Of a stretch of DNA of 64,000 nt, positions 1 to 64,000 are shown piece after piece. The position numbers and the translations under genes are program-made. A model generated the notes under the pieces. That model did no database searches. It was not told the DNA's origin and saw only the letters and a list, made by a program, of their open reading frames with translations. The stretch spans positions 62,001-126,000 of the forward strand of contig NZ_JAULRU010000617.1 in the NCBI RefSeq assembly GCF_030518155.1, read 5' to 3'. This stretch comes from Gilvimarinus gilvus (GTDB lineage: Bacteria > Pseudomonadota > Gammaproteobacteria > Pseudomonadales > Cellvibrionaceae). The stretch's first letter is position 1; the number at the start of each line of letters is the position of its first letter.

Positions 1-1233
1 GGCCATCTGGTCGAAGGTGTACAGGCCGTTGTGGTCAAACTGACGGCGGGTACGATGAATATTAAAGACACTGGCGAATTGACGATTAAATGCTTGCTCA
101 ACCCCCTCGCGCCCTAACATAAACCCCAACATGCCACCCCAGGTAGCCGCAGGGTTATCAGAGTCCCAGCCGGCCAGCATAGCGATCTTAATGGTTTGTT
201 TAATGTCGCCCTCACCGTAAAAATAACTCAGCAAACTCGCGGCGTAGTTTATTCCGGCTGCGAAACAACCGTTGCAATACAGGTTGCGCGATGTCAGGTC
301 GTAGCCATCTTGTTGCTCAACTTGATAGCGCTGGTAAATAGCATCGCGCGCGTCTTCCCAAGGTATGCCCGCAATGTATTGGCCTTTTACAAAATCGTAC
401 ATTGCGGCTGGATATTGATCATCACTGAGTGCAGATCGAGCCGAATCGGCCATCCACATTAAAACATTTTTAGTGGGCGCACCTTTGTCTACGCCACCGG
501 CCAGAGCATAAAGCGTGACATAAAAGCGTGCGATCTCTGCGGCCTCTGCGTCCGCGGTCGTTCGAATAGGTAAGTCCGCCATACGCAACGCCACATCTGG
601 CCTGCCAGGAGCGAACAGACCAAATATTTCGGTCGTTAATTGGGCGTCAATCATATCGTAGTGTTCGTTATTTTCCTGCGTACCCGTATGCGGCGGTAAC
701 AGACCAGCGCGCATTAAGTCATAAGCACGTTGATTCGATACCCAGAGATAATTCTCATAGTCGCCCGCAGGGTCTTTGCCATAAGGGGTGGGTTCATCGC
801 TGGCATAGATATGCGTCAACCAGCCGTCACGTATCTGCCCGGGCGTCAAAATGCTGGTTTGATGCTGGTCGAGCAAGTGCTGGTAGATAAACTCAATATC
901 GGTATCGTCATCCGCTCCCCACACGCCCCCTGGAGCGGCGAATACAAAATCGATGCTTGCGGACAGGTCACTGGGTATGCCCTGTCCCCAAATGCTGGGC
1001 TGGTCAGGTTTGCCCCAGTCATCGCGCGTATAAAACGCGCCGGTTTTTATCTCACCGATATTGCCGACCTTATCCATCTCAGTAACCAAACCACTCCAAT
1101 TGGCAATGCTTTGCCCAAGCCAGAAACCGTAGAGTCGATCTTGATAATCCAATGCATTGATTTTAAGAGTTTTCGCGTCCGCAAACACTTGCGATGCGCT
1201 CAACATAAGTACGAACAAGCTGACGAGCTTCAT
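1..1233 (-). CDS. Secreted ADP-ribosylglycohydrolase (DraG-like) family protein, C-terminus cut by window edge
   Basis: The frame is open from an ATG at 1233 to the window start, giving 411 codons without a stop. The N-terminus MKLVSLFVLMLSASQVFA is a clear signal peptide, so the protein is exported. Two acidic metal-binding motifs of the ADP-ribosylglycohydrolase fold are visible: DDDTDIEF near residue 115 and AGWDSDNPAATWGG near residue 380. Family members hydrolyse ADP-ribosyl or related N-glycosidic bonds using a binuclear Mg centre. In secreted members the natural substrate is generally unknown, and a glycan or nucleoside substrate is possible. A GGGGGAACC stretch just before the ATG can serve as ribosome binding site. 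The family call is good; the substrate is not known. Confidence 0.8.
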   Translation of the reverse strand, partial: MKLVSLFVLMLSASQVFADAKTLKINALDYQDRLYGFWLGQSIANWSGLVTEMDKVGNIGEIKTGAFYTRDDWGKPDQPSIWGQGIPSDLSASIDFVFAAPGGVWGADDDTDIEFIYQHLLDQHQTSILTPGQIRDGWLTHIYASDEPTPYGKDPAGDYENYLWVSNQRAYDLMRAGLLPPHTGTQENNEHYDMIDAQLTTEIFGLFAPGRPDVALRMADLPIRTTADAEAAEIARFYVTLYALAGGVDKGAPTKNVLMWMADSARSALSDDQYPAAMYDFVKGQYIAGIPWEDARDAIYQRYQVEQQDGYDLTSRNLYCNGCFAAGINYAASLLSYFYGEGDIKQTIKIAMLAGWDSDNPAATWGGMLGFMLGREGVEQAFNRQFASVFNIHRTRRQFDHNGLYTFDQMA

Positions 1234-1339
1234 CGGTTCCCCCGGTAATTATTAGACATGTTTTAACCGCTGCTTGTTAAAATTATTTGTTAACGCCAAA
1301 GGCTAACACAGGGGGCAAATATAAAATATGCTGGCAATA

Positions 1340-2311
1340 CTAAGGAGGACTCGGCAGCAGAATGCTCCGCTCGTCTGGCTGCACTCTCCCACCATCAATC
1401 GCATCGCTCATATGTCGCACAACCGGACTTGGCACCCCTGCACTATCGGTTAAAAAATAGGAGTGGCCTTTGCGATCAAAGCGATTATTGAAATCATCGC
1501 AATCAACCTCGTACACTCGATTTGGCAGTTTTGCTAGGTCTTCCGGACCGGTCATACCTAGGCGACGCGATAACACCTTGTTGCGCACGTTGGCTATTTT
1601 TGATGCCGGCATGGCGTAGTCATCATTGGCAAAATAGACAACAGTATTGCGGGTGGAATCGATGATGTAACGGCCGTCGTTATCGCCCTCGAGAATTTCA
1701 TTGGCAAGGTCTGGCGCCACCAAAAATACGTTGCGAAACAACTGTGGCATATTGCCGGCGGAATGCTTTTCCGCCCATTCGCGCAGGGCATTTTTCAACA
1801 CGCGTGAACCCATTGAATGGGCCAACATATTCATTCGGCGCAGGCAAGGGTCTTCCTGCTGAGCTTTATCCCGGCGCCAGTCGTCAAACTTACCGAGCAT
1901 TCGGGCAAAGGCTAATCCGCTGGCATCAGCGGCGTCTTGATCATCCCAGTAGTCATCGGCAAAAGCGGCAGAAGAGTCGTCATCGCACGGCCAAATTAAG
2001 GGAACGACCTGCACCAAGCCCGGCGATTGTGCATCCATAAGCTGCTGCAAGGTTTGTGCGTTACTAAACACATCGGGCTCCATGTTGTTATTAAAGCCAT
2101 GCACATATAGAAGTAGCTGAACCTTTTCCGGCAACGCTTTTAAGCGCTGAAAAAAAGCTTTGCTTTTAATTTCGGTGTAATCATCTTTGCCATTGCGTTC
2201 GCAAAAATACAGGTACTGCGATACGGCGGTATTTTGATAGTCAAAACTGATGTTGCGATTAGTGCGCGAACGCGCCGACTGCACGGGGGTGCGATTGGTG
2301 ACGAACAGCAT
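1340..2311 (-). CDS. Alpha/beta hydrolase of the DUF900 type
   Basis: The start at 2311 (MLFVTNRTPV) is chosen because AGGAGG lies six bases upstream; the frame runs further upstream but without comparable support. The protein is about 323 residues with no signal peptide. It has the DUF900 alpha/beta-hydrolase signature: a beta strand and oxyanion region LLLYVHGFNNNME, then the nucleophile elbow LAHSMGSR with the catalytic Ser. Such proteins are predicted serine esterases or lipases of unknown substrate. It stands alone between the ADP-ribosylglycohydrolase and a MITE, so context gives no pathway. Confidence 0.75.
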   Translation of the reverse strand: MLFVTNRTPVQSARSRTNRNISFDYQNTAVSQYLYFCERNGKDDYTEIKSKAFFQRLKALPEKVQLLLYVHGFNNNMEPDVFSNAQTLQQLMDAQSPGLVQVVPLIWPCDDDSSAAFADDYWDDQDAADASGLAFARMLGKFDDWRRDKAQQEDPCLRRMNMLAHSMGSRVLKNALREWAEKHSAGNMPQLFRNVFLVAPDLANEILEGDNDGRYIIDSTRNTVVYFANDDYAMPASKIANVRNKVLSRRLGMTGPEDLAKLPNRVYEVDCDDFNNRFDRKGHSYFLTDSAGVPSPVVRHMSDAIDGGRVQPDERSILLPSPP

Positions 2312-2409
2312 GCCTTGCCTCCTGATCCTTGGGTAGAACATGAAAAAGAGCTTACTTGCTGGCCCTACATTCATCCAGATATAGCACAAATTTTAACCAG
2401 TTAACACTA

Positions 2410-2674
2410 GCAGGCTATTGAAAAACCCCTTGCATGCTCAGCGAGGCCCGAAGCGTGCAGATGTCGTGCCTTGTCTCGACGGACAGGGTGGTTCCCTTTG
2501 CTAGAGGCAAGGTGCGGCAGATGTGCGCTTCAGGCCTCGCCCTGCGGGACTTACAGGCTGGCCCGTACTCGTCGTTACCACTTTTCGATGGGTGGGCACA
2601 CACCGTCAAAGTGGCGTCTAGATTACGAACCAGCCTGAAAGTCTGAGTACATAAGGGGTTTTTCAACAGCCTGC
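2410..2674. mobile_element. MITE-like element, copy 1 (about 265 bp)
   Basis: The element is bounded by near-perfect terminal inverted repeats: GCAGGCTATTGAAAAACC at the left, and GCAGGCTGTTGAAAAACC when the right end is read in reverse; both continue into CCTT. The interior matches 61531-61784 over its whole length and 14913-15070 over the left part. It encodes no transposase. The short frames in it (around 2415-2687 both strands) differ between copies and are not genes. This fits a non-autonomous miniature inverted-repeat element mobilised in trans. A clear target-site duplication is not visible here. Confidence 0.75.
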
Positions 2675-2683
2675 CAGGCAGAC

Positions 2684-2716
2684 ACAAAAAAGCCCGCGCA
2701 TTTCACTGCGCGGGCC
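2684..2716 (-). terminator. Rho-independent terminator of the GH51 gene
   Basis: Read on the minus strand, GCCCGCGCA-GTGAAA-TGCGCGGGC forms a strong GC stem followed by TTTTTTG. It begins about 20 bases after the GH51 stop codon. Confidence 0.9.
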
Positions 2717-2737
2717 AAGAGGGTTTAGACAACCGAA

Positions 2738-4270
2738 TTATTTAAGCTCTACGACAACCACAGATTTAGCCGGTATATCGAAGTCTTTTAGCGAGGCTTC
2801 AAATGCTGCAGGCTGAAGCTGCTCTGGCGCTGCAAAAGTGTTGCGAGCGTCCAACTCGTTCGCTGTCAATATATGACCTACGGCCTTAGTCAACTTGGCG
2901 CCATCGACGTCCAAATCAATACTGGCACCGTTTTTAGGGTCGAGATTGACCAAGGCCAAGTACAGCTTACCATCCGTGCCACGGGCAACGGATGCGGTAA
3001 CCGCAGGAACCGATTTATCACCACTGCCATAGTTTCCAGTTTCGATCTCGAAAGGAATGGATGTGGCATCCTGGAACACTTTGTACATACCATAGGTATG
3101 GTAAGTCGGTGTCAGTACCATTTTCTCTTTATCGGTAAGGATCATCGCCTGCAGTACGTTCACCATCTGCGCAATATTGGTCATGGTTACGCGCTCAGCG
3201 TATTTGTGAAAGATGTTGAAATTTACCGCCGCGACAACCGCATCACGCAAAGTGTTCTGTTGATACAAAAAGCCGGGGTCGCGCTCAGGCTCCGGGTCGT
3301 ACCAGGTGCCCCACTCATCGACGTAGAGTTTGACATCACCGTCCGGGTCATTCTTTTCCAGTACAGCGACATTGTCGCGGATGTAACCGTCTATTTTGTA
3401 AGTACGGTTCATAGTCGCGAGCCATTCGTCTTCGGTAAAGTTAATGGCGCGTCCTTTGGCGTCCCAGTCTCCGCTCGGCAGGGTATAATAGTGGTAACTG
3501 ATACCATCGATATTTTGCTCGATGTTGGCACTCAGCACATCGGTCCAGGTCGTATCTTCACTGTGACCGCCGCTGGCGACAAACTTAGGCTTTTTGCCAT
3601 GTGGTGTTTTTAAGAAGGTTGCATACTGCTTGTACAAGTCAGAGTAGTACTCAGGGCGCATATGCCCGCCACAGCCCCAAGCCTCGTTACCAATACCAAA
3701 GTAAGCAATTTCGAAAGGTTCTTCACGGCCATTGGCACGGCGCTCATTGGCCAGAGTAGAGCCCTTTTCACCGGTCATATACTCGACCCATTCGGCCATT
3801 TCCCGAACGCTACCGCTACCCAGATTACCGTTGACGTAGGCATCCGCGCCCAGCAACTCGACAAACTCGAAGAACTCATGAGTACCAAACGTATTGGGCT
3901 CTTCTACGCCGCCCCAGTGGGTGTTTACTTTTACTGGGCGCTCATTACGCGGACCAATACCTTCGCGCCAGTGGTACTCATCGGCAAAACAGCCTCCGGG
4001 CCAGCGCACCAAAGGCACTTTAATTTCTTTTAGGGCATTTAATACATCGTTGCGAAAACCTCGGGTATTGGGAATATCAGAGTCTTCCCCGACCCATACA
4101 CCTTCGTAAATTCCACGCCCCAGATGTTCGGCAAATTGTCCGTAAATATCTTTATCAATAACCGGGCCTGCATTACTGACGTTAAACTCGATGTCCACTT
4201 GATGATCTTTGGCCATTAGCGGGCTGCTTGCCAGCAGCACACCGGCGGCAATGAGGCTTTTTAATTTCAT
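2738..4270 (-). CDS. GH51 alpha-L-arabinofuranosidase, exported
   Basis: This 510-residue protein starts at 4270, where AGGAGACCGTC precedes the ATG and a signal peptide (MKLKSLIAAGVLLASSPLMA) follows. It has the GH51 TIM barrel. The acid/base Glu lies in GIGNEAWGCGG (about E196) and the nucleophile Glu in YVDEWG (about E319). Family members release terminal alpha-L-arabinofuranose from arabinan, arabinoxylan or arabino-oligosaccharides. Many bacterial GH51 enzymes are cytoplasmic, so the signal peptide suggests periplasmic or surface action. The gene has its own terminator, and an AT-rich palindromic operator lies 23-36 bases upstream, so it is probably a separate unit in the arabinose regulon. 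Confidence 0.92.
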   Translation of the reverse strand: MKLKSLIAAGVLLASSPLMAKDHQVDIEFNVSNAGPVIDKDIYGQFAEHLGRGIYEGVWVGEDSDIPNTRGFRNDVLNALKEIKVPLVRWPGGCFADEYHWREGIGPRNERPVKVNTHWGGVEEPNTFGTHEFFEFVELLGADAYVNGNLGSGSVREMAEWVEYMTGEKGSTLANERRANGREEPFEIAYFGIGNEAWGCGGHMRPEYYSDLYKQYATFLKTPHGKKPKFVASGGHSEDTTWTDVLSANIEQNIDGISYHYYTLPSGDWDAKGRAINFTEDEWLATMNRTYKIDGYIRDNVAVLEKNDPDGDVKLYVDEWGTWYDPEPERDPGFLYQQNTLRDAVVAAVNFNIFHKYAERVTMTNIAQMVNVLQAMILTDKEKMVLTPTYHTYGMYKVFQDATSIPFEIETGNYGSGDKSVPAVTASVARGTDGKLYLALVNLDPKNGASIDLDVDGAKLTKAVGHILTANELDARNTFAAPEQLQPAAFEASLKDFDIPAKSVVVVELK

Positions 4271-4292
4271 GACGGTCTCCTGATTTATTATC

Positions 4293-4306
4293 ATTCTATA
4301 ATACAA
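4293..4306 (-). promoter_or_regulatory. Putative arabinose-regulon operator, site A (upstream of GH51)
   Basis: On the minus strand the bases read TTGTATTATAGAAT. They match the TTGTATTATAATA core found upstream of three other arabinose units (10314-10327, 30999-31011, 38861-38874), with two changes in the second half. The site lies 23 bases before the GH51 start codon, directly after the upstream terminator. The binding protein is unknown. Confidence 0.5.
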
Positions 4307-4332
4307 AAAAGCCCACTAGATTGCAGTGGGCG
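4304..4332 (-). terminator. Terminator of the GH43-galM-GH97-GH43 operon
   Basis: On the minus strand GCCCACTGCAATCTAGTGGGC forms an 8-bp stem followed by TTTTTTG. It starts 12 bases after the stop codon of the GH43-ricin gene. Its T-run merges with operator site A. Confidence 0.85.
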
Positions 4333-4342
4333 TTTACATTAC

Positions 4343-6121
4343 TTAATTCACTTCCCGAAGCTGGAATTTTTGGCAGTCATTATCAAACCATGGCGACTGT
4401 GACAAGTTCGCACCGTTGGCTAAAGCGCAACTATCAGCATTTAAAGATAGACCACTGTGGCGGTTGCGTAACTGCACGGAACCGTCACCCAGAGGTACAA
4501 CCGCCCACTCAGCTTCGGCGCCATCGCAACTTCCCAGCACCGCATTGGCACCCGGCACTATTGGATTGCCGGCCAGGGTCATACATTGATCCGCCAATTT
4601 CACGCTGTAGAAGGCTTCGCTGGTCGAGCTGAACTGCCATTTCTGTAAGTCACTGCCTTGCCAGCCATCCTGTGCAACGTTGCCGCCATCAGCAACGAGC
4701 GCTTTGCCACTTTGAACGCTCATAACAGCAACATCACCCGTCGGTGCTAGTCGCCATTGAGCATCATTACCGCCCAGTGTCGCGCCGGTATCGCGGTTAG
4801 TCAGGGTGAGCCAACCGTTAACATCGGTAGCAACCGTCCAGCGCTGCGTGTCGGTATTCACCCAGGGGGTAGCTTGCTCGTTCTGGTCGATAAAGGTACC
4901 ACTGTCGACGTGGGCCAAGCGATATGCCCCATCGGCGGTTGAGTCCAGCACCCAGTTGGCCTTGCTGCCAGCACAGGCGGCTAACGCAAGGTCGCCACCG
5001 TTCCCGACCAAACATTTACCGGCACGATTGACTAACTGTTGCTGAACCCCCTGCACAGACACCTTAATAGGGCCGTTTTCACCCGAGGGCATTTTAACCG
5101 GCTCACCTTCCGGTATTGGGTCGCCAAAGTTAGGCAGACCCTCGTCGGTCCAGGTGAACTGCTGTGCACGGACCGAGCGGGTTGAGCCGCAGCCATACTC
5201 TTCTTTCGAGTTGCCGTGATACACGATCCAGTCCTGCGTGCCATCGGGAGAGACAAAGAAACCATTATGGCCCGGGCCAAAGACGCCATTACCACGCTGA
5301 AAAACAGGCTCTTCATACTGCTTCCAGTGATCTGGGTTGAGCGGATCACTGCCAATTAACTCTTTCATCCCTAACTTGTAATCGGGGGTGTCACAATAAC
5401 TGGCAGAATAAATCAAAAAGGTGCGCCCCTTATGCTTGAGAATCTCAGCGCCCTCTGTAACCTCACGACCACTGATCTCCCAATCTAACTCAGGGCGAGT
5501 GATAACAACTTTAGGAGAGCCCGCTTTCAGCGTCCAGGGGGTTTCCATTTCGGTAATCAGATTTAACTGCTCTGGCCCGTGCCACTGCGAATAGAGCAAA
5601 TACAATTTGCCATCGTGCTCTAAGTAAGTACCGTCGATGTTCCATTCGTTGGGCATAAAGTGCCCCTTGTACTCGTAAGGGCCCATGGGGTCATCACCCG
5701 CACTTTCCAGTACCGACAGATGCTGATGATCTAAGGTGCCGTGGACACCGGCGGTATACATTAAATACCAGCGCCAGCCATTAGGGCCGTTTAAACGGTG
5801 AAATTCAAATGCCCAAAAATTCCAGCTGCGCGCCGGGTCCGTATCAGACCAGACATTAATCGGTGATGCTTCGGATAAACCTGCCAGAGTTGGCGATTTG
5901 CGCATGACCAGCTGCGACGTCCAGGTAGTCGTAGTGAGGTAGTAGTTACCATCCCAGTATTCCAACCAAGGGTCAGCGCCATTGGCAAACAGTGGATTGG
6001 CAAAATAGCCTTCGGGCAGGGTTTGCTCTTGCGCAGAGTTTGCCACATTGTCAGTTTGCGCACAGCCGGCAACTGCCGCCAGCGCACAAATACTGGTAAA
6101 TTTTTTCCACTTAATCATCAC
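4343..6121 (-). CDS. GH43 lipoprotein with C-terminal ricin-type lectin domain (probable arabinofuranosidase)
   Basis: The protein has 592 residues. A lipoprotein signal ends in AAVAG-C20, so it is probably anchored in the outer membrane. Residues about 36-345 form a GH43 five-bladed propeller. The catalytic base Asp is in NGADPW (D50), the pKa-modulating Asp in NIDGTYL (D163) and the acid Glu in TEGAEIL (E223). Residues about 355-592 form a beta-trefoil with three QxW-like repeats (TQRW, LQKW, CQKF), as in ricin B/CBM13 lectins, and probably hold the enzyme on galactose- or arabinose-rich glycans. It lies 18 bases after GH97 and is last in the operon. Arabinofuranosidase activity is inferred from context; xylosidase cannot be excluded. 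Confidence 0.85.
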   Translation of the reverse strand: MMIKWKKFTSICALAAVAGCAQTDNVANSAQEQTLPEGYFANPLFANGADPWLEYWDGNYYLTTTTWTSQLVMRKSPTLAGLSEASPINVWSDTDPARSWNFWAFEFHRLNGPNGWRWYLMYTAGVHGTLDHQHLSVLESAGDDPMGPYEYKGHFMPNEWNIDGTYLEHDGKLYLLYSQWHGPEQLNLITEMETPWTLKAGSPKVVITRPELDWEISGREVTEGAEILKHKGRTFLIYSASYCDTPDYKLGMKELIGSDPLNPDHWKQYEEPVFQRGNGVFGPGHNGFFVSPDGTQDWIVYHGNSKEEYGCGSTRSVRAQQFTWTDEGLPNFGDPIPEGEPVKMPSGENGPIKVSVQGVQQQLVNRAGKCLVGNGGDLALAACAGSKANWVLDSTADGAYRLAHVDSGTFIDQNEQATPWVNTDTQRWTVATDVNGWLTLTNRDTGATLGGNDAQWRLAPTGDVAVMSVQSGKALVADGGNVAQDGWQGSDLQKWQFSSTSEAFYSVKLADQCMTLAGNPIVPGANAVLGSCDGAEAEWAVVPLGDGSVQLRNRHSGLSLNADSCALANGANLSQSPWFDNDCQKFQLREVN

Positions 6122-6139
6122 AACCTCACACCTTCCACT

Positions 6140-8047
6140 TTAGAAATTAATTACGAACCCACCGCGTGGGCGCACTGTCAACTTGAAAGCCTTCGCTGCG
6201 CTAACATCACGACGACTAAAGGATCGGTCATCATCGCCATCTGTAATCATCTGTCCTTCACTGGCAATAAATGTCAAATCCATATTCAGCGTTACTTCAG
6301 CATCGGTACCGTTAATACCGGCCACAAACCAGTCACTGCCGCGACGACGGGCAACGACTGCATACTCACCAGGGCTGCCGGTCACTAATCGTGTTTCGTC
6401 CCAAAGCGTTGGGATATCACGCATATACTCTTTAACGAAATCCGGCACCTTTGCCATACCCGCTGGAGTTTCGGCAATATGCTGGATACCGCTGGTGAAC
6501 AAAACCGGCAGCGCCAACTCGAAGCCGTTGGAGGTCTTTCGCTCGATATTGGGGATTTCATCGAATGTGGTGGGAGTAAAATCCATAGGGTCAAACACAT
6601 TACGGGTAAAAGGCAGCATGGCCATATGGCTGGCGGCTTTATCCGCACTGGCCTGCATAAACGTAATCATTTCAAAGCCGTGAACAGATTCCATGGTCAT
6701 CATGTTGGGGTAAGTACGATGCAGCCCCCGTGGCAATGATGAACCGTGATAATTCAGCAACAGCTCATAATCTGCCGCATCGCTTAGCAGATCGTTGTAG
6801 TACTGCATAACCGACTGGCCATCACCCGGGAAGAAATCGATTTTTACCCCCTTCACGCCAACCTCGTGTAATCGGGCAAAGTGCTCGAGACGTTTAGTCC
6901 GATCCACCAGTTGACTTTTGGGAGTCATTTCCGTGGTATTCCATTCACCCGATGAGTTATACCAAACGAGCACGCCGACATTTTTTTCCTCAGCGTAATC
7001 CACGAGCTCCGCCAGTTTTTCCCAGCCGATATTCCGATCCCAGTTCGCATCAATCAGAACATAAGGCCAACCCATGTCGGCGGCGTAATCAATAAACTCC
7101 ATGGTGGTATCGAAGTTAACCGAGTCATCCTTTAATAGCGCCCAACTCCAGGCTGCCAACCCGGGTTTCGCCCAAGGCATATCACCTACGGCTGGTGCAG
7201 CCAAATCAGTGCCCAATGTTGACTCTGTCACAGTGGCCAAATCACCCACGGCAATAATTCTCCAGGGCGACGTAAGCGCTTCATCAGAGTTAGCCATCAG
7301 TTCACCACCGGTGATCACTTCGGGTGCCATAGGCTTACCAATTTGATACTCGCCCTCGGGTGAGTTCTGAGCCAGACGCGATGCATGGAAATCGCCCTGC
7401 ATTCCCGCCTCGCCAATTAATACCCAATCGTGGCCGGTATAAAATAGCGAAGGAAACACCCAGCCCGCTTCGGTAGGGCTGGCCGTACCGACCGGAATGT
7501 CCATCTGGTAGTGTTCTTCGTAAGACGGGTTAGTATTAGCAAAGCCGGTTTGAGCGACAGCAACGGGTTGTAACCAAGCTTTACTGTCCGGGGTAAAATC
7601 AAAACTGGTGTGCTCTTCAACAACATGCCGACTATTTTGACCGGCGTTTGGAATTTGGTACTGGAAAGACAAACCATTATCAGAAACCCGAAAGGCGAGT
7701 GTCAACACGTCACCTTGAGCATTCTCAACCTTAAACACTTGCTCGTTGGCCTGATACGTAATATCACGCTGTTTGCCATGAGACATGGTGTACGGCTCGG
7801 ACACATACTCAACGTTGCCAACGCTCTGTACACTAAGGCCGGTGTTAAACTCAGCGTCGCTTAATGTCAAACCAAGGGCCGAGGGCTCAAGTACAACATT
7901 GTCACGGTGGGTCAAAGAATACTCAACACCGCCATTGGTGCTTTCCTGCAAGCTTAGCTGCACCTCACCGTTGGGACTGGACAAGGTGTACGTTTGATCT
8001 GCTCCGCACCCAGCCAGAGCAAGTATTGCAAGCAATCGAAATTTCAT
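6140..8047 (-). CDS. GH97 lipoprotein, probable retaining alpha-galactosidase or beta-L-arabinopyranosidase
   Basis: The 635-residue protein starts with MKFRLLAILALAGCG, a short lipoprotein signal with Cys14, and AAAGGAGAGTCT precedes the ATG. The order is N-terminal beta-supersandwich, catalytic TIM barrel and C-terminal beta domain, as usual for GH97. The motif GVKGVKIDFFPGDGQ carries an Asp after KI. In the retaining GH97 branch this is the nucleophile; the inverting SusB branch lacks it. MTMESVHG provides a candidate acid/base Glu. Known retaining members act on alpha-galactosides or beta-L-arabinopyranosides, which suits arabinogalactan side chains. The following aldose epimerase gene fits release of galactose or arabinose. 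Confidence 0.85.
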   Translation of the reverse strand: MKFRLLAILALAGCGADQTYTLSSPNGEVQLSLQESTNGGVEYSLTHRDNVVLEPSALGLTLSDAEFNTGLSVQSVGNVEYVSEPYTMSHGKQRDITYQANEQVFKVENAQGDVLTLAFRVSDNGLSFQYQIPNAGQNSRHVVEEHTSFDFTPDSKAWLQPVAVAQTGFANTNPSYEEHYQMDIPVGTASPTEAGWVFPSLFYTGHDWVLIGEAGMQGDFHASRLAQNSPEGEYQIGKPMAPEVITGGELMANSDEALTSPWRIIAVGDLATVTESTLGTDLAAPAVGDMPWAKPGLAAWSWALLKDDSVNFDTTMEFIDYAADMGWPYVLIDANWDRNIGWEKLAELVDYAEEKNVGVLVWYNSSGEWNTTEMTPKSQLVDRTKRLEHFARLHEVGVKGVKIDFFPGDGQSVMQYYNDLLSDAADYELLLNYHGSSLPRGLHRTYPNMMTMESVHGFEMITFMQASADKAASHMAMLPFTRNVFDPMDFTPTTFDEIPNIERKTSNGFELALPVLFTSGIQHIAETPAGMAKVPDFVKEYMRDIPTLWDETRLVTGSPGEYAVVARRRGSDWFVAGINGTDAEVTLNMDLTFIASEGQMITDGDDDRSFSRRDVSAAKAFKLTVRPRGGFVINF

Positions 8048-8152
8048 AGACTCTCCTTTGTTATTATCGAGAGCGTTCGCTTAACAATCGAGCAGTAAGT
8101 CACTGCACTCAATACGGCTGTTGTGGCGATCGCTTGAGCTTCAGCGGTTGGA

Positions 8153-9211
8153 CTATAACGCTGAAAACTGAAAGCTCATGGTTGACGTATAGGTCTCACC
8201 AGGCTGCAATGTAATATCATCAAAGTCTTTCTGATTTGGCGCATCGGGGAAGTGTTGAGGCTCTAAACAAAAACCAGCGTGCTTGTGATAGGTCAAGCCC
8301 TTGCCACGAATACTGCCATCGAGAAAATTACCGGAGTAAAACTGAACGCCGGGCTCAGTGGTATACACTTTCAATATTCGCCCAGACGCAGGCTCAATCG
8401 CTTCCGCGGCCAAAACAAAATCTGACTTGTGTGTTTTTTTAAGTACGAAGTTGTGATCATAACCACCGGCAATATTGAGTTGCGGATGATCACTAGCGAC
8501 ATCGCAGCCAATCGCTTTGGCTGCAGTGAAATCAAAGGCAGAACCGGCCACCGGCTCAATCTCTCCGGTAGGAATGAGCTCGTCATTCACCGGGGTAAAG
8601 TGTTCGGCATGAATACATAGCGTGTGATTTTCCACACTGCCCGAACCCGCCAGGTTAAAGTAGCTGTGCTGAGTTAAGTTGACCGGCGTAGGGGCGGTGG
8701 TTGTCGCTTTGTACTCGGTAACCAATGCGTTATCAGCGCTGAGCCGATACACAACATCTACGGTAAGCTCACCGGGATAGCCTTCTTCGCCATCGGCACT
8801 AATGTAGCGCAGATGCAGTTCGGCAGCATCGTTGGTGACCCGAGTTTCGGTCTGCCACACCACCTTATCGAATCCCACAACACCGCCGTGTAAATGACTG
8901 ATGTCATTTTCATTTTTAGCCAGCGAGTAGGTCTCGCCCCTAAGCGTAAACTGACCTGAGTTTAATCGGTTGCCAACCCGCCCGATCAGAGCACCAAAGT
9001 AAGGCGAGTCTTTGACATAATCATCAAGGTTATCAAACCCCAACACGACATCCGCAAGCTGACCTTTGTTATCTGGGACCCAGCACTCGGTGATAATGCC
9101 ACCGTAGTTGCTAATACAGACACGCATTCCAGCTGGATTGGTCAAGGTAAACAGCTGCGCTTCCCGCCCATCTGGCAAAATGCCAAAAGGAGCTGATTTA
9201 ATATCAAACAT
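8153..9211 (-). CDS. galM: Aldose 1-epimerase (galactose mutarotase family)
   Basis: The 352-residue cytoplasmic protein interconverts alpha and beta anomers of aldoses. Family motifs are in the expected order: NYGGIITECWVPD, GALIGRVGNRL, HLHGGVVGFDK, the catalytic His in TQHSYFNLAGSG, and the catalytic Glu in GFCLEPQHFPDAPN. It lies between two glycoside hydrolases (23 bases after the exported GH43, 105 bases before GH97), so its substrate may be galactose or L-arabinose released by them. The start at 9211 is preceded by GAAGATGAA. Confidence 0.9.
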   Translation of the reverse strand: MFDIKSAPFGILPDGREAQLFTLTNPAGMRVCISNYGGIITECWVPDNKGQLADVVLGFDNLDDYVKDSPYFGALIGRVGNRLNSGQFTLRGETYSLAKNENDISHLHGGVVGFDKVVWQTETRVTNDAAELHLRYISADGEEGYPGELTVDVVYRLSADNALVTEYKATTTAPTPVNLTQHSYFNLAGSGSVENHTLCIHAEHFTPVNDELIPTGEIEPVAGSAFDFTAAKAIGCDVASDHPQLNIAGGYDHNFVLKKTHKSDFVLAAEAIEPASGRILKVYTTEPGVQFYSGNFLDGSIRGKGLTYHKHAGFCLEPQHFPDAPNQKDFDDITLQPGETYTSTMSFQFSAL

Positions 9212-9234
9212 ATTTCATCTTCAGTTGAGTGAAT

Positions 9235-10257
9235 TTAGTCGCCAAGCTCTTGGCCGAACACGGGAAAACCCTGCTCATCCCAATGTAACACCCGAGCCCG
9301 TGCATCGCGATTGGGGTCGGTAAGCGGTGTGCCCTGCAACTCTTTGTAATCGCGTGAGTGATAAATCAATAGGTCTGTTTCACCATCTTCCGCAACCGTA
9401 AAGCTGTTGTGGCCGGGACCGAAACGTTTAACCGCTTCGTTGGTATAGAACACGGGCTCGGGCAGTTTATGCCAAGATTCTTGTTTCATTAGATCGGCAT
9501 CGGCATCTGCCCACAACATCCCCATAGCGTAGTTGTGATCGGTCGCACTGGCTGAATAGGTCATAAAAATACGACCGTTCTTTTTAAACACAGCCGCACC
9601 TTCATTGACCTTGTAGGTAATGATTTCCCAGTCTAGCGTTGGCTCTGTCAGCATAATGACAGGCTCTTTGATTTTAACCGGGCTCTCCAGCTCAGCCATA
9701 TACAGCGCAGAGTTGTATTTCTTTGCAGGGTCTTTTTGCGCCCACACCAAATAGCGTTTGCCATCATGGGCAAAACTTGTTGCATCCAGGGAAAAGTCGT
9801 CCCAGGGGGTATGCATACGAACGGGTTTGCTCCACGTGCCGGCCAACGGATTAGCCGCTGTTGAGGTGATGGCATGCATGCGAATCATCCATGGCTCATC
9901 CACCGGTGCACCGGCAAAATAGATCACCCACTGATCATCAAAATAATGCAACTCTGGCGCCCAGATATTAATACCGATGCTGCTCTGTTTAGTTGGCTGC
10001 CAGATGGTGACTTCTTCGGCGTCAGATAGGCCATTTATGGTTCTGGCCCGGCGCAACACCAGTCGATTGAATTCAGGAACAGTGCCAATAAAGTAGTAAT
10101 AGCCGTCCGTGTGACGGTGAATCCAGGGATCTGCGCGCAACTCGACAATTGGATTATCGTAGTCGACGGCGCCTGATTCGCCAGCCGACGCGGTAGTCAC
10201 AATGCAAAAGCTCGCCGCGATTACAGCGAGTAATGTGAGTATTCTGTTCACAGTCAT
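9235..10257 (-). CDS. Exported GH43 arabinan-active arabinofuranosidase
   Basis: The start at 10257 is chosen because AAGGGG lies upstream and a signal peptide ending ...TTASA follows (about residue 25). The mature enzyme is a single GH43 propeller with the base Asp in LRADPW (D43), modulator Asp in SLDATSF (D158) and acid Glu in VNEGAAV (E219). It resembles exo-acting 1,5-alpha-L-arabinofuranosidases. It is the first gene of a four-gene operon ending at the terminator near 4304. A close paralogue without a signal peptide is encoded at 24639-25586, which suggests an extracytoplasmic and a cytoplasmic version of one activity. Confidence 0.88.
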   Translation of the reverse strand: MTVNRILTLLAVIAASFCIVTTASAGESGAVDYDNPIVELRADPWIHRHTDGYYYFIGTVPEFNRLVLRRARTINGLSDAEEVTIWQPTKQSSIGINIWAPELHYFDDQWVIYFAGAPVDEPWMIRMHAITSTAANPLAGTWSKPVRMHTPWDDFSLDATSFAHDGKRYLVWAQKDPAKKYNSALYMAELESPVKIKEPVIMLTEPTLDWEIITYKVNEGAAVFKKNGRIFMTYSASATDHNYAMGMLWADADADLMKQESWHKLPEPVFYTNEAVKRFGPGHNSFTVAEDGETDLLIYHSRDYKELQGTPLTDPNRDARARVLHWDEQGFPVFGQELGD

Positions 10258-10313
10258 GTATCCCCTTGTTAGGTCTATTATTGGGTTCAACCTTTACACC
10301 TTGCATTTGAATA

Positions 10314-10327
10314 TTATTATAATACAA
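10314..10327 (-). promoter_or_regulatory. Putative arabinose-regulon operator, site B (between divergent GH43 genes)
   Basis: The minus strand reads TTGTATTATAATAA, containing the perfect palindrome TATTATAATA (10315-10324). It lies 57 bases before the exported GH43 start and 88 bases before the endo-arabinanase start, so it could control both directions. Confidence 0.55.
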
Positions 10328-10415
10328 TAATTGGTACAAGCGCCCTATGGATCATTTATCCTCAGGGTGAACCAATCAACGTTAAGAAGCGTTAACAATA
10401 ACAACTGAGGGCCAG

Positions 10416-11492
10416 ATGAAAAAACACGAATCTCTATCAGTTTTACGCGGAATGGCATTTACTATTGCGATTGGCGCGATAGCAGCGCTGACCTCCGCAT
10501 GCAGTGAGGCCCAACCAGAGTTTGACCGCATTGGCAAACAAGTCAGCATTCACGACCCGGTTATGGCCGAAGAAGACGGCGTTTACTATCTGTTTAGTAC
10601 AGGCCCCGGCATTACCATTTATCGCTCCAAAGATCGCATCAACTGGGAGCTTCAGGGGCGAGCCTTCGCCACTGAACCCACCTGGGCAAAATCCGTCGCA
10701 CCGGGCTTTCGCGGGCACCTGTGGGCACCCGATGTGGTGGAAAAGGATGGCAAATTTCACCTGTATTATTCCGTCTCAGCCTTTGGCAAAAACACCTCAG
10801 CGATTGGCGTCACCGTCACTGAAACACTAGACCCGAGCGCCGACAATTACGGCTGGCAGGATCAAGGTATTGTGATCCAATCGGTCCCGGGGCGAGATAA
10901 CTGGAATGCGATTGACCCCGCCGTTATTCGCGATGAAAACGGCGATGGCTGGATGGCATTTGGCTCTTTCTGGAGTGGTCACAAGCTGTTCAAGCTTAAT
11001 GAAGACTGGACGGCGCCTGCGCAACCCCAACAATGGCACGGCATCGCCTTTGGTTACCGTCCTGCCGATGTCCCTCCGGGTGAGGCCGGTCCGACCGAGC
11101 TCGAAGCACCCTTCCTGTTCAAACACGGCGATTTCTATTATCAGTTTATTTCGCTCGGTAAATGCTGCCGCGGCGCTGACAGCACTTATCATATTGGCGT
11201 AGGCCGCAGTGAATCGGTAACGGGCCCCTATTTGGACAAAGACGGTAGAGACCTGGCGCAAGGCGGCGGCAGCGTCATTTTAAAAGGTAACAAGCAATGG
11301 CCGGGTATCGGCCACAACAGCGCCTACACCTTTGATGGCGCCGACTATTTGGTTTTTCACGCCTATGAATCGGCCGATAACGGGCTGCAAAAGTTAAAGA
11401 TTCTCCCCATCGAGTGGCAAGATGGCTGGCCCACTGTTGACCCCGCCGGACTCGATGAATATCAAAGTGTTCAGGTAAAAAGTATTGATTAA
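10416..11492 (+). CDS. GH43 endo-1,5-alpha-L-arabinanase, lipoprotein
   Basis: The 358-residue protein has a lipobox ALTSAC (Cys29) and GAGG before the ATG. It has the endo-arabinanase form of GH43: base Asp in VSIHDPVM (D47), modulator Asp in WNAIDPAV (D167), acid Glu in ELEAPFLF (E230), and the metal-site region GIGHNSAY. Cellvibrio Arb43A-type enzymes of this subfamily cut the alpha-1,5-arabinan backbone. As a likely surface lipoprotein it would start degradation outside the outer membrane, upstream of the exo-acting GH43, GH51 and GH127 enzymes. It diverges from the GH43-galM-GH97-GH43 operon and ends at its own terminator. Confidence 0.9.
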   Translation: MKKHESLSVLRGMAFTIAIGAIAALTSACSEAQPEFDRIGKQVSIHDPVMAEEDGVYYLFSTGPGITIYRSKDRINWELQGRAFATEPTWAKSVAPGFRGHLWAPDVVEKDGKFHLYYSVSAFGKNTSAIGVTVTETLDPSADNYGWQDQGIVIQSVPGRDNWNAIDPAVIRDENGDGWMAFGSFWSGHKLFKLNEDWTAPAQPQQWHGIAFGYRPADVPPGEAGPTELEAPFLFKHGDFYYQFISLGKCCRGADSTYHIGVGRSESVTGPYLDKDGRDLAQGGGSVILKGNKQWPGIGHNSAYTFDGADYLVFHAYESADNGLQKLKILPIEWQDGWPTVDPAGLDEYQSVQVKSID

Positions 11493-11566
11493 TACCTCTG
11501 TCGGTTTCTGATTGCCTATTACCACAGCGGTATTTCTAGTCAGTTACGCAACGATGTTGTCTGTTT

Positions 11567-11591
11567 GGGGAGCCTGGCTCCCCCTTTTTTA
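11567..11591 (+). terminator. Terminator of the endo-arabinanase gene
   Basis: GGGGAGCC-T-GGCTCCCC forms a GC-rich stem followed by CTTTTTT, 75 bases after the stop codon. Confidence 0.85.
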
Positions 11592-11624
11592 TACACCCAA
11601 TAATTAAGGAAGGATGGATTATTT

Positions 11625-11900
11625 ATGCCTCTGCTACCTTTTCGACATGTTACAACACAAAAATTTAGTGGCGTATTGCGCTTTTCCCGCTTTCTAGTAT
11701 TACTCGCACTGATCTTTGTCGCCATAGGATTGCTGGCAGGTATGAGTGCTCTTTTCTCTTCAATGATAGGTGGAGTGGTACTTGCCGTGCCTTTTCTGGC
11801 AACGGCATTGGGGCTGTATGCCCTCGCGGCTTTCCTTACTATTTTGTTAGCAATAGAGGATAACTTACGCCTACAAGCCGCATCTTCTCAACGAGACTAA
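11625..11900 (+). CDS. Small membrane protein of unknown function (91 aa)
   Basis: The frame encodes a basic N-terminus and two hydrophobic segments, about residues 23-43 and 46-76, separated by a short SSMIGG turn, then a polar tail. AAGGAAGG lies 11 bases before the ATG, a long but possible spacing. No family is recognised. It sits alone between the arabinanase terminator and the convergent pectate lyase. A real small inner-membrane protein is likely but not proven. Confidence 0.55.
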   Translation: MPLLPFRHVTTQKFSGVLRFSRFLVLLALIFVAIGLLAGMSALFSSMIGGVVLAVPFLATALGLYALAAFLTILLAIEDNLRLQAASSQRD

Positions 11901-11993
11901 CCGCGGTCGAAAGGTTTTCCCAACTCTTTGCAAGAACAAAATTTAGCTCGCAGTCTGCGCTACGCAAGTCAGCGCAGCGGGTCACGGTATTCC

Positions 11994-13157
11994 CTATTTT
12001 GGCTCTGTTAGTTCGCCTGCGTAACTGGAACGAGCGTTGTGGCTAGCCCGCCAGCGCGGATAGTCTTCGCTCAATAGCCCTTCAGGCCAAGTACCGTACC
12101 AATGGTAACCGCTGCGCCTCTCTAAGTGGACCTCGGCAAGCGACTCTACCCGCGAGCCATCCCGATTGGTGAAAAATGGCTGGCGGGTTTTTATATCGTA
12201 AAATCTGGCCCACAGGCCCAGAGCTGTGCTGTCTTGCACCAATTTACGGTCGAAGGTTGCAGTGTGATACTCAAACCGAACCGGGTTAATCGCCACCTCC
12301 TCAACCCTAAGCCCCTCAATACGATGATCAACAAACCAGTCAACGGCAGCATCAACGGCCGATATCACTCTAGCTGACGGCTGGCTTTTGGACATAAGGT
12401 AATCCACGACCGCAACACTCTCCCAGGTTTGCAAGGCCGGCAACTCATACGAGCGCGCAGCAACCGGAACCAGTGTGTTTTTGTCATACTGCCCCGCCCA
12501 AATGGTTGGTTTTCCATCGATAACAATTTGTAAGTCGAGGATCAGCTGATCGCCTCTATTGACTGCACCTCGTGCACGCTCGCGCAAATCTTTGGGCACA
12601 AATTCAAAAGGTGGCGCAGCACTTGCGACCTGCCTGAGAAACCCGAGTACGCCCGGCATGACCTCATCGGCAAAGGTAATGTGCTCGGCATAGGATCGAT
12701 CCTCGCGCCCGGGCGAGTGCGGCCAACCGCCGTTGGCGTACTGAATATCTAACGTGAATGTTAGCCCCGCAATGGCAGCGCGCCGATAGCGCTCGTCGCC
12801 GGTTATCTGGTAGGCGTGGGCCAAATAGGTGATTTGCGGATAAATATTGCGGTTATCGAAACTGGCATCGTTGTTTGGTTTATTAGCAACAATTCGGGCT
12901 TTTTCAACGTCACTTAATAGGCGTTGTGGATGCTTATTCTCCGGCCAGCCGCCATTGTTGCGTTGGTACAAAACAATATTATCGGCAATGGCCTTCACAT
13001 CCACAGGTTTGTGGAGTGGCGCATCAGCTTGACCGGTTCGGTTGTACCAATGATGAACGGCATCACTGAACCCATCGAGAGTTATGGGCGCAGCAGCACT
13101 TGCAGACATTGTGGTGGTTAACAGGGCAACCACCACAATACTCCTGACACTAATCAC
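11994..13157 (-). CDS. Family 10 pectate lyase (PL10), secreted
   Basis: The protein matches PL10 pectate lyases, which cleave polygalacturonate by beta-elimination with Ca. Visible family segments include NGGWPENKHPQ near the N-terminus, NNDASFDNRNIYPQI, NGGWPHSPGR, and the C-terminal catalytic region LGLWARFYDIKTRQPFF ... RRSGYHWYGTWPEGLL. A signal peptide (...SIVVVALLTTTMSASA) precedes the mature domain. The start is uncertain. A GTG at 13157 overlaps the stop of the upstream DUF1244 gene and gives a normal signal peptide; GTGs at 13187 and 13136 (the latter after AGGAG) are alternatives. Overlap suggests translational coupling to DUF1244. Confidence 0.85.
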   Translation of the reverse strand: MISVRSIVVVALLTTTMSASAAAPITLDGFSDAVHHWYNRTGQADAPLHKPVDVKAIADNIVLYQRNNGGWPENKHPQRLLSDVEKARIVANKPNNDASFDNRNIYPQITYLAHAYQITGDERYRRAAIAGLTFTLDIQYANGGWPHSPGREDRSYAEHITFADEVMPGVLGFLRQVASAAPPFEFVPKDLRERARGAVNRGDQLILDLQIVIDGKPTIWAGQYDKNTLVPVAARSYELPALQTWESVAVVDYLMSKSQPSARVISAVDAAVDWFVDHRIEGLRVEEVAINPVRFEYHTATFDRKLVQDSTALGLWARFYDIKTRQPFFTNRDGSRVESLAEVHLERRSGYHWYGTWPEGLLSEDYPRWRASHNARSSYAGELTEPK

Positions 13158-13404
13158 GCGGCGTCTGGTATTTGTCCTTCCAGTCACGGTAAGGCATTTG
13201 ATAAATAATTTCCCGTGCCTGGTCTTTGTCGAGGTCTAGGCCACGTTCGTTGGCCGCCTGCTGATACCACTTACCCAAACAGTTGCGACAAAATCCTGCC
13301 AGATCCATCAAATCGATGTTTTGCACATCCTTACGCTCATCTAAATGTGCGAGCAATCGGCGAAACGCAGCCGCTTCAATTTCTGTTTGTAACTGCTTAT
13401 CCAC
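13150..13404 (-). CDS. DUF1244 family protein
   Basis: The 84-residue cytoplasmic protein uses a GTG start preceded by TTAGGAGTTAAA. It carries the family's conserved segment FRRLLAHLDERKDVQNIDLM followed by DLAGFCRNCLGKWY, which has two Cys residues. DUF1244 proteins are small, widely conserved in proteobacteria and have no established function. The stop codon lies inside the 5' end of the pectate lyase gene, an unusual link between a housekeeping family and a secreted enzyme. Confidence 0.85.
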   Translation of the reverse strand: MDKQLQTEIEAAAFRRLLAHLDERKDVQNIDLMDLAGFCRNCLGKWYQQAANERGLDLDKDQAREIIYQMPYRDWKDKYQTPRD

Positions 13405-13438
13405 TTTAACTCCTAAAGACTGATTTTTTAAAAAATGC

Positions 13439-14485
13439 TTACCATTGCAGGTCCTGCTTAAGCTTGGCCACCAGGTTATTTGCCATACGCTGATTAGTCA
13501 CCACATTAGGGTGCCAGTCACAACCAAAGCCATCATCAGCCTCAATACGCCCCAGATCCAGCACCTGAATTTGCTCATCGGCCAGAGCTTGCAACTGGCT
13601 GATTTGATCGGTTCGCACTTCACCACTTAACATCGGGCTTGCCACCAAATATATCGGAGCGCCGACATAATCTTTTTGCAATGCATCCACCAGCGCTTGC
13701 ATGCCTGCCTGGTAACCGGGCGCCGAACCCTGCCAAAAATCATTCGTACCTATCGTCACGACAACCGCGTCGGGCTGGTACTTTGCGACCGGCCAAATCG
13801 TTGAAAAATTATCCGCGAGCGTCAGGCGGCGGCGCTCGCCAATTGTAGGCGCACTGGGCACCTCTTCACCATAGGAGCGCCAAACGCCAATACCTGACCA
13901 GGCAATGGTGTGAATGTCAGCGGCAAGCTCTGCTGCTGCCAACCCGGCGTAAGCTTGGGTGGGGTTGCTGGTATCCTGGGAGTAGCTGCAGTCTTTGCTC
14001 TCGCCCTCAACGCCATAACCGGCGGTAATAGAATCACCAATGACCAACAAGCGGCGACCCGATGCAGGCGGAGGTGCCAGCAAACGCCCATCAACCTCGG
14101 GTAACCCTTGCAAAGCCGTAACCCCTGAAAACGATTCTGCCAAACGAGTCAGACGTACGGTGTGCTCGGTCAGTGGCAGGCCTTGAGCGAGCTGTATAAG
14201 GCGAGTACCTGGCTCTAACCATAAATCTCTACTGAGTCCATCGAGAGTAAGCTGAAACCGGACGCGCTGCTCGGATGACATTTCAATGCTCGCCTCGGTA
14301 CCGTAGAAATTGAATTCAATGGTAGATCCGGGCCAGGTAAACGAAGCCTTTTGAGACGGAGTCACCTCGAATCGTCCCATCATACGTAGCTTTGCAAAAT
14401 CATCTGTTGCCCAGGCGGCAGAGCCAACCAACAACATTACCAACACCAAACTAAACATTTTTATTTTTATCAATACTCGCAACAT
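13439..14485 (-). CDS. Secreted SGNH acetyl esterase, carbohydrate esterase family 2 type
   Basis: The 348-residue protein begins with a signal peptide ending near AAWA (residue 26), after AGGAGCGACTGT. Residues about 30-140 form an N-terminal beta-sandwich, and the rest is an SGNH hydrolase. Its blocks are GDSITAGYG (catalytic Ser about 152), a Gly block around IAWSGIGVWRSYG, GTNDFW, and DWHPN with the catalytic Asp/His. A beta-sandwich before SGNH is the CE2 layout, and CE2 enzymes deacetylate xylan, glucomannan or manno-oligosaccharides. It lies upstream of DUF1244 and PL10 on the same strand with a 34-base gap, consistent with a cell-wall hydrolysis operon. Confidence 0.83.
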   Translation of the reverse strand: MLRVLIKIKMFSLVLVMLLVGSAAWATDDFAKLRMMGRFEVTPSQKASFTWPGSTIEFNFYGTEASIEMSSEQRVRFQLTLDGLSRDLWLEPGTRLIQLAQGLPLTEHTVRLTRLAESFSGVTALQGLPEVDGRLLAPPPASGRRLLVIGDSITAGYGVEGESKDCSYSQDTSNPTQAYAGLAAAELAADIHTIAWSGIGVWRSYGEEVPSAPTIGERRRLTLADNFSTIWPVAKYQPDAVVVTIGTNDFWQGSAPGYQAGMQALVDALQKDYVGAPIYLVASPMLSGEVRTDQISQLQALADEQIQVLDLGRIEADDGFGCDWHPNVVTNQRMANNLVAKLKQDLQW

Positions 14486-14527
14486 ACAGTCGCTCCTGAA
14501 TGAAATAACGGGGCCAGCATAAACTTA

Positions 14528-14899
14528 CTAGGCCGTTGGCAATCCCAACCAATGGTTCGCTTCATCAAGCTTCGCAAAGCCAAAGTGTTTCACTTCAGCG
14601 CTAACAAAATGCTGAGCAACACTTTCAACAAGGCCAGCAATTTTCGAATCAGTGACCAGGGCCACCTGGGCAATGTCCTTATGATGCTGCCTAACAAATT
14701 TTAAATGGGCAACAAGTGCCGCAAAGGAGTTCCAACCGGGAAAAGACTGTGTTTTAACCAGAACACCTTTAATTTCACCGAACTGATCAATCACGGGATC
14801 CACAATACGCGCTGCGGCTTCAAAGTCTGCCTGACTTAAAGAGCCCTCAGGCTCCAGCGTCACTATTAAAGCGGCGGTATTTATATGAACATGTAACAT
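14528..14899 (-). CDS. SpoIIAA-like (STAS-fold) small protein
   Basis: The start at 14899 (MLHVHINTAAL) is used because AGGAAG lies 6 bases upstream; the longer frame reads into a MITE and is not genuine. The 123-residue protein matches the SpoIIAA-like family: N-terminal ALIVTLEPEGSLSQADFE, then VIDQFGEIKGVLVKTQ-FPGW, and the C-terminal KHF-F-DEANHWL segment. These proteins have an alpha/beta fold related to STAS and CRAL-TRIO domains. Some may bind lipids, but no function is established. The MITE at 14913-15070 begins 13 bases before the start codon, so transcription must come from or through the element. Confidence 0.75.
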   Translation of the reverse strand: MLHVHINTAALIVTLEPEGSLSQADFEAAARIVDPVIDQFGEIKGVLVKTQSFPGWNSFAALVAHLKFVRQHHKDIAQVALVTDSKIAGLVESVAQHFVSAEVKHFGFAKLDEANHWLGLPTA

Positions 14900-14912
14900 A
14901 AACGTCTTCCTA

Positions 14913-15070
14913 GCAGGCTGTTGAAAAACCACATGCATGCTCAGCGTAGCCTGAAACGTGCAGATGTTGTGTCTTGTCTCGACGGACAGGGTGGTTCCCT
15001 TTGCTAGAGGCAAGGCGCAACAGATGTGCGCTTCAGGCCACGCCCCCCCGGGGCTTTTCAACAGCCCGCT
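14913..15070. mobile_element. MITE-like element, copy 2 (internally shortened, about 158 bp)
   Basis: The left end GCAGGCTGTTGAAAAACC and about 110 bases of interior match copies 1 and 3. The copy then jumps to a right end GGGCTTTTCAACAGCCCGC, lacking about 95 interior bases. TA occurs on both outer sides and could be a short target duplication. The element abuts the Shine-Dalgarno of the SpoIIAA-like gene. The rest of the gap to 15337 holds only the hairpin at 15276-15319. Confidence 0.7.
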
Positions 15071-15275
15071 AGACCAAATGGATACACTTAATGGCAACAA
15101 GACCAGCCTTTGTATCATGATGCGAAGCCCCTCGCCACCTGTCGACCCGACAACCAACGCGTTAACAAGCTATCGTTGCAATGCTTATCTGGGCGGATGT
15201 AGGGCACTCATTAAATGTAGAAAGGTTTTCAATTGCGCGCCAATTGGTGTCTGAGTGACATATGTTGGACCATAG

Positions 15276-15319
15276 GCACAGCTATCTTTGCTCCAGACGA
15301 GCAAAGATAGCCATTGTGC
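15276..15319 (-). terminator. Hairpin after the ExoP C-terminal-like gene
   Basis: GCTATCTTTGCTC and GAGCAAAGATAGC form a perfect 13-bp stem with a CAGAC loop, and GCACA/TGTGC extends it. It lies about 20 bases after the stop of the minus-strand gene. No T-run follows, so it may be a weak terminator or an RNA 3'-end stabiliser. Confidence 0.5.
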
Positions 15320-15337
15320 AATGCGAGCCTCTAACGA

Positions 15338-15961
15338 TTAAGGGTTGGGTACGCATCCCTCGTCACCCTCAGCCATAGCAGACAAGCTAATTTCAGCGAT
15401 GTCTAAATCCAGTGCCCCGCTGGTGCCGATACTGACCGGCCAATTAATTTTGCCAGCGTCCAGCCCGTTGGCGGTAAAGCAATCGAGCGCCAACGGCAAA
15501 GCAAACCAGGTGTTCGGCTCAGCTTGTTTTAAATTATCCGCAATATTGACCTGTGCCTCACAATTTTCGCCACAAGCTATTTTGAGGTTGACCGTTTTGG
15601 GAACACTGGAGTTTACCTTCAGCGCCAGCATCAATTCAGCCTTATCGGCAAGCGCAGAAAGATCCAGCGTTGTGCCGCTTATGGTTGCATTGACGCCATG
15701 TTCCGACTTGGTCCAAGAAAATCGCAGGGCACCGGGAAAAGTCGTATCACCCGCCTCGACCACTACCAACTTACCCGAGCCACTCTCGCCTCCGGAGTCG
15801 GGGATTGGTTTCCACCAATTGTCGGGGTCTTGCAGTACCCACTCCCAATTGCCGGGGGTTTGGCCTCCGGTGAAATAAACAAAGTTGGGGTTGGGTTCAT
15901 TGGCCGCGAAAGCCGCTCCCGACACCAGACAAAGACTTAGCAAAAACACTTTTACGTTCAT
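15338..15961 (-). CDS. Secreted free-standing ExoP C-terminal (galactose-binding-like) domain protein
   Basis: The start at 15961 gives a signal peptide MNVKVFLLSLCLVSGAAFA. Residues about 75-200 resemble the C-terminal beta-sandwich of ExoP-type GH3 glucosidases: LRFSWTKSEHGVNATI, LDLSALADKAELMLALKV, IACGENCEAQVNI, WFALPLALDCF and SGALDLDIAEISL. In ExoP this module follows the GH3 catalytic domains. Here no catalytic domain is present and the protein is only 207 residues. It may bind a glycan or assist another enzyme. The resemblance is by eye, so the family call is moderate and the function unknown. Confidence 0.6.
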   Translation of the reverse strand: MNVKVFLLSLCLVSGAAFAANEPNPNFVYFTGGQTPGNWEWVLQDPDNWWKPIPDSGGESGSGKLVVVEAGDTTFPGALRFSWTKSEHGVNATISGTTLDLSALADKAELMLALKVNSSVPKTVNLKIACGENCEAQVNIADNLKQAEPNTWFALPLALDCFTANGLDAGKINWPVSIGTSGALDLDIAEISLSAMAEGDEGCVPNP

Positions 15962-16311
15962 GTTATTCACCCGTTTATTATCGTTATTGGTTTGAGCCCA
16001 TTGCGAACAAACAATGGCCACTACGTTAATCACAACTACGCCCCAAAAGGCATATATAAAAAATATATCACATACGAATACCGATAAAAATGCGACGGCA
16101 GTAAAAAACAGCGCTTTGCGAGCGCCTTGGCTTACCGCTTAGAGCTTGACCCTCACCCCCAATTGTTAACTTAATTTAAACACTCAATAAAAAATACAGG
16201 TAATTGTGTACTCGTACGGTCATTGCTTTAATGAGTTTAAGCGTACGGCGAAGCCAAAAGGCTTAATCCGGTGCGCCAAAATCTTAACCTCGATAAAATT
16301 GGGAGAACATC
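15962..16311. other. Divergent intergenic region without recognised gene
   Basis: This 350-base AT-rich stretch separates the ExoP-like gene (minus) from YceI (plus) and should hold both promoters. I see no tRNA, repeat or convincing operator. Only a weak GCGCT-TTGCG-AGCGC hairpin near 16112 stands out. Confidence 0.5.
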
Positions 16312-16890
16312 ATGTCAACAACCCGTTTAGTGCTCACCTCACTCATCACGCTATCTTCAATCGCCCTGCAGGCTGCCGAAGTTCCCCTAACCGGCTCCTA
16401 TGTACTCGATGCCAGCCATACGCACGTCGGCTTTGCGGTAAGTCATATGGGCTATAGCGACGTCGTCGGGCGCTTCAACCAGCTCGAAGGTCAGGTCAAG
16501 GTCGATGCGAACGGCAGCGCAGACGTCGAGATTGTCATTGACGCCGCCAGTTTAGATACCAATCACAACAAGCGCGATGATCATTTGCGCAGCCCAGACT
16601 TCTTTGACGCAAAACAGTTTCCTACCATTACCTTTAGTGGCCAGACTCAATTGAACCAAGATCGCTCTCCCACACAGTTTGAAGGACAACTTCAGCTACT
16701 GGGTAAGAGTCACCCCGTCACCTTAGCTATATCCAAAGGTAAAGAGGGCGAGGACCCTTGGGGTTTATACCGCATCGGGTATAAAGCGAGCACCACCATC
16801 AAGCGGTCAGACTTTGATATGAACTTTATGCAAGGTGGTATCGGTGACGAAGTTACCCTCACGATAAACCTGGAAGCCGTTAAACAATAA
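16312..16890 (+). CDS. YceI family periplasmic protein
   Basis: The 192-residue protein has a signal peptide ending near LQAA and GGGAGAACATC before the ATG. It carries the YceI lipocalin-like fold signatures: YVLDASHTHVGFAVSHMGYS near the N-terminus, GRFNQLEGQV, HLRSPDFFDAKQFPTITF in the middle, and SDFDMNF near the C-terminus. Family members bind polyisoprenoids or other amphiphiles in the periplasm and are often induced by base or other stress. The membrane protein 50 bases downstream on the same strand probably forms an operon with it. Confidence 0.88.
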   Translation: MSTTRLVLTSLITLSSIALQAAEVPLTGSYVLDASHTHVGFAVSHMGYSDVVGRFNQLEGQVKVDANGSADVEIVIDAASLDTNHNKRDDHLRSPDFFDAKQFPTITFSGQTQLNQDRSPTQFEGQLQLLGKSHPVTLAISKGKEGEDPWGLYRIGYKASTTIKRSDFDMNFMQGGIGDEVTLTINLEAVKQ

Positions 16891-16940
16891 TCTGCACAGG
16901 AGCAGGCGCCCTGCTCCGCCCCGCCTATCAGGAGAGCCTC

Positions 16941-17741
16941 ATGCCTATCTACGTCATTTTGCAAGCGGCGCTTACCCCGCTATTACTTTCGGTGGTTTTG
17001 AGCACATTAAACAAGCTCAAATATTATTCACGACAAGCCAATGAAGCGGTCGTAATGGTCGCTTGGCTGGCAATCAGCGCCTGGATAATGAGCGGACCCA
17101 ACTTGCCACCAAGAAACGCCCTCGACGTTTTGTGGTGCACGACATTACTCCTTCTGGCATCACCCACCTTCCCCAACGGCTATCGGCCCACTGCCATTAC
17201 ACTGACTATAAGCGCAGGACTGCTATGGGCTGCCTGGCCCGCGCTTACCTACAAGGCGAATTGGGCCAGCCATGGCATGCTCTGGCTTATTACGGCAACG
17301 GGGATTGCGACATTGTTTTGGCAACAATGCCAAGCCAGGCAACACTTTAAAGCCTCCGCCGTAGGAATTGGAGCTGTTGCCGGTGCAATAAGCCTAACCA
17401 CTATAATGAGTGGCAGTTTAAAGCTGGGGCTAGTAGCCGCCAGTATGAGCTTTCTTATGTTCTTGCCGGCGCTCTCCCAGTTATGGCGCCAATCGCAACT
17501 GTTTACGCATTCAACCCAAAGATTATCGGCACTTATTACCGGGCTATTATTGTTTTGTACCCTCTATGCCGACGTCAATGTGGTTAGCTTTACTCTGGCA
17601 CTTAGCGCCCTGCTGATTGTGCAACATAAACAGCCATCCCGAATGATAGACGGGATAATAATTACACTGAGTTTTCTCACCGTAATCTGCGCAGCACTTA
17701 GCGAATATGTGTTCTCTCAATCAGCGCCCATCTATTACTAA
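16941..17741 (+). CDS. Polytopic inner-membrane protein of unknown function
   Basis: AGGAGAGCCTC precedes the ATG. The 266-residue protein has about eight hydrophobic segments, starting with residues 4-22, then 38-54, 64-77, 83-99 and others to the C-terminus. Trp and Ala are frequent, and I recognise no catalytic or transporter motif. It follows YceI by 50 bases and probably shares its transcript, so a role in envelope lipid or quinone handling is possible but speculative. Confidence 0.65.
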   Translation: MPIYVILQAALTPLLLSVVLSTLNKLKYYSRQANEAVVMVAWLAISAWIMSGPNLPPRNALDVLWCTTLLLLASPTFPNGYRPTAITLTISAGLLWAAWPALTYKANWASHGMLWLITATGIATLFWQQCQARQHFKASAVGIGAVAGAISLTTIMSGSLKLGLVAASMSFLMFLPALSQLWRQSQLFTHSTQRLSALITGLLLFCTLYADVNVVSFTLALSALLIVQHKQPSRMIDGIIITLSFLTVICAALSEYVFSQSAPIYY

Positions 17742-17747
17742 AATCGT

Positions 17748-17778
17748 AAAAAGTGTCGATCGCGCTACCGACACTTTT
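17748..17778 (+). terminator. Terminator of the YceI operon
   Basis: AAAAGTGTCG and CGACACTTTT pair across a 10-base loop directly after the stop codon, giving a terminator-like stem with A and T ends. Confidence 0.6.
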
Positions 17779-17902
17779 ACCGCAAAAAAATCTATAGATA
17801 CACCCAGCAAGGCATATGTCTAAACCGATATTTTCTACATAAGTCATGCGTTTGCTTGGAAAAATTTTTCACTTATCAAAACGCCGACGTCAAAAATTGC
17901 AT

Positions 17903-17916
17903 TGACACCGCTGTCA
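17903..17916 (+). promoter_or_regulatory. Candidate LacI-family operator upstream of the xylanase
   Basis: TGACACCGCTGTCA is a near-perfect palindrome with a central CG, the form typical of LacI-family sugar repressor sites. A possible promoter follows 34 bases downstream (TTGACA at 17950, TAGTCT at 17973, 17-base spacing). The rest of the 373-base gap to the xylanase start shows no gene. Confidence 0.4.
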
Positions 17917-18114
17917 TATGGTTATTTTGACCAAAAGCATATAGTCCTATTGACAATATAAATTTTGATTCGTAGTCTCCATGCTACCTGGCGCAACAAA
18001 ACCGATAACAGCGACAGGGGTTGCACTCAAAATATTGCTCGACCTGGGCAGTACCTCAAAGCCTTTCCCTCTATCGGCAGTATTGGTTGAGGTTAAAAAA
18101 AATGGAGAATAACC

Positions 18115-19608
18115 ATGACAATAATGAAAGCAGCAACAAAGCACGCAAAGAAGAGCCTTGGCATCGTCGCCACATTTTCCGCGGCGATTTGCCTATGCAC
18201 ACAGGCAAACGCACAAACTCTTACCTCAAACCAAACCGGTACTCATAACGGTTATTACTACTCATTCTGGACCGATGCGCCGGGTACGGTTTCCATGACT
18301 TTAGGGAACGGCGGCAACTACACCTCGCAGTGGAGCAATACCGGCAACTGGGTAGGCGGTAAAGGTTGGAATCCCGGCGGGCGCCGCACGGTTTCCTACT
18401 CGGGCACGTTCAATCCTTCCGGCAATGGTTACCTTACGCTTTACGGTTGGACCCGCAGCCCATTGGTCGAGTATTACATTGTCGACAATTGGGGTTCTTA
18501 CCGCCCCGGTGAAAGCGGCACCTACTACGGCACGGTGAATACCGACGGTGGTACTTACGATATATATCGCACGCAACGGGTTAACCAACCCTCGATTGAA
18601 GGCACTGCCACTTTTTATCAGTATTGGAGCGTTCGCCAACAAAAACGTACCGGCGGAACGATTTCTACCGGCAATCACTTTGACGCCTGGGCAAGTCACG
18701 GGCTTAACCTTGGCAGTCATGATTATATGGTCATGGCGACCGAAGGCTATCAAAGTAGCGGCAGCTCCAACATTACCCTTGGCAGCTCTTCCGGCGGCAA
18801 CAATAATGGTGGTAACGGGAATACCGGCGGCAATTCGAACCCAAGCAGCACCAACATTGTGGTGCGCGCCCAAGGTGCCAGTGGCAGCGAGCATGTCAAC
18901 TTACTTGTTAATGGCAATGTTGTCGCCGACTGGACCCTCAGCACCGGTATGCAAGATTACACCTATTACGGTAGCGCTGGTGGCGACTTACAAGTGGAAT
19001 ACACCAACGATGCTTCCGGCCGGGATGTCACTCTGGATTCTGTTTACGTGAATGGTGAAACACGCGAAGCCGAAGACATGGAATACAACACTGCGACTTA
19101 CGGCAATGGCGAATGCGGTGGCGGCTCATACTCAGAAACCATGCACTGCAGCGGCGTTATTGGTTTCGGCAGTACTGGTGATTGTTTCAGTGGCAGCTGC
19201 GGTGGATCAAACAGTGGCAGCTCTGGCGGCAACGGCGCTTCCAATAGCAACGACAATGTGGTGGTACGCGCACGCGGCGTAAGCGGCGCGGAGCACATTA
19301 ACTTGTTGGTTGGCGGTAGCGTGGTTGCCGACTGGACTTTGAGTACCGGCATGCAAGACTACACTTACATTGGCAGCGCCACCGGTGACGTCAATGTAGA
19401 GTACACCAATGATGCCTCTGGCCGCGATGTGATACTGGATTACGTCACGGTTAACGGTGAGAACCGTCAGGCAGAAGATATGGAGTACAACACTGCCACT
19501 TATGGTAACGGCGAGTGCGGTGGAGGCTCTTATTCAGAAACTATGCACTGCAGCGGTGTTATTGGTTTTGGCAATACCGACGATTGCTTTAGCGGAAGCT
19601 GTAACTAA
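18115..19608 (+). CDS. GH11 endo-1,4-beta-xylanase with two tandem CBM60-like modules
   Basis: GGAGAATAACC precedes the ATG and a signal peptide ends near TQANA (residue 33). Residues about 34-222 form a GH11 jelly-roll: nucleophile Glu in [12 protein letters not shown] (E119) and acid/base Glu in [10 protein letters not shown] (E210). A Ser/Gly/Asn linker follows, then two near-identical modules at about residues 247-365 and 380-497. Each holds [32 protein letters not shown] and a Cys-rich end with [19 protein letters not shown]. Module layout resembles CBM60, known for Ca-dependent xylan or galactan binding in Cellvibrio xylanases; CBM36 is related. The gene is monocistronic. Confidence 0.92.
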
Positions 19609-19622
19609 GCGGTTGTCGTAGT

Positions 19623-19647
19623 CAAGGGGCGCTAAACGCGCCCCTTG
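19623..19647. terminator. Bidirectional terminator between xylanase and helicase
   Basis: CAAGGGGCGC and GCGCCCCTTG form a perfect 10-bp stem with loop TAAAC. The helicase stop codon (complement of CTA at 19632-19634) lies at the edge of the loop, so the hairpin overlaps the helicase 3' end and serves the convergent pair. Confidence 0.75.
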
Positions 19648-21047
19648 TTCCCACCCGGAGAGTTTTTACCCGCCGGCGGCTTGGCGCGACGACGGTTATT
19701 ACTGATTTTGCCACCAGGCGTCGAGCCTGGTTTCTTGGCCAAAGGGCCTTTGCCACTTTTGGCCGGTGGTTTTTGCGCTTGCCCCCGACTGTCATCGGCA
19801 GATGATTGATGACGGCTGGGCCGGTTTCTGCGTGGTTTTTTCGGTGACTTAGCTGTGCGATGACTGCGGGGCTTCGCATCTAAGCTTGATTCTGGCAAAG
19901 TATGAATCGGCTCAAAGCCAACCAACTCTTCACGTTGAATTATATTCTTAGTCAACCTTTCAATTTCACGCAGCATATCGATTTCATCGGCACACACCAA
20001 CGATACTGCGGCACCTTCGGCGCCCGCCCGACCGGTGCGACCAATGCGATGCACGTAATCTTCAGCTACTTGCGGTAAGTCAAAGTTAACCACCTGAGGC
20101 AATTGATTGATATCCAATCCACGGGCCGCAATGTCTGTCGCCACCAACACACGCACTCGTCCAGATTTGAAATCTGCCAAAGCTTTGGTTCTGGCATTCT
20201 GGCTTTTATTGCCATGAATCGCCATCGCCCGCAACCCTGCCGCATCGAGCTGCTTAACCAACTTATTGGCACCGTGCTTGGTTTTACTAAACACTAAAAC
20301 CTGCTGCCAATCGTTGCTTTCCACCAGATGAATCAGCAGAGCGGCTTTTTGCTTTTTATCTACCGGACACAACCATTGTTTTACGCGGGTCGCGGTGCTG
20401 TTGGGAGCGCTGACTGACACCTCAATCGGGTCATTCACCAGCGACTTCGCCAGCTCCCGAATATCCTTGCTAAAGGTCGCCGAGAACATCAGCGTTTGCC
20501 GTTTAACCGGCAACATTTTGAGGATCTTACGAATATCGTGAATAAAGCCCATATCGAGCATGCGATCGGCTTCATCCAACACCAGAATTTCCAGGTCTTT
20601 AAAATGAATGGCGCCTTGCTGGTGTAAGTCCAATAATCTGCCGGGGGTTGCTACCAAAATGTCGACACCACCGCGCAATCGCATCATTTGCGGATTGATC
20701 TTTACTCCACCAAACACCACCGTCGACTTAATTGGCATGTGCTGGCTATACAAAGCCACATTGTCGCCAACCTGCGCGGCCAACTCACGTGTGGGAGTCA
20801 ACACCAGTGCACGTACCGCATTACCTTTCGCCTGCGAGGTAGTCTTGGCGCTGCTGCTGAGCAACTGCAACATAGGCAAGGTAAAACCGGCCGTCTTGCC
20901 CGTTCCGGTTTGCGCCGCCGCCATAACATCCCGCCCTTTGAGCACTGCTGGAATAGCTTGTGCCTGAATCGGCGTTGGGATTTCATATCCCTGCTCGGCA
21001 ACGGCCTTTTGGATGTTGGGGGAAAGACCTAATTCGGTAAACTTCAT
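19632..21047 (-). CDS. DEAD-box ATP-dependent RNA helicase, RhlE type
   Basis: The start at 21047 ([10 protein letters not shown]) matches the normal RhlE N-terminus; the frame extends 15 codons upstream without a good ribosome site. Motifs in order are Q motif YEIPTPIQ, Walker [19 protein letters not shown] ([13 protein letters not shown]), SATF, and motif [12 protein letters not shown]. Residues after about 385 are a basic, Pro/Lys/Arg-rich tail of about 85 residues, typical of RhlE proteins that bind RNA. Family members act in ribosome assembly and RNA turnover. It is independent of the carbohydrate genes around it. Confidence 0.9.
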
Positions 21048-21116
21048 GACAATTGCTCTGGGCGTGGCGCTTGGGAAAGGGGCGCGAAGCATACAGGAAT
21101 GCGCGAAAAATAGCCA

Positions 21117-21851
21117 CTAGGTTTGATCAGCAAGCGCCCGTTGGAAGCGCCGATTGTAAACGATAGACACCCAGGGCATAACAACCGCTAAACCAAAATA
21201 GGCAAACCCGGCAAACGCCTTGTATGGCCCCGGCAGCAGCAAGGCGCTGAGCGCCGACATCACACCAAACAGCGCCTGAGCCCCCCAAATCGCGATTCCG
21301 TGCCGGGTACGTATCAGTTCCGCAGTATCGAGCCCCAAATACTCTCTGCGCCGAACAGCATGGGCATAAAGCAAAGCGACAACAGTCGCCAACGCAGCGT
21401 AGCCTGAGCCGTAGACAATGAATAAGCCCCCTAACTCCTCCGGGCTATTGATAACAAAGTCACTGGGGAGCCATCCGGCCGACACAAAGGCACCGAATGA
21501 AGAGTAAACCAGGCGCAGTGGATAGACATACACCAGAACGGTGAAAATCATCAGCAGAGTGAGAAAGGTAGAGGTTTTATCCTCCAAGCCGTAGCGATTA
21601 CTCCAGATTCGGTGAGCCAACCAAAACGCCGACAACTGAGCAAAACTCATGGCAAATGCCGGGATGGATTTAAGAGCCAGCACCAGCTCGGCAAAATTCT
21701 GCGGTATGGAGCCAACCGACACCACCAGCATGGTTAGGGAGAAGGCAAAGGCGGCGTCGGAAAAAACCTCCATTCGCGTCATGGCTTCACCGCGCAGACG
21801 CATTCCGCCGCGAACGGTTAGCCGACTCAACGCTTCCTCAGACCATGCCAT
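21117..21851 (-). CDS. TMEM175 (DUF1211) family membrane protein, possible K+ channel
   Basis: GGAGGGATGCC precedes the ATG. The 244-residue protein has six hydrophobic segments. The first begins with RMEVFSDAAFAFSLTMLVV, the RxxxFSD hallmark of TMEM175. Bacterial TMEM175 proteins form tetrameric K+-permeable channels in which hydrophobic residues on helix 1 line the pore. Most bacterial members are about 200 residues, so this one is slightly long. Residues 1-23 form a polar N-terminal extension. No operon partner is evident. Confidence 0.75.
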   Translation of the reverse strand: MAWSEEALSRLTVRGGMRLRGEAMTRMEVFSDAAFAFSLTMLVVSVGSIPQNFAELVLALKSIPAFAMSFAQLSAFWLAHRIWSNRYGLEDKTSTFLTLLMIFTVLVYVYPLRLVYSSFGAFVSAGWLPSDFVINSPEELGGLFIVYGSGYAALATVVALLYAHAVRRREYLGLDTAELIRTRHGIAIWGAQALFGVMSALSALLLPGPYKAFAGFAYFGLAVVMPWVSIVYNRRFQRALADQT

Positions 21852-22022
21852 GGCATCCCTCCAGCAAATTTAACTGATTTATTATTGTTTCGTATAGGCT
21901 TTCGATAAGCTTACCATACCGTGAGTGCTCTACGGCCAGTAAGCCGAAAACCCCTTTTACCTTACCAAAACCAATAAGGCCGTCAGGCTGAACGGCTTTC
22001 AGTCGCCCCAAGGGGTTACCCC

Positions 22023-22042
22023 TAGCAGGCTGTTGAACACCG
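22023..22042. mobile_element. Solo MITE end
   Basis: TAGCAGGCTGTTGAAC at this position matches the outer 15 bases of the MITE terminal repeat, but the following sequence does not match the MITE interior. The rest of the 347-base gap (21852-22198) holds only a minor inverted repeat near 21977-21999 and the terminator at 22142. Confidence 0.4.
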
Positions 22043-22141
22043 TCTTTGGCTACCGCTTCGACCTTGTGTCAGCAATAACGAAGCCGTACAGCGTCCTGCA
22101 AAAGCACGCCGAAACTTTAGTTCTTACTTACTCTCAACAAT

Positions 22142-22173
22142 AAAAAGGCCGGTACGTTCAACGCACCGGCCTT
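22142..22173 (-). terminator. Terminator at the end of the araBDA operon
   Basis: On the minus strand AAGGCCGGT and ACCGGCCTT pair around an 11-base loop and are followed by TTTTA, 26 bases after the GH127 stop codon. Confidence 0.85.
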
Positions 22174-22198
22174 GTGCTATCACAAAATTGTATACGTG

Positions 22199-24556
22199 TT
22201 ATTCAGATAGCAAACGAACACCATAGATGCCACCGGCAACTGAACCTTCCGCGGCGATAAACTTCAACAAGTGCTTACCATTCTCAGATTTTCGTAAAGC
22301 CTCTTTCGAGATTGGGTAATCGACGGTATAGAAGTTGGCGCCCTTGCCTTCAGGCAGCTTAACTTCGGCAAGTGTTTCGCCGTTAAACTCTATAGCAAAT
22401 TCACGCCCCACATCGCCGCCAAAATAGGTAATGCGCAGCGTCTTAGCCTGAAGCTCTTGATCATTCAACTGATAACTGAACCAGTCATGCGCGTGTCGCC
22501 AGTGCCGGTTAAGGTGTACTCCAGCTTCACTTTGACTGCCTTTAAAAAAGTGATCCGATTCAGGCTGTTGCTCGCCGGGTGCGACCTTATCAACCGTAAT
22601 CGCTTCCAACTCCAGCATTTGCGCTTCTGCAACGGCTTTCTGCTCGCGCAATTGATCTACATTTTGCGGAGTACTGTAGGGCCAATAAAGCATGTAACGC
22701 GACTGGTGTACCCGGAAAAACGGAATAAGCTCCAAGTCCTGATATTGCGCAGGCTGAATGACATTGCTGGCTTTAAAGCGCAATTCATCCTCACTTATCC
22801 GCTCAATTTGATTGGCAAAATCAGTATCCTTTGCCACCAACATTGGGGCTTGCTCTATCGGACAGCGCTCACCACTGGCGATATGCCCCATACGACTGGC
22901 ATCGGAATAATAATTCAACACCTCATCGTCAAATGGCGAGGTCTTTGCCGACAGCACAATGGGACCATACATAACCGCATAATAGTCAGATCCGTCTGGC
23001 AGAGATTCAAGATGAGTCTGCATAGGTAAACTTAACTCGACCTTATCACCCTTTTTCCACTGCCGGGGTAAGCTTATATACTCACCCGGCATCGCCTTAA
23101 CCACAACCGGCTCACCGTTAACGGTGACTTCAGCGTGCTGGGACACGGCCCACTTGGGGTAACGCAAGTTAAGGGTAAACTCACCGGAAGAGTCGAGCGT
23201 CAATTGCGTTTTAGATGTGTCGGGAAACCCGGTTGTCTGAGTCAGAGTCACGCCTTTTTCAGCCCAGGTAAGCGTGGAGGGAATGTAAAGATTTACGTAA
23301 AGGTCATCATCTTCGTGGGCGTAAATAAACTCTCCGTACTTAAAGTGATTTTCAATCCCGGAACCGACACAGCACCACATCCCCTCGTGAGGTTGTGAGT
23401 ACATGCGGTAGTGATTGGGACGCATCGGGGTAAAGTAGACCAAACCACCGGTTTCAGGATCTTGCGAAGAGAGAATATGATTGTAAAGTGCACGCTCGTA
23501 ATAGTTTACATATTCCAGCGAAGTATCTCGCCCGTACAAAAGTTTAGTCAATTTCAGCATATTGTAGGTATTGCAAGTCTCGGGCCCCTCTACCTCTTCC
23601 AACATACCGCTAAAATCTTTCTTATCGTGAAAGTGCTCGCGCGCACTATTGCCACCAATGGCGACTGAACGCTCATTGACCACAGTATCCCAGAAAAAAT
23701 CGGCAGCTTCATGCCAACTTTCATCGCCGGTTTCCTGAGCCACTCGCTCATAGCCGATTACTTTCGGAATTTGGGTATTGGCATGCAGGCCTGTCAATGC
23801 ATCCGTTTTATTCTGCAAGGGCTGTAATATTTTCTTGTGAGAAAACTGCTCGGCCAATGTTAAATAACGCTTCTCGCCGGTTATGGCGTATACGTCAGCG
23901 AACGTCTCATTCATGCCGCCGTATTCGGTGTTGAGCATTTTTTCGATTTGCTCGTCCGACAAATCGGATACCAAGGTGGCAACCCAGTCTGCCCAATCCA
24001 GCAGCATTCGTTTGGCTTGCTCGCTGTCGGTATAGACGTAGGCATCGCGCAAACCCGCAAAAATTTTATGCAAGTTGTACCAAGGTACCCAATAGCCGTT
24101 CAGAGCAAATAAATCGGCGCGGATATCACCCTTGGCAATCTCTTGCCAGAGCTTGTCGCTGTTCGGAACTCCGCCCAGGTAGCCATTGCCATTGGCCTTT
24201 TGAGCTCGTTCGAGCTCATCCAACATATAGTTGATTCGGTTGCGCACGTCTTCGCGGCCGGTTGCCGCGTAGGCCAGACTTAGCGAAGTCAAATAATGAC
24301 CGCCGATGTGACCATCAAGCCCGGTATTTTCCCAGTTGCCATAGCTGTTGGTTTTTGGCTTAAGTCCCGCTTCACGCAGAAAGGGAGCCAACAGCCGGCC
24401 TGGCTCCATGGTCAGTACGTACTCAAGATTTTTTTCCTGAGCATGCAGAAACGGGCCGTCTTGTAGCCGTACTTGGTCAATGTCAAAGTAATCAACAGCT
24501 TGAGCATTGAAAGCCGTCAAACCAATACAAGCTGCCAGAGATATTTTTTTTATCAT
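22199..24556 (-). CDS. GH127/GH146 (DUF1680) beta-L-arabinofuranosidase, exported
   Basis: The 785-residue protein has a signal peptide ending NAQA (residue 20), and GGGAAGGCGAGTC precedes the ATG. Its (alpha/alpha)6-barrel carries the zinc/thiolate site of this superfamily: Glu326 and Cys328 in GPETCNTY, and Cys395-Cys396 in MWCCVGSG. In Bifidobacterium HypBA1 the equivalent Cys is the nucleophile. The C-terminal third is beta-rich and resembles the accessory domains of long DUF1680 proteins. GH127 and GH146 remove beta-L-arabinofuranose, for example the caps on pectic arabinan. GH127 versus GH146 cannot be decided by eye. It is last in the araB operon. Confidence 0.88.
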   Translation of the reverse strand: MIKKISLAACIGLTAFNAQAVDYFDIDQVRLQDGPFLHAQEKNLEYVLTMEPGRLLAPFLREAGLKPKTNSYGNWENTGLDGHIGGHYLTSLSLAYAATGREDVRNRINYMLDELERAQKANGNGYLGGVPNSDKLWQEIAKGDIRADLFALNGYWVPWYNLHKIFAGLRDAYVYTDSEQAKRMLLDWADWVATLVSDLSDEQIEKMLNTEYGGMNETFADVYAITGEKRYLTLAEQFSHKKILQPLQNKTDALTGLHANTQIPKVIGYERVAQETGDESWHEAADFFWDTVVNERSVAIGGNSAREHFHDKKDFSGMLEEVEGPETCNTYNMLKLTKLLYGRDTSLEYVNYYERALYNHILSSQDPETGGLVYFTPMRPNHYRMYSQPHEGMWCCVGSGIENHFKYGEFIYAHEDDDLYVNLYIPSTLTWAEKGVTLTQTTGFPDTSKTQLTLDSSGEFTLNLRYPKWAVSQHAEVTVNGEPVVVKAMPGEYISLPRQWKKGDKVELSLPMQTHLESLPDGSDYYAVMYGPIVLSAKTSPFDDEVLNYYSDASRMGHIASGERCPIEQAPMLVAKDTDFANQIERISEDELRFKASNVIQPAQYQDLELIPFFRVHQSRYMLYWPYSTPQNVDQLREQKAVAEAQMLELEAITVDKVAPGEQQPESDHFFKGSQSEAGVHLNRHWRHAHDWFSYQLNDQELQAKTLRITYFGGDVGREFAIEFNGETLAEVKLPEGKGANFYTVDYPISKEALRKSENGKHLLKFIAAEGSVAGGIYGVRLLSE

Positions 24557-24638
24557 GACTCGCCTTCCCTTTATAAAACAGCCTGCAAGGCAGATACCGT
24601 GCAGGCTTTAATCAATGAACAAATAGTTTGTAACGCCT

Positions 24639-25586
24639 CTAGTCGTCGAATGCAGCATCACCAAACACAGGCATACCCTGTTCATCCCACTTCAGTTTTT
24701 TCACGAAGGTGTGACGGTTGGGGTCCCACAAAGGATCGCCCTCAATTTCGGTGTAGGTGCGGGCATGGTATACCAACAGATCGGTTTCACCGTCTTCAGC
24801 TTTGGTGAAACTATTATGACCGGGGCCGAATATTTTGTTCTCCGGGCTGGAGCGCAAGACCGGCTGTTGCGACTTACTCCAGCTGGTAGGGTCGAGCAAA
24901 TCGGCATCCTGATCAGCCCACAAAAGTCCCATTGCGTAGTTTTCATCCGTCGCGCTGGCAGAATAGGTCATAAAGATTTTGTTGCCATGCTTAACGATTG
25001 ACGGGCCTTCGTTAACCCAGAACCCAATAATTTCCCAATCGTATTCCGGAATAGACAAACGAATAGGCTCGCCTTCAATTTCAGTGGGGGTTTTCATCGG
25101 TGCGATGTAAAGGTTCGAGTTACCGCGAATACCCACTTCCTTCTGCGCCCACACATAGTAGAGCACGCCGTTATGGCTAAAGGTTGTGGCATCGAGGCAG
25201 AAGGTATCAATACCCGTGTCGATTTTCCCTTCGAACGTCCACTCTCCGGCTACCGGGTTATCGTCTTTGCAGGAAATCGCGTACATACGATGCTGGAACA
25301 GATCGTATTTGATTTCGCGTGAAGGGGCCGCTGCGAAATAGACATACCAAGCGCCCTGATTAAAGTGTATTTCCGGCGCCCAAATCAGGTCACTGTAGGG
25401 GCCTGTTTCGGGTTTGTGCCAAACCATAACGGTCTCGGCGGTTGCCAGTTCGGAAATCGTTTTGGCCCGGCGCAACTCAATACCGTCGTAAGCCGGAACA
25501 CTGGCCGTAAAATAGTAATAGCCATCGGTGTGCTTGTAGATATGGGGGTCAGCACGCTGCTCAATCAAAGGCTTTAATACAGTCAC
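24639..25586 (-). CDS. Cytoplasmic GH43 arabinofuranosidase
   Basis: The GTG at 25586 is chosen because TGGAGA lies six bases upstream; that ribosome site falls within the longer TTG-initiated frame. No signal peptide is present. GH43 residues are Asp13 in QRADPH, Asp132 in CLDATTF and Glu193 in VNEGPSIV. Most of the chain parallels the exported GH43 at 9235-10257, including HTDGYYYF, MTYSASATD-NYAMG and FGPGHNSF. It lies 21 bases after the GPH symporter, which suggests that it hydrolyses arabino-oligosaccharides imported by that carrier. Confidence 0.87.
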   Translation of the reverse strand: MTVLKPLIEQRADPHIYKHTDGYYYFTASVPAYDGIELRRAKTISELATAETVMVWHKPETGPYSDLIWAPEIHFNQGAWYVYFAAAPSREIKYDLFQHRMYAISCKDDNPVAGEWTFEGKIDTGIDTFCLDATTFSHNGVLYYVWAQKEVGIRGNSNLYIAPMKTPTEIEGEPIRLSIPEYDWEIIGFWVNEGPSIVKHGNKIFMTYSASATDENYAMGLLWADQDADLLDPTSWSKSQQPVLRSSPENKIFGPGHNSFTKAEDGETDLLVYHARTYTEIEGDPLWDPNRHTFVKKLKWDEQGMPVFGDAAFDD

Positions 25587-25607
25587 AATTTTTCTCCAAA
25601 ACAAAAA

Positions 25608-26981
25608 TTAGGTCATATCTTCAACAGTATGGGCGGGCGACTCCGACTCGATCTCACCGCGCGCTACCATGTCGTTGTAAAAACGGTCGGTAATCTTGTA
25701 CTTAAACATCACAAAACCGAGTAACGCGTGAAACAACCCGGGAATAACGGTCAGCATCAGTGCGATACCGGTTAGGGCAAATTCGGTTTGGGTTTCACCG
25801 GCCTGATAACCAAATAGCGTCAGCAATAGCCCGGTAATAAAACCAGCCAAACCGGCACCCGCTTTTTGGCAGAAAGAGATGCCACCGAATGCCAAGCCGG
25901 ATACACGCTTACCGGTTTTTGCCTGACCGTAATCCACAGCCTCGGCAATGGCTGACCAAAAGACCGGCGCGTGCAAATCCACCACAAACGACAGTACAAC
26001 GTAGACGACAAACGCCATCACTATGTCTCCAGGAGAGACAGCAAAGAACATAAAGGCACTGATAACCCCTACTGCAATTTGCGACCAGCGAAACAGCTGA
26101 ACCTTACAATAGCGTTTTGTAATCCAGGTTGAGGCGACCATGGAAACAATAGAGGCGGCAATACCCGCACTGGTAAACATGGCCGCGGTCGACTCGGTGC
26201 CGCCCAGATAGTAAATGGCATAGTAAAACGCGACACCACCACGCATTGCATAGCCGAGAGTACCCAGCATGCAACAAGCCGCTAACACCAACCATTGGTC
26301 ATTTTTGATCAATAGAGCCAGTTGTTCCCGTAACGGCTTTTTGTCAACCACATGCTCTACCCGCTCACGGGTTGTTGCAAAGCACATCAGCAATAAGCCA
26401 ACACCAACCAAAGACATAAAGCCCATCGCCAACTGATAGCCTTTAGCGGCATCGCCCGCTCCCCACATCTCAGCCAGTTTCGGTATTGAGGCAACAATCA
26501 CCACATTGGCGATCTTGGCGAAGAACATGCGATAGCCGTTCGCCGACAGCCGCTCTTTAGGGTCGCTGGTAAGTACGCCAATATAAGAAATATAAGGAAT
26601 GGCTACACCCGTAAACATCAAGGTGGCGAACAGATAGGTCACATACGCCCAAACTAGTTTGGCGTTATAGTCAAAATCGGGGGTGGTAAACAATAAGAAA
26701 ACAGCAAATCCGTACGGAATCGCTAAATACAAAAAGTAAGGGCGGAATCGACCATAGCGAGTTTTAACTTTATCGGTCAACAACCCCATCAAAGGGTCAC
26801 TCAATGCATCGACAAACCGGGCGGCTAAAAACAAGGTGCCGACATGGACAGGCTTAAGGCCAAAAATATCAGTATAAAAATACTGCATAAAGTAGAACAT
26901 GGCCGCAATCATGACGTTTACCGACATGTCACCGGCACCGAAACCTACTTTCTCGACGACTGATAATTTTTCAGTTTTCAT
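25608..26981 (-). CDS. GPH-family (MelB-like) sugar:cation symporter
   Basis: The 457-residue protein has twelve predicted membrane helices. GPH-family signatures include an N-terminal EKVGFGAGDMSVN, the helix 2-3 loop RFVDALSDPLMGLLTDK-KTRYGRFRPY, and VAIPYISYIGVL. GPH carriers import pentosides, hexuronides or galactosides with Na+ or H+. Its place between araA and a cytoplasmic GH43 suggests L-arabinose or arabino-oligosaccharide uptake. A hairpin after araA (27048-27075) may reduce read-through into this gene. The ribosome site before the ATG is weak. Confidence 0.85.
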   Translation of the reverse strand: MKTEKLSVVEKVGFGAGDMSVNVMIAAMFYFMQYFYTDIFGLKPVHVGTLFLAARFVDALSDPLMGLLTDKVKTRYGRFRPYFLYLAIPYGFAVFLLFTTPDFDYNAKLVWAYVTYLFATLMFTGVAIPYISYIGVLTSDPKERLSANGYRMFFAKIANVVIVASIPKLAEMWGAGDAAKGYQLAMGFMSLVGVGLLLMCFATTRERVEHVVDKKPLREQLALLIKNDQWLVLAACCMLGTLGYAMRGGVAFYYAIYYLGGTESTAAMFTSAGIAASIVSMVASTWITKRYCKVQLFRWSQIAVGVISAFMFFAVSPGDIVMAFVVYVVLSFVVDLHAPVFWSAIAEAVDYGQAKTGKRVSGLAFGGISFCQKAGAGLAGFITGLLLTLFGYQAGETQTEFALTGIALMLTVIPGLFHALLGFVMFKYKITDRFYNDMVARGEIESESPAHTVEDMT

Positions 26982-27047
26982 TATTATGGCAATCTCTTAT
27001 TGTTGCCCGGGCGAGCGAATTGGCAGTCACTCACCAGGCTCAGATAA

Positions 27048-27075
27048 AATAAAGGACGCCGTAGCGCCCTTTATT
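27048..27075 (-). terminator. Intra-operon hairpin after araA
   Basis: On the minus strand AATAAAGGGCGC and GCGTCCTTTATT pair imperfectly around a short loop and are followed by TTAT. It lies seven bases after the araA stop and 67 bases before the symporter start, so it could attenuate read-through or protect upstream mRNA. Confidence 0.5.
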
Positions 27076-27082
27076 GGCAGGC

Positions 27083-28585
27083 TTAAATGCCTTGGTTTAA
27101 GTGGTAGAACACGGCGTTGTGACGCAGCTCCTGTTTAAACGCGCGAATGTTTGTGTCTTCGTCAATTACTACCATCTCTACACCCGCCATCTCGGCAAAG
27201 TCAGCCACCTGATCAGTGGTAATGCCTTGCGTGTATACACTGTGGTGAGCACCACCGGCATGTATCCAGGCGGCACCTGCCACTTCCAGGCTAGGCTTAG
27301 GCTCCCACAGAGCCTTAGCAACGGGCAGGTGTGGCAACTCGGCCGGCGGTTCAACAGTCTCCACTTCATTCACAATAATCCGGAAGCGTGTTCCCATATC
27401 GATAGTGGAAATATTGAGCGCCGGGCCGCTGGCTCCGGTAAACAACAAGCGCGCAATATCTTTCTTAATACCAATGGTGTGTGGCTCTACCACAACTTTT
27501 GGCTTGCCGGAGGCGATGCTCGGACAAATCTCCAGCATGTGTGCGCCCAGCACTTGATCGGTAGCGGCGAAATTGTAAGTGTAGTCTTCCATAAAGGAGG
27601 TACCACCCGTGCGACCTTTACTCATCACCTTAACGATGCGATTCATCGCTGAGGTTTTCCAGTCGCCCTCACCACCGTAACCGTAGCCTTTGGCCATCAG
27701 TCGCTGAGTCGCAAGGCCTGGTAACCCAGACAAACCTGTGAGATTTTCAAAGCAGTTGGTAAACGCCATACAGCCGCGTTTTTCCATAAAGCGCTCCATA
27801 CCTAATTCCAGGCGCGCTTCGTTCTGTAACATTTCTAACTGGTGAGCATCGTCAAACACGGCTGCATCGATTTCGTAATCGGCTTTGTAGAGTTCAAGCT
27901 GAGCGGCAATGTCGGCATCTGACACGGCGTCACACTCTTTGGCCAAGTCACCCAAACCATAGGCGTGCACTTCATAACCAAATTGAATTTGAGCCGACAC
28001 CTTATCGCCTTCGGTCACCGCCACTTGACGCATGTTGTCACCAAAGCGGGCAACACGAAGGTTCTGAGCTTCGTTCCAACCCATGGCGGCACGAATCCAA
28101 TTATCAATCTGGACCTGAACGGTTTCGCGCTCCCAGTGGCCAACAACGACCTTACGCTCCTGACGCAAACGCGTACCGATATAACCGAACTCGCGGTCAC
28201 CGTGTGCGCTTTGATTCAGGTTCATGTAATGCATATTGATTTCGCCCCAGGGCAGCTGTGCACCAAACTGCGTGTGCAGGTGCATGTAGGGCTTATTCAG
28301 TGCGGATAAACCTGAGATCCACATTTTTGCTGGCGAGAATGTATGCATCCAAAGAATCAGACCGACACAGTTTTTGTCACTATTGGCGGCCTGACAAATA
28401 TCCAGGATTTCCTCTGGGGTGGTTACAACACCCTTCGCTACCACTTCAGCGGCAACATTTTCACTGGCGGTAAGACCACTCGCAATTTTGGCGCTGTTAT
28501 CGGCTACTTCTTTGAGCAGAGCCGGGCCGTACAAATGCTGCGAGCCGGTTACAAACCAAACTTTTTTATCGCCATAGACTTTCAT
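27083..28585 (-). CDS. araA: L-arabinose isomerase
   Basis: The enzyme converts L-arabinose to L-ribulose in the cytoplasm using Mn. The start at 28585 is chosen because AGAGGTTAGTT precedes the ATG and it gives exactly 500 residues, the usual AraA length. Family blocks include [14 protein letters not shown] at the N-terminus, [25 protein letters not shown] (metal Glu), FMEDYTYNF with [10 protein letters not shown] (metal Glu and His), and [15 protein letters not shown] (metal His). It follows araD by 10 bases. Confidence 0.97.
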
Positions 28586-28595
28586 AACTAACCTC

Positions 28596-29288
28596 TTAGC
28601 TCTGCCCGTAATAGGCATTTTTTCCGTGTTTGCGTAAATAATGTTTATCGACAATACCCTGCTTGAGCGACTGCACGTCTTGCTTTAAAGTGCGTGTCAA
28701 ATAGGCCATTTTCGCTATTTCTTCCAGAATAACCGCATGGTATACCGACTGGGCGCCATCTTTACCCCAGGTAAAAGGCGCGTGACCTGCGATGATGGCC
28801 ATCGGAGTTTCCATCGGATTCTTACCTTTAAAACAATCGGTAATCTGAACTCCGGTCTCTTCCTCGTAATCCCGCTCAATCTGCTCGTCGGTCATAACCG
28901 CCGTACAGGGGATAGGCCCGTACGCATAATCGGCATGAGTTGTACCTAAACAAGGAATGGGTTGCTGTGCTTGGGCCCAAGCCGTCGCATAGGTTGAGTG
29001 GGTGTGTGTTACACCACCAATATTGTCAAAGTGACGGTACAAGTGGGTGTGGGTTTTGGTATCCGAAGACGGGCGCATTTGGCCCTCAACCACATTGTTC
29101 TCAAGGTCGACGACAACAATATCATCGGCCTTCATATCTTCGTAGGCCACGCCGCTGGGCTTAATCGCTACAACACCGCGCTCGCGATCAACCTGCGATA
29201 CATTACCCCAGGTATACAACACCAGATTGCGGTGGTGTAACTGCATATTAGCTTCATAAACTTCGCGTTTTAATTCGGTATAGCTCAC
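28596..29288 (-). CDS. araD: L-ribulose-5-phosphate 4-epimerase
   Basis: The 230-residue protein epimerises L-ribulose 5-phosphate to D-xylulose 5-phosphate, the entry to the pentose phosphate pathway. It belongs to the class II aldolase fold. Zn-binding His residues are in [15 protein letters not shown] and the later [11 protein letters not shown]. The GTG start has GGAGGAG upstream and overlaps the araB stop by the four bases GTGA, indicating translational coupling. Confidence 0.96.
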
Positions 29289-30952
29289 GCTACTCCTCCA
29301 TTCGCGTACTGACCCAGCGCTTTGTAGTTTTCATACAGCGCATCGTAGGTACGAGCCGCCTCGGCTTTGGGTTGATAAGTTTTGCAAACACTGGAACCCA
29401 TCGCTTTCTGTGCGCTGGCGACACTGTCGTGTGCTCCGCCCACCGTAGCGGCAAAAATAGCGGCCCCCAAAGCGCAGCTCTGGTCACTTTCCAGCACGTC
29501 AATCGGACAATTCCAAACATCGGCACACGTTTGCATCACGAAATCTGACTTTTTCGAAATACCGCCAATGGCAACCACGCTATCAATGGCGACGCCTTCC
29601 TCGCGGAAACGTTCAATAATGGCGCGAGCACCAAAAGCCGTGGCTTCAACCAACGCGCGGAATACTGCAGCTGCATCGCTACCCATTTTCAGTCCGGAGA
29701 TTGCACCGGCTACTGTTTGGTCGGCATCGGGGGTGCGGCGCCCGTTAACCCAATCAAGCGCGGTAACACCGGTTTGGCCGGGGGCAATAGCGGTAGCCGC
29801 GTTGGACAGCTCAATCAATGTCTTATCTTCGAGCTCTGCAATCAGCTGTGACTTAGCAGCGGCGTCCAGCGCATTGGACTGCTCAATAATGGCTTTGGCA
29901 GGGCCATTAACAAAGTTCTTGAACCAGGCGTAAAGATCACCGAAAGCGGACTGCCCAGCTTCCAGACCAATCATCCCAGGAATAACCGAACCGTCGACCT
30001 GACCGCAAATACCGCGCACACAGGTATCGCCGATAACCTCAGCCGATGCGATGGTAATGTCACAGGTAGAGGTGCCCATCACTTTGGTGAGTACGCCGGG
30101 TTGCACGTTTGCCGCTACCGCGCCCATATGACAATCAAAGGCAGAAAAGCCAATGGGGATGCCCGCAGGTAAGCCAAGCTTCGCTGCCCACTCAGAGGTC
30201 AGTGGCCCAACGGCCTGATCGGCGGTAAAAGTTTCCGCAGGCAAGCGATCGACAAACCCATCGAGAATGGGGTCAACACCGGCAAAGAAGTCATTGGGCG
30301 GATAACCACCCCAGCTTGCATGCCACATTACTTTGTGGCCAGTGGCGCAACGGCCCATACGCAGCTCACTCGGATGCGTAGTGCCGGTCAGCACCGCCGT
30401 CATCCAGTCGCAGTGCTCTACCCACATATGTGCCGCCTCTTTAACAGAGCCGTCTGCGCGCATCACATGTAGAGCTTTCGACCAATACCACTCAGAGGAG
30501 TAGATCCCACCTTCATACTTTAAGTAGTTGGGCTCGGAGCGACTGGCTGCCTCCGTAAATTCAGCCGCCTCTTTTACCGCCGTGTGATCTTTCCACAACA
30601 CGAACATTGCGTTGGGATTCTCAGCAAATTCCGGCTTGAGCGCCAGAGCCACACCCTCGGCGTCAACCGCGACCGGTGTCGAGCCGGTGGTATCAAAACT
30701 AACCCCCACAACTGATTCCGCAGCCCCTTCTGGAGCCTCGCCCCACAGGTTAGCAAGCACTTGCTCCAAACTTTCAAGGTAATCCAGCGGGTGCTGACGA
30801 AACTGATCCTGAGCGGGCTCGCAGTACAAGCCTTTGGCCCAGCGAGGGTAATTCACCACACTCGAGGCAACTTCGTCCCCGGTGGCGGTATTTACAAGCA
30901 GTGCTCTAACTGAATCGGACCCGTAATCGAGGCCCAGCGCATAAGAAACCAT
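29285..30952 (-). CDS. araB: L-ribulokinase
   Basis: This FGGY-family kinase of 555 residues phosphorylates L-ribulose. The start at 30952 (MVSYALGLDYGSDSVRALLV) places the phosphate-binding DYGSDSVR loop in the expected position. Other AraB features are FDTTGSTPV, VLWKDHTA, the catalytic-region FSAFDCHMGAVAANV, VMGTSTCDI and the C-terminal IGGISKKSDFVMQ. It is the first gene of the operon araB-araD-araA-symporter-GH43-GH127. Operator site C lies 46 bases upstream. The ribosome site is weak (TAGGGTTTGTCTT). Confidence 0.95.
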   Translation of the reverse strand: MVSYALGLDYGSDSVRALLVNTATGDEVASSVVNYPRWAKGLYCEPAQDQFRQHPLDYLESLEQVLANLWGEAPEGAAESVVGVSFDTTGSTPVAVDAEGVALALKPEFAENPNAMFVLWKDHTAVKEAAEFTEAASRSEPNYLKYEGGIYSSEWYWSKALHVMRADGSVKEAAHMWVEHCDWMTAVLTGTTHPSELRMGRCATGHKVMWHASWGGYPPNDFFAGVDPILDGFVDRLPAETFTADQAVGPLTSEWAAKLGLPAGIPIGFSAFDCHMGAVAANVQPGVLTKVMGTSTCDITIASAEVIGDTCVRGICGQVDGSVIPGMIGLEAGQSAFGDLYAWFKNFVNGPAKAIIEQSNALDAAAKSQLIAELEDKTLIELSNAATAIAPGQTGVTALDWVNGRRTPDADQTVAGAISGLKMGSDAAAVFRALVEATAFGARAIIERFREEGVAIDSVVAIGGISKKSDFVMQTCADVWNCPIDVLESDQSCALGAAIFAATVGGAHDSVASAQKAMGSSVCKTYQPKAEAARTYDALYENYKALGQYANGGVA

Positions 30953-30998
30953 AAGACAAACCCTATCTACCCCCAGCAAAACGGAGGAGTCTTTATTT

Positions 30999-31012
30999 TG
31001 TATTATAATATT
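30999..31012 (+). promoter_or_regulatory. Putative arabinose-regulon operator, site C (upstream of araB)
   Basis: TTGTATTATAATAT contains the perfect palindrome TATTATAATA (31001-31010). It lies 46 bases upstream of the araB start in the divergent gap with the CBS-domain gene. Confidence 0.55.
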
Positions 31013-31155
31013 ATCCGAGCGGGACGGGCCTTTGTCAAATATTTCTTACTTTGGATTAACCGGAAATTTATAACCCCACTCAAGCTAGTGCTGAACACAC
31101 TACCCCTTGGCACGCAGCTCTCCCATGCTTACACTCACACTAAAAAGGGCAGGTA

Positions 31156-31620
31156 ATGAAGCAGGGCATCGAGCAAATAATGACTACACACGTAGACTGT
31201 GCCTACGAGGGCTGGTCTTTGCAACGCCTACAGAATTTACTGAACCAAAAGGAGCTGACACGAGTCCCGGTAATAGCGTCAGATCATCAATTGGTCGGCA
31301 GTGTTGGTAGCGCCGATATTTACCGGCTGATGAACCAAGAAGAGACTTACCGTGCACAACTTGTAAACGATAACTTTAGGCGCACAACCGGTTCCGACAT
31401 CGACAACCTAGATGAGCTCACTCAATGGAGCAGGCGTGCACAGGTATACTGTACCGTACACCAGATCATGCAACCGGCGGACAACCAAATTGATATTAGC
31501 GCCAGCCAATCTGAACTGAAAGCCGCAATGTTACATGCTTCCAATCAGACTCTGTGGGTCACACGACTGGGGTTGCTGGTCGGCAAAATAGAGGCGGTTG
31601 ACCTGCTTACCGATTGTTAG
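31156..31620 (+). CDS. CBS-domain protein
   Basis: The 154-residue cytoplasmic protein has two CBS repeats with an intervening linker. The first (about 5-60) contains QIMTTHVDCAYEGWSL and TRVPVIASDHQLVGSVGSADIY; the second (about 100-154) contains HQIMQPADNQIDISAS and a degenerate WVTRLGLLVGKIEAVDLL end. CBS pairs usually bind adenine nucleotides and regulate a partner. Here no catalytic domain is attached. It is divergent from araB and convergent with the HAD gene, and no partner is evident. Confidence 0.75.
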   Translation: MKQGIEQIMTTHVDCAYEGWSLQRLQNLLNQKELTRVPVIASDHQLVGSVGSADIYRLMNQEETYRAQLVNDNFRRTTGSDIDNLDELTQWSRRAQVYCTVHQIMQPADNQIDISASQSELKAAMLHASNQTLWVTRLGLLVGKIEAVDLLTDC

Positions 31621-31639
31621 AGCATCACCGCTCCGCAAA

Positions 31640-32239
31640 CTAAAGAAAGTAATCGTTTTCCACGCCAAGCTCGGCCAGCACGTCGATTCCGACCATGCCT
31701 GCGCGTTCTGCCGCTTCAAGCCCCAATCTGGAATCTTCAAACACCACACAGTGCCGAGGTGCAATCCCCATACGCTGAGCGCAAAGCAAAAAGGTATCCG
31801 GTGCCGGCTTCGGGTTGGCCACCTGATCGGCCCCCACAACAAAATCAACCAAATGACTCATGCCGCAGTGAGCAATAATCGACTCCGCCTCTTCGGTGTA
31901 GGCTCCAGTTCCCACACACATGGGCTTTTTGCCCGCGTATTGTTCGGCTACTTTTTGCAGGGCAGTAGGCTTAACATACTGCTGAGCCACATCACCCACC
32001 ACCTGCTCTTTGAAGTCATTCATCTCGTCCAGGCTCGCCGTTGGCTTTAGGGCAAACTTGTTCAGCAGAATTTCGAGAGTGCCTTTGGTCGGAACACCGG
32101 CTAACGAACGCATCAAGGGTCGGTCGATGGGAATCTGGTATCGATTAAGGGTTTGCGTCCAGGCGAACTCATGCAGCTGACCGCTATCCACCAGCGTGCC
32201 ATCCATATCAAAGATAATGGCTTGGTATTGATCGAACAA
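31640..32239 (-). CDS. HAD-superfamily sugar phosphatase / beta-phosphoglucomutase-like
   Basis: The 199-residue protein has the HAD motif I FDMDGTLVDS, motif II VGTGAY, motif III Lys in NPKPAPDTFLL and motif IV FEDSRLGLEAAERAGM. The helical cap after motif I places it in subfamily I with YqaB-like phosphatases and beta-phosphoglucomutases. Such enzymes dephosphorylate sugar phosphates such as fructose 1-phosphate. Substrate cannot be read from sequence. Confidence 0.82.
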   Translation of the reverse strand: MFDQYQAIIFDMDGTLVDSGQLHEFAWTQTLNRYQIPIDRPLMRSLAGVPTKGTLEILLNKFALKPTASLDEMNDFKEQVVGDVAQQYVKPTALQKVAEQYAGKKPMCVGTGAYTEEAESIIAHCGMSHLVDFVVGADQVANPKPAPDTFLLCAQRMGIAPRHCVVFEDSRLGLEAAERAGMVGIDVLAELGVENDYFL

Positions 32240-32353
32240 GGGGGCACCTTTACATCAGGAAGAATCAAGGGCGCTCACTTTAACACGCACAAGGGCAAGA
32301 CAATAGCCCACTATTGCACTCAACTGCCGGCTCAAACAGATCCCTCACACCGG

Positions 32354-33235
32354 CTAAGGGTGATACCACAACTCAGTGCGCTCAAGCGGAGCTTTGTCAC
32401 TCAAAACAGGGCTTTCCAATTTGAACACACGCCGCTTATCGAGCTCTGCCTTCTTTATGACTTCGCCATAATAACGGGTAAATAACTCCTGGTACGAGCC
32501 ATCTTTCGCAGCCTGGTTTAAGCCTTTAAGTATAGATGCGGCCAATTCCGGATTATTGCGAGAGGTAAAAAAATAAAACGCCGCGGGGTAATGCAAAGCC
32601 ACACAGCACGCTATCGCTAAGGGCCTGTCATCGTAGAAAGTAAGCTCATCCCATATTTCAATCACTGAGCGTGACAAATAATCTACTCTATCAGCCAGCA
32701 ACATGTTAACCAGACTATCGCGGTTGATCGACGTCACCACGCTATAGCCATTTGACTGCATATAATCTACATCTGGCCAGTCCCGCCCTAACCCGACACG
32801 CATCTTCTTGAGATCCGACTCGACAAAGTCTTCCACAAACGCGTCGGCACTGTCGGCTTTTACTAATAGCAGTCGCCACCCCGCCAAGCCTTTAAAAAGA
32901 GGAAAATAGACAGCGTGTAAGCTCGATTCTCGATAGGGGTTGGTATTCATCCAATTGACATCGTAAGAGCCGCCATCGAGCAAGCGTGCCGCGCGACGAT
33001 CGGTGACTGCATTGCCCGGTACAGGCACTAATTGATAGGCGCGACCAGACTTGGACATTGCCAGATCCAGCAGCTCTACACAATAGCCGACAAGGCGCGT
33101 AAAAACCGGATCATCGCCCACATACTCCGGGTAGCGAACATGCATCACTTCATCAACCGGCTTTGCCAAAACTTCGACAGGTACCCACAGTAACCACAAC
33201 ACTAAGGTAAATTGCATTCCACAACGGGAGAGCAC
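32354..33235 (-). CDS. Periplasmic substrate-binding-like protein, orphan, paralogue 1
   Basis: GGAGGCGGTATT precedes a GTG start, and a signal peptide ends near VEVLA. The 293-residue protein resembles family 3 solute-binding domains with two alpha/beta lobes. Conserved parts are VRYPEYVGDDPVF, SYDVNWMNTNPYRESSLHAV, FPLFKGLAGWRLLLVK, VGLGRDWPDVDYM and DSLVNMLLADRVDYL. No permease or ATPase lies beside it. Two paralogues occur at 33295-34170 and 61807-62691. They may be ligand sensors or orphan binding proteins. Confidence 0.65.
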   Translation of the reverse strand: MLSRCGMQFTLVLWLLWVPVEVLAKPVDEVMHVRYPEYVGDDPVFTRLVGYCVELLDLAMSKSGRAYQLVPVPGNAVTDRRAARLLDGGSYDVNWMNTNPYRESSLHAVYFPLFKGLAGWRLLLVKADSADAFVEDFVESDLKKMRVGLGRDWPDVDYMQSNGYSVVTSINRDSLVNMLLADRVDYLSRSVIEIWDELTFYDDRPLAIACCVALHYPAAFYFFTSRNNPELAASILKGLNQAAKDGSYQELFTRYYGEVIKKAELDKRRVFKLESPVLSDKAPLERTELWYHP

Positions 33236-33294
33236 AATACCGCCTCCAATTAAATCCGGTTATTCGTATTCCGACGACGCAAGGCCGTGTCTCA

Positions 33295-34170
33295 TCAGTG
33301 AGACGCGTCGGGATGAAACCAAAGTTCTTTTCTTTTAATTGAGTTATTGTAAATCATGGGGATATTCTTGATGGCAATAACCTGACGCTTATCAAGCTCA
33401 GCCAACTTTATTGATTCGCCATAGTACTGCATAAACAACTTATCAAAACTGCCGTCGGCAATCGCCAGCTCCAATCCCTGCTCAATAATCTGGGCCAACT
33501 CTTGATTAGACCGCGCCACAAAAAAGAAAAACGCCGAAGGATAATGCAGCGCCAATGTTGGCTCCAGCAACACACCATCCGCTTTGCCCAATTCAATTTC
33601 ATCCCATACTTCCATCACCGAGCGCGGCATATAGTCCACCCTGCCGGCACGCAACATTTTTACCAGACTATCCCGACTTCCCGAGGATTCCACCTGAAAA
33701 CCATTGGCTCGCAGAATTCGGGTATCGGGCCAATCGTTGCCAGAACCCGCACGCAAAGCGCGCAGCTGATTAATGTCGGTAATGTTGCGAAACTTTTCAA
33801 CTTCTTTAGGCTGAATGAGCAGCAGCCTCCAGCCCGTCAGCCCTTTAAACAGAGGTATGCGAACAGGCCGTAAGGTGGACTCCCTGTCCGGATTGGTATG
33901 AAGCCAGCTCACATCATACAAGCCTCGCCCCATATTACGGGCATTGCGACTATCGGTAATGACATCCACCGACACAGGTTCCAGCACATAGTCCTGCCCT
34001 ACTTTAACGAATGCCAAAGCTAACATGGCCAGAAAATATTCGGTTTGCCGGTGATAGACGGGATCAACACCTGTTGACTGCGGATAGCGCACGACAGCCC
34101 TCTCGTCCGCCGCCACTGGCAACGTGAAAGTCGACAAAAAAACGATTAAAAACAACGACTTTAGCAACAC
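33295..34170 (-). CDS. Periplasmic substrate-binding-like protein, orphan, paralogue 2
   Basis: The 291-residue protein begins at a GTG (MLLKSLFLIVFLSTFTLPVAA signal peptide). It shares with the preceding gene VRYPQSTGVDPVY, LYDVSWLHTNPDRESTLRPV, IPLFKGLTGWRLLLIQ, AGSGNDWPDTRIL, DSLVKMLRAGRVDYMPRSVMEVWDE and the C-terminal YYGESIKLAELDKR. The two genes are tandem, same strand, 59 bases apart, so they look like a local duplication. Ligand unknown; likely periplasmic. Confidence 0.65.
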   Translation of the reverse strand: MLLKSLFLIVFLSTFTLPVAADERAVVRYPQSTGVDPVYHRQTEYFLAMLALAFVKVGQDYVLEPVSVDVITDSRNARNMGRGLYDVSWLHTNPDRESTLRPVRIPLFKGLTGWRLLLIQPKEVEKFRNITDINQLRALRAGSGNDWPDTRILRANGFQVESSGSRDSLVKMLRAGRVDYMPRSVMEVWDEIELGKADGVLLEPTLALHYPSAFFFFVARSNQELAQIIEQGLELAIADGSFDKLFMQYYGESIKLAELDKRQVIAIKNIPMIYNNSIKRKELWFHPDASH

Positions 34171-34240
34171 ATTTAGTCACCAGCTAGCGCACAGTAAGGC
34201 TAATAAGAAGACTCGTTACACAGTATAGCGTATGCGGGTA

Positions 34241-34264
34241 CGGGTATTGAGACTTCAATACCCG
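34241..34264 (-). terminator. Hairpin after the sugar ABC transporter operon
   Basis: CGGGTATTGA and TCAATACCCG form a perfect 10-bp stem with loop GACT, 67 bases after the YjfF-like stop. No T-run follows, so termination is only probable. Confidence 0.5.
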
Positions 34265-34330
34265 GTATAAACACGAAGCTAGAAACCTTAAGCGGTTAAA
34301 ACTAACCGCCCAAGGCCACAATATCATTGA

Positions 34331-35287
34331 CTAGGCTTTGGTACCACGGCGCACCAGATAGCGCTGCAAAGCGATAAAAACAAACAGCAGTAGGCCAATC
34401 ACAATCTTGGTCCACCAGCTGGATAAGGTGCCATCGAAAGAGATGTAGGTTTGCACAACCCCCATAATCAGCACACCAAATAAGGTGCCTACAACGTAGC
34501 CATACCCACCCGTTAACAAGGTACCGCCTATCACCACGGCCGCAATCGCATCGAGCTCAACGCCCACCGCCGCCAATGAATAACCAGAGAAGGTGTAGAA
34601 GCTAAACACAATTCCGGACAGGGCCGCAAAAAAAGAACTTAAGGCGTAAACACTGATGGTGGTGCGTGCAATAGGCACCCCCATTAAGGCAGCAGACTGA
34701 GCGTCACCGCCAATGCCGTACACACGCCCACCAAAGCGGGTGAAGTTAGCCAGCCAAATAGCCAGCCCCAACACCACCAAGGCGATAATGGTCGAGCTAC
34801 CCAACCAGGCGCCACCCGGCAACTCAAAGCCAAACATGGCGACGTTATCATAGAACATGTGAGTAATCGGTACCGACTCTTCACTGACCACCGAGCTTAA
34901 ACCGCGGGCGAAAAACATGCCCGCTAAAGTGACAATAAACGGTTGCAGCTGATAAAAGTGAATAATCGCGCCCATGGCGGCACCAAACAGCGTCCCCAGC
35001 ACCAACACAAAGGCAAACGCCGGAATGGGATGCCAACCATAATCACGCAACAGAACGCTAATAATGACCCCACTGAGAGCAATGGTGGAGCCTACGGACA
35101 AATCAATACCGCCCGACAGAATGACAAACGTCATACCAATTGCCGCGATGATCAAAAAGGCATTGTCGGTAAACAGGTTCATAAACACCCGCAGGGTGCC
35201 AAAGTTTTCAAACTGCACGGAGCCGACCAAAAACAGCAACACAAACAGCGAAGAGGTTACGTATAAAGGTAGAAACTTCTTATTCAT
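34331..35287 (-). CDS. yjfF: Sugar ABC transporter permease, YjfF type
   Basis: The 318-residue protein has about ten membrane helices and the BPD_transp_2 pattern: IAAIGMTFVILSGGIDLSVGS, then GIGGDAQSAALMGVPI, the coupling region, and AIAAVVIGGTLLTGGYG. It resembles E. coli YjfF, one of two permeases of the galactofuranose importer. Its ATG overlaps the YtfT stop by four bases. With YtfQ, R and T-like proteins it forms a complete high-affinity importer, here most likely for L-arabinofuranose or another furanose. Confidence 0.88.
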   Translation of the reverse strand: MNKKFLPLYVTSSLFVLLFLVGSVQFENFGTLRVFMNLFTDNAFLIIAAIGMTFVILSGGIDLSVGSTIALSGVIISVLLRDYGWHPIPAFAFVLVLGTLFGAAMGAIIHFYQLQPFIVTLAGMFFARGLSSVVSEESVPITHMFYDNVAMFGFELPGGAWLGSSTIIALVVLGLAIWLANFTRFGGRVYGIGGDAQSAALMGVPIARTTISVYALSSFFAALSGIVFSFYTFSGYSLAAVGVELDAIAAVVIGGTLLTGGYGYVVGTLFGVLIMGVVQTYISFDGTLSSWWTKIVIGLLLFVFIALQRYLVRRGTKA

Positions 35288-36294
35288 GATTGCGCACCAC
35301 CTGCTTTCTTAAATCGCGCAATCTGACGGTGAAACTCCGGTGACTGCAACAGCAAAATAACAATAATCGCGGCAGCCTTAATCAGCAGATTAAACTTAGG
35401 CGGAACACCGCTGAGAATAATGGTAATGGTCAGCGCCTGAATAATAAGCGCGCCGATGATTGACAGAAACACTGAGAAGCGCCCACCCATTAGCGAGGCG
35501 CCGCCAATGACTACCGCGAGAATAGCGTCGAGCTCCAGCCAAAGGCCGGCGTTGTTGGCATCACTACCGCCAATATCAGCCGCCGCAATCATACCCGCAA
35601 CGGCCGCACACAAGCCCGACACACAGTACACCATCAGTTTAATGAGCTTATCGTTAATGCCTATGTAGTGACTGGCACTGGCATTGGCTCCGACACCCTC
35701 CACAAAAAGCCCGAGCGCCGTACGGCGCATTAACAACTGCACCAGTACAAACGTAATGATCACTAAGATAATTGGGAAGGGTAAGCCAAAGAGATAGCCA
35801 ACACCTAAATACTCGAACGCCTCGTGATGGAAAGTGACAATCTGCCCGGAGTTAATCAGCTGCGCGATACCACGGCCGGCCACCATTAGAATAAGTGTCG
35901 CCACAATCGGCTGAATACCAAAGTACCCCACCAAAAAACCATTGACGAAGCCTGCGGCAACACCGGCCAGCAAACCACCGCCAATAACGATGGCAATATT
36001 GTCGACACCGCCGACAATCAGCCCGGCACTTACCGCGCCGGCAATCGCCATAACCGACCCTACGGAAAGGTCAACGCCGCCGGTGGCAATCACCAGTGTC
36101 ATACCAATAGCGAGCAGTGCCACAGGCGCCGCACGGTTCATGACATCAATCAAGCTGCCATAAAAGCGACCGTCTTTAATTTCTATACTGAAAAACTCCG
36201 GAGAGATCAGCACATTGGCCAACAGAAGGACAAACAGCCCAATAATTGGCCAGAGGCTGCGCCGAACAGCGGGAGATAAATCTTTATAACGCAT
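35284..36294 (-). CDS. ytfT: Sugar ABC transporter permease, YtfT type
   Basis: The 336-residue permease carries LAIGMTLVIATGGVDLSVGSV, GFLVGYFGIQPIVATL, GVGANASASHYIGIND and AILAVVIGGASLMGGRFS, the two repeated signatures of ribose/galactofuranose-type permeases. It lies 11 bases after the ATPase gene and is coupled to YjfF. It forms the heteromeric channel of the importer. Confidence 0.9.
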   Translation of the reverse strand: MRYKDLSPAVRRSLWPIIGLFVLLLANVLISPEFFSIEIKDGRFYGSLIDVMNRAAPVALLAIGMTLVIATGGVDLSVGSVMAIAGAVSAGLIVGGVDNIAIVIGGGLLAGVAAGFVNGFLVGYFGIQPIVATLILMVAGRGIAQLINSGQIVTFHHEAFEYLGVGYLFGLPFPIILVIITFVLVQLLMRRTALGLFVEGVGANASASHYIGINDKLIKLMVYCVSGLCAAVAGMIAAADIGGSDANNAGLWLELDAILAVVIGGASLMGGRFSVFLSIIGALIIQALTITIILSGVPPKFNLLIKAAAIIVILLLQSPEFHRQIARFKKAGGAQS

Positions 36295-36305
36295 AATCTT
36301 TACAC

Positions 36306-37808
36306 CTAAGACTGGCCGGCAATGGCCTGCATAATGGTTTGCTGTGAGATGTCTGAACCACTCAACTCAGCCACCTTGCGACGATCGCGCATGACCACCA
36401 CCTTATCGGCAAATTCGACCAACTCTTCTAATTCTGAGGACGCTACCAGCAGCCCCAAACCGTCATCGCACAACTTGCGAATCAGTTGAATAATTTCAGC
36501 GTGCGCGCCCACGTCAATACCGCGGGTGGGTTCATCCAGCAGCATTAACTTGGGTTCGGCGGCCAACCAACGAGCGAGAATCACCTTTTGCTGGTTACCA
36601 CCACTCAATTGGTTAATCGGCTTTTCGATATCACTGGTGGCAATTTTGAGCACTTTGACATAATGCTCGGCCAGCTCACGCTGCTTTTTCATGGGGATAT
36701 AGCGCCACCAACCCCGCTTGTTCTGCAGCGCCATAATCATATTTTCGCGAATAGACATGGGGCCCAAAATGCCGTCTTTTTTACGGTCTTCAGGACATAA
36801 ACCAAGGCCGGCAACCACCGCCTGACGGGTGTTGCTAAAGCGAATGGACTGATTGTTTAGCTTGGCGTCGCCCTGACTTAGCTCGTCAACGCCGAACACC
36901 AACTTGCACAGCTCAGTGCGGCCAGAACCAAGCAGACCGGCTAAACCTACCACCTGGCCTGCACACACGCTGATATCGAGAGGCTCCAGTACATCACTGG
37001 AGCCCTGGTTAAGTTCAAATAGCGTTTCGCGGGTTTGGGCCTCAGCCTGCCCCACTTTTTCGTGCACGGCTTTTTCCAATTCCTTGCCGAGCATGTGACT
37101 GACCAAATCCTGCTGCGACAAGGTGGCCGCTTCATACTCCCCCACCAAGGTGCCATTGCGCAAAATGGTTATGCGGTCACAAACGGCGTACACCTGATCA
37201 AGGAAGTGGGTGACAAACACAATACCGATACCGCGATCACGCAAATCCCGCATGATATTGAACAAGGAGGCAACTTCTTCCGCATCCAGACTTGCGGTAG
37301 GCTCATCGAGAATAAGCACCTTGGCCGACATGGAAACACCACGGGCGATAGCAATAAGCTGCTGTACAGCCACAGAGTAACTGTTGAGCGGTGCGGTTAC
37401 ATCGATATCCAGATCGTAGCCGAGCAATAATTCACGCGCCTCACGATTCATCCGGCGCCAGTCAATAATGCCAAAGCGCTTGGGCTCGCGCTCCAGAAAA
37501 ACATTCTGGGCCACGGTTAGGTTGGGCAGCAGATTCACTTCCTGATAAACGGTACTAATCCCCAGATCCTGAGCGTCGCCAGTGTTGGCGGGATGAATCT
37601 CGGTGCCGTCCAAGGCGATAATGCCACCATTGCGACGGTAGACACCCGTCATCACCTTAATAAGGGTGGATTTACCGGCACCGTTCTCGCCCAACAGAGC
37701 GTGAATTTCGCCTTTTCTCAGGGTGAAGTCCACCCCGTTCAGCGCTTTCACACCGGGAAAGGTTTTCACCACCCCGCGCAGCGCCAGAACTGTATCATCT
37801 GTGCTCAT
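36306..37808 (-). CDS. ytfR: Sugar ABC transporter ATPase, YtfR type (two nucleotide-binding domains)
   Basis: The 500-residue protein has two ABC domains. The first has Walker A GENGAGKST, signature-like YSVAVQQLIAIARG and Walker B LILDEPTASLDAEE. The second has a degenerate Walker A GLLGSGRTEL but an intact signature LSGGNQQKV and LMLLDEPTRGIDVG. This asymmetry is normal for RbsA/MglA/YtfR ATPases. It is second in the operon, 53 bases after the binding protein. Confidence 0.92.
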   Translation of the reverse strand: MSTDDTVLALRGVVKTFPGVKALNGVDFTLRKGEIHALLGENGAGKSTLIKVMTGVYRRNGGIIALDGTEIHPANTGDAQDLGISTVYQEVNLLPNLTVAQNVFLEREPKRFGIIDWRRMNREARELLLGYDLDIDVTAPLNSYSVAVQQLIAIARGVSMSAKVLILDEPTASLDAEEVASLFNIMRDLRDRGIGIVFVTHFLDQVYAVCDRITILRNGTLVGEYEAATLSQQDLVSHMLGKELEKAVHEKVGQAEAQTRETLFELNQGSSDVLEPLDISVCAGQVVGLAGLLGSGRTELCKLVFGVDELSQGDAKLNNQSIRFSNTRQAVVAGLGLCPEDRKKDGILGPMSIRENMIMALQNKRGWWRYIPMKKQRELAEHYVKVLKIATSDIEKPINQLSGGNQQKVILARWLAAEPKLMLLDEPTRGIDVGAHAEIIQLIRKLCDDGLGLLVASSELEELVEFADKVVVMRDRRKVAELSGSDISQQTIMQAIAGQS

Positions 37809-37861
37809 AGTATTTTCCAGGAACCGGCGCCAAGCGCCGGGTTACAACATTGCAAACCGCT

Positions 37862-38806
37862 TTACTGGCTCTTGCGCAGCTCGTATTCGTCTTGATAATT
37901 TTCTTGGGTAAAAATTCGCCCGTCCATTACCATCCACTTTTCAAAGTCGCGCTTGCCATCAAGGTAGGCTTCAATAACGTCAAAGGCAGGGCCACCCAGG
38001 TGTGGGCTCATTTCAACCGAGGCGTTGACATCACCGGCCTTTAAGGCACTGAAGATATCATCAACGGCATCCACTGACACTACCAGAATGTCTTCACCCG
38101 GCTTCAAACCCGCTTCGCGAATGGCTTGAATGGCTCCCAATGCCATCTCGTCATTGTGCGTCCACAGTGCACACAATTCCTTACCGCCACCTTCGGCCTT
38201 CAGAATACTCTCCATGACCTCTTTACCCTTAGCCCGGGTAAATTCAGCGGTTTGTGAGCGGACAATTTTGGCACCCTCGTACTTGCCAATTACCTCGTTA
38301 AAACCTTCCATACGGCCAATCGCAGCGCTGGAGCCAACCGTTCCTTGCAGCTCGACAATGTCACACTGCCCGTCGGTTGCATCCATCAACCAATTAGCAG
38401 CTTTACGACCTTCATCGACAAAGTTTGGCGCGATACGGGTCACATAAAGTTGGTCGTTATTAACGGCAACATTGCGGTCAACAATCACCACAGGAATACG
38501 GGCGCGACGCGCCTCCATCAGAACCGGACGCCAGCCCGTCTCCACCACCGGGGCAACGACAATGGCGTCCACGCCTTGGGCGATAAAACTGCGGATCGCT
38601 TTAATCTGGTTTTCCTGCTTTTGCTGAGCATCGGAAAACTTCAGATCAATTCCACGCTTGTCGGCTTCCGCTTTGACGGATTCGGAAAAAGTCGTGCGCC
38701 AGCCACTTTCAGAGCCGACCTGAGAAAACCCCACGGTTAAAGCACTTGCCACTTGGGATGCACCTAACAGGGATGCGAGCGCCAAACCCATAATTGATTT
38801 GTTCAT
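37862..38806 (-). CDS. ytfQ: Periplasmic sugar-binding protein, YtfQ type
   Basis: The start at 38806 follows AGAGGCAACT and gives a signal peptide ending VASA. The 314-residue protein is very like E. coli YtfQ: VGFSQVGSESGWR, DAQQKQENQIKAIRSFIAQGVDA, APVVETGWRPVL, CDIVELQGTVGSSAAI, FTRAKGKEVMESI, and GGPAFDVIEAY. YtfQ binds galactofuranose and some related pentoses. The arabinose operator upstream (38861-38874) and nearby arabinan genes suggest L-arabinofuranose as a substrate; this is inference. Confidence 0.9.
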   Translation of the reverse strand: MNKSIMGLALASLLGASQVASALTVGFSQVGSESGWRTTFSESVKAEADKRGIDLKFSDAQQKQENQIKAIRSFIAQGVDAIVVAPVVETGWRPVLMEARRARIPVVIVDRNVAVNNDQLYVTRIAPNFVDEGRKAANWLMDATDGQCDIVELQGTVGSSAAIGRMEGFNEVIGKYEGAKIVRSQTAEFTRAKGKEVMESILKAEGGGKELCALWTHNDEMALGAIQAIREAGLKPGEDILVVSVDAVDDIFSALKAGDVNASVEMSPHLGGPAFDVIEAYLDGKRDFEKWMVMDGRIFTQENYQDEYELRKSQ

Positions 38807-38860
38807 AGTTGCCTCTTCTAAGCTATTGTCTTTATTGAACGAAGTTCGCACTTGGGCAAA

Positions 38861-38874
38861 TTGTATTATAATAC
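38861..38874 (+). promoter_or_regulatory. Putative arabinose-regulon operator, site D (upstream of the ABC transporter)
   Basis: TTGTATTATAATAC contains the 12-base perfect palindrome GTATTATAATAC (38863-38874). It lies 55 bases upstream of the ytfQ-like start. The gap up to the tRNA fragment at 39043 shows nothing else clear. Confidence 0.58.
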
Positions 38875-39042
38875 TTCATAAGGCGCAATAACCCCTCAAT
38901 ACACACAAAAAAGTTTGTGAAATCATCAACTTGGCTTACACCTCAAGAATTTAACAAATTTCTTAGCTCAAGCGTTGACAAGAATAAGCGCTATCCGTAT
39001 AGTTCGCGTCCTCTGCTTTTGGCACCTTGCCAAACAGCTTTG

Positions 39043-39066
39043 CCCAAGTGGTGAAATTGGTAGACG
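39043..39066 (+). pseudogene. 5' fragment of a tRNA-Leu gene
   Basis: These 24 bases match the first 24 bases of the intact tRNA-Leu at 39233 except one (GCCCAAG for GCCCAGG). They cover the 5' acceptor strand and D-arm and stop before the anticodon. The following sequence is two 50-base repeats that cannot complete a tRNA. Confidence 0.75.
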
Positions 39067-39166
39067 ACGTACAGGACGTACGAGTGCAGCAAAGGACAGG
39101 AGTCCGAGAGCTGTCGACGTACAGGAAGTACGAGTGTCGCAAAAGAACGGAGTCGATAGCGACCCG
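39067..39166 (+). repeat. Two tandem 50-base units following the tRNA fragment
   Basis: Unit 1 (39067-39116) and unit 2 (39117-39166) both begin GACGTACAGGA and share GTACGAGTG, GCAAA and GGAGTC in register, with differences elsewhere. CGTAC-AGGA-GTACG inside each unit can form a hairpin. Their origin is not recognised. Confidence 0.65.
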
Positions 39167-39232
39167 CGTAGCGTGTCGGCAAACTGACACAAACGCAAGA
39201 CCAATCGGGTATTTAATCACCGCCAACCATCT

Positions 39233-39319
39233 GCCCAGGTGGTGAAATTGGTAGACACGCTAGCTTCAGGTGCTAGTGCTCTCACGGGCGTGGAGGTTCA
39301 AGTCCTCTCCTGGGCACCA
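39233..39319 (+). tRNA. tRNA-Leu (anticodon CAG)
   Basis: The 87-base gene encodes its CCA end. GCCCAGG pairs with CCTGGGC in the acceptor stem, the D-loop contains AATTGGTAGAC, the anticodon CAG is at 39267-39269 inside CTTCAGGT, a long class II variable arm (TGCTCTCACGGGCG region) marks Leu, and GGTTCAAGTCC is the T-loop. It resembles E. coli tRNA-Leu(CAG) closely. Confidence 0.96.
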
Positions 39320-39391
39320 AACAATAAAGGCCTCGATCTCTGATCGGGGCTTTTTTGTGTGTGCCAACATGCAGTCGGGACTCCCTGCGAG
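39304..39391 (+). repeat. Direct repeat, copy 1: tRNA-Leu 3' end plus terminator
   Basis: This segment starts in the T-arm of the intact tRNA-Leu, includes CTCTCCTGGGCACCA and the terminator, and recurs 150 bases downstream at 39454-39542 with only about three differences. The two copies are separated by 62 bases of unrelated sequence. Confidence 0.85.
39330..39356 (+). terminator. tRNA-Leu terminator, copy 1
   Basis: GCCTCGATC-TCT-GATCGGGGC forms a 9-bp stem with one G-T pair, followed by TTTTTT, 10 bases after the tRNA CCA end. Confidence 0.9.
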
Positions 39392-39453
39392 ACAGCACAG
39401 CTGACCCGCGTTCGGCGGCGCATAAAGCAATGCTTTATTAACGCTTGCCTCAC

Positions 39454-39542
39454 CCTCTCCTGGGCACCAAACATTAAAGGCCTCGATCTCTGATCGGGGC
39501 TTTTTTGTGTGTGCCAACAATGCAGTCGGGACTCCCGGCGAG
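39454..39542 (+). repeat. Direct repeat, copy 2: orphan tRNA-Leu 3' end plus terminator
   Basis: This copy holds the last 16 bases of tRNA-Leu with CCA and the same terminator hairpin (39480-39506), but no tRNA body precedes it. It looks like the remnant of a second tRNA-Leu gene, or an attachment-site duplication. No integrase or phage gene is nearby. The gap continues to the GH43-like stop at 39636 without other features. Confidence 0.8.
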
Positions 39543-39635
39543 CCCGCCATACGGGCGATCAGCCAGTCTCTACTGTCACTGCGGGTATCACCCGCACACG
39601 CCCAGAGCGCAAACGCATAGTAATCAACATAACCC

Positions 39636-40634
39636 TCAATCTGATACCGTTATTGAACCCGTCTTATCTGCGGCGTTCAAGCGCTGAAATTCTGCAGTGC
39701 TAAGACTGAGAACCGTGCCGTGACGCACCGGGTGAAAAGGAAATTTCATGGCTTCAACGGCCTTGAAGTCACCACTGCTCAGGTTGTCCGTTTCATATGC
39801 CTGATACCCCTCCCCTTTACTGTAGAAATCCAGCAGCAAACTCCAATGCGATGGCTCGCCATCTTCGTGTGATTTAAGCACAAAGCTGGCTGGCCCCTCA
39901 TAACCGGTTAGCGACGCGAGGGAAAAATCTTCCATTAAATCCCACTCCCCCATTAAGTGCTCACTGCGTTCCATGGTGATGGTTTTCTCTGCCTCATCTT
40001 TGCTGAAGCGGTAAAAAGTGCCTTCCTCATTGACAATGGTGGTATCGATTACGGTGTGCGGTTTTTCGATGTAGACGAACGGCTCGCTAAACGATTTAAA
40101 GTCCTGCGTGTGCGCAGCCCAGATACGATGTTTACTGTAATTGTCCCTACCGGTCTTAGAAGCCCAAAAAACCATATAGCGATCATTTTCACTGTCGTAG
40201 ATGGCTTCAGGCGCCCATGTACAGCCGGCATCATCGGGCGCTACTTTTACCAGGCGCGGGGCGGACCAGTTGACCAAATCCTTTGACTCCCAAACCACAA
40301 TGGACTGACTGGCGGCGGTCTGGGCACGAGTCCAGTCTGGGTTGTGATGAATCGACAAGTCAGTAGCAATAAGATAAAAGCCGTCGCCGTCAGCCGAGCG
40401 GATAATGTACGGATCCCGCACACCTTTTTCACCGACAGTACTCACCAGCACAGGCTCTTTATTGTTGAGCGCCTCCCAGCGTTGGCCATTTTCGCTCACC
40501 ATAAAATAAACCTGCTCTGTCATAGGTGTCGCCGCGCCACGAAAAGTGACGAAAAGGTATCCGCCGACATCGTCACTCGCGCAAGCGGTAACCGCAATGC
40601 AGTATGCCAATAGTGCGACCACGTACTTCTTCAT
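39636..40634 (-). CDS. GH43-like lipoprotein glycosidase
   Basis: GGGAGTAGGT precedes the ATG at 40634, and IAVTAC19 is a lipobox. The 332-residue protein looks like a GH43/GH62-clan five-bladed propeller of the type with VRDPYIIRSADGDGFYLIATDL near residue 80. TWAPEAIYD and YMVFWASK follow, and a modulator-like VIDTTIV precedes the probable acid region LTGYEGPASF. Substrate is unclear: arabinofuranosidase, xylosidase or galactan-active forms exist in similar subfamilies. It stands alone with no arabinose operator. Confidence 0.72.
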   Translation of the reverse strand: MKKYVVALLAYCIAVTACASDDVGGYLFVTFRGAATPMTEQVYFMVSENGQRWEALNNKEPVLVSTVGEKGVRDPYIIRSADGDGFYLIATDLSIHHNPDWTRAQTAASQSIVVWESKDLVNWSAPRLVKVAPDDAGCTWAPEAIYDSENDRYMVFWASKTGRDNYSKHRIWAAHTQDFKSFSEPFVYIEKPHTVIDTTIVNEEGTFYRFSKDEAEKTITMERSEHLMGEWDLMEDFSLASLTGYEGPASFVLKSHEDGEPSHWSLLLDFYSKGEGYQAYETDNLSSGDFKAVEAMKFPFHPVRHGTVLSLSTAEFQRLNAADKTGSITVSD

Positions 40635-40940
40635 ACCTACTCCCGTTATTTTAGTTTGCCGGCCATTCCCGAGCTTGCCAACAACCGTTTCGGGCACACA
40701 GTCGTGCCACGTCATTATCTTACTTTTTCGCCATTGCCGTTCTACTCACTGGGCTCGTGAATCATAACAACGCGTCCCGGCGCCCTGCATGGTCTTACAT
40801 ATTGCAACGTTATAAACGTCAGCCCTAAAAACGCAGCTATCGACGCAAAAAAAGGAACCGCTGTATCTTGCACCAATTAACTACTAAAAACTCGGCAACG
40901 AAAATTATTGACACCTAAGGCTGCCAGAACCCTATAACAA
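40635..40940. other. Intergenic stretch with no recognised feature
   Basis: This 306-base gap between two same-strand genes must contain the promoter of the GH43-like lipoprotein. I see no gene, repeat, clear terminator or operator here. Confidence 0.5.
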
Positions 40941-42362
40941 TTAAGGATGCCATATCAAAACGTCTAATGGCGTCGGCCCGATACCGCTGCCGCCCGCGTC
41001 ATCGCCATCAACTTGCCCCACGGTTTGCAACAGCAGATGCGCCTGTTGCGACTGCTTCCATTGAGTAGGATCGAGGGAAGGCTCCCAGCCACCCACGCCC
41101 TGCGTGGTCAAAAAACGAAGCTGCCACGTGTTGTCCTGCAAGCTATCGAGTGTTGCGGCCACAACACGGCCGCCCTCGCTATCATCGCGATAAATTAAAT
41201 GGACGCGCGAACTGTTGTCGCTTGTTTCACTCAGCAGTGCCGCTCGAGATATTGGCGGCCGTTTAGTACCATGGCCTGCAAGGGAAAAGTCCTGCCCCGC
41301 TTCTGGTCCCGCCACGGTTCGCCATACTGTATCGTCCCGATAAACCAAGTTAAAGCGCGGCCGCGCTCCCGGAGCAGGAGACCAGTAACTAACGATCATC
41401 GGCTGGCCATCTTTCCCCACAGCAATAAACGGAGGGTTCATTAGATTGCTGCGCTGCGCAACGATGGCAGCCGCCTCGGCACGGCCCTGTGTTATCGGCA
41501 GCTTATAGCGAGTCCCATCTGCGCGCTGCCAAGTATGGCCGCCATCCCCGGAGCGGGCATAAAGCAGGTCATGGTTGCTGGCGACATCCGGCGTTTCACG
41601 CCAGGTCCAGGCCAGATGCAAGAGACCCTCTTTATCGATCGTCATATCCCAGTAAGCGCTGCGCTCGTTTTGACCGTCAATCAGATTGTTTTGGCGCCTT
41701 GACCACTGTGCACTTTTAGTATCGTAGTGATTCAGCAGCAGTCTGCCATTGCCGGAACCGCCATCTCGATAAAGAAAAAGCAAGTTGCCGTTAGCACGGC
41801 GAAAAAATTGCGGGTAAGTGACACTCTTCTCGCCCTCTCCCAACATTGATTGGGGCTCGCCCATGATCAAACTTCCCGGCTTCAGACTTCGGCTGTAGTT
41901 TAATGGGGTATTGTCATGTCCCCACGCCAAGTGCAAATACCCCTGGCCATCCACCACAAGACTAATGGTGTTGTGTGCATCTTCCGGGGTTGTATGAAAA
42001 CCCGTAGACTGAATTTCCCACTGTTTGCCTGGCAGCCGACGTTTTGCCAAGTGCACCTCACCTTGAGCGCTATAGAAGCCCGCGTACTGATATCCGTTAT
42101 CAGTAAATAACGTCTGCCGACTGCCTGCGACGACGTTAACCGAACTGGCGGCATACGCGCTCTTAAAGAGGTGGATCTTGTCAATACCTTTAGTCTGTGT
42201 TTCAGCCGATTGGCCAGCTGCCAGCGCACCAAAAGGTACACCGACTAGGGCGCCGAAAAAAAGCAACGCAAGTAGAGTGCAAGATTTTCGCACTCGGTGT
42301 ACTTGAGAATTTAGCTCAAAGAGATACCTTCGTGCATGCTGCAACCTGCCTAGAACCCTCAA
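40941..42362 (-). CDS. Secreted BNR-repeat beta-propeller protein, possible polysaccharide lyase or rhamnosidase
   Basis: The 473-residue frame has a hydrophobic signal region CTLLALLFFGALVGVPFGALA after a basic stretch. It starts at a TTG after AGGAG; a GTG at 42293 would give a more ordinary signal peptide. The mature part matches BNR_4-type propellers: EDAHNTISLVVDGQGYLHLAWGHDN, LNYSRSL, VTYPQFFRRANGNLLFLYRDGGSGNG, YWDMTIDKEGLLHLAWTWRET and YARSGDGGHTWQRADG. Related propellers include ulvan lyases PL24/PL25 and the GH145 rhamnosidases. Catalytic residues cannot be assigned here. Confidence 0.68.
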   Translation of the reverse strand: MRVLGRLQHARRYLFELNSQVHRVRKSCTLLALLFFGALVGVPFGALAAGQSAETQTKGIDKIHLFKSAYAASSVNVVAGSRQTLFTDNGYQYAGFYSAQGEVHLAKRRLPGKQWEIQSTGFHTTPEDAHNTISLVVDGQGYLHLAWGHDNTPLNYSRSLKPGSLIMGEPQSMLGEGEKSVTYPQFFRRANGNLLFLYRDGGSGNGRLLLNHYDTKSAQWSRRQNNLIDGQNERSAYWDMTIDKEGLLHLAWTWRETPDVASNHDLLYARSGDGGHTWQRADGTRYKLPITQGRAEAAAIVAQRSNLMNPPFIAVGKDGQPMIVSYWSPAPGARPRFNLVYRDDTVWRTVAGPEAGQDFSLAGHGTKRPPISRAALLSETSDNSSRVHLIYRDDSEGGRVVAATLDSLQDNTWQLRFLTTQGVGGWEPSLDPTQWKQSQQAHLLLQTVGQVDGDDAGGSGIGPTPLDVLIWHP

Positions 42363-42582
42363 ATCTCTGATCTCCTGAAGTGCGCTGTTATTAATCCACC
42401 AACTATGCCCCGACGATTATCCAGCTACAGCATTATATGGCGCTCATTTAAACACCTGATCATACCTCCGGCTCCATCAAGATGAAAGATCGGTCATAAA
42501 AGTGCTCTAACATAAACACACTTTATTCCCACCCGCTAACCCGCTAAGGTAAACCTACGTTTTTCACGACACAGTAGCTGAT

Positions 42583-44388
42583 ATGTACGAATCTACCATA
42601 GAGCCCAACGACGAGTTGCACCTCCTCTTAGCCATCGCCGGCCGCAAGTTGGCCAGCAACCCGAATGCGGCTGATTTTTTAGGTTGGATAGCCGATGCTG
42701 GCCCCGGTCTGGCGCCGAATATGAATGGGCACATTAATCCTCACGGTGGTAGCACTGGGGAGTTTTTTCGGTTAATGGGAGTGCAGATTTACAATATTAC
42801 GCCTCTGCCTGGCAATGACTTCCGCCCCAACCCTTTACCCAAACCCAAGCGCAATGAGCCCTGCCTGTGCGGTTCAGGCCGCAAGTACAAACAATGTTGC
42901 CAGCATATGGAAGGCGTACCACTACTGGATAACTACAATATGTTGCGCCACGTGCTGGACGCTTACCCGCAAAACGCGATGGCCGAGCTGGTGCAGAGCC
43001 GGGCGGATACTTACGCAGTGGCGGACACCGCCATGCAATGGCTGGCCGAGGGCGAAATAAACCGCGCCATGGCGTTACTGGAGCCCTGGTTTAAAGGCAA
43101 ACAACCATTAAGTAAGCGTCACACACCGTTGTTTGATCCAATGATGGATGTTTACCTTGAGGTACGCAAACCGCGCAAACGCGAGCAATTGCTGGAGCGG
43201 GCCTGCCAGGCAAAAGACACCGAGCTTAAAGCCGATGCCTTACAGCGTAAGGCGACAATTCTGATGGATGACGGCGATATTGACGGCGCCTGGCAGGCTT
43301 TTCAACTGGCCCAGCGAGCAGCACCAAACTCTCCAGCGCTGGCAATTCTGGAACTGACGCTATTGTGCGCTCAGGGGCAAACCGACCAAGCCAAGGCTCG
43401 CGCGCAATTTTGGTTGGTGCGTCTGGAACGTCAGGGCTACGACAACCCCGATCTACTGAGCTTGCTGGAGGAGTGTTGTCACAACCCTGAAATACTCATG
43501 GGGGCTGCCGGCTTTCCCTGCTCGGCGGATGAGTCTTTGCTAAACGAGATTGCCTCAGCCCTGGATAACGCGCCAGAGCCCGTTGCCGAATACACGGCGC
43601 AAACATACGGCGAACACTGTGTGCTGGAACCCAGCGACACACTGGCGGAGGCCGAGCAGCTTTGGTGCGACACAACCGAGTGCTGGTTTGACGGCGAGAT
43701 ATGGGAGTCGGCCGACGAGTGGGCTGCGCTGCTACTGAGTGTGCCTGAACTGTGGCAAAGCGTTAAGGTGCTCAACGATTTGATCGACGTCGTAACACAG
43801 AGCGAGCTTATCGAACTGATGCCTCTGCTGCTGTACCGCGCTCAAGAATTGATTTATGCCAATATCGATAGCATTCAGCCCGGGCAAACTCTACCTTGGG
43901 GCATTCACGAAAACCGCCCGCTATTGAGTTTAATGTATAAACTGATGGAAAGTTATCGAGACATTAACGCTCTGCCGCAGGCCTGCGCGATGGGTGAACA
44001 ACTATTGGCATTTAACCCAGACGACAACCAGGCAGTGCGCTGGGATTTGTCTACGCTTTACCTGCAAACGGAGCAGCCGGAAAAAACACTGGCACTTGCC
44101 AATGATTTTGCAGAGGACGTGGCCTGCCCACTCGTTTTAAATCGCATACTCGCACTGTACACACTCGGCCGCCTGCCCGAGGCAGAAACCGCACTGCAAA
44201 AAGCCCGCAAACGCCATGACAAGGCCCTGATCATGCTAAGCAAAAACTCGGTAAAACAACCCGAAATGTCGAGCTTTGGTATTACTTTAGGTGGGGACGA
44301 TGAAGCCTGGCTGTACCGCGAAGCAACCCGACCACAGTGGAAAAATGCAGGCGCATTCGCTTGGCTGAAAAAACAATTAGCGCGATAG
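42583..44388 (+). CDS. SEC-C zinc motif protein with TPR-like repeats
   Basis: The 601-residue cytoplasmic protein has a SEC-C motif RNEPCLCGSGRKYKQCC near residues 89-105, the Cys-rich zinc site first seen at the SecA C-terminus. The remainder is alpha-helical with TPR-like pairs, for example ALQRKATILMDDGDIDGAWQAFQLAQRAAPNSP and LALYTLGRLPEAETALQKARKR. Such proteins are common in gammaproteobacteria and may be adaptors; no role is established. The ribosome site is weak. Confidence 0.7.
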   Translation: MYESTIEPNDELHLLLAIAGRKLASNPNAADFLGWIADAGPGLAPNMNGHINPHGGSTGEFFRLMGVQIYNITPLPGNDFRPNPLPKPKRNEPCLCGSGRKYKQCCQHMEGVPLLDNYNMLRHVLDAYPQNAMAELVQSRADTYAVADTAMQWLAEGEINRAMALLEPWFKGKQPLSKRHTPLFDPMMDVYLEVRKPRKREQLLERACQAKDTELKADALQRKATILMDDGDIDGAWQAFQLAQRAAPNSPALAILELTLLCAQGQTDQAKARAQFWLVRLERQGYDNPDLLSLLEECCHNPEILMGAAGFPCSADESLLNEIASALDNAPEPVAEYTAQTYGEHCVLEPSDTLAEAEQLWCDTTECWFDGEIWESADEWAALLLSVPELWQSVKVLNDLIDVVTQSELIELMPLLLYRAQELIYANIDSIQPGQTLPWGIHENRPLLSLMYKLMESYRDINALPQACAMGEQLLAFNPDDNQAVRWDLSTLYLQTEQPEKTLALANDFAEDVACPLVLNRILALYTLGRLPEAETALQKARKRHDKALIMLSKNSVKQPEMSSFGITLGGDDEAWLYREATRPQWKNAGAFAWLKKQLAR

Positions 44389-44482
44389 TAACTCAATGGA
44401 TAGAACTCGGCACTCGATGTAAAACTCACCGCAAGGTGTTCATCATTAAGTGCCAAGCCTGACCGCCCAAAGGAAATAATGC

Positions 44483-44879
44483 ATGAAAGTCATTTACTCC
44501 AATCAAATTAATTTCGGTATGATTGGCCAGCCCGATACATTTTGCGTGTCTGCACATAAAGGGGAAGGCTGCTAGCGGCTGACTTTTTGCCCCTGCCTGC
44601 TAGACGAAGAAGGCCTACCGGTGTTTGACGCGCCTACCGACATTGACGAGGCTATCGGGCAACCTAAACCTTGGCTTGCCACGCTCAGACCACTATGTCT
44701 GTGGCGGCAACACGGAAACCCTAAGGATACGTGCAGCTGGGGGCAATATCGAGCTAAGCTGGACAATACACCTTCCCAAGGAATGGCCCGAGGTGAAAAA
44801 TTTGGTTGTGCAGCTCAATCAATGTAGTAGACAATCCGCAGCACAATACCCACTTGCCTACTTTCTCAAGGCAGACTAA
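44483..44879 (+). pseudogene. Decayed gene with several frameshifts
   Basis: AAAGGAAATAATGC precedes an ATG whose frame (MKVIYSNQINFGMIGQPDTF...) stops after 30 codons. Coding-like sequence then continues in other frames: LLAADFLPLP, LLDEEGLPVFDAPTDIDEAI, and finally HYVCGGNTETLRIRAAG...ELSWTIHLPKEWPEVKNLVV to a stop at 44879. At least two shifts would be needed to read it as one protein of about 130 residues. The family is not recognised. A sequencing error could also explain it. Confidence 0.5.
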
Positions 44880-45016
44880 CCCCCAAGAGTCACTTACCAC
44901 ATTTCGCCACAATTGCTCGTCACCTTGCCTTTTTTCATACATAGCAGTGCCTTCTTTGTTCGCTTTAATAACACTCAGCAACCGACAACACATTGAAGCC
45001 AATAAGGAGTTCCACC

Positions 45017-45703
45017 ATGAAAAAAGCCATTCTTGCCAGTGCGATCATCGCTGGCACAGCATTTCACCCTCAGGTTTCGCAAGCCGTCGAGCTGGAAACC
45101 AAACAAGCCGGTGTCGCCACCGCCGGCATTGTGGCTGGCGCTTTAGCTGGCGGGCCCGTGGGTATGCTGGCGGCCTTTATCGGTACCATTTACGTGACAG
45201 AGCAGATGGAAAATAATGAAGAAGCAAAACAGCTTGAGCGGGAGTTTTTAAGCTCACAGCAAGAGCTACACAACCTAAACCGAGAGCTTCACGCAGCGAA
45301 TACCACGATCAGCGAATTTGAAACCATCACACTCGACCAGCTGCAACTGCAAGTGATGTTCAAAACCGGCGAGGATACCCTCAACCCGCAAAACGCAAAA
45401 GCGCTGACCACACTCGCGACATTTTTACAGGATAACCCCGAGCTTACCGTTAGCCTGGACGGCTACGCAGACCCGCGCGGTACCGATGAGTACAACAATG
45501 TTTTATCGCAGTACCGGGCCGATACGGTTAAAACGGCACTGCTCAAAGCAGGTATTGACGAGTCACGCATTCGCATCAATGCGCACGGCGCCTCGACCAC
45601 TCAGGCAGTCATCGGCGACTACGAAACCTACGCTCTGGAGCGGCGGGTAGATATTAAAATCATCAACCCAACCGACCTGGCCAGCGTAGCGCAGGCCCAC
45701 TAG
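45017..45703 (+). CDS. OmpA-family envelope protein with glycine-rich membrane segment
   Basis: AAGGAGTTCCACC precedes the ATG at 45017 and a signal peptide ends near VSQA. The order is a glycine-zipper-like hydrophobic segment (AGIVAGALAGGPVGMLAAFIG, about residues 41-62), a coiled coil (about 68-105) and an OmpA C-terminal peptidoglycan-binding domain (LQVMFKTGEDTL ... DGYADPRGTDEYN ... ERRVDIKI). This layout resembles PdsO, the OmpA-like protein of the proteobacterial dedicated sortase system, but no sortase or LPXTG-type partner is nearby. A general envelope-anchoring role is safer. Confidence 0.75.
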   Translation: MKKAILASAIIAGTAFHPQVSQAVELETKQAGVATAGIVAGALAGGPVGMLAAFIGTIYVTEQMENNEEAKQLEREFLSSQQELHNLNRELHAANTTISEFETITLDQLQLQVMFKTGEDTLNPQNAKALTTLATFLQDNPELTVSLDGYADPRGTDEYNNVLSQYRADTVKTALLKAGIDESRIRINAHGASTTQAVIGDYETYALERRVDIKIINPTDLASVAQAH

Positions 45704-45740
45704 ACCAAAGTAATTCCCCTTTCATTGTCACCCCCTCTTA

Positions 45741-45764
45741 GGGCGGCTGCGCCGCCCCTTTTTA
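45741..45764 (+). terminator. Terminator of the OmpA-like gene
   Basis: GGGCGGC-TGC-GCCGCCC is followed by CTTTTTA, 38 bases after the stop codon. The remaining gap to 45976 contains only a small CTAGCA/TGCTAG hairpin. Confidence 0.88.
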
Positions 45765-45976
45765 ACTATCTGCCCGCTGCCAAATAGCGTTGAGAATGGA
45801 AACGCAAAAAAGGGACTCTAGCAAAATGCTAGCGTCGAGATAATTCAATCCAATACCTGTTTTTATTTTTTCTGGCGGTTGTATCTGCGGCTTTCAAAAT
45901 GGCCTGTTAGGCCGGTCAATTCATAGCCGTCTGTAATCTCGTCACCGGCAGAGATTCCCTCCACGGCCGCTACTGA

Positions 45977-47998
45977 TCAAGTCCCGATAACGCCACCATC
46001 GTCTTTCGTCACTAACACGGTGGTTGAGCGCGGTCGTGTCTTACCATCGCTGGCAGGGTAGCTTATTGCCGGGTGCTGCACATTAAACCAAAGGGCTTTA
46101 CCATCGGGTGTGCCGGTAAGCCCGGTAATTTCGGCCCCAATAGGGCCGGTGGCAAAACGTTTAACAACCCGGGTTACGGTATCGGCACACAAGAGTTGAT
46201 TGCAGCCTTGCCCGTTGTATTCTAGCTCTAGCTCATCGTAGTCGGTCGCAATCCAGAGGCGGTTGTCGCCGTCAAACCAAAGCCCATCCGGGCAGGAAAA
46301 ACGGTCACCGCTAAGAGGCTGTGGCTCGCCGTTATCGCCTATGGTACTCAGCACCGGTCCGGCCAACACAAACAACTCCCACTCAAAGCTGAGCGCTGCT
46401 GGGTTTTGTTCGTGCTCGCGCCAGCGCAAAATTTGCCCATGGTGATTCTCCGCGCGCGGGTTGGCCGGGTTTAACGGTTGATCTTCAACAACGCCACGCT
46501 TGTAGTTATTGGTCAGCGAAATGTAACCATCCGTCGTTTGCGGATGTACCGCCACCCACTCAGGCCGGTCCATGGAGGTAGCGCCAACGGTATCGGCCGC
46601 GCGGCGTAAATCAATCAAAACATCGGCCTGTGAGTGAAACCCATTGACCTCGGTCAAACCATTTTGACCGTACTCTAAAGCGCGCCACTGCCCGGTTCCA
46701 TCAGCATTGTAACTGGCGCAGTAGACCGTGCCTTTATCCAGTAAGTGTTTATTGCGCTCGGGCCGGGCGGCATCAAAGCGTGCACTGGGCACGAATTTAT
46801 ACACATATTCGCCGCGAGTATCGTCGCCGGAATAAAACGCCATGGTACCGTCGTCGGCCAATACACAAGTGCAGCCTTCACGCACGAGCCTACCCAGCGC
46901 AGTGCGCTTGATTGGCGTCGACTGTGGGTCAAAGGGATCAAACTCCACCACCCAGCCAAACCGATTGGGTTCGTTGACAAAGCCCTGATATGGCAAAGCG
47001 TCATTGGGGGTTGCGTCAAAACGCGGATCAACCGACTCCCAGTAATACTTATGACTGTGCGGCCCTTGCGCTATTGCGTACCTATGATGCGAAGAGCGCT
47101 GTTGCCAATCGTCGTGATCGCGATTGACGAAATAGTTTTTCCAGTTTTCTTCGCACATTAAATAAGTGCCCCAGGGTGTCACCCCCATGGAACAGTTATT
47201 TAAAGTGCCAAGGACTCGGGTACCGGTAGGGTCCTGGGCCGTTTTCATAGCATCGCTACCTGCCGCCGGGCCACGAATTTCCATTGGCGTGTTTACCGTT
47301 AAACGCCGATTAAACGCCGATGGCAGAACTCTCTGCCAGTGCCCAGCACTATCTTTTTTTACCTCTATAATACTGGCGCCGTGTGCCGCTTGCTCTTTTT
47401 GCACTTGCGCAAGCGGGCGAATTTTTTCGCCATGCTTACCCGTGATGACAGTCGGGCCATTCGGGTGCAATGTGTCATTGGTGTATTCATGGTTTACCAC
47501 CAACAAGCCGTGGGCATTGGGCTCGTTCGAAAACGGGAAAAAATGCATCCCATCGTGATTTTGCCCAGCCTGCTGTGTTTGTACATCGGCGGTAGCATCG
47601 GCACTGTCTGTCCAACCCGGCGCGGCGTTGGTGACTGTATCTCCCCAACTAAAAAAAGCCCGCGCGGTATAGCCAGGTGGCACAGTGACGGTATCTACCT
47701 GATCACCCAAAGCGACCGGCACTGACTGAAACCCAATGTCCGGACGAATCGTATCGGCAAAGGTGTCAGTGGATATTTGACTTGTATGCGAGCTACAGGC
47801 GCTTAACGAAAAAGGCCCGGCGCCAAGCGCCAGGCAACTCGCCATTGAGCCTGTTAAAACAGAGCGTCGCGAGAAGGAGAGTTGTTCAAGATTTGACTCG
47901 GCAGTTGCCGCCGCTGCGCTTGGATTAACCGCCAAATCATCAACATCGCCAAATCCGTAATCTTTTTGTAGAGAATTTTTATTGAGCGGGTTAGTCAT
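45977..47998 (-). CDS. phoX: PhoX-family (DUF839) alkaline phosphatase, Tat-exported
   Basis: The 673-residue protein has a twin-arginine signal FSRRSVLTGSMASCLALGAG at about residues 42-61, after a polar N-terminal region, as in many PhoX proteins. Family motifs include FPFSNEPNAHGLLVVNHEYTN, GTLNNCSMGVTPWGTYLMCEENW, FGWVVEFDPFDP and PDGLWFDGDNRLWIATD. PhoX hydrolyses phosphomonoesters with an Fe/Ca cofactor, and Tat export fits cofactor loading in the cytoplasm. Its start overlaps the phytase stop by eight bases, so it is the third gene of a phosphate-acquisition operon. Confidence 0.9.
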   Translation of the reverse strand: MTNPLNKNSLQKDYGFGDVDDLAVNPSAAAATAESNLEQLSFSRRSVLTGSMASCLALGAGPFSLSACSSHTSQISTDTFADTIRPDIGFQSVPVALGDQVDTVTVPPGYTARAFFSWGDTVTNAAPGWTDSADATADVQTQQAGQNHDGMHFFPFSNEPNAHGLLVVNHEYTNDTLHPNGPTVITGKHGEKIRPLAQVQKEQAAHGASIIEVKKDSAGHWQRVLPSAFNRRLTVNTPMEIRGPAAGSDAMKTAQDPTGTRVLGTLNNCSMGVTPWGTYLMCEENWKNYFVNRDHDDWQQRSSHHRYAIAQGPHSHKYYWESVDPRFDATPNDALPYQGFVNEPNRFGWVVEFDPFDPQSTPIKRTALGRLVREGCTCVLADDGTMAFYSGDDTRGEYVYKFVPSARFDAARPERNKHLLDKGTVYCASYNADGTGQWRALEYGQNGLTEVNGFHSQADVLIDLRRAADTVGATSMDRPEWVAVHPQTTDGYISLTNNYKRGVVEDQPLNPANPRAENHHGQILRWREHEQNPAALSFEWELFVLAGPVLSTIGDNGEPQPLSGDRFSCPDGLWFDGDNRLWIATDYDELELEYNGQGCNQLLCADTVTRVVKRFATGPIGAEITGLTGTPDGKALWFNVQHPAISYPASDGKTRPRSTTVLVTKDDGGVIGT

Positions 47999-49841
47999 TC
48001 AGTTGCAACTCCCGGGCAATATCCTGCCATGGCACCAGCTTAAAATTCTGCGGCTGTTCTGGCATAACGTTATGGCCGTCTTGCGCTATAAACGCACCGT
48101 ATTCTAACCCCTTCCCTAACGATCGATGCGTCACCTCTAACCCATCGGTCTCGCTAATGGCGTCGATACCAAGAGGCAAATTATTGCCAACCGAAAATTT
48201 TCCCAACACCTCAAAAGGCGCGTGTGCATTCAACACCAAATACGCATCGTCACCCTGACTGGATACAATCAAAAAGCGACTATCAACCGCGGGGTAAAGC
48301 GCCAATCCTTCCACATCAGCCACCAGTTCAGAATCTATAGCTTTGACTAACTCAAGCTTTGTTGCATCCTCGGCTCGGGCAGAGAGTGTCCAAACGCCGA
48401 TATCTTCTTCGCCGACAAACAAACGACCACGCTTGTCGTCCGCCACACACCCTTCCGGCTGAGTATCTACGGCAAAGTTGCGCGCGAGAGTCCCGTGAAG
48501 TTTGCCATTGGTTGCGCTGATCAGGTATTGTTCAAACCGACCGCTTTTACCATTAGCAATCGCGTAAGTTGCATCGCCATCCTGATACATACACAAGCCG
48601 TAAATCTCTTCCAGGCCTGTAGGCAATTCCGCCACATGCACCACACTGCCTTCGGTTGGGTGAATACGGTAAACAGACAAGCTGTTTTCATCGCGCTGCG
48701 TTGCAACCGCAATATCGGCCACCCCATCACCGAAATCAAACCCATAGCGAAGATCCACATTGTTGAGACGTCCCGTCTCCAACATGTCCAGTTGCTGCCC
48801 TTGTAAGCTATAGACCCCAAGACCATGTTTTTTATCGGTACCCAGCACACGACTCAGCTCAGGCTGGGTTGGGTGCACCCAAATAGCCGGATCATCGGCG
48901 GCATCGCCAAAGCGAACCACAGGCTCGGTTTGCATAATCGGCTTGACGATGGATACGTCATTTACAGTGTTCGTTGCAGCTCGTGACACGGGCTGATAAC
49001 TCAGGTGTGTTTGCACGGTATGGCCCAAGTCATCGTCACGGGCAATTAAATGCAATTTATCGTCAACAACCCAGGTACGTAATGACTCGGCTTCGCCCAG
49101 CGCAGCCCATTGCCCAATCGGCTGCGCCGTCCAGCGTTGGTTAGCACTGCGATAAGAAAATACTTGTTTAGTATCAGCGGCTACGGCGATAAGCTCATCT
49201 CCCACCACGCTAATGGCTTCAGCGCCGCCGGCTAGTTGCCCACGCGGAGCTACCAAGTCAATGATTTCACGCCCCGATGGCCGCTCCGGGTCCGCCTCAT
49301 AACGCCATATTCCCACCCCCTCTTCCAGTACGAATAAGCCACCGCGACTATCGGCATCGCAGGCGATAGTATTCGGTGGTATGGGTAGGTTACGCACTTT
49401 AATCGGCGAGATTTCACCACCGGCATAGACCAGCCAATGTTCCGCACTGCCGCGCTCATCCACAATAAATAGAGATACCTCCCCTTGTGGGTTAACCGCC
49501 ATGCACAATGTTTCCGGGAGGAAATCTGGCGATGGCAAAGCTGCCACTTCTTTCACTGAGGTGCCATTGACTTGAAAGATACGTGGTGTCGCGGCAGTCC
49601 CCACAACGGTTGCCACTAAAACGTTTGAGCCTACACTGACTGAATCGAGCAATTCAGCGTTGGCGGTAATAACGGCATCATCTATGACCAGTTGCCCGGC
49701 ACTATTAATGAATGCCCACTGACTGCCATTTTCGCTCAGCGGCAGTGCAGTCTGATGATTCATTGTTGAGGTTTCATTGTGGGCACAGGCATTGACGTTT
49801 ATCAGTAACGCTAGTACCGCGATCATTGTTTTAAATTGCAT
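47991..49841 (-). CDS. Beta-propeller 3-phytase, dual-domain lipoprotein
   Basis: The start at 49841 gives MQFKTMIAVLALLINVNAC, a lipoprotein signal. Residues about 30-310 form an incomplete first propeller, and about 315-616 a full beta-propeller phytase. The latter shows FGDAADDPAIWVHP, GTDKKHGLGVYSLQGQ, RLNNVDLRYGF, TQPEGCVADDKRGRLFVGEED, ADVEGLALY and SSQGDDAYLVLN. These provide the Ca and phosphate sites. Dual-domain forms are known to cleave phytate more effectively. It lies 69 bases after the TonB receptor, a common pairing in aquatic gammaproteobacteria. Confidence 0.92.
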   Translation of the reverse strand: MQFKTMIAVLALLINVNACAHNETSTMNHQTALPLSENGSQWAFINSAGQLVIDDAVITANAELLDSVSVGSNVLVATVVGTAATPRIFQVNGTSVKEVAALPSPDFLPETLCMAVNPQGEVSLFIVDERGSAEHWLVYAGGEISPIKVRNLPIPPNTIACDADSRGGLFVLEEGVGIWRYEADPERPSGREIIDLVAPRGQLAGGAEAISVVGDELIAVAADTKQVFSYRSANQRWTAQPIGQWAALGEAESLRTWVVDDKLHLIARDDDLGHTVQTHLSYQPVSRAATNTVNDVSIVKPIMQTEPVVRFGDAADDPAIWVHPTQPELSRVLGTDKKHGLGVYSLQGQQLDMLETGRLNNVDLRYGFDFGDGVADIAVATQRDENSLSVYRIHPTEGSVVHVAELPTGLEEIYGLCMYQDGDATYAIANGKSGRFEQYLISATNGKLHGTLARNFAVDTQPEGCVADDKRGRLFVGEEDIGVWTLSARAEDATKLELVKAIDSELVADVEGLALYPAVDSRFLIVSSQGDDAYLVLNAHAPFEVLGKFSVGNNLPLGIDAISETDGLEVTHRSLGKGLEYGAFIAQDGHNVMPEQPQNFKLVPWQDIARELQLND

Positions 49842-49910
49842 TTCGCATTTCCATCCGTTACGAACAACGCCTAGCTCCTGACGAAGGCTAGGCGCTGCTC
49901 TGGTCAAACC

Positions 49911-52679
49911 TTAAAAGTTAGTAACAGTAACACCCATCTTGAATGTCATCCCATAGCTTTCGTACTGCGCATTGTAGCTACGATCATTCAGATAAGCGTA
50001 GTAAGGCTCGTCGGTTAAGTTCATTGCCTCAAGGTACACTTGCACACCGTCGGTAATATAGTAACGGGCTGACAAATCAAGCTGGGTTTGCGCATCAACA
50101 TACACATCTTCTTCACTGTCACTGACATCACCCACTTCCAGCAAGTACTCAGACTTATAGTTGGCGGCTAAGCGCACGCTAAAACTGCTGGACTCATAAC
50201 CCACACTCAAGTTGCCCGTGGTGTCTGACTGGCTTGGCATGACGATGGTACGACTCATTGCGCCATCGTCTTCATCGTAATAATCCAATGTTGCCTCTGA
50301 ATCCGAGAAAGTGGCATTCGCGGATATCAACAGGCCGTTAAATGGCGCCGGCAAAAAGTCTAACTGCTTAGACAATGCCAGCTCAGCACCGAGAATTTCC
50401 GCTTCATCACCATTGGCGAAAGTAACGGCTTCATCGTATTCGGTGAAGCCAGGCGTACCGGCCAGATCCGTTTGATAAATAAAATTGTCTATTTCTTTGT
50501 AGTAGGCAAATGCCGAGAAAACACCGGCAATTCCCATATAGTGCTCAAAACCCACATCCAGGTTGCTCGATTCCATCGCCTCAAGATCCGGATTACCGAA
50601 CTCAGCCTCTTCATCATCGATCACAAAGAAGGGGGCCACTTGTTCAAAGTTAGGACGCACTAGCGCGTTACTCCAAGAGGCGCGCATTTGCGTGTTTTCA
50701 CCAAGCGAGTAGCGGGCATGCAGCGATGGCAAAATATGGTCATACTGTTTGCTGGCACTGGTATCGCTAAACTCATCGCCATCGTATTTGGTACCGGCGG
50801 CATTAAAGTCTGTATCTTCGTAACGAACGCCACCAAGCACACGCAAGTTGCCTATGTCGATGCGACCCATCGCGTAAGCGGCGGCCACATCTTCTTGCAC
50901 GGTAAAATCTTCAATGCGCGAGTCCTCTTCTTCGTAAAACTCGTTTTTGTCCAGTGGCGCAATGGCACCGGCGACCGCATTGGCATTAATACCCGGGCCA
51001 AAGGTGCCCAGCGTATAGTCAGGGCCATTCGCGCTGTAGGCGGAGAAGCTCCGTTGCTCGTCGCTAAAACCGTGCTCATCGAAATCTCCAAACACCCAAA
51101 CACTGACGTCGTTGTCTTTTTCCCGTTGACGATACTTACCGCCAACCTTCAACTGCACCGCGTTATTGCCAACAAACATATCGCGCGTTATATCAAACTG
51201 GAAGGACCGCTCCTCGTCGTTGGTCTGGGAGGATGCCCACTCTACCTCATCCAGCTCGTAAGCTGCGGGGTCAACGAAATTCGCCGGGGTGTACATCCAA
51301 GGCTGCACTGTATCGGTAAACGATACGCCGGCAAAGGCATCGCTTCCGGCAAATACGGCGCCGGACACATGCTCAGGTTCATCCTCACCAGACTCGGAAA
51401 GTGCCGCACGGTAATCCAGTGTCCAATTACCCGCGCGTGTGGTGCCCCCCAAAGATGTGGAAAAAATCTCCTGAGTTTCGGTGCGATCTTTCAGTTCGCG
51501 CTCAATCTCAGCAACGCCTTCTTCACCAGCCATAACGCCGTCTTCATACTCGAAGATATTGGCCAGGCGTACTTCCGCATCCGTGTACTTGCTGAACAGG
51601 TTGCGCCAATACAAATCTGTATTCTCGCTCGGCTTGTAGTCTAGATTTAAAGTCAGACCCGAACGCTCGCGGCTAATGGTGTAGTCACGCTGCTCTACTT
51701 CTTCCAGTAAAGCGCCGTCGTCGTCAAAATCCCAGCCACCTCCGGTTTCGATGTTGTCAGAGCCGAATGAGCGGTCATACCAGCTTATTCCCCCCGCAAT
51801 ACCAAAGTTGTCCTCGCCAGAGCCGATACTGAACTTGTCGGAAGCCGTTAGCGCCAACTTAGGGCTGGACTCCTCCGTTAAGTCGTTATAGCTGCCTTCG
51901 GCTGTAAAGGAATAGAACATGTCGTCGCGATCAAACGCCGACAAGCTTTGGATATCAATGCTGCCACCCAGAGCGTTCGCGTCCATGTCCGGGGTCAAGG
52001 TTTTGCTGACGACTAAGCCTTCCAGCAAATCCGAGGGAATCACATCGAGAGCGACGGCGCGGCGGCCGCTGTCTGGCGAGGGCAGGCTAACGCCGTTAAT
52101 GGTGACGGCATTGTAATCGGGACCGAGACCACGCACCCGAACATAACGACCCTCACCCTGATCACGCTCGATTGACAAGCCTGGCAGACGCTGCAGCGCT
52201 TCGGACACGTTGGTGTCAGGCAACTGGCCAATGGCGTCGGCCGCAACAGCGCTCACAACGTTATCGGCTGAGCGTTGACGGTTCAAGGCTTTGTTTAAAC
52301 TACCGGCTTGCCCCAACACGATTAGATATTCGGTATTGGGAGTGGTCGGTGCAATTTGAAAATTGCTGATCAGCGTTTCGTTATCACGCACTGAAACCTG
52401 ACGATTCAGTGTTTCCACGCCCAGGTAACTCACACTCAAGGTGTAATCGCCAGCCGCAATACCGCTCAGAACAAAGCGGCCATCGCGCGCGGTTACCGCG
52501 CTCACATTGAGCTCTTCAATTTTTACCCGACTACCTTGCAGCGGCAGCCCACTCAACTGAGCCGTTAACTGTCCACGGATCTGACCATCGGCCCATGTTT
52601 CACCTGCGGCCAGTGCGCTTATTGCGCCGATCAGTAAATTGCGTTTAAAAGAAGGTTTTTTCTTTGTGTGCAGAGTCAC
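49911..52679 (-). CDS. TonB-dependent outer-membrane receptor, probable phytate/phosphate-ester uptake
   Basis: The 922-residue protein starts at a GTG with GGGGAG upstream. After a signal peptide (cleavage near TWA) a carboxypeptidase-like regulatory domain (about 32-115) is followed by the plug (DAIGQLPDTNVSEALQRLPG, VRVRGLGPDYNAVTINGV, about 140-260) and a 22-strand-type barrel ending in Phe (VTVTNF). No SusD partner is present. The operon with phytase and PhoX and an upstream Pho box (52754-52771) suggests import of inositol phosphates or another organophosphate. Confidence 0.9.
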   Translation of the reverse strand: MTLHTKKKPSFKRNLLIGAISALAAGETWADGQIRGQLTAQLSGLPLQGSRVKIEELNVSAVTARDGRFVLSGIAAGDYTLSVSYLGVETLNRQVSVRDNETLISNFQIAPTTPNTEYLIVLGQAGSLNKALNRQRSADNVVSAVAADAIGQLPDTNVSEALQRLPGLSIERDQGEGRYVRVRGLGPDYNAVTINGVSLPSPDSGRRAVALDVIPSDLLEGLVVSKTLTPDMDANALGGSIDIQSLSAFDRDDMFYSFTAEGSYNDLTEESSPKLALTASDKFSIGSGEDNFGIAGGISWYDRSFGSDNIETGGGWDFDDDGALLEEVEQRDYTISRERSGLTLNLDYKPSENTDLYWRNLFSKYTDAEVRLANIFEYEDGVMAGEEGVAEIERELKDRTETQEIFSTSLGGTTRAGNWTLDYRAALSESGEDEPEHVSGAVFAGSDAFAGVSFTDTVQPWMYTPANFVDPAAYELDEVEWASSQTNDEERSFQFDITRDMFVGNNAVQLKVGGKYRQREKDNDVSVWVFGDFDEHGFSDEQRSFSAYSANGPDYTLGTFGPGINANAVAGAIAPLDKNEFYEEEDSRIEDFTVQEDVAAAYAMGRIDIGNLRVLGGVRYEDTDFNAAGTKYDGDEFSDTSASKQYDHILPSLHARYSLGENTQMRASWSNALVRPNFEQVAPFFVIDDEEAEFGNPDLEAMESSNLDVGFEHYMGIAGVFSAFAYYKEIDNFIYQTDLAGTPGFTEYDEAVTFANGDEAEILGAELALSKQLDFLPAPFNGLLISANATFSDSEATLDYYDEDDGAMSRTIVMPSQSDTTGNLSVGYESSSFSVRLAANYKSEYLLEVGDVSDSEEDVYVDAQTQLDLSARYYITDGVQVYLEAMNLTDEPYYAYLNDRSYNAQYESYGMTFKMGVTVTNF

Positions 52680-52753
52680 GTGTCGCTCCCCAAAAAATTA
52701 GTGCAGATAGTGTGTGTTGCAATTTGAAAGTGGGGACACGCTAAAAAGCGCCG

Positions 52754-52771
52754 GTGACAGAAATATGACAG
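52754..52771 (-). promoter_or_regulatory. Pho box upstream of the TonB receptor-phytase-phoX operon
   Basis: The minus strand reads CTGTCATATTTCTGTCAC, two 11-base-spaced CTGTCA direct repeats, matching the E. coli PhoB consensus CTGTCATAWAWCTGTCAY at 17 of 18 positions. A TAGCGT -10-like element follows 10 bases later. It lies 75 bases upstream of the receptor start. Confidence 0.82.
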
Positions 52772-52922
52772 CGTTCAGCCAAGTACTAAATATGCTGGGG
52801 TTTACCGGCGCGATTGAGCCAATGCGCCCCCTTACAGGCCAGAGCCCACAATACGTCAGGGCTATATTTTGCCATTCGAGGTACGCATAAAAATTTTGTC
52901 TGAGCTGATTTGCCCCAACCCT

Positions 52923-52940
52923 CTGTCACAAATTTGTTAC
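52923..52940 (+). promoter_or_regulatory. Pho-box-like site upstream of the GGDEF-AraC pair
   Basis: CTGTCACAAATTTGTTAC matches the PhoB consensus at 15 of 18 positions, and TAGTTA follows 10 bases later as a -10-like element. It lies 47 bases before the GGDEF start. Together with the opposite site it occupies a 308-base divergent region that holds no gene. Confidence 0.65.
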
Positions 52941-52987
52941 ATAGTGCTGATAGTTAGGACAGTAATTTCCTTAACCTACGAAAGAAA

Positions 52988-53896
52988 ATGATCAAACTGC
53001 ATAAGTGGAAGCTGTTACTGATTGCTGTGGCAACCAATTTCACCATCTTACTGACCCTTGCCTTGGGCGAGATAAAAGTATGGGGGGAGATTGATTGGTT
53101 CGATATCGTCGGCGAAGGCGGTGTCAGCCTGCTGGCGGCACTCTGGCTAGTGTTCACTCTCAATAGTCGGCCAGCCGGCAATGTTACTAACCTTTTATGT
53201 CTGGGGCTTGGGTTCATTTTTGTCGGCACATTTCAAGACCTGCTCGACGAAGTCATTGCCTTACCGGAAGGGTCCTTTTTACGCGGCGGCCTGGAGTCAA
53301 CTCTGATGCCTATCGGTTTACTGGTACTGACTTTTGGCCTCTATCACTGGCACAAGGAACAGTTATGCTTTGTCGAACAGCGACGGCGCCGTGAGCAGGA
53401 CATCCGCGAATACCGCTGGCAAGACCAATTAACCGACTTAGGTGACGCCCGTTTCTTAAATCAGCAGTTGGACCAACTGCTGCGCCAGTGCCGTGCCGCG
53501 CGTCAGCCTCTGGCGCTGATTCTGCTCGACCTCGACCAATTCAATGCCACCAATCGCGCTTTCGGCCACAAAGAAGGTGATCGACTGCTGCGCGAACTCA
53601 GTGAATTGCTTATTTTGAATCTACGTCGCTGTGACTTGCTGTGCCGCTATGCAGGCGATCGTTTTGCCATCGTACTGCCCAACACGCCCGAGCTGCTCGC
53701 CAACGAGCTGGCCGGTCAACTCACAAGAGCGGTATCAAGCTTCGCCTACAAGACCAACAGTGGCGAAACGATCTACCACAGTGCCAGTGTCGGCGTGGCC
53801 GCTGACAACCCAGATGCCAATAAAACCGTCACCGAAATCGCTACCGCTCGCCTGCTCGCGGCCAAAGACCGCAAGAAAATGGAGAGCGCAGCCTAA
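52988..53896 (+). CDS. Membrane GGDEF-like protein with degenerate active site
   Basis: The 302-residue protein has four hydrophobic segments in its first 118 residues (about 8-27, 42-57, 66-85 and 104-118), then a basic coiled linker (QRRRREQDIREYR) and a GGDEF fold. Domain blocks are recognisable: WQDQLTDLGDARFLNQQLD, LILLDLDQFNATNRAFGHKEGDRLLRELS and LCRYAGDRFAIVLP. The signature GG(D/E)EF is AGDRF at about residues 222-226: Gly to Ala, and the catalytic Glu to Arg. Diguanylate cyclase activity is therefore unlikely, and it may act as a sensor or binding protein. Its stop overlaps the AraC start (TAATG). Confidence 0.8.
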   Translation: MIKLHKWKLLLIAVATNFTILLTLALGEIKVWGEIDWFDIVGEGGVSLLAALWLVFTLNSRPAGNVTNLLCLGLGFIFVGTFQDLLDEVIALPEGSFLRGGLESTLMPIGLLVLTFGLYHWHKEQLCFVEQRRRREQDIREYRWQDQLTDLGDARFLNQQLDQLLRQCRAARQPLALILLDLDQFNATNRAFGHKEGDRLLRELSELLILNLRRCDLLCRYAGDRFAIVLPNTPELLANELAGQLTRAVSSFAYKTNSGETIYHSASVGVAADNPDANKTVTEIATARLLAAKDRKKMESAA

Positions 53897-54924
53897 TGTC
53901 TCTTTGGCGCGAGCGCGACGAACGCTACATAATCGCACATGAATTTCCGGCCGCCATTATTGAGCTGGCGACAAGCCGCGATATCTCTATCGACAAGCTG
54001 CTGCGGGGGACGGGTATCTTCTGGGAGGATTACTTAAGCGGCGAATTGCGCATTAAGCCAGATCAATGCCTACAGCTGTTGCTTAATATACGCCGTTTAC
54101 TACCCGAAAAAGATACAGCTTTCTTACTGGGTCACCGGCTTTACCCAGGCAACTTTGGCACCGCTCTCAATACGGTGTGGTTCTCCTGTGACCTAGCTGA
54201 TGCTATCGACAACTTCACTTGCCATCAGGCGTCATTAACGCCACTGCTGTTCGCTAGGAAATCCGTCGACACCGAGTACCTATACCTGCACTGGCAAAAC
54301 AACATAGCCTGCGGGGAACACTTTTCATTCTTGTTAGAAATGATGATGACGGCAATCACATCGCTGTGCTCCCACCTAACAGGCGTAGGCGCCCAGTGGG
54401 AATATCTTATTCCGGGTGACATCGACGCGCCCGAGCAATATCAAGTTAACTTTGGAGCGAAGGTGCACGCCAAACAACATATTGCCGCAATGCGTATACC
54501 ACGCCAGTTTCTGTCGACTCCCTGCCAGTACGCCAACAACACCAGCTCCACAATTGCCCGCAACCAGTACCAGAAACAACAGCAAGGTACGGCGACTTTG
54601 GGATTCGTAGCCTATATCGACGAATGCATTCGCAACGCCGAGGCGCAGCAGCTCTCATTGGAAACGCTCGCCGAGCAACTGTCGATGAGCCCCGCCACGT
54701 TAAAACGCAAACTTAAAAAACATAACACCAGCTTCCAGCACCGTTACGATACGGTTCGCAAGGAACTGGTTATTGACTGGCTCACCCGCCAGCAATTATC
54801 CATTGATGAAATCGCACAACGTTTGCACTTTCACGACAGTCGCAACCTAAGGCGTGCCTTTAAGCGCTGGACCGGCGCGTTACCCAGTGCGATTAAGACT
54901 CGCACATCTCTAGAACCCCTCTGA
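53896..54924 (+). CDS. AraC-family transcriptional regulator with arabinose-binding-like N-terminal domain
   Basis: The 342-residue protein begins one base before the end of the GGDEF-like gene, so the two are translationally coupled. Residues about 15-205 resemble the AraC N-terminal arabinose-binding/dimerisation domain of OruR/ArgR-type regulators. Residues about 235-335 hold two helix-turn-helix motifs: LSLETLAEQLSMSPATLKRKL and LSIDEIAQRLHFHDSRNLRRAFKRWTG. The Pho-box-like site upstream of the pair suggests phosphate control. Its target is unknown and need not be the arabinose genes. Confidence 0.83.
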   Translation: MSLWRERDERYIIAHEFPAAIIELATSRDISIDKLLRGTGIFWEDYLSGELRIKPDQCLQLLLNIRRLLPEKDTAFLLGHRLYPGNFGTALNTVWFSCDLADAIDNFTCHQASLTPLLFARKSVDTEYLYLHWQNNIACGEHFSFLLEMMMTAITSLCSHLTGVGAQWEYLIPGDIDAPEQYQVNFGAKVHAKQHIAAMRIPRQFLSTPCQYANNTSSTIARNQYQKQQQGTATLGFVAYIDECIRNAEAQQLSLETLAEQLSMSPATLKRKLKKHNTSFQHRYDTVRKELVIDWLTRQQLSIDEIAQRLHFHDSRNLRRAFKRWTGALPSAIKTRTSLEPL

Positions 54925-54992
54925 AATTCCCCAGACGAAAACACGTTATTCGCGTATAATTGGCCCCGGATTCAACTTATTGAGGGGAAGTT

Positions 54993-55973
54993 ATGCACAA
55001 GGTTCGCTGGGGCGTGTTAAGTACCGCAAAAATTGCTCGTAATCATGTAATCCCAGCCATACAAACCTCGCATTACGGTGAGATTAATGCTATCGCTTCG
55101 CGCCATCCGGCGCAGGCAAAGCAAACAGCGCAAGAGCTGGGTATCGCGCGTGGTCATGAAAGCTACGAACAGCTTCTGGCCGACCCCAATATTGATGCCA
55201 TCTATAACCCTCTTCCTAACCACCTCCACGTACCCTGGACGCTCAAAGCACTCGCCGCCGGAAAACACGTTTTGGTCGAAAAGCCAGTCGGGCTCGATCA
55301 AGCACAAGCACAACAATTACTAAACGCCAGCAGACAATACCCAAAGCTCAAAGTGATGGAAGCATTTATGTACCGCTTTCACCCCCAGTGGCAAAAAGTT
55401 AAAGATCTGCTCGGTAGCATTGGGCCGGTGCGCAATATTCAATGCGAATTTTCTTACAACAACCGCGAGGCCGATAATATTCGCAACCAGGCCGCCATGG
55501 GTGGCGGCGCATTAATGGATATTGGCTGCTACGGAATTTCCCTAGCACGCTTTTTATTTGCCGCAGAACCCAAGCGGGTACTAGGCCATCAGCAGTTTAT
55601 GGGTTTTGAGGTCGACACCATTACCAACGCGTTAATGGAATTCGAGCAAGGTAGCGCGAGCTTTAGTTGCTCCACCAAAACCGAAGGCGGGCAATGGGTG
55701 CTGGTAAGTGGCGAGAACGGCAGCGTGCGCCTGGCTATTCCCTTCAATCCGGTCGCTGACACGCCAACTCAAGTCGTTGTTCGCCAAAACGGCAGTGAAC
55801 ACATTATTGATATTGCACCTGCCAATCACTATCGCAATATGGCGGATCAATTTTGTCAGGCCATTATCAATGACAGTGATGTGCCCACACCGCTCAGCGA
55901 CGCTCTCGCCAATATGCAGGCACTGGATGCAATTGTCGCCAGTGCACAAGACGGCGTATGGAAAAGTCTATAA
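54993..55973 (+). CDS. Gfo/Idh/MocA-family NAD(P)-dependent oxidoreductase
   Basis: The 326-residue protein has an N-terminal Rossmann fold (VRWGVLSTAKIARNHVIPAI), the catalytic-region motif VEKPVGL near residue 98, and the C-terminal domain with GGGALMDIGCYGISLARF. It probably oxidises or reduces a sugar or sugar derivative, or a trans-dihydrodiol. TTGAGGGGAAGTT precedes the ATG. Its stop codon lies at the beginning of a heptamer repeat array. Confidence 0.85.
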   Translation: MHKVRWGVLSTAKIARNHVIPAIQTSHYGEINAIASRHPAQAKQTAQELGIARGHESYEQLLADPNIDAIYNPLPNHLHVPWTLKALAAGKHVLVEKPVGLDQAQAQQLLNASRQYPKLKVMEAFMYRFHPQWQKVKDLLGSIGPVRNIQCEFSYNNREADNIRNQAAMGGGALMDIGCYGISLARFLFAAEPKRVLGHQQFMGFEVDTITNALMEFEQGSASFSCSTKTEGGQWVLVSGENGSVRLAIPFNPVADTPTQVVVRQNGSEHIIDIAPANHYRNMADQFCQAIINDSDVPTPLSDALANMQALDAIVASAQDGVWKSL

Positions 55974-56058
55974 CGGTGAACGGTGAACGGTGAACGGTGA
56001 ACGGTGAACGGTGAACGGTGAACGGTGAACGGTGAACGGTGAACGGTGAACGGTGAAC
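55972..56058 (+). repeat. Heptanucleotide tandem array (AACGGTG) x 12.4
   Basis: Twelve perfect copies of AACGGTG plus AAC run from the second base of the oxidoreductase stop codon to 56058. The next gene starts at 56159. The unit length is not a multiple of three, so any frame through it cycles. The perfect copy identity suggests recent slippage and length polymorphism. Confidence 0.97.
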
Positions 56059-56158
56059 AATATTGTCGTCTAAAATCGATTGATACAACATATGTAAGCG
56101 GGCCAAAAGCCCAGTTATTAAACGGCGAGTTACCCCTCGCCCACGAGGAGAAATACCT

Positions 56159-57451
56159 GTGAAGAGAATTGTTGTGGTCGGCGGCGGAGCCGGCGGGTTG
56201 GAGCTAGTGACCAAGCTCGGGCGTAAATTTGGCCGCAAAGGCAAAGCCCACGTCACGCTGATCGATAAGAACACCACACACGTCTGGAAACCGCTGCTGC
56301 ACGAAATTGCCGTTGGCACCATGGATGAAGGGGTCGACGCTGTCAGCTACCGCGCCCACGCTTTCGATAACCACTACCACTTTCGCATAGGCACCATGGC
56401 CGATATCGACCGCGAAGCCAAGCAAGTCGTACTTACCGCAATGCACGATGAAGACGGGCAAGAGCTGTTGCCAGAAACCCGCATCGACTATGACATTCTT
56501 GTGTTGGCCATGGGTTCCTCTTCCAATGACTTCAACACCCCCGGTGTGAAGGACCACTGTATTTTCCTCGATGGCCCGAAACAAGCCCACCGTTTTCGCA
56601 ATAAGTTACTTGGTAAATTTTTGCGTATCCAGCGCGTTCCCGGCACTCGGGAGTCAGTCAACGTTGCGATTGTAGGTGGTGGCGCCACGGGTGTGGAACT
56701 GTCGGCCGAACTGCACCATGCAGTGGCCAAATTTCACGCCTACGGCTTTGACGCCATCGACAACAAAAATATAAACGTTACCTTGGTTGAGGCGGGGCCG
56801 CGCATCCTGCCTGCCCTGCCAGAGCGCATTTCTGCCGCTGCCAGCCGTGAACTGGCCAAGCTCGGCGTTAATATTAAGCTCAACACACGCATTGTGTCGG
56901 CAACGGCCGCCGGCCTGGAAACCGCCGATGACACCACAATCAAAGCAGACCTGATGGTGTGGGCCGCCGGTGTGAAAGTGACCGACGCCCTTAAAAACAT
57001 CGGGGGCATTGCCACCAACCGCATCAACCAGGTACCGGTGAACTCCTACCTGCAGATTAAGAACGAAGCAAACCTGTTTGCCATCGGTGACTGCGCTGAA
57101 TTCGTGCAGGCCGATGGCACCCGCGTCCCGCCGCGCGCGCAGTCGGCTCACCAAATGGCCGACATCTGCTTTCACAACATTTGTACGCAGTTGAATGGCG
57201 GCACCTTAAAGGTGTTCCGCTATAAAGACCACGGCTCTCTGGTGTCCCTGTCCAACTACTCCACCGTGGGCAGCTTAATGGGCAACCTGAGCCGGGGAAC
57301 TCTATTCCTTGAAGGTCGCCTGGCCAGGCTGGTGTACGTATCGCTTTACCGGATGCACCAGGTTGCTATTCACGGTTACATCAAAACCGCACTGGTAATG
57401 CTGTCCGGCAGTATCAACCGCTGGCTCAAACCTAAACTGAAACTGCATTAA
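56159..57451 (+). CDS. ndh: NADH dehydrogenase type II (NDH-2)
   Basis: The 430-residue protein uses a GTG start with GAGGAGAAATACCT upstream. The FAD motif [14 protein letters not shown] and NADH motif [13 protein letters not shown] are intact; [17 protein letters not shown] and [10 protein letters not shown] complete the two-dinucleotide-binding pattern. The C-terminal [25 protein letters not shown] segment resembles the membrane-binding end of proteobacterial Ndh. It transfers electrons from NADH to quinone without proton pumping. It is 100 bases after the heptamer array, so its transcription might be affected by array length. Confidence 0.93.
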
Positions 57452-57475
57452 AAACCACAGTAAAGCCCGGCAAGC

Positions 57476-57504
57476 GGGGCCGGTGCTTGACAGCGTCCGG
57501 CCCC
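57476..57504 (+). terminator. Hairpin between ndh and ispB
   Basis: GGGGCCGG and CCGGCCCC form an 8-bp GC stem around a 13-base loop, 25 bases after the ndh stop. The lack of a T-run leaves its role uncertain. Confidence 0.4.
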
Positions 57505-57544
57505 CTGCCTAGGATTCGCTCTGCTCTTAAACTAGGACGCCCCA

Positions 57545-58507
57545 ATGCTGCCGTTTCACGACCCCGTTGCCGACGAGTTCACTCAGGTCAATGAGCTGAT
57601 TATTCGTCAGTTGCACTCCGACGTCCCCATGGTGGAGAACATTGGCCACTATTTGATTGAAGCCGGTGGCAAAAGGTTGCGGCCGCTATTAGTACTCTTG
57701 GTAGCGCGGGCACTCAACTATCAGGGGCAACACCACCTTGACCTGGCCGCGATTATTGAATTTATTCATTCGGCCACATTGCTACACGACGACGTGGTCG
57801 ACATGTCGTCACTGCGCCGCGGCCGGCCTACAGTCAATGCTGAATGGGGCAATGCGCCCAGCGTCTTGGTTGGGGATTTCCTCTACTCTCGATCATTCCA
57901 GATGATGGTCCGCATCGGTAATATGGATGTGATGACTATTCTTTCGAGCACCACCAACATCATCGCCGAAGGTGAGGTTCAACAGCTTATCAACGCGAAA
58001 GACCCTGATCTGAGCGAAGCGGACTACCGTGAAGTGATTCGCAAAAAAACGGCCGTGTTGTTTGCAGCCGCCTGTGAGGTCGCCGCCGCCATTGCCGGTG
58101 CCGACCAAGCCACCCGCGCAGCGCTCGGAGAGTATGGTCTGGAGGTTGGCCTGGCCTTTCAGCTGGTGGACGACGCCCTCGACTACCGGGGTGACACCGA
58201 AACATTGGGCAAAAACGTGGGCGATGATCTCGCCGAAGGCAAACCGACACTGCCATTAATCTACGCCATGAGCCAAAGCGCGGAGCCCGAGCGCAATATT
58301 ATTCGGCAGGCGATTCAAAATGGCGATGCCAGCAAACTAGAAGATATCGTCGCTATTGTCGATGCTACCGGCGCTATGGAGTACACCTTAAAAGCGGCGC
58401 GAGATGCCGTATCCAGAGCACTTCTCAAGCTCGAAGTACTTCCTGCCTCAAGGTTTCGGCAGGCAATGCAAGAACTTGCCGAATTCGCTCTGGCCCGCGA
58501 TCACTGA
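57545..58507 (+). CDS. ispB: Octaprenyl diphosphate synthase
   Basis: The 320-residue protein is a trans-polyprenyl diphosphate synthase that makes the ubiquinone side chain. The first Asp-rich motif DDVVD is at residues 82-86 and the second is QLVDDALDY; GGKRLRPLLVLL and GDFLYSRSFQMMV are also typical of IspB. It is near NDH-2, consistent with respiratory quinone use, but is not tightly coupled to it. Confidence 0.93.
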   Translation: MLPFHDPVADEFTQVNELIIRQLHSDVPMVENIGHYLIEAGGKRLRPLLVLLVARALNYQGQHHLDLAAIIEFIHSATLLHDDVVDMSSLRRGRPTVNAEWGNAPSVLVGDFLYSRSFQMMVRIGNMDVMTILSSTTNIIAEGEVQQLINAKDPDLSEADYREVIRKKTAVLFAAACEVAAAIAGADQATRAALGEYGLEVGLAFQLVDDALDYRGDTETLGKNVGDDLAEGKPTLPLIYAMSQSAEPERNIIRQAIQNGDASKLEDIVAIVDATGAMEYTLKAARDAVSRALLKLEVLPASRFRQAMQELAEFALARDH

Positions 58508-58627
58508 TCACAATTCAGTCATTTGGCACCCGCAAGCAAGGCTCGCTACTGGACAAGTGGCGGGCAAAAGGTAGAATGTGCCCCTTTGCGGCTGTCCGCG
58601 ACCCAAGAACTGTTTAGAGTTGACACT

Positions 58628-59152
58628 ATGACATCATTTGTCCAAAAGAGCTCATACGACCTGGAAGAGCTGCTCGAGTGCGGCCATGGCCGGCTGTTTG
58701 GCCCCGGTAACGCACAATTACCCGTCCCCAACATGCTGATGCTTGACCGCATCGCGCATATCAGTGAGGTGGGTGGCGAGTTCAACAAGGGCGAGATCGT
58801 CGCCGAATTGGATATTAATCCGGATTTATGGTTTTTTGACTGCCACTTCCCGGGAGATCCGGTAATGCCTGGATGTTTGGGCCTTGATGCCATGTGGCAG
58901 CTGGTTGGCTTCTTCCTGGCCTGGAAAGGTAACCCGGGACGCGGGCGCGCTCTGGGTTGCGGTGAAGTAAAGTTCACCGGCCAGATTTTGCCAACAGCAA
59001 AGAAGATCAGTTATCACATCAACCTTAAGCGTGTCATTGAGCGCAAGTTGATTATGGGAATCGCCGACGGACGCGTATCGGTGGACGGTAAGGATATCTA
59101 TTTCGCCAAAGACCTAAGGGTTGGCCTGTTTTCCAATACCGACTCTTTTTAA
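58628..59152 (+). CDS. fabA: 3-hydroxydecanoyl-ACP dehydratase/isomerase
   Basis: The start at 58628 gives 174 residues, close to the 172 of E. coli FabA; the longer upstream frame lacks support. FabA dehydrates 3-hydroxydecanoyl-ACP and isomerises trans-2- to cis-3-decenoyl-ACP, starting unsaturated fatty acid synthesis. The catalytic His is in [20 protein letters not shown] and the catalytic Asp follows in GLDAMWQ. It precedes fabB by 145 bases, a standard pair. Confidence 0.96.
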
Positions 59153-59165
59153 CAATAAATGAATA

Positions 59166-59215
59166 GCCCGGTATTGTCCGGGCACTAAGCTCGCCCGAAG
59201 GTGTCATACACCTTC
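59166..59215 (+). other. Two hairpins between fabA and fabB
   Basis: GCCCGG/CCGGGC (59166-59183) and GAAGGTGT/ACACCTTC (59197-59215) are consecutive inverted repeats in the fabA-fabB gap. Neither is followed by a T-run. They may modulate read-through or mRNA stability. Confidence 0.4.
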
Positions 59216-59297
59216 ACAGCAACAGCGCTACACTATAAGCGCAACCGGCAGAAACCTTCTGCCACCGGCTAGGGCTGGGCAAGTAAAGAGGTAGCCT

Positions 59298-60512
59298 ATG
59301 AAACGCGTTGTAGTTACCGGAATGGGGATCGTCTCGTGCCTTGGTAATGATAAAGCCACTGTACTCGATGCTCTGCGTGAGGGACGCTCCGGTATAAAGC
59401 ACCAGGAAGCCTACGAAGAGTTAGGGTTCCGCTCGCTGATTGCGGGCTCGGTAGATATTAACCTAAAAGAGCACATTGACCGCAAAATATTGCGATTTAT
59501 GGGCGATGCAGCAGCATTTGCCTATATTTCCATGGATCAGGCGATTCGCGACTCTGGGCTCAGCGAGGATCAGGTATCCAACGAGCGCACGGGCATTATT
59601 ATGGGCTCCGGCGGGGCCTCATCACAAAATCTGGTGGATGCAGCCGACATTCTGCGTGAGCGCGGGCTCAAGCGTATTGGGCCCTATCGGGTAACCCAAA
59701 CCATGGGCAGTACAACCTCAGCCTGCCTGGCGACTCCGTTTAAAATTAAAGGGGTGAATTACTCCATATCCTCTGCTTGTGCGACCAGCGCGCACTGCAT
59801 TGGCAACGCCATGGAACTGATACAGCTGGGCAAACAAGACGTTGTATTTGCCGGCGGCGGCGAAGAAGAACACTGGTCTTTGACCTGCCTGTTTGATGCC
59901 ATGGGCGCGCTGTCGACCAAATACAACGACAGCCCGGCAAGCGCTTCCCGTGCCTATGATGCCGCACGTGACGGCTTTGTGATCGCCGGTGGCGGTGGTT
60001 GTCTGGTTCTCGAAGAGCTGGAACACGCCAAGGCGCGTGGCGCGAAGATTTACGGCGAAATTGTAGGCTATGGTGCCACCTCTGATGGCTACGATATGGT
60101 GGCGCCTTCAGGTGAAGGCGCAGAACGCTGTATGCGCCAGGCAATGGCAGGACTCGACGGCGACATTGACTACATCAACTCCCACGGCACCAGCACGCCG
60201 GTGGGGGATCTGGCCGAGCTAAAAGCAATACGCAGCACCTTCGATAAAATACCGGCGATCAGCTCGACCAAGTCACTGACCGGTCACTCTCTGGGCGCCA
60301 CAGGGGTGCAAGAGGCTATTTATTCATTGCTGATGATGGAAAATGACTTTATCTGCGCCTCGGCTAACATTGACGAACTCGATGCCGAAGCGGCGGACGT
60401 TCCTATTGTGCGTGAACGCCAGGACGGGGTGAAACTGGAGCGGATTCTCTCCAACAGTTTTGGCTTTGGCGGTACTAACGCCTGTTTGGTCTTCCAAAAA
60501 TACGGCGGTTAA
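59298..60512 (+). CDS. fabB: 3-oxoacyl-ACP synthase I
   Basis: The 404-residue condensing enzyme elongates cis-3-decenoyl-ACP from FabA. The thiolase-fold catalytic triad is complete: Cys161 in [12 protein letters not shown], His in [11 protein letters not shown] and His in [24 protein letters not shown] is the C-terminal family motif. AAGAGGTAGCCT precedes the ATG. Confidence 0.96.
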
Positions 60513-60594
60513 TTCAACCGTTTGCAAGCCAGGGACGGCTTGTTGCCTATCCGTTCACTTCTATTTGACATTCAGCGCCCGGTCAGGGTCGCCG

Positions 60595-61467
60595 CTACTG
60601 ATCAGCCCCCGTCTTGCTACTGAGCCACTGCTTAATAATGGGAACGAGATAGGTTCGCCAGGTGCGTGATTGCACACCAAAATCGTTGCGCAGCTTGAGA
60701 CTGCTTAATACCGCACTCACCGGCTCACCTTGCGGTGTTTCGTCGATGACATCCCAGTGCGGCTCTCCCCCTTGATAGCCCTGTTGGCGCAACGCCTCCC
60801 ACAATTGCTCAGCGAACTCCACCTGATTACAGGCATCACCCGAACAATACTGATAAATACCCCAGCAATCGGCACCGCAATTCATTTGTTTAATGATTGC
60901 GACCGTTATCCGGGCCAAGTCGGACAGCGCCGTTGGGGCTCCTCGCAAGCGGGTGTTCAGCTGCCAGACTCGATCACCGTCGAGAGCCTGCAGCAGATGC
61001 GTCAACCGGTTGTCACCATAGCCGGCGATAAGCCAGCTGGTTCGCAGCACCAAGACCTTTTCCTGAGAACGCAATACGGCCTGCTCGGCTTGGTAGAACG
61101 CCTGCCCCAACTCACTGTTGGGCGCGCATTCATCGGTATCCGAGTGCTTGCTTTTGTTGTCATCGCCAAACACCCGGTAGCTAGAGAGCTGTACCATAAC
61201 AATACCGTGGTTGGCACAGGCAGCGGCCACATTGTGGGCCGCAACGGGCAATAGGTCTGTATCCGCCGAGATACTACTGTCTCCCCACCCCAGGGTATTG
61301 ATGACAATATCAGGTCGCTGGGCAGCTATATATTCAGCCACTGCGTTGGCGTCACGCCAGTCAATATCGGCGCGTGCAGGCTGGAGCAGATTAAAGGGCT
61401 CTCGCTCCAGCTCGTGCTCTATCGCCACACCCAGTGAATGCGATGAATCGGTTAACAACAGTTTCAA
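60595..61467 (-). CDS. RmlD-like extended SDR protein lacking the catalytic Tyr/Lys
   Basis: The 290-residue protein resembles dTDP-4-dehydrorhamnose reductase: N-terminal MKLLLTDSSHSLG (degenerate dinucleotide loop), DIDWRDANAVAEYIAAQRPDIVINT, MVQLSSYRVFGD and VLRTSWLIAGYG. In RmlD the active site is VYGETKLAGE; the aligned segment here is ELGQAFYQAE, so Tyr becomes Leu and Lys becomes Phe. It may be a non-catalytic binding protein or use different residues. It is convergent with fabB and next to MITE copy 3, without rhamnose-pathway genes. Confidence 0.72.
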   Translation of the reverse strand: MKLLLTDSSHSLGVAIEHELEREPFNLLQPARADIDWRDANAVAEYIAAQRPDIVINTLGWGDSSISADTDLLPVAAHNVAAACANHGIVMVQLSSYRVFGDDNKSKHSDTDECAPNSELGQAFYQAEQAVLRSQEKVLVLRTSWLIAGYGDNRLTHLLQALDGDRVWQLNTRLRGAPTALSDLARITVAIIKQMNCGADCWGIYQYCSGDACNQVEFAEQLWEALRQQGYQGGEPHWDVIDETPQGEPVSAVLSSLKLRNDFGVQSRTWRTYLVPIIKQWLSSKTGADQ

Positions 61468-61530
61468 TAGAACTCTCTCACAGAATTATTAACCTGCATT
61501 ATCGCAGTCTGACAGTAGACACGCCAGCCA

Positions 61531-61784
61531 GCAGGCTGTCGAAAACCCCTTGCGTGCTCAGCGAGGCCCGAAGCGTGCAGATGTTGTGTCTTGTCTCTAC
61601 GGACAGGGTGACTCCCTATGCTAGAGGCAAGGCGCAGCAGATGTGCGCTTCAGGTCACGCCCTGCGGGACTTCCAGGCTGGCCCGTACTCGTCGTTACCA
61701 CCTCTCGATGGGTGGGTACACACCGTCAAAGTAGCGCCTAGCGGGCTGAGAGTCTGAGTACGTAAGGGGTTTTTAACAGCCTGC
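61531..61784. mobile_element. MITE-like element, copy 3 (about 254 bp)
   Basis: The left end is GCAGGCTGTCGAAAACCCC and the right end AGGGGTTTTTAACAGCCTGC, inverted repeats with small changes from copy 1. The interior matches copy 1 throughout with scattered substitutions and a short deletion. The right end lies 22 bases before the start of the third substrate-binding-like gene, so the element may shape its promoter. Confidence 0.75.
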
Positions 61785-61806
61785 TCTATGACACCGAGCG
61801 GAGCCT

Positions 61807-62691
61807 TTGAGCACAATCAACTATACTTTGGAAAGAAAGCTCACAAAAACACTTTTATTTGCTATGGTCTTTCGAACACTGATTTGCTTGCTACTCATTG
61901 CATCTGTCGGCCTCGCCCCAAACACCGCTGGCGAGGAGCCATTGGTGGTTACACACCAACCTCACCCCTATTTTGCCAAACTGCTTACGCTGGTGCTGGA
62001 CAAGACCATTGACAGCCACGGCCCATATCAACTGCGCGAATTTAGCTCAGCAGCGGAAAAAGAGCGAATCCGTAAACTTCTTCACGAGGGCCGTGAAATC
62101 TCCATAATTTGGAGCACGACTAATCCCGAGCGAGAATCCAATTTAAGGGCTATACCCTTTGCCTTACTCAAAGGTTTAAACGAGTATCGCCTCTTGCTTA
62201 TTCGCAAAGGCGAACAAGCTCGCTTCGCCACCGTAGAAAATTTGGCCGACTTACGCAGCTTCACGGCGGGCAGTGGCACCCACTGGCAGGACTCGCGTAT
62301 TTTCGAGGCGAATCAGTTGCCCATCGTGACTAGCGTCCGCTGGGACAACTTGTTTGCAATGCTGGAAGCCGGACGCTTCGATTATGTAGCGCGAGGCGCT
62401 TACGAAGTTTGGCAAGAGTTATTGCGCCCAGACTTCCAGACCTTCGAGCTAGAGCAGCGGCTAATGCTGCATTACCAAGCCCCTTATTACTTCTTCGTCA
62501 ACCGTGACAATATCGCTCTGGCCGAGCGCGTACTGGCAGGACTAAAATTGGCTGTCGAAGATGGCAGCTACGATGAACTGTTTTTTTCGCACCCGCCATT
62601 CGCAAAAGGTTGGCAGGCCGTCCATTCATCCAAGCGTGTGCTCATCAAATTAGCGTCTCCGCTTGGTCCACCTGTCACCCCACCAGAGTAG
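61807..62691 (+). CDS. Periplasmic substrate-binding-like protein, orphan, paralogue 3
   Basis: The 294-residue frame starts at a TTG with GGAG nearby; an ATG at 61864 would give a compact signal peptide MVFRTLICLLLIASVGLA. It shares the layout of the pair at 32354-34170: SIIWSTTNPERESNLRAIPFALLKGLNEYRLLLIR, AGSGTHWQDSRIFEANQLP, DNLFAMLEAGRFDYVARGAYEVWQE, and LMLHYQAPYYFFVNRDN. It is more divergent and lacks the YYGE...ELDKR tail. Ligand unknown. MITE copy 3 abuts its 5' end. Confidence 0.62.
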   Translation: MSTINYTLERKLTKTLLFAMVFRTLICLLLIASVGLAPNTAGEEPLVVTHQPHPYFAKLLTLVLDKTIDSHGPYQLREFSSAAEKERIRKLLHEGREISIIWSTTNPERESNLRAIPFALLKGLNEYRLLLIRKGEQARFATVENLADLRSFTAGSGTHWQDSRIFEANQLPIVTSVRWDNLFAMLEAGRFDYVARGAYEVWQELLRPDFQTFELEQRLMLHYQAPYYFFVNRDNIALAERVLAGLKLAVEDGSYDELFFSHPPFAKGWQAVHSSKRVLIKLASPLGPPVTPPE

Positions 62692-62795
62692 ACTCAAACC
62701 ACCGACTCTATACAGGCGCGTAAGCGCATTTGCGTTAACTCCAGAAAACCGGTAAAAAGACGCCCACGCGCCATTTGCACCCTTGAGCCCCTATC

Positions 62796-64000
62796 ATGAC
62801 CGCCATAAACGACTTCCTCGATCTCTTTTTCAGCTTTAAAGCCTATGTAATGTTACCGGTGGTGATTTTTCTGATTGCTCTGGCGGTGCGTGTTCCCTTG
62901 CGCAAGGCCATTCTCAGCACCATCGAGTTAGCCGTGGGCTTTGCCGGCGTTTTTATCGCCTTTGATTTCTTTGTCGCCAACATCAAACCGGCCGTAGAAC
63001 AACTGGTGGCCATCCACCAGCTCGACTATCACATACTGGATGTAGGCTGGCCGCCGCTCGCTGCGATCACCTGGGCATCTCCGCTGGCCGCCCTCTCTAT
63101 TCCGATGATTTTGCTACTCAATATCGCACTTCTGGCCCTGGGGCTGACGCGCACTATTTATATCGACATCTGGAACTACTGGCACTTTGCCTTTCTCGGC
63201 GCACTGGTAATGGCCACTTCGGGCAGCCTTTGGCTAGGTCTCGGTGCTACCGCGTTGCTGGCGATTTATTGCTTTAAGCTGACCGAATGGACGGCACCGG
63301 ATGTCGAGCGGGAAATTGGCATCAAGGGCGTGTCCGCCTCACCCGTGTCGGTTAACGGCATTGTTCCCTATACCGCCTGCATGAACTGGTTGTTTGACCG
63401 GATACCGGTAATCAATCGACTCGACTATAACCCCGATAAAATCTCTGCCACGGACTCAGATACCCAAGCCGAACAAAATCATCATCAAAGCAGTACCAGT
63501 ATCCTTTCCATACTTAGCGAGCCTATGGTCATCGGTATCTTGATTGGCCTGTTGCTGGCATTGGCGGCCGACTATTCATTAAAAAACAGCCTGGAGCTGG
63601 CGGTGCACATAGCCGCCGTGATGTTTCTGTTGCCGAAAAGTGCCGGGCTGATTGGCGAGGCCATGATTCCAATCACCGAGTCGCTGCGAGCACAAGTCGA
63701 AAAATATTTTCCTAAGCGCAAAAACCTAGTGGTTGCACTGGATACCGGCTTTTTGATGAGCCACAAATCCGTCATCGTCACGGGACTGCTGCTAATGCCG
63801 ATTGCCATCGGCATAGCGCTTATATTGCCGGGCAACAAAGTACTGCCCATTGGTGATCTGCCCAATCTTTTGTCGGTCATGTCACTGTCCGTGCTGATGT
63901 TCCGGGGCAATGTATTGCGCGCCGTATTGGCGGGTATTCCTATCGTTGTTACGTTCTTATTGATTGCCACTGAGATGGCCCCTTTGTACACCGATCTGGC
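62796..64000 (+). CDS. PTS EIIC component of the galactitol (GatC) type, C-terminus cut by window edge
   Basis: The frame is open from an ATG at 62796 to the window end (401 codons), so it is incomplete. It is a polytopic membrane protein resembling the EIIC-GAT family: an N-terminal FFSFKAYVMLPVVIFLIALAVRVP, FAGVFIAFDFF, the Trp-rich VGWPPLAAITWASPLA, and SEPMVIGILIGLLLA with EAMIPITESLRA. EIIC proteins carry and phosphorylate sugar alcohols together with EIIA and EIIB, which are not in the window. A His-rich polar loop (about residues 220-240) is notable. Confidence 0.75.
   Translation, partial: MTAINDFLDLFFSFKAYVMLPVVIFLIALAVRVPLRKAILSTIELAVGFAGVFIAFDFFVANIKPAVEQLVAIHQLDYHILDVGWPPLAAITWASPLAALSIPMILLLNIALLALGLTRTIYIDIWNYWHFAFLGALVMATSGSLWLGLGATALLAIYCFKLTEWTAPDVEREIGIKGVSASPVSVNGIVPYTACMNWLFDRIPVINRLDYNPDKISATDSDTQAEQNHHQSSTSILSILSEPMVIGILIGLLLALAADYSLKNSLELAVHIAAVMFLLPKSAGLIGEAMIPITESLRAQVEKYFPKRKNLVVALDTGFLMSHKSVIVTGLLLMPIAIGIALILPGNKVLPIGDLPNLLSVMSLSVLMFRGNVLRAVLAGIPIVVTFLLIATEMAPLYTDL

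What the first reader, a model, noticed from the sequence alone, without database searches (positions are those of the whole stretch)
4293..38874. One AT-rich palindrome marks four arabinose/arabinan transcription units
TTGTATTATA recurs exactly at four places: 4293-4306 (before GH51), 10314-10327 (between the divergent GH43 genes), 30999-31012 (before araB) and 38861-38874 (before the ytfQ-like gene). Three copies contain the perfect palindrome TATTATAATA, and site D extends to GTATTATAATAC. All sit 20-60 bases upstream of a start codon of an arabinose-related unit. It does not resemble the enterobacterial AraC site or the Bacillus AraR site as I know them. No regulator gene of the expected type lies in these blocks, so an unlinked repressor or activator for L-arabinose is predicted.
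Basis: partly seen in the sequence, partly recalled or inferred. Interest (0 to 1): 0.72.

Follow-up and report, generated by a model that had tools for sequence, protein, structure and literature searches.

The report
Arabinose-gene repressor sites and their repressor
The short repeated sequence looks like the docking site of a DNA-binding repressor that probably switches a marine bacterium's arabinose and arabinan genes on and off together, and the best candidate gene for that repressor lies just outside the window.

Summary
The repeat is real: TTGTATTATA occurs four times in the window, 0.07 expected. Related araB promoters show an 11-bp odd palindrome, TTGTA-W-TACAA, centred 2.5 bp from TATTATAATA; it fits the FadR-subfamily GntR consensus. 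In the host genome (Gilvimarinus-like, 4.78 Mb) WTTRTAWTACAAW has four exact places, all within 50.5 kb: sites B, C, D and a perfect copy before a TonB receptor gene 11.7 kb left of the window. About 5 kb further left lies an FCD-domain GntR regulator, the best candidate ("AraR"). Its orthologues occur in 13 of 13 family genomes with a close araB and in 0 of the 48 others, in one of them divergent from araB. Of 44 named araB genomes searched, 31 have the orthologue and all 31 have the araB site. Four unlinked GH43 genes also carry matches. Site A (GH51) is weak. Site C abuts the araB -10 box, so repression by promoter occlusion is inferred. The effector is unproven. Shewanella AraR-II (GntR) is a separate clade with a similar site. 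Nothing was tested at the bench.

The parts
4296..4306 (-). Site A, weak operator-like sequence TTGTATTATAG before GH51
   Evidence: matrix score 12.2, not above shuffles; in relatives' GH51 upstream regions best scores are 4.1, 9.5, 12.1 and 17.2
10317..10327 (-). Site B, operator TTGTATTATAA between divergent GH43a and GH43b
   Evidence: score 20.9; same place in G004 and G036
30998..31008 (+). Site C, operator TTGTATTATAA in the araB promoter (TTATAATACAA read with the gene)
   Evidence: score 19.5; araB promoters of relatives
38861..38871 (+). Site D, operator TTGTATTATAA before ytfQ
   Evidence: score 20.9; same score before ytfQ in L026, L027 and L183 (L027 and L183 are the same species)
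31033..31038 (-). Putative -35 box TTGACA of araB
   Evidence: read; present in many araB promoters of relatives
31010..31015 (-). Putative -10 box GATAAT of araB, 17 bp after the -35 box and 1 bp before site C
   Evidence: read
2738..4270 (-). GH51 alpha-L-arabinofuranosidase-like gene
   Evidence: NF051901 E 2.3e-63, below the model's cut-off
9235..10257 (-). GH43a
   Evidence: PF04616
10416..11492 (+). GH43b, AbnA-like endo-arabinanase
   Evidence: NF053747 E 4.3e-82, below the model's cut-off
29285..30952 (-). araB, ribulokinase
   Evidence: NF003154 above cut-off
28596..29288 (-). araD
   Evidence: NF006047 above cut-off
27083..28585 (-). araA (ATG at 28585)
   Evidence: NF002795 above cut-off; start read
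25608..26981 (-). GPH-family symporter (araT-like)
   Evidence: TIGR00792 above cut-off
24639..25604 (-). GH43, same strand after the symporter
   Evidence: PF04616
22199..24556 (-). GH127 beta-L-arabinofuranosidase, last gene of the same-strand row
   Evidence: PF07944
37862..38806 (-). ytfQ-like sugar-binding protein (GafA/AraU type)
   Evidence: no family search was run on it; named from position before the YtfR/YtfT/YjfF genes and from orthologues
34331..36294 (-). ytfT and yjfF-like permeases
   Evidence: NF041862 and NF008630; NF008630 above its cut-off, NF041862 below

Best explanation
The repeat is the operator of a FadR-subfamily (FCD-domain) GntR repressor, here called AraR, encoded at C79:44475-45197 on the minus strand, 17 kb left of the window. 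A dimer is expected to bind the odd palindrome TTGTAWTACAA, often with one half relaxed to TTATAA, at the araBDA-symporter-GH43-GH127 row, the ytfQRT-yjfF transporter, the divergent GH43 pair, a TonB receptor and an SSS symporter next to araR, and some unlinked GH43 genes. At araB the site abuts the -10 box, so bound AraR should block RNA polymerase. L-arabinose or a metabolite of it should release it. Shown by sequence: sites, conservation, co-occurrence, protein family. Inferred: that this protein binds them, repression, and the ligand.
For: Exact motif in the host only on C79, 4 places in 50.5 kb; ATTRTAATACAAW 4 against 0 control in the host, 36 against 4 in the 13 genomes with AraR, 11 against 39 in the 48 without. 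Of 15 such loci from AraR genomes inspected, 14 are before araB, a TonB receptor, GH43, GH127 or araR and 1 is inside an ORF; of 11 from genomes without AraR, none is beside a gene similar to the 23 reference proteins. AraR orthologues (68% or more) in 13 of 13 family genomes with a close araB, none of the other 48 above 57% among loci compared; on the araB contig in 10 of 13, 0.3-72 kb away. Divergent neighbour of araB in G051 (L166) and in L037. Named genomes: 31 of 31 with AraR have an araB site of 17.2 or more; of 13 without, 2 do. Two family genomes with a distant araB (52%) lack AraR and the site. Site before araR itself in 10 of the 38 sources scanned. Spacing GT-N3-AC fits the FadR consensus TKGT/ACMA (PMC4494728, section read). 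Unlinked GH43: 4 of 11 score 15 or more against 0 of 114 other ORFs. The AraR clade is separate with 100/98 support.
Against: No binding, expression or mutant data. Genomes are related, so the Fisher values overstate the evidence. At one mismatch the motif is not enriched over its control. Strong matches also lie inside genes (C184:303330, 18.6; C792:114677) or before unrelated genes (a sulfatase-domain gene at C79:28684, 15.1). Site A is weak. In the host, gaps of 436 and 189 bp part the TonB receptor, the esterase and araR, and the nearest site before araR scores only 9.7. The paralogue GntR103 has a near-identical recognition helix. Several of the araB promoters scored were also in the matrix training set.
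Confidence: 0.85

Rival explanations
1. The sites are bound by the paralogue GntR103 (C101:122247-122987) or by both paralogues.
For: GntR103 is 47% identical to AraR with an almost identical helix-turn-helix.
Against: It is absent as a close orthologue from, or present in, genomes without regard to araB: close relatives are found in many genomes lacking araB. Its neighbours look like a galactose/galactonate pathway (sugar dehydrogenase, lactonase, dehydratase, galT/galK, named by eye). Of 7 of its loci, one has an intergenic matrix match; of 14 upstream regions one has the FadR consensus, from the same genome. It is never the neighbour of araB in the loci seen.
Confidence: 0.06
2. The repeat is only the AT-rich -10 promoter element (TATAAT-like) of strong promoters, with no common regulator.
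Against: The conserved part extends to the ACAA half-site, which is not a promoter element; perfect palindromes occur at C79:50347 and L037:9454; presence follows the AraR gene across genomes.
Confidence: 0.03
3. AraR senses L-arabinonate or another sugar acid from an oxidative pathway, not L-arabinose.
For: FadR-subfamily ligands are mostly carboxylic acids (PMC4494728, passage); the D/H/H metal site and Arg of DgoR are invariant; in some relatives the site lies before an arabonate-dehydratase-like gene; the host has a dehydratase/FAA-hydrolase/aldehyde dehydrogenase row on C594 with a 14.7 match near it.
Against: A close arabonate dehydratase (78% or more) is in only 5 of 23 AraR genomes searched, and the Gilvimarinus relatives G036, G004/G062, G061 and G081 have nothing above 37%.
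Confidence: 0.25
4. The four-fold repeat is chance.
For: Site A is within the chance range.
Confidence: 0.02

Closest known systems
AraR-II regulon of Shewanella (GntR family; predicted, PMC2996990, passages read; RegPrecise AraR in ANA-3, PMC10191376, passages read)
   Same: GntR/FCD protein, ara gene clusters, araB promoter site ATTGTAGTACAAT in L060 and L088
   Different: 34-38% identity and a separate clade; the published logo was not seen; Gilvimarinus, Cellvibrio, Alteromonas-like and Pseudoalteromonas genomes carry the other clade
E. coli DgoR, D-galactonate repressor (PMC7674646 and PMC12288454, passages read)
   Same: FadR subfamily; best solved-structure match by sequence, 7c7e (that 7c7e is DgoR is my inference); D146/H150/H195/R102 conserved as D151/H155/H199/R107; operators overlap the promoter
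   Different: different pathway; DgoR operator letters were not seen in a call (recalled as similar)
Bacillus subtilis AraR
   Same: GntR-type DNA-binding domain, arabinose and arabinan genes, TTGTA...TACAA half-sites (recalled)
   Different: C-terminal LacI-like domain (PMC4494728, passage); the present protein has FCD instead
Bacteroides BtAraR (PMC4666351, passages read)
   Same: arabinose-responsive repressor of unlinked operons
   Different: Nudix/NrtR family, unrelated protein

Membership tests
FadR (FCD) subfamily of GntR regulators | N-terminal GntR winged helix and C-terminal FCD domain | tested here: met
   PF00392 and PF07729 above cut-off; fold matches FadR-type proteins, model pLDDT 84, pTM 0.66
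FadR (FCD) subfamily of GntR regulators | TKGT/ACMA operator with 3 nt between GT and AC | tested here: met
   TTGTATTACAA at C79:50347 and ATTGTCATACAAT in Cellvibrio; sites B-D have one relaxed half (TTAT)
Shewanella AraR-II orthologous group | orthology to ANA-3 AraR | tested here: not met
   36% identity, different supported clade
Bacillus AraR subfamily | LacI-type C-terminal domain | tested here: not met
   FCD domain found instead
Arabinose repressor (function) | binds ara operators and is released by L-arabinose | not testable with these tools
   only co-occurrence, position and sites
DgoR orthologous group | galactonate operon neighbours | tested here: not met
   neighbours in the host are TonB receptor, esterase and SSS symporter; araB in G051 and L037; NCBIfam gives no model above cut-off

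The most novel reading that the evidence does not exclude
A repressor clade derived from the sugar-acid-sensing FadR/FCD proteins has been turned into the L-arabinose (or L-arabinofuranose/L-ribulose) sensor of Cellvibrionales and several Alteromonadales lineages. It keeps the DgoR-type metal pocket while most of these genomes lack a close arabonate pathway, and it evolved apart from the Shewanella AraR-II, which ended on nearly the same operator.
Probability: 0.4. Interest if true: 0.55.

Novelty: new member of a known kind. Interest (0 to 1): 0.45.

Why it matters
It gives a testable regulator, operator and gene list for arabinan use in a group of marine plant- and alga-polysaccharide degraders (Gilvimarinus, Cellvibrio, Marinimicrobium, Catenovulum, Pseudoalteromonas and others), and assigns a role to an FCD regulator that no NCBIfam model names above cut-off. 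If the ligand is a neutral sugar, it would extend what FCD domains are known to sense.

Tried and rejected
Rejected: the even palindrome TATTATAATA as operator axis (comparison). GntR103 as the regulator. The one further exact TGTATTATAATA in the genome, C792:114677, lies inside an ORF. L-arabinonate as the universal effector is disfavoured but not excluded: the host itself has a dehydratase/FAA-hydrolase/aldehyde-dehydrogenase row on C594. One-mismatch genome scans were not informative (controls as high). The claim that receptor, esterase and araR form one operon was dropped after measuring gaps of 436 and 189 bp. Literature: the ten searches showed no paper on this FCD-GntR clade as an arabinose regulator; listings only, apart from the papers read in passages. 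RegPrecise could not be opened; its propagated Alteromonadales regulons (PMC3840689, passage) may already contain it.

Rows left out: one search printed 50 of 69 loci; one search was given 45 of 69 loci and searched 44 (L057 not held); one search scored 49 of 69. One search showed 26 of the 28 new loci; two of these (L272, L281), from contig ends, were not centred on the match. The 61 family genomes and the 44 named genomes overlap (G004 is G062 by identical coordinates; G025 and G102 appear to be one).

Full report
Observation. TTGTATTATA occurs four times in the window where shuffles give 0.07, and TATTATAATA three times. Coordinates are right except site C, one base too high. Sites B, C and D lie before GH43a/GH43b, araB and ytfQ; site A lies before GH51 and directly behind what looks by eye like the terminator hairpin of the upstream GH43 gene.

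Host. The window is C79:62001-126000 of a 4.78 Mb genome in 852 contigs. Its closest named araB relatives are Gilvimarinus (81-87%), and a genome placed in the same genus (G004) has the same coordinates as the one holding the G. agarilyticus locus.

The true site. In araB promoters of relatives the aligned element is TTATAATACAA (Gilvimarinus, Marinimicrobium), TTGTCATACAA (Cellvibrio), TTATCATACAA (many Alteromonadales) and TTGTAGTACAA (Shewanella L060, L088). These share an 11-bp odd palindrome whose full form, TTGTAWTACAA, occurs at C79:50347 and, with conserved placing, before the same TonB receptor gene in G036 and G004. GT-N3-AC with TKGT/ACMA boxes is the FadR-subfamily consensus (PMC4494728, section 10 read).

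Matrix test. A matrix of 27 site rows from other genomes (both strands of some palindromic sites counted; host left out) ranks B, D and C first in the window (20.9, 20.9, 19.5); the register-shifted overlap of site C is next (14.0), then A at 12.2. At 19 or more there are 3 real sites against 0.03 in shuffles; at 12 or more 5 against 1.89.

Genome test. WTTRTAWTACAAW has four exact places in the host, all on C79 between 50347 and 100872; the chance of four random places falling in such a span is about 5e-6. With one mismatch allowed the real pattern (55 rows) does not exceed its reversed control (63 rows), so weak matches mean little by themselves. Across 61 family genomes ATTRTAATACAAW gives 36 sites against 4 control in the 13 genomes with AraR, and 11 against 39 in the other 48. 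Of 15 AraR-genome loci inspected, 14 lie before araB, a TonB receptor, GH43, GH127 or araR, and one is inside an ORF; of 11 loci from other genomes none lies beside a gene similar to 23 reference proteins.

The regulator. The host has 11 GntR-domain matches; two proteins, L097 and L103, are the best matches to the Shewanella ANA-3 AraR-II (36% and 38%). L097 (C79:44475-45197) is FCD-type. Its orthologues (68-93%) occur in all 13 family genomes with a close araB; among loci of the other 48 genomes the best is 57%. In 10 of the 13 it is on the araB contig, 0.3-72 kb away; in G051 and in the named genome of L037 it is the divergent neighbour of araB. Two genomes with a 52% araB lack it, and their araB upstream regions score 4.1 and -2.0. 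In 44 named araB genomes, 31 have an orthologue (53% or more) and all 31 have an araB site of 17.2 or more; of 13 without, two Shewanella have 19.3, three Shewanella 16.2, four 7.8-12.8 and four Rhodoferax/Comamonadaceae 3.1 or less. About seven of these promoters were also in the training set. The AraR clade (41 rows) has support 100/98; GntR103 and Shewanella AraR-II fall outside. Fisher values ignore relatedness.

Regulon. In relatives sites also lie before araR itself (10 of 38 sources scanned), TonB receptors, GH43 genes and an arabonate-dehydratase-like gene. In the host an SSS symporter has 18.2 and araR itself only 9.7. Of 16 host GH43 matches, six score 15 or more: the pair sharing site B and four on other contigs (17.0, 15.9, 15.1, 15.1). 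Off C79 this is 4 of 11 against 0 of 114 other ORFs, p 3e-5, in stretches that had been picked round motif-like hits. Site B is kept in G004 and G036 with the same flanking genes.

Mechanism. In the araB promoter TTGACA, 17 bp, GATAAT is followed after 1 bp by the operator, so a bound dimer would cover the start region: repression by occlusion is inferred. The FCD pocket keeps DgoR's metal ligands and Arg, which suits a sugar acid; but a close arabonate dehydratase is in only 5 of 23 AraR genomes and missing from the Gilvimarinus relatives, which favours L-arabinose or a ribulose-pathway metabolite. The host has its own aldonate-type gene row on C594 with a marginal 14.7 match, so the acid remains possible. 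By eye, AraR has Ala where FadR has the Arg-35 that reads G (table), in keeping with TTGT rather than TGGT.

Known or new. Rodionov et al. (PMC2996990, passages) predicted a GntR AraR-II regulon in Shewanella and noted similar ara clusters in Saccharophagus and Cellvibrio. The present protein is a different clade with a similar operator. I file it as a new member of a known kind. It may already be in RegPrecise, which I could not open.

Noticed in passing
window 31156-31620: A CBS-domain protein gene divergent from araB; in G. agarilyticus its counterpart has a separate AraR-type site (19.5) 92 bp upstream (L027:9782).
   Followed up: partly
G000:C101:122247-122987 (L199:10247-10987): FCD-GntR paralogue of AraR whose neighbours in several genomes look like a galactose/galactonate pathway; a likely galactonate-type regulator.
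   Followed up: partly
L185:5971-6612 (G019): A third, divergent FCD-GntR beside an arabonate-dehydratase-like gene, with a 20.9 AraR-type site between them.
   Followed up: no
G000:C594:3695-9396 (L020): Row of FAA-hydrolase, GntP permease, IlvD/EDD dehydratase and aldehyde dehydrogenase genes, probably an aldonate pathway, with a 14.7 match before the dehydrogenase.
   Followed up: partly
window 45977-52679: Same-strand row TonB receptor, phytase-domain protein, PhoX phosphatase: a possible phytate-use unit.
   Followed up: no
window 4310-4336: Hairpin plus T-run between the ricin-domain GH43 and GH51, by eye a terminator; its T-run supplies part of site A.
   Followed up: no
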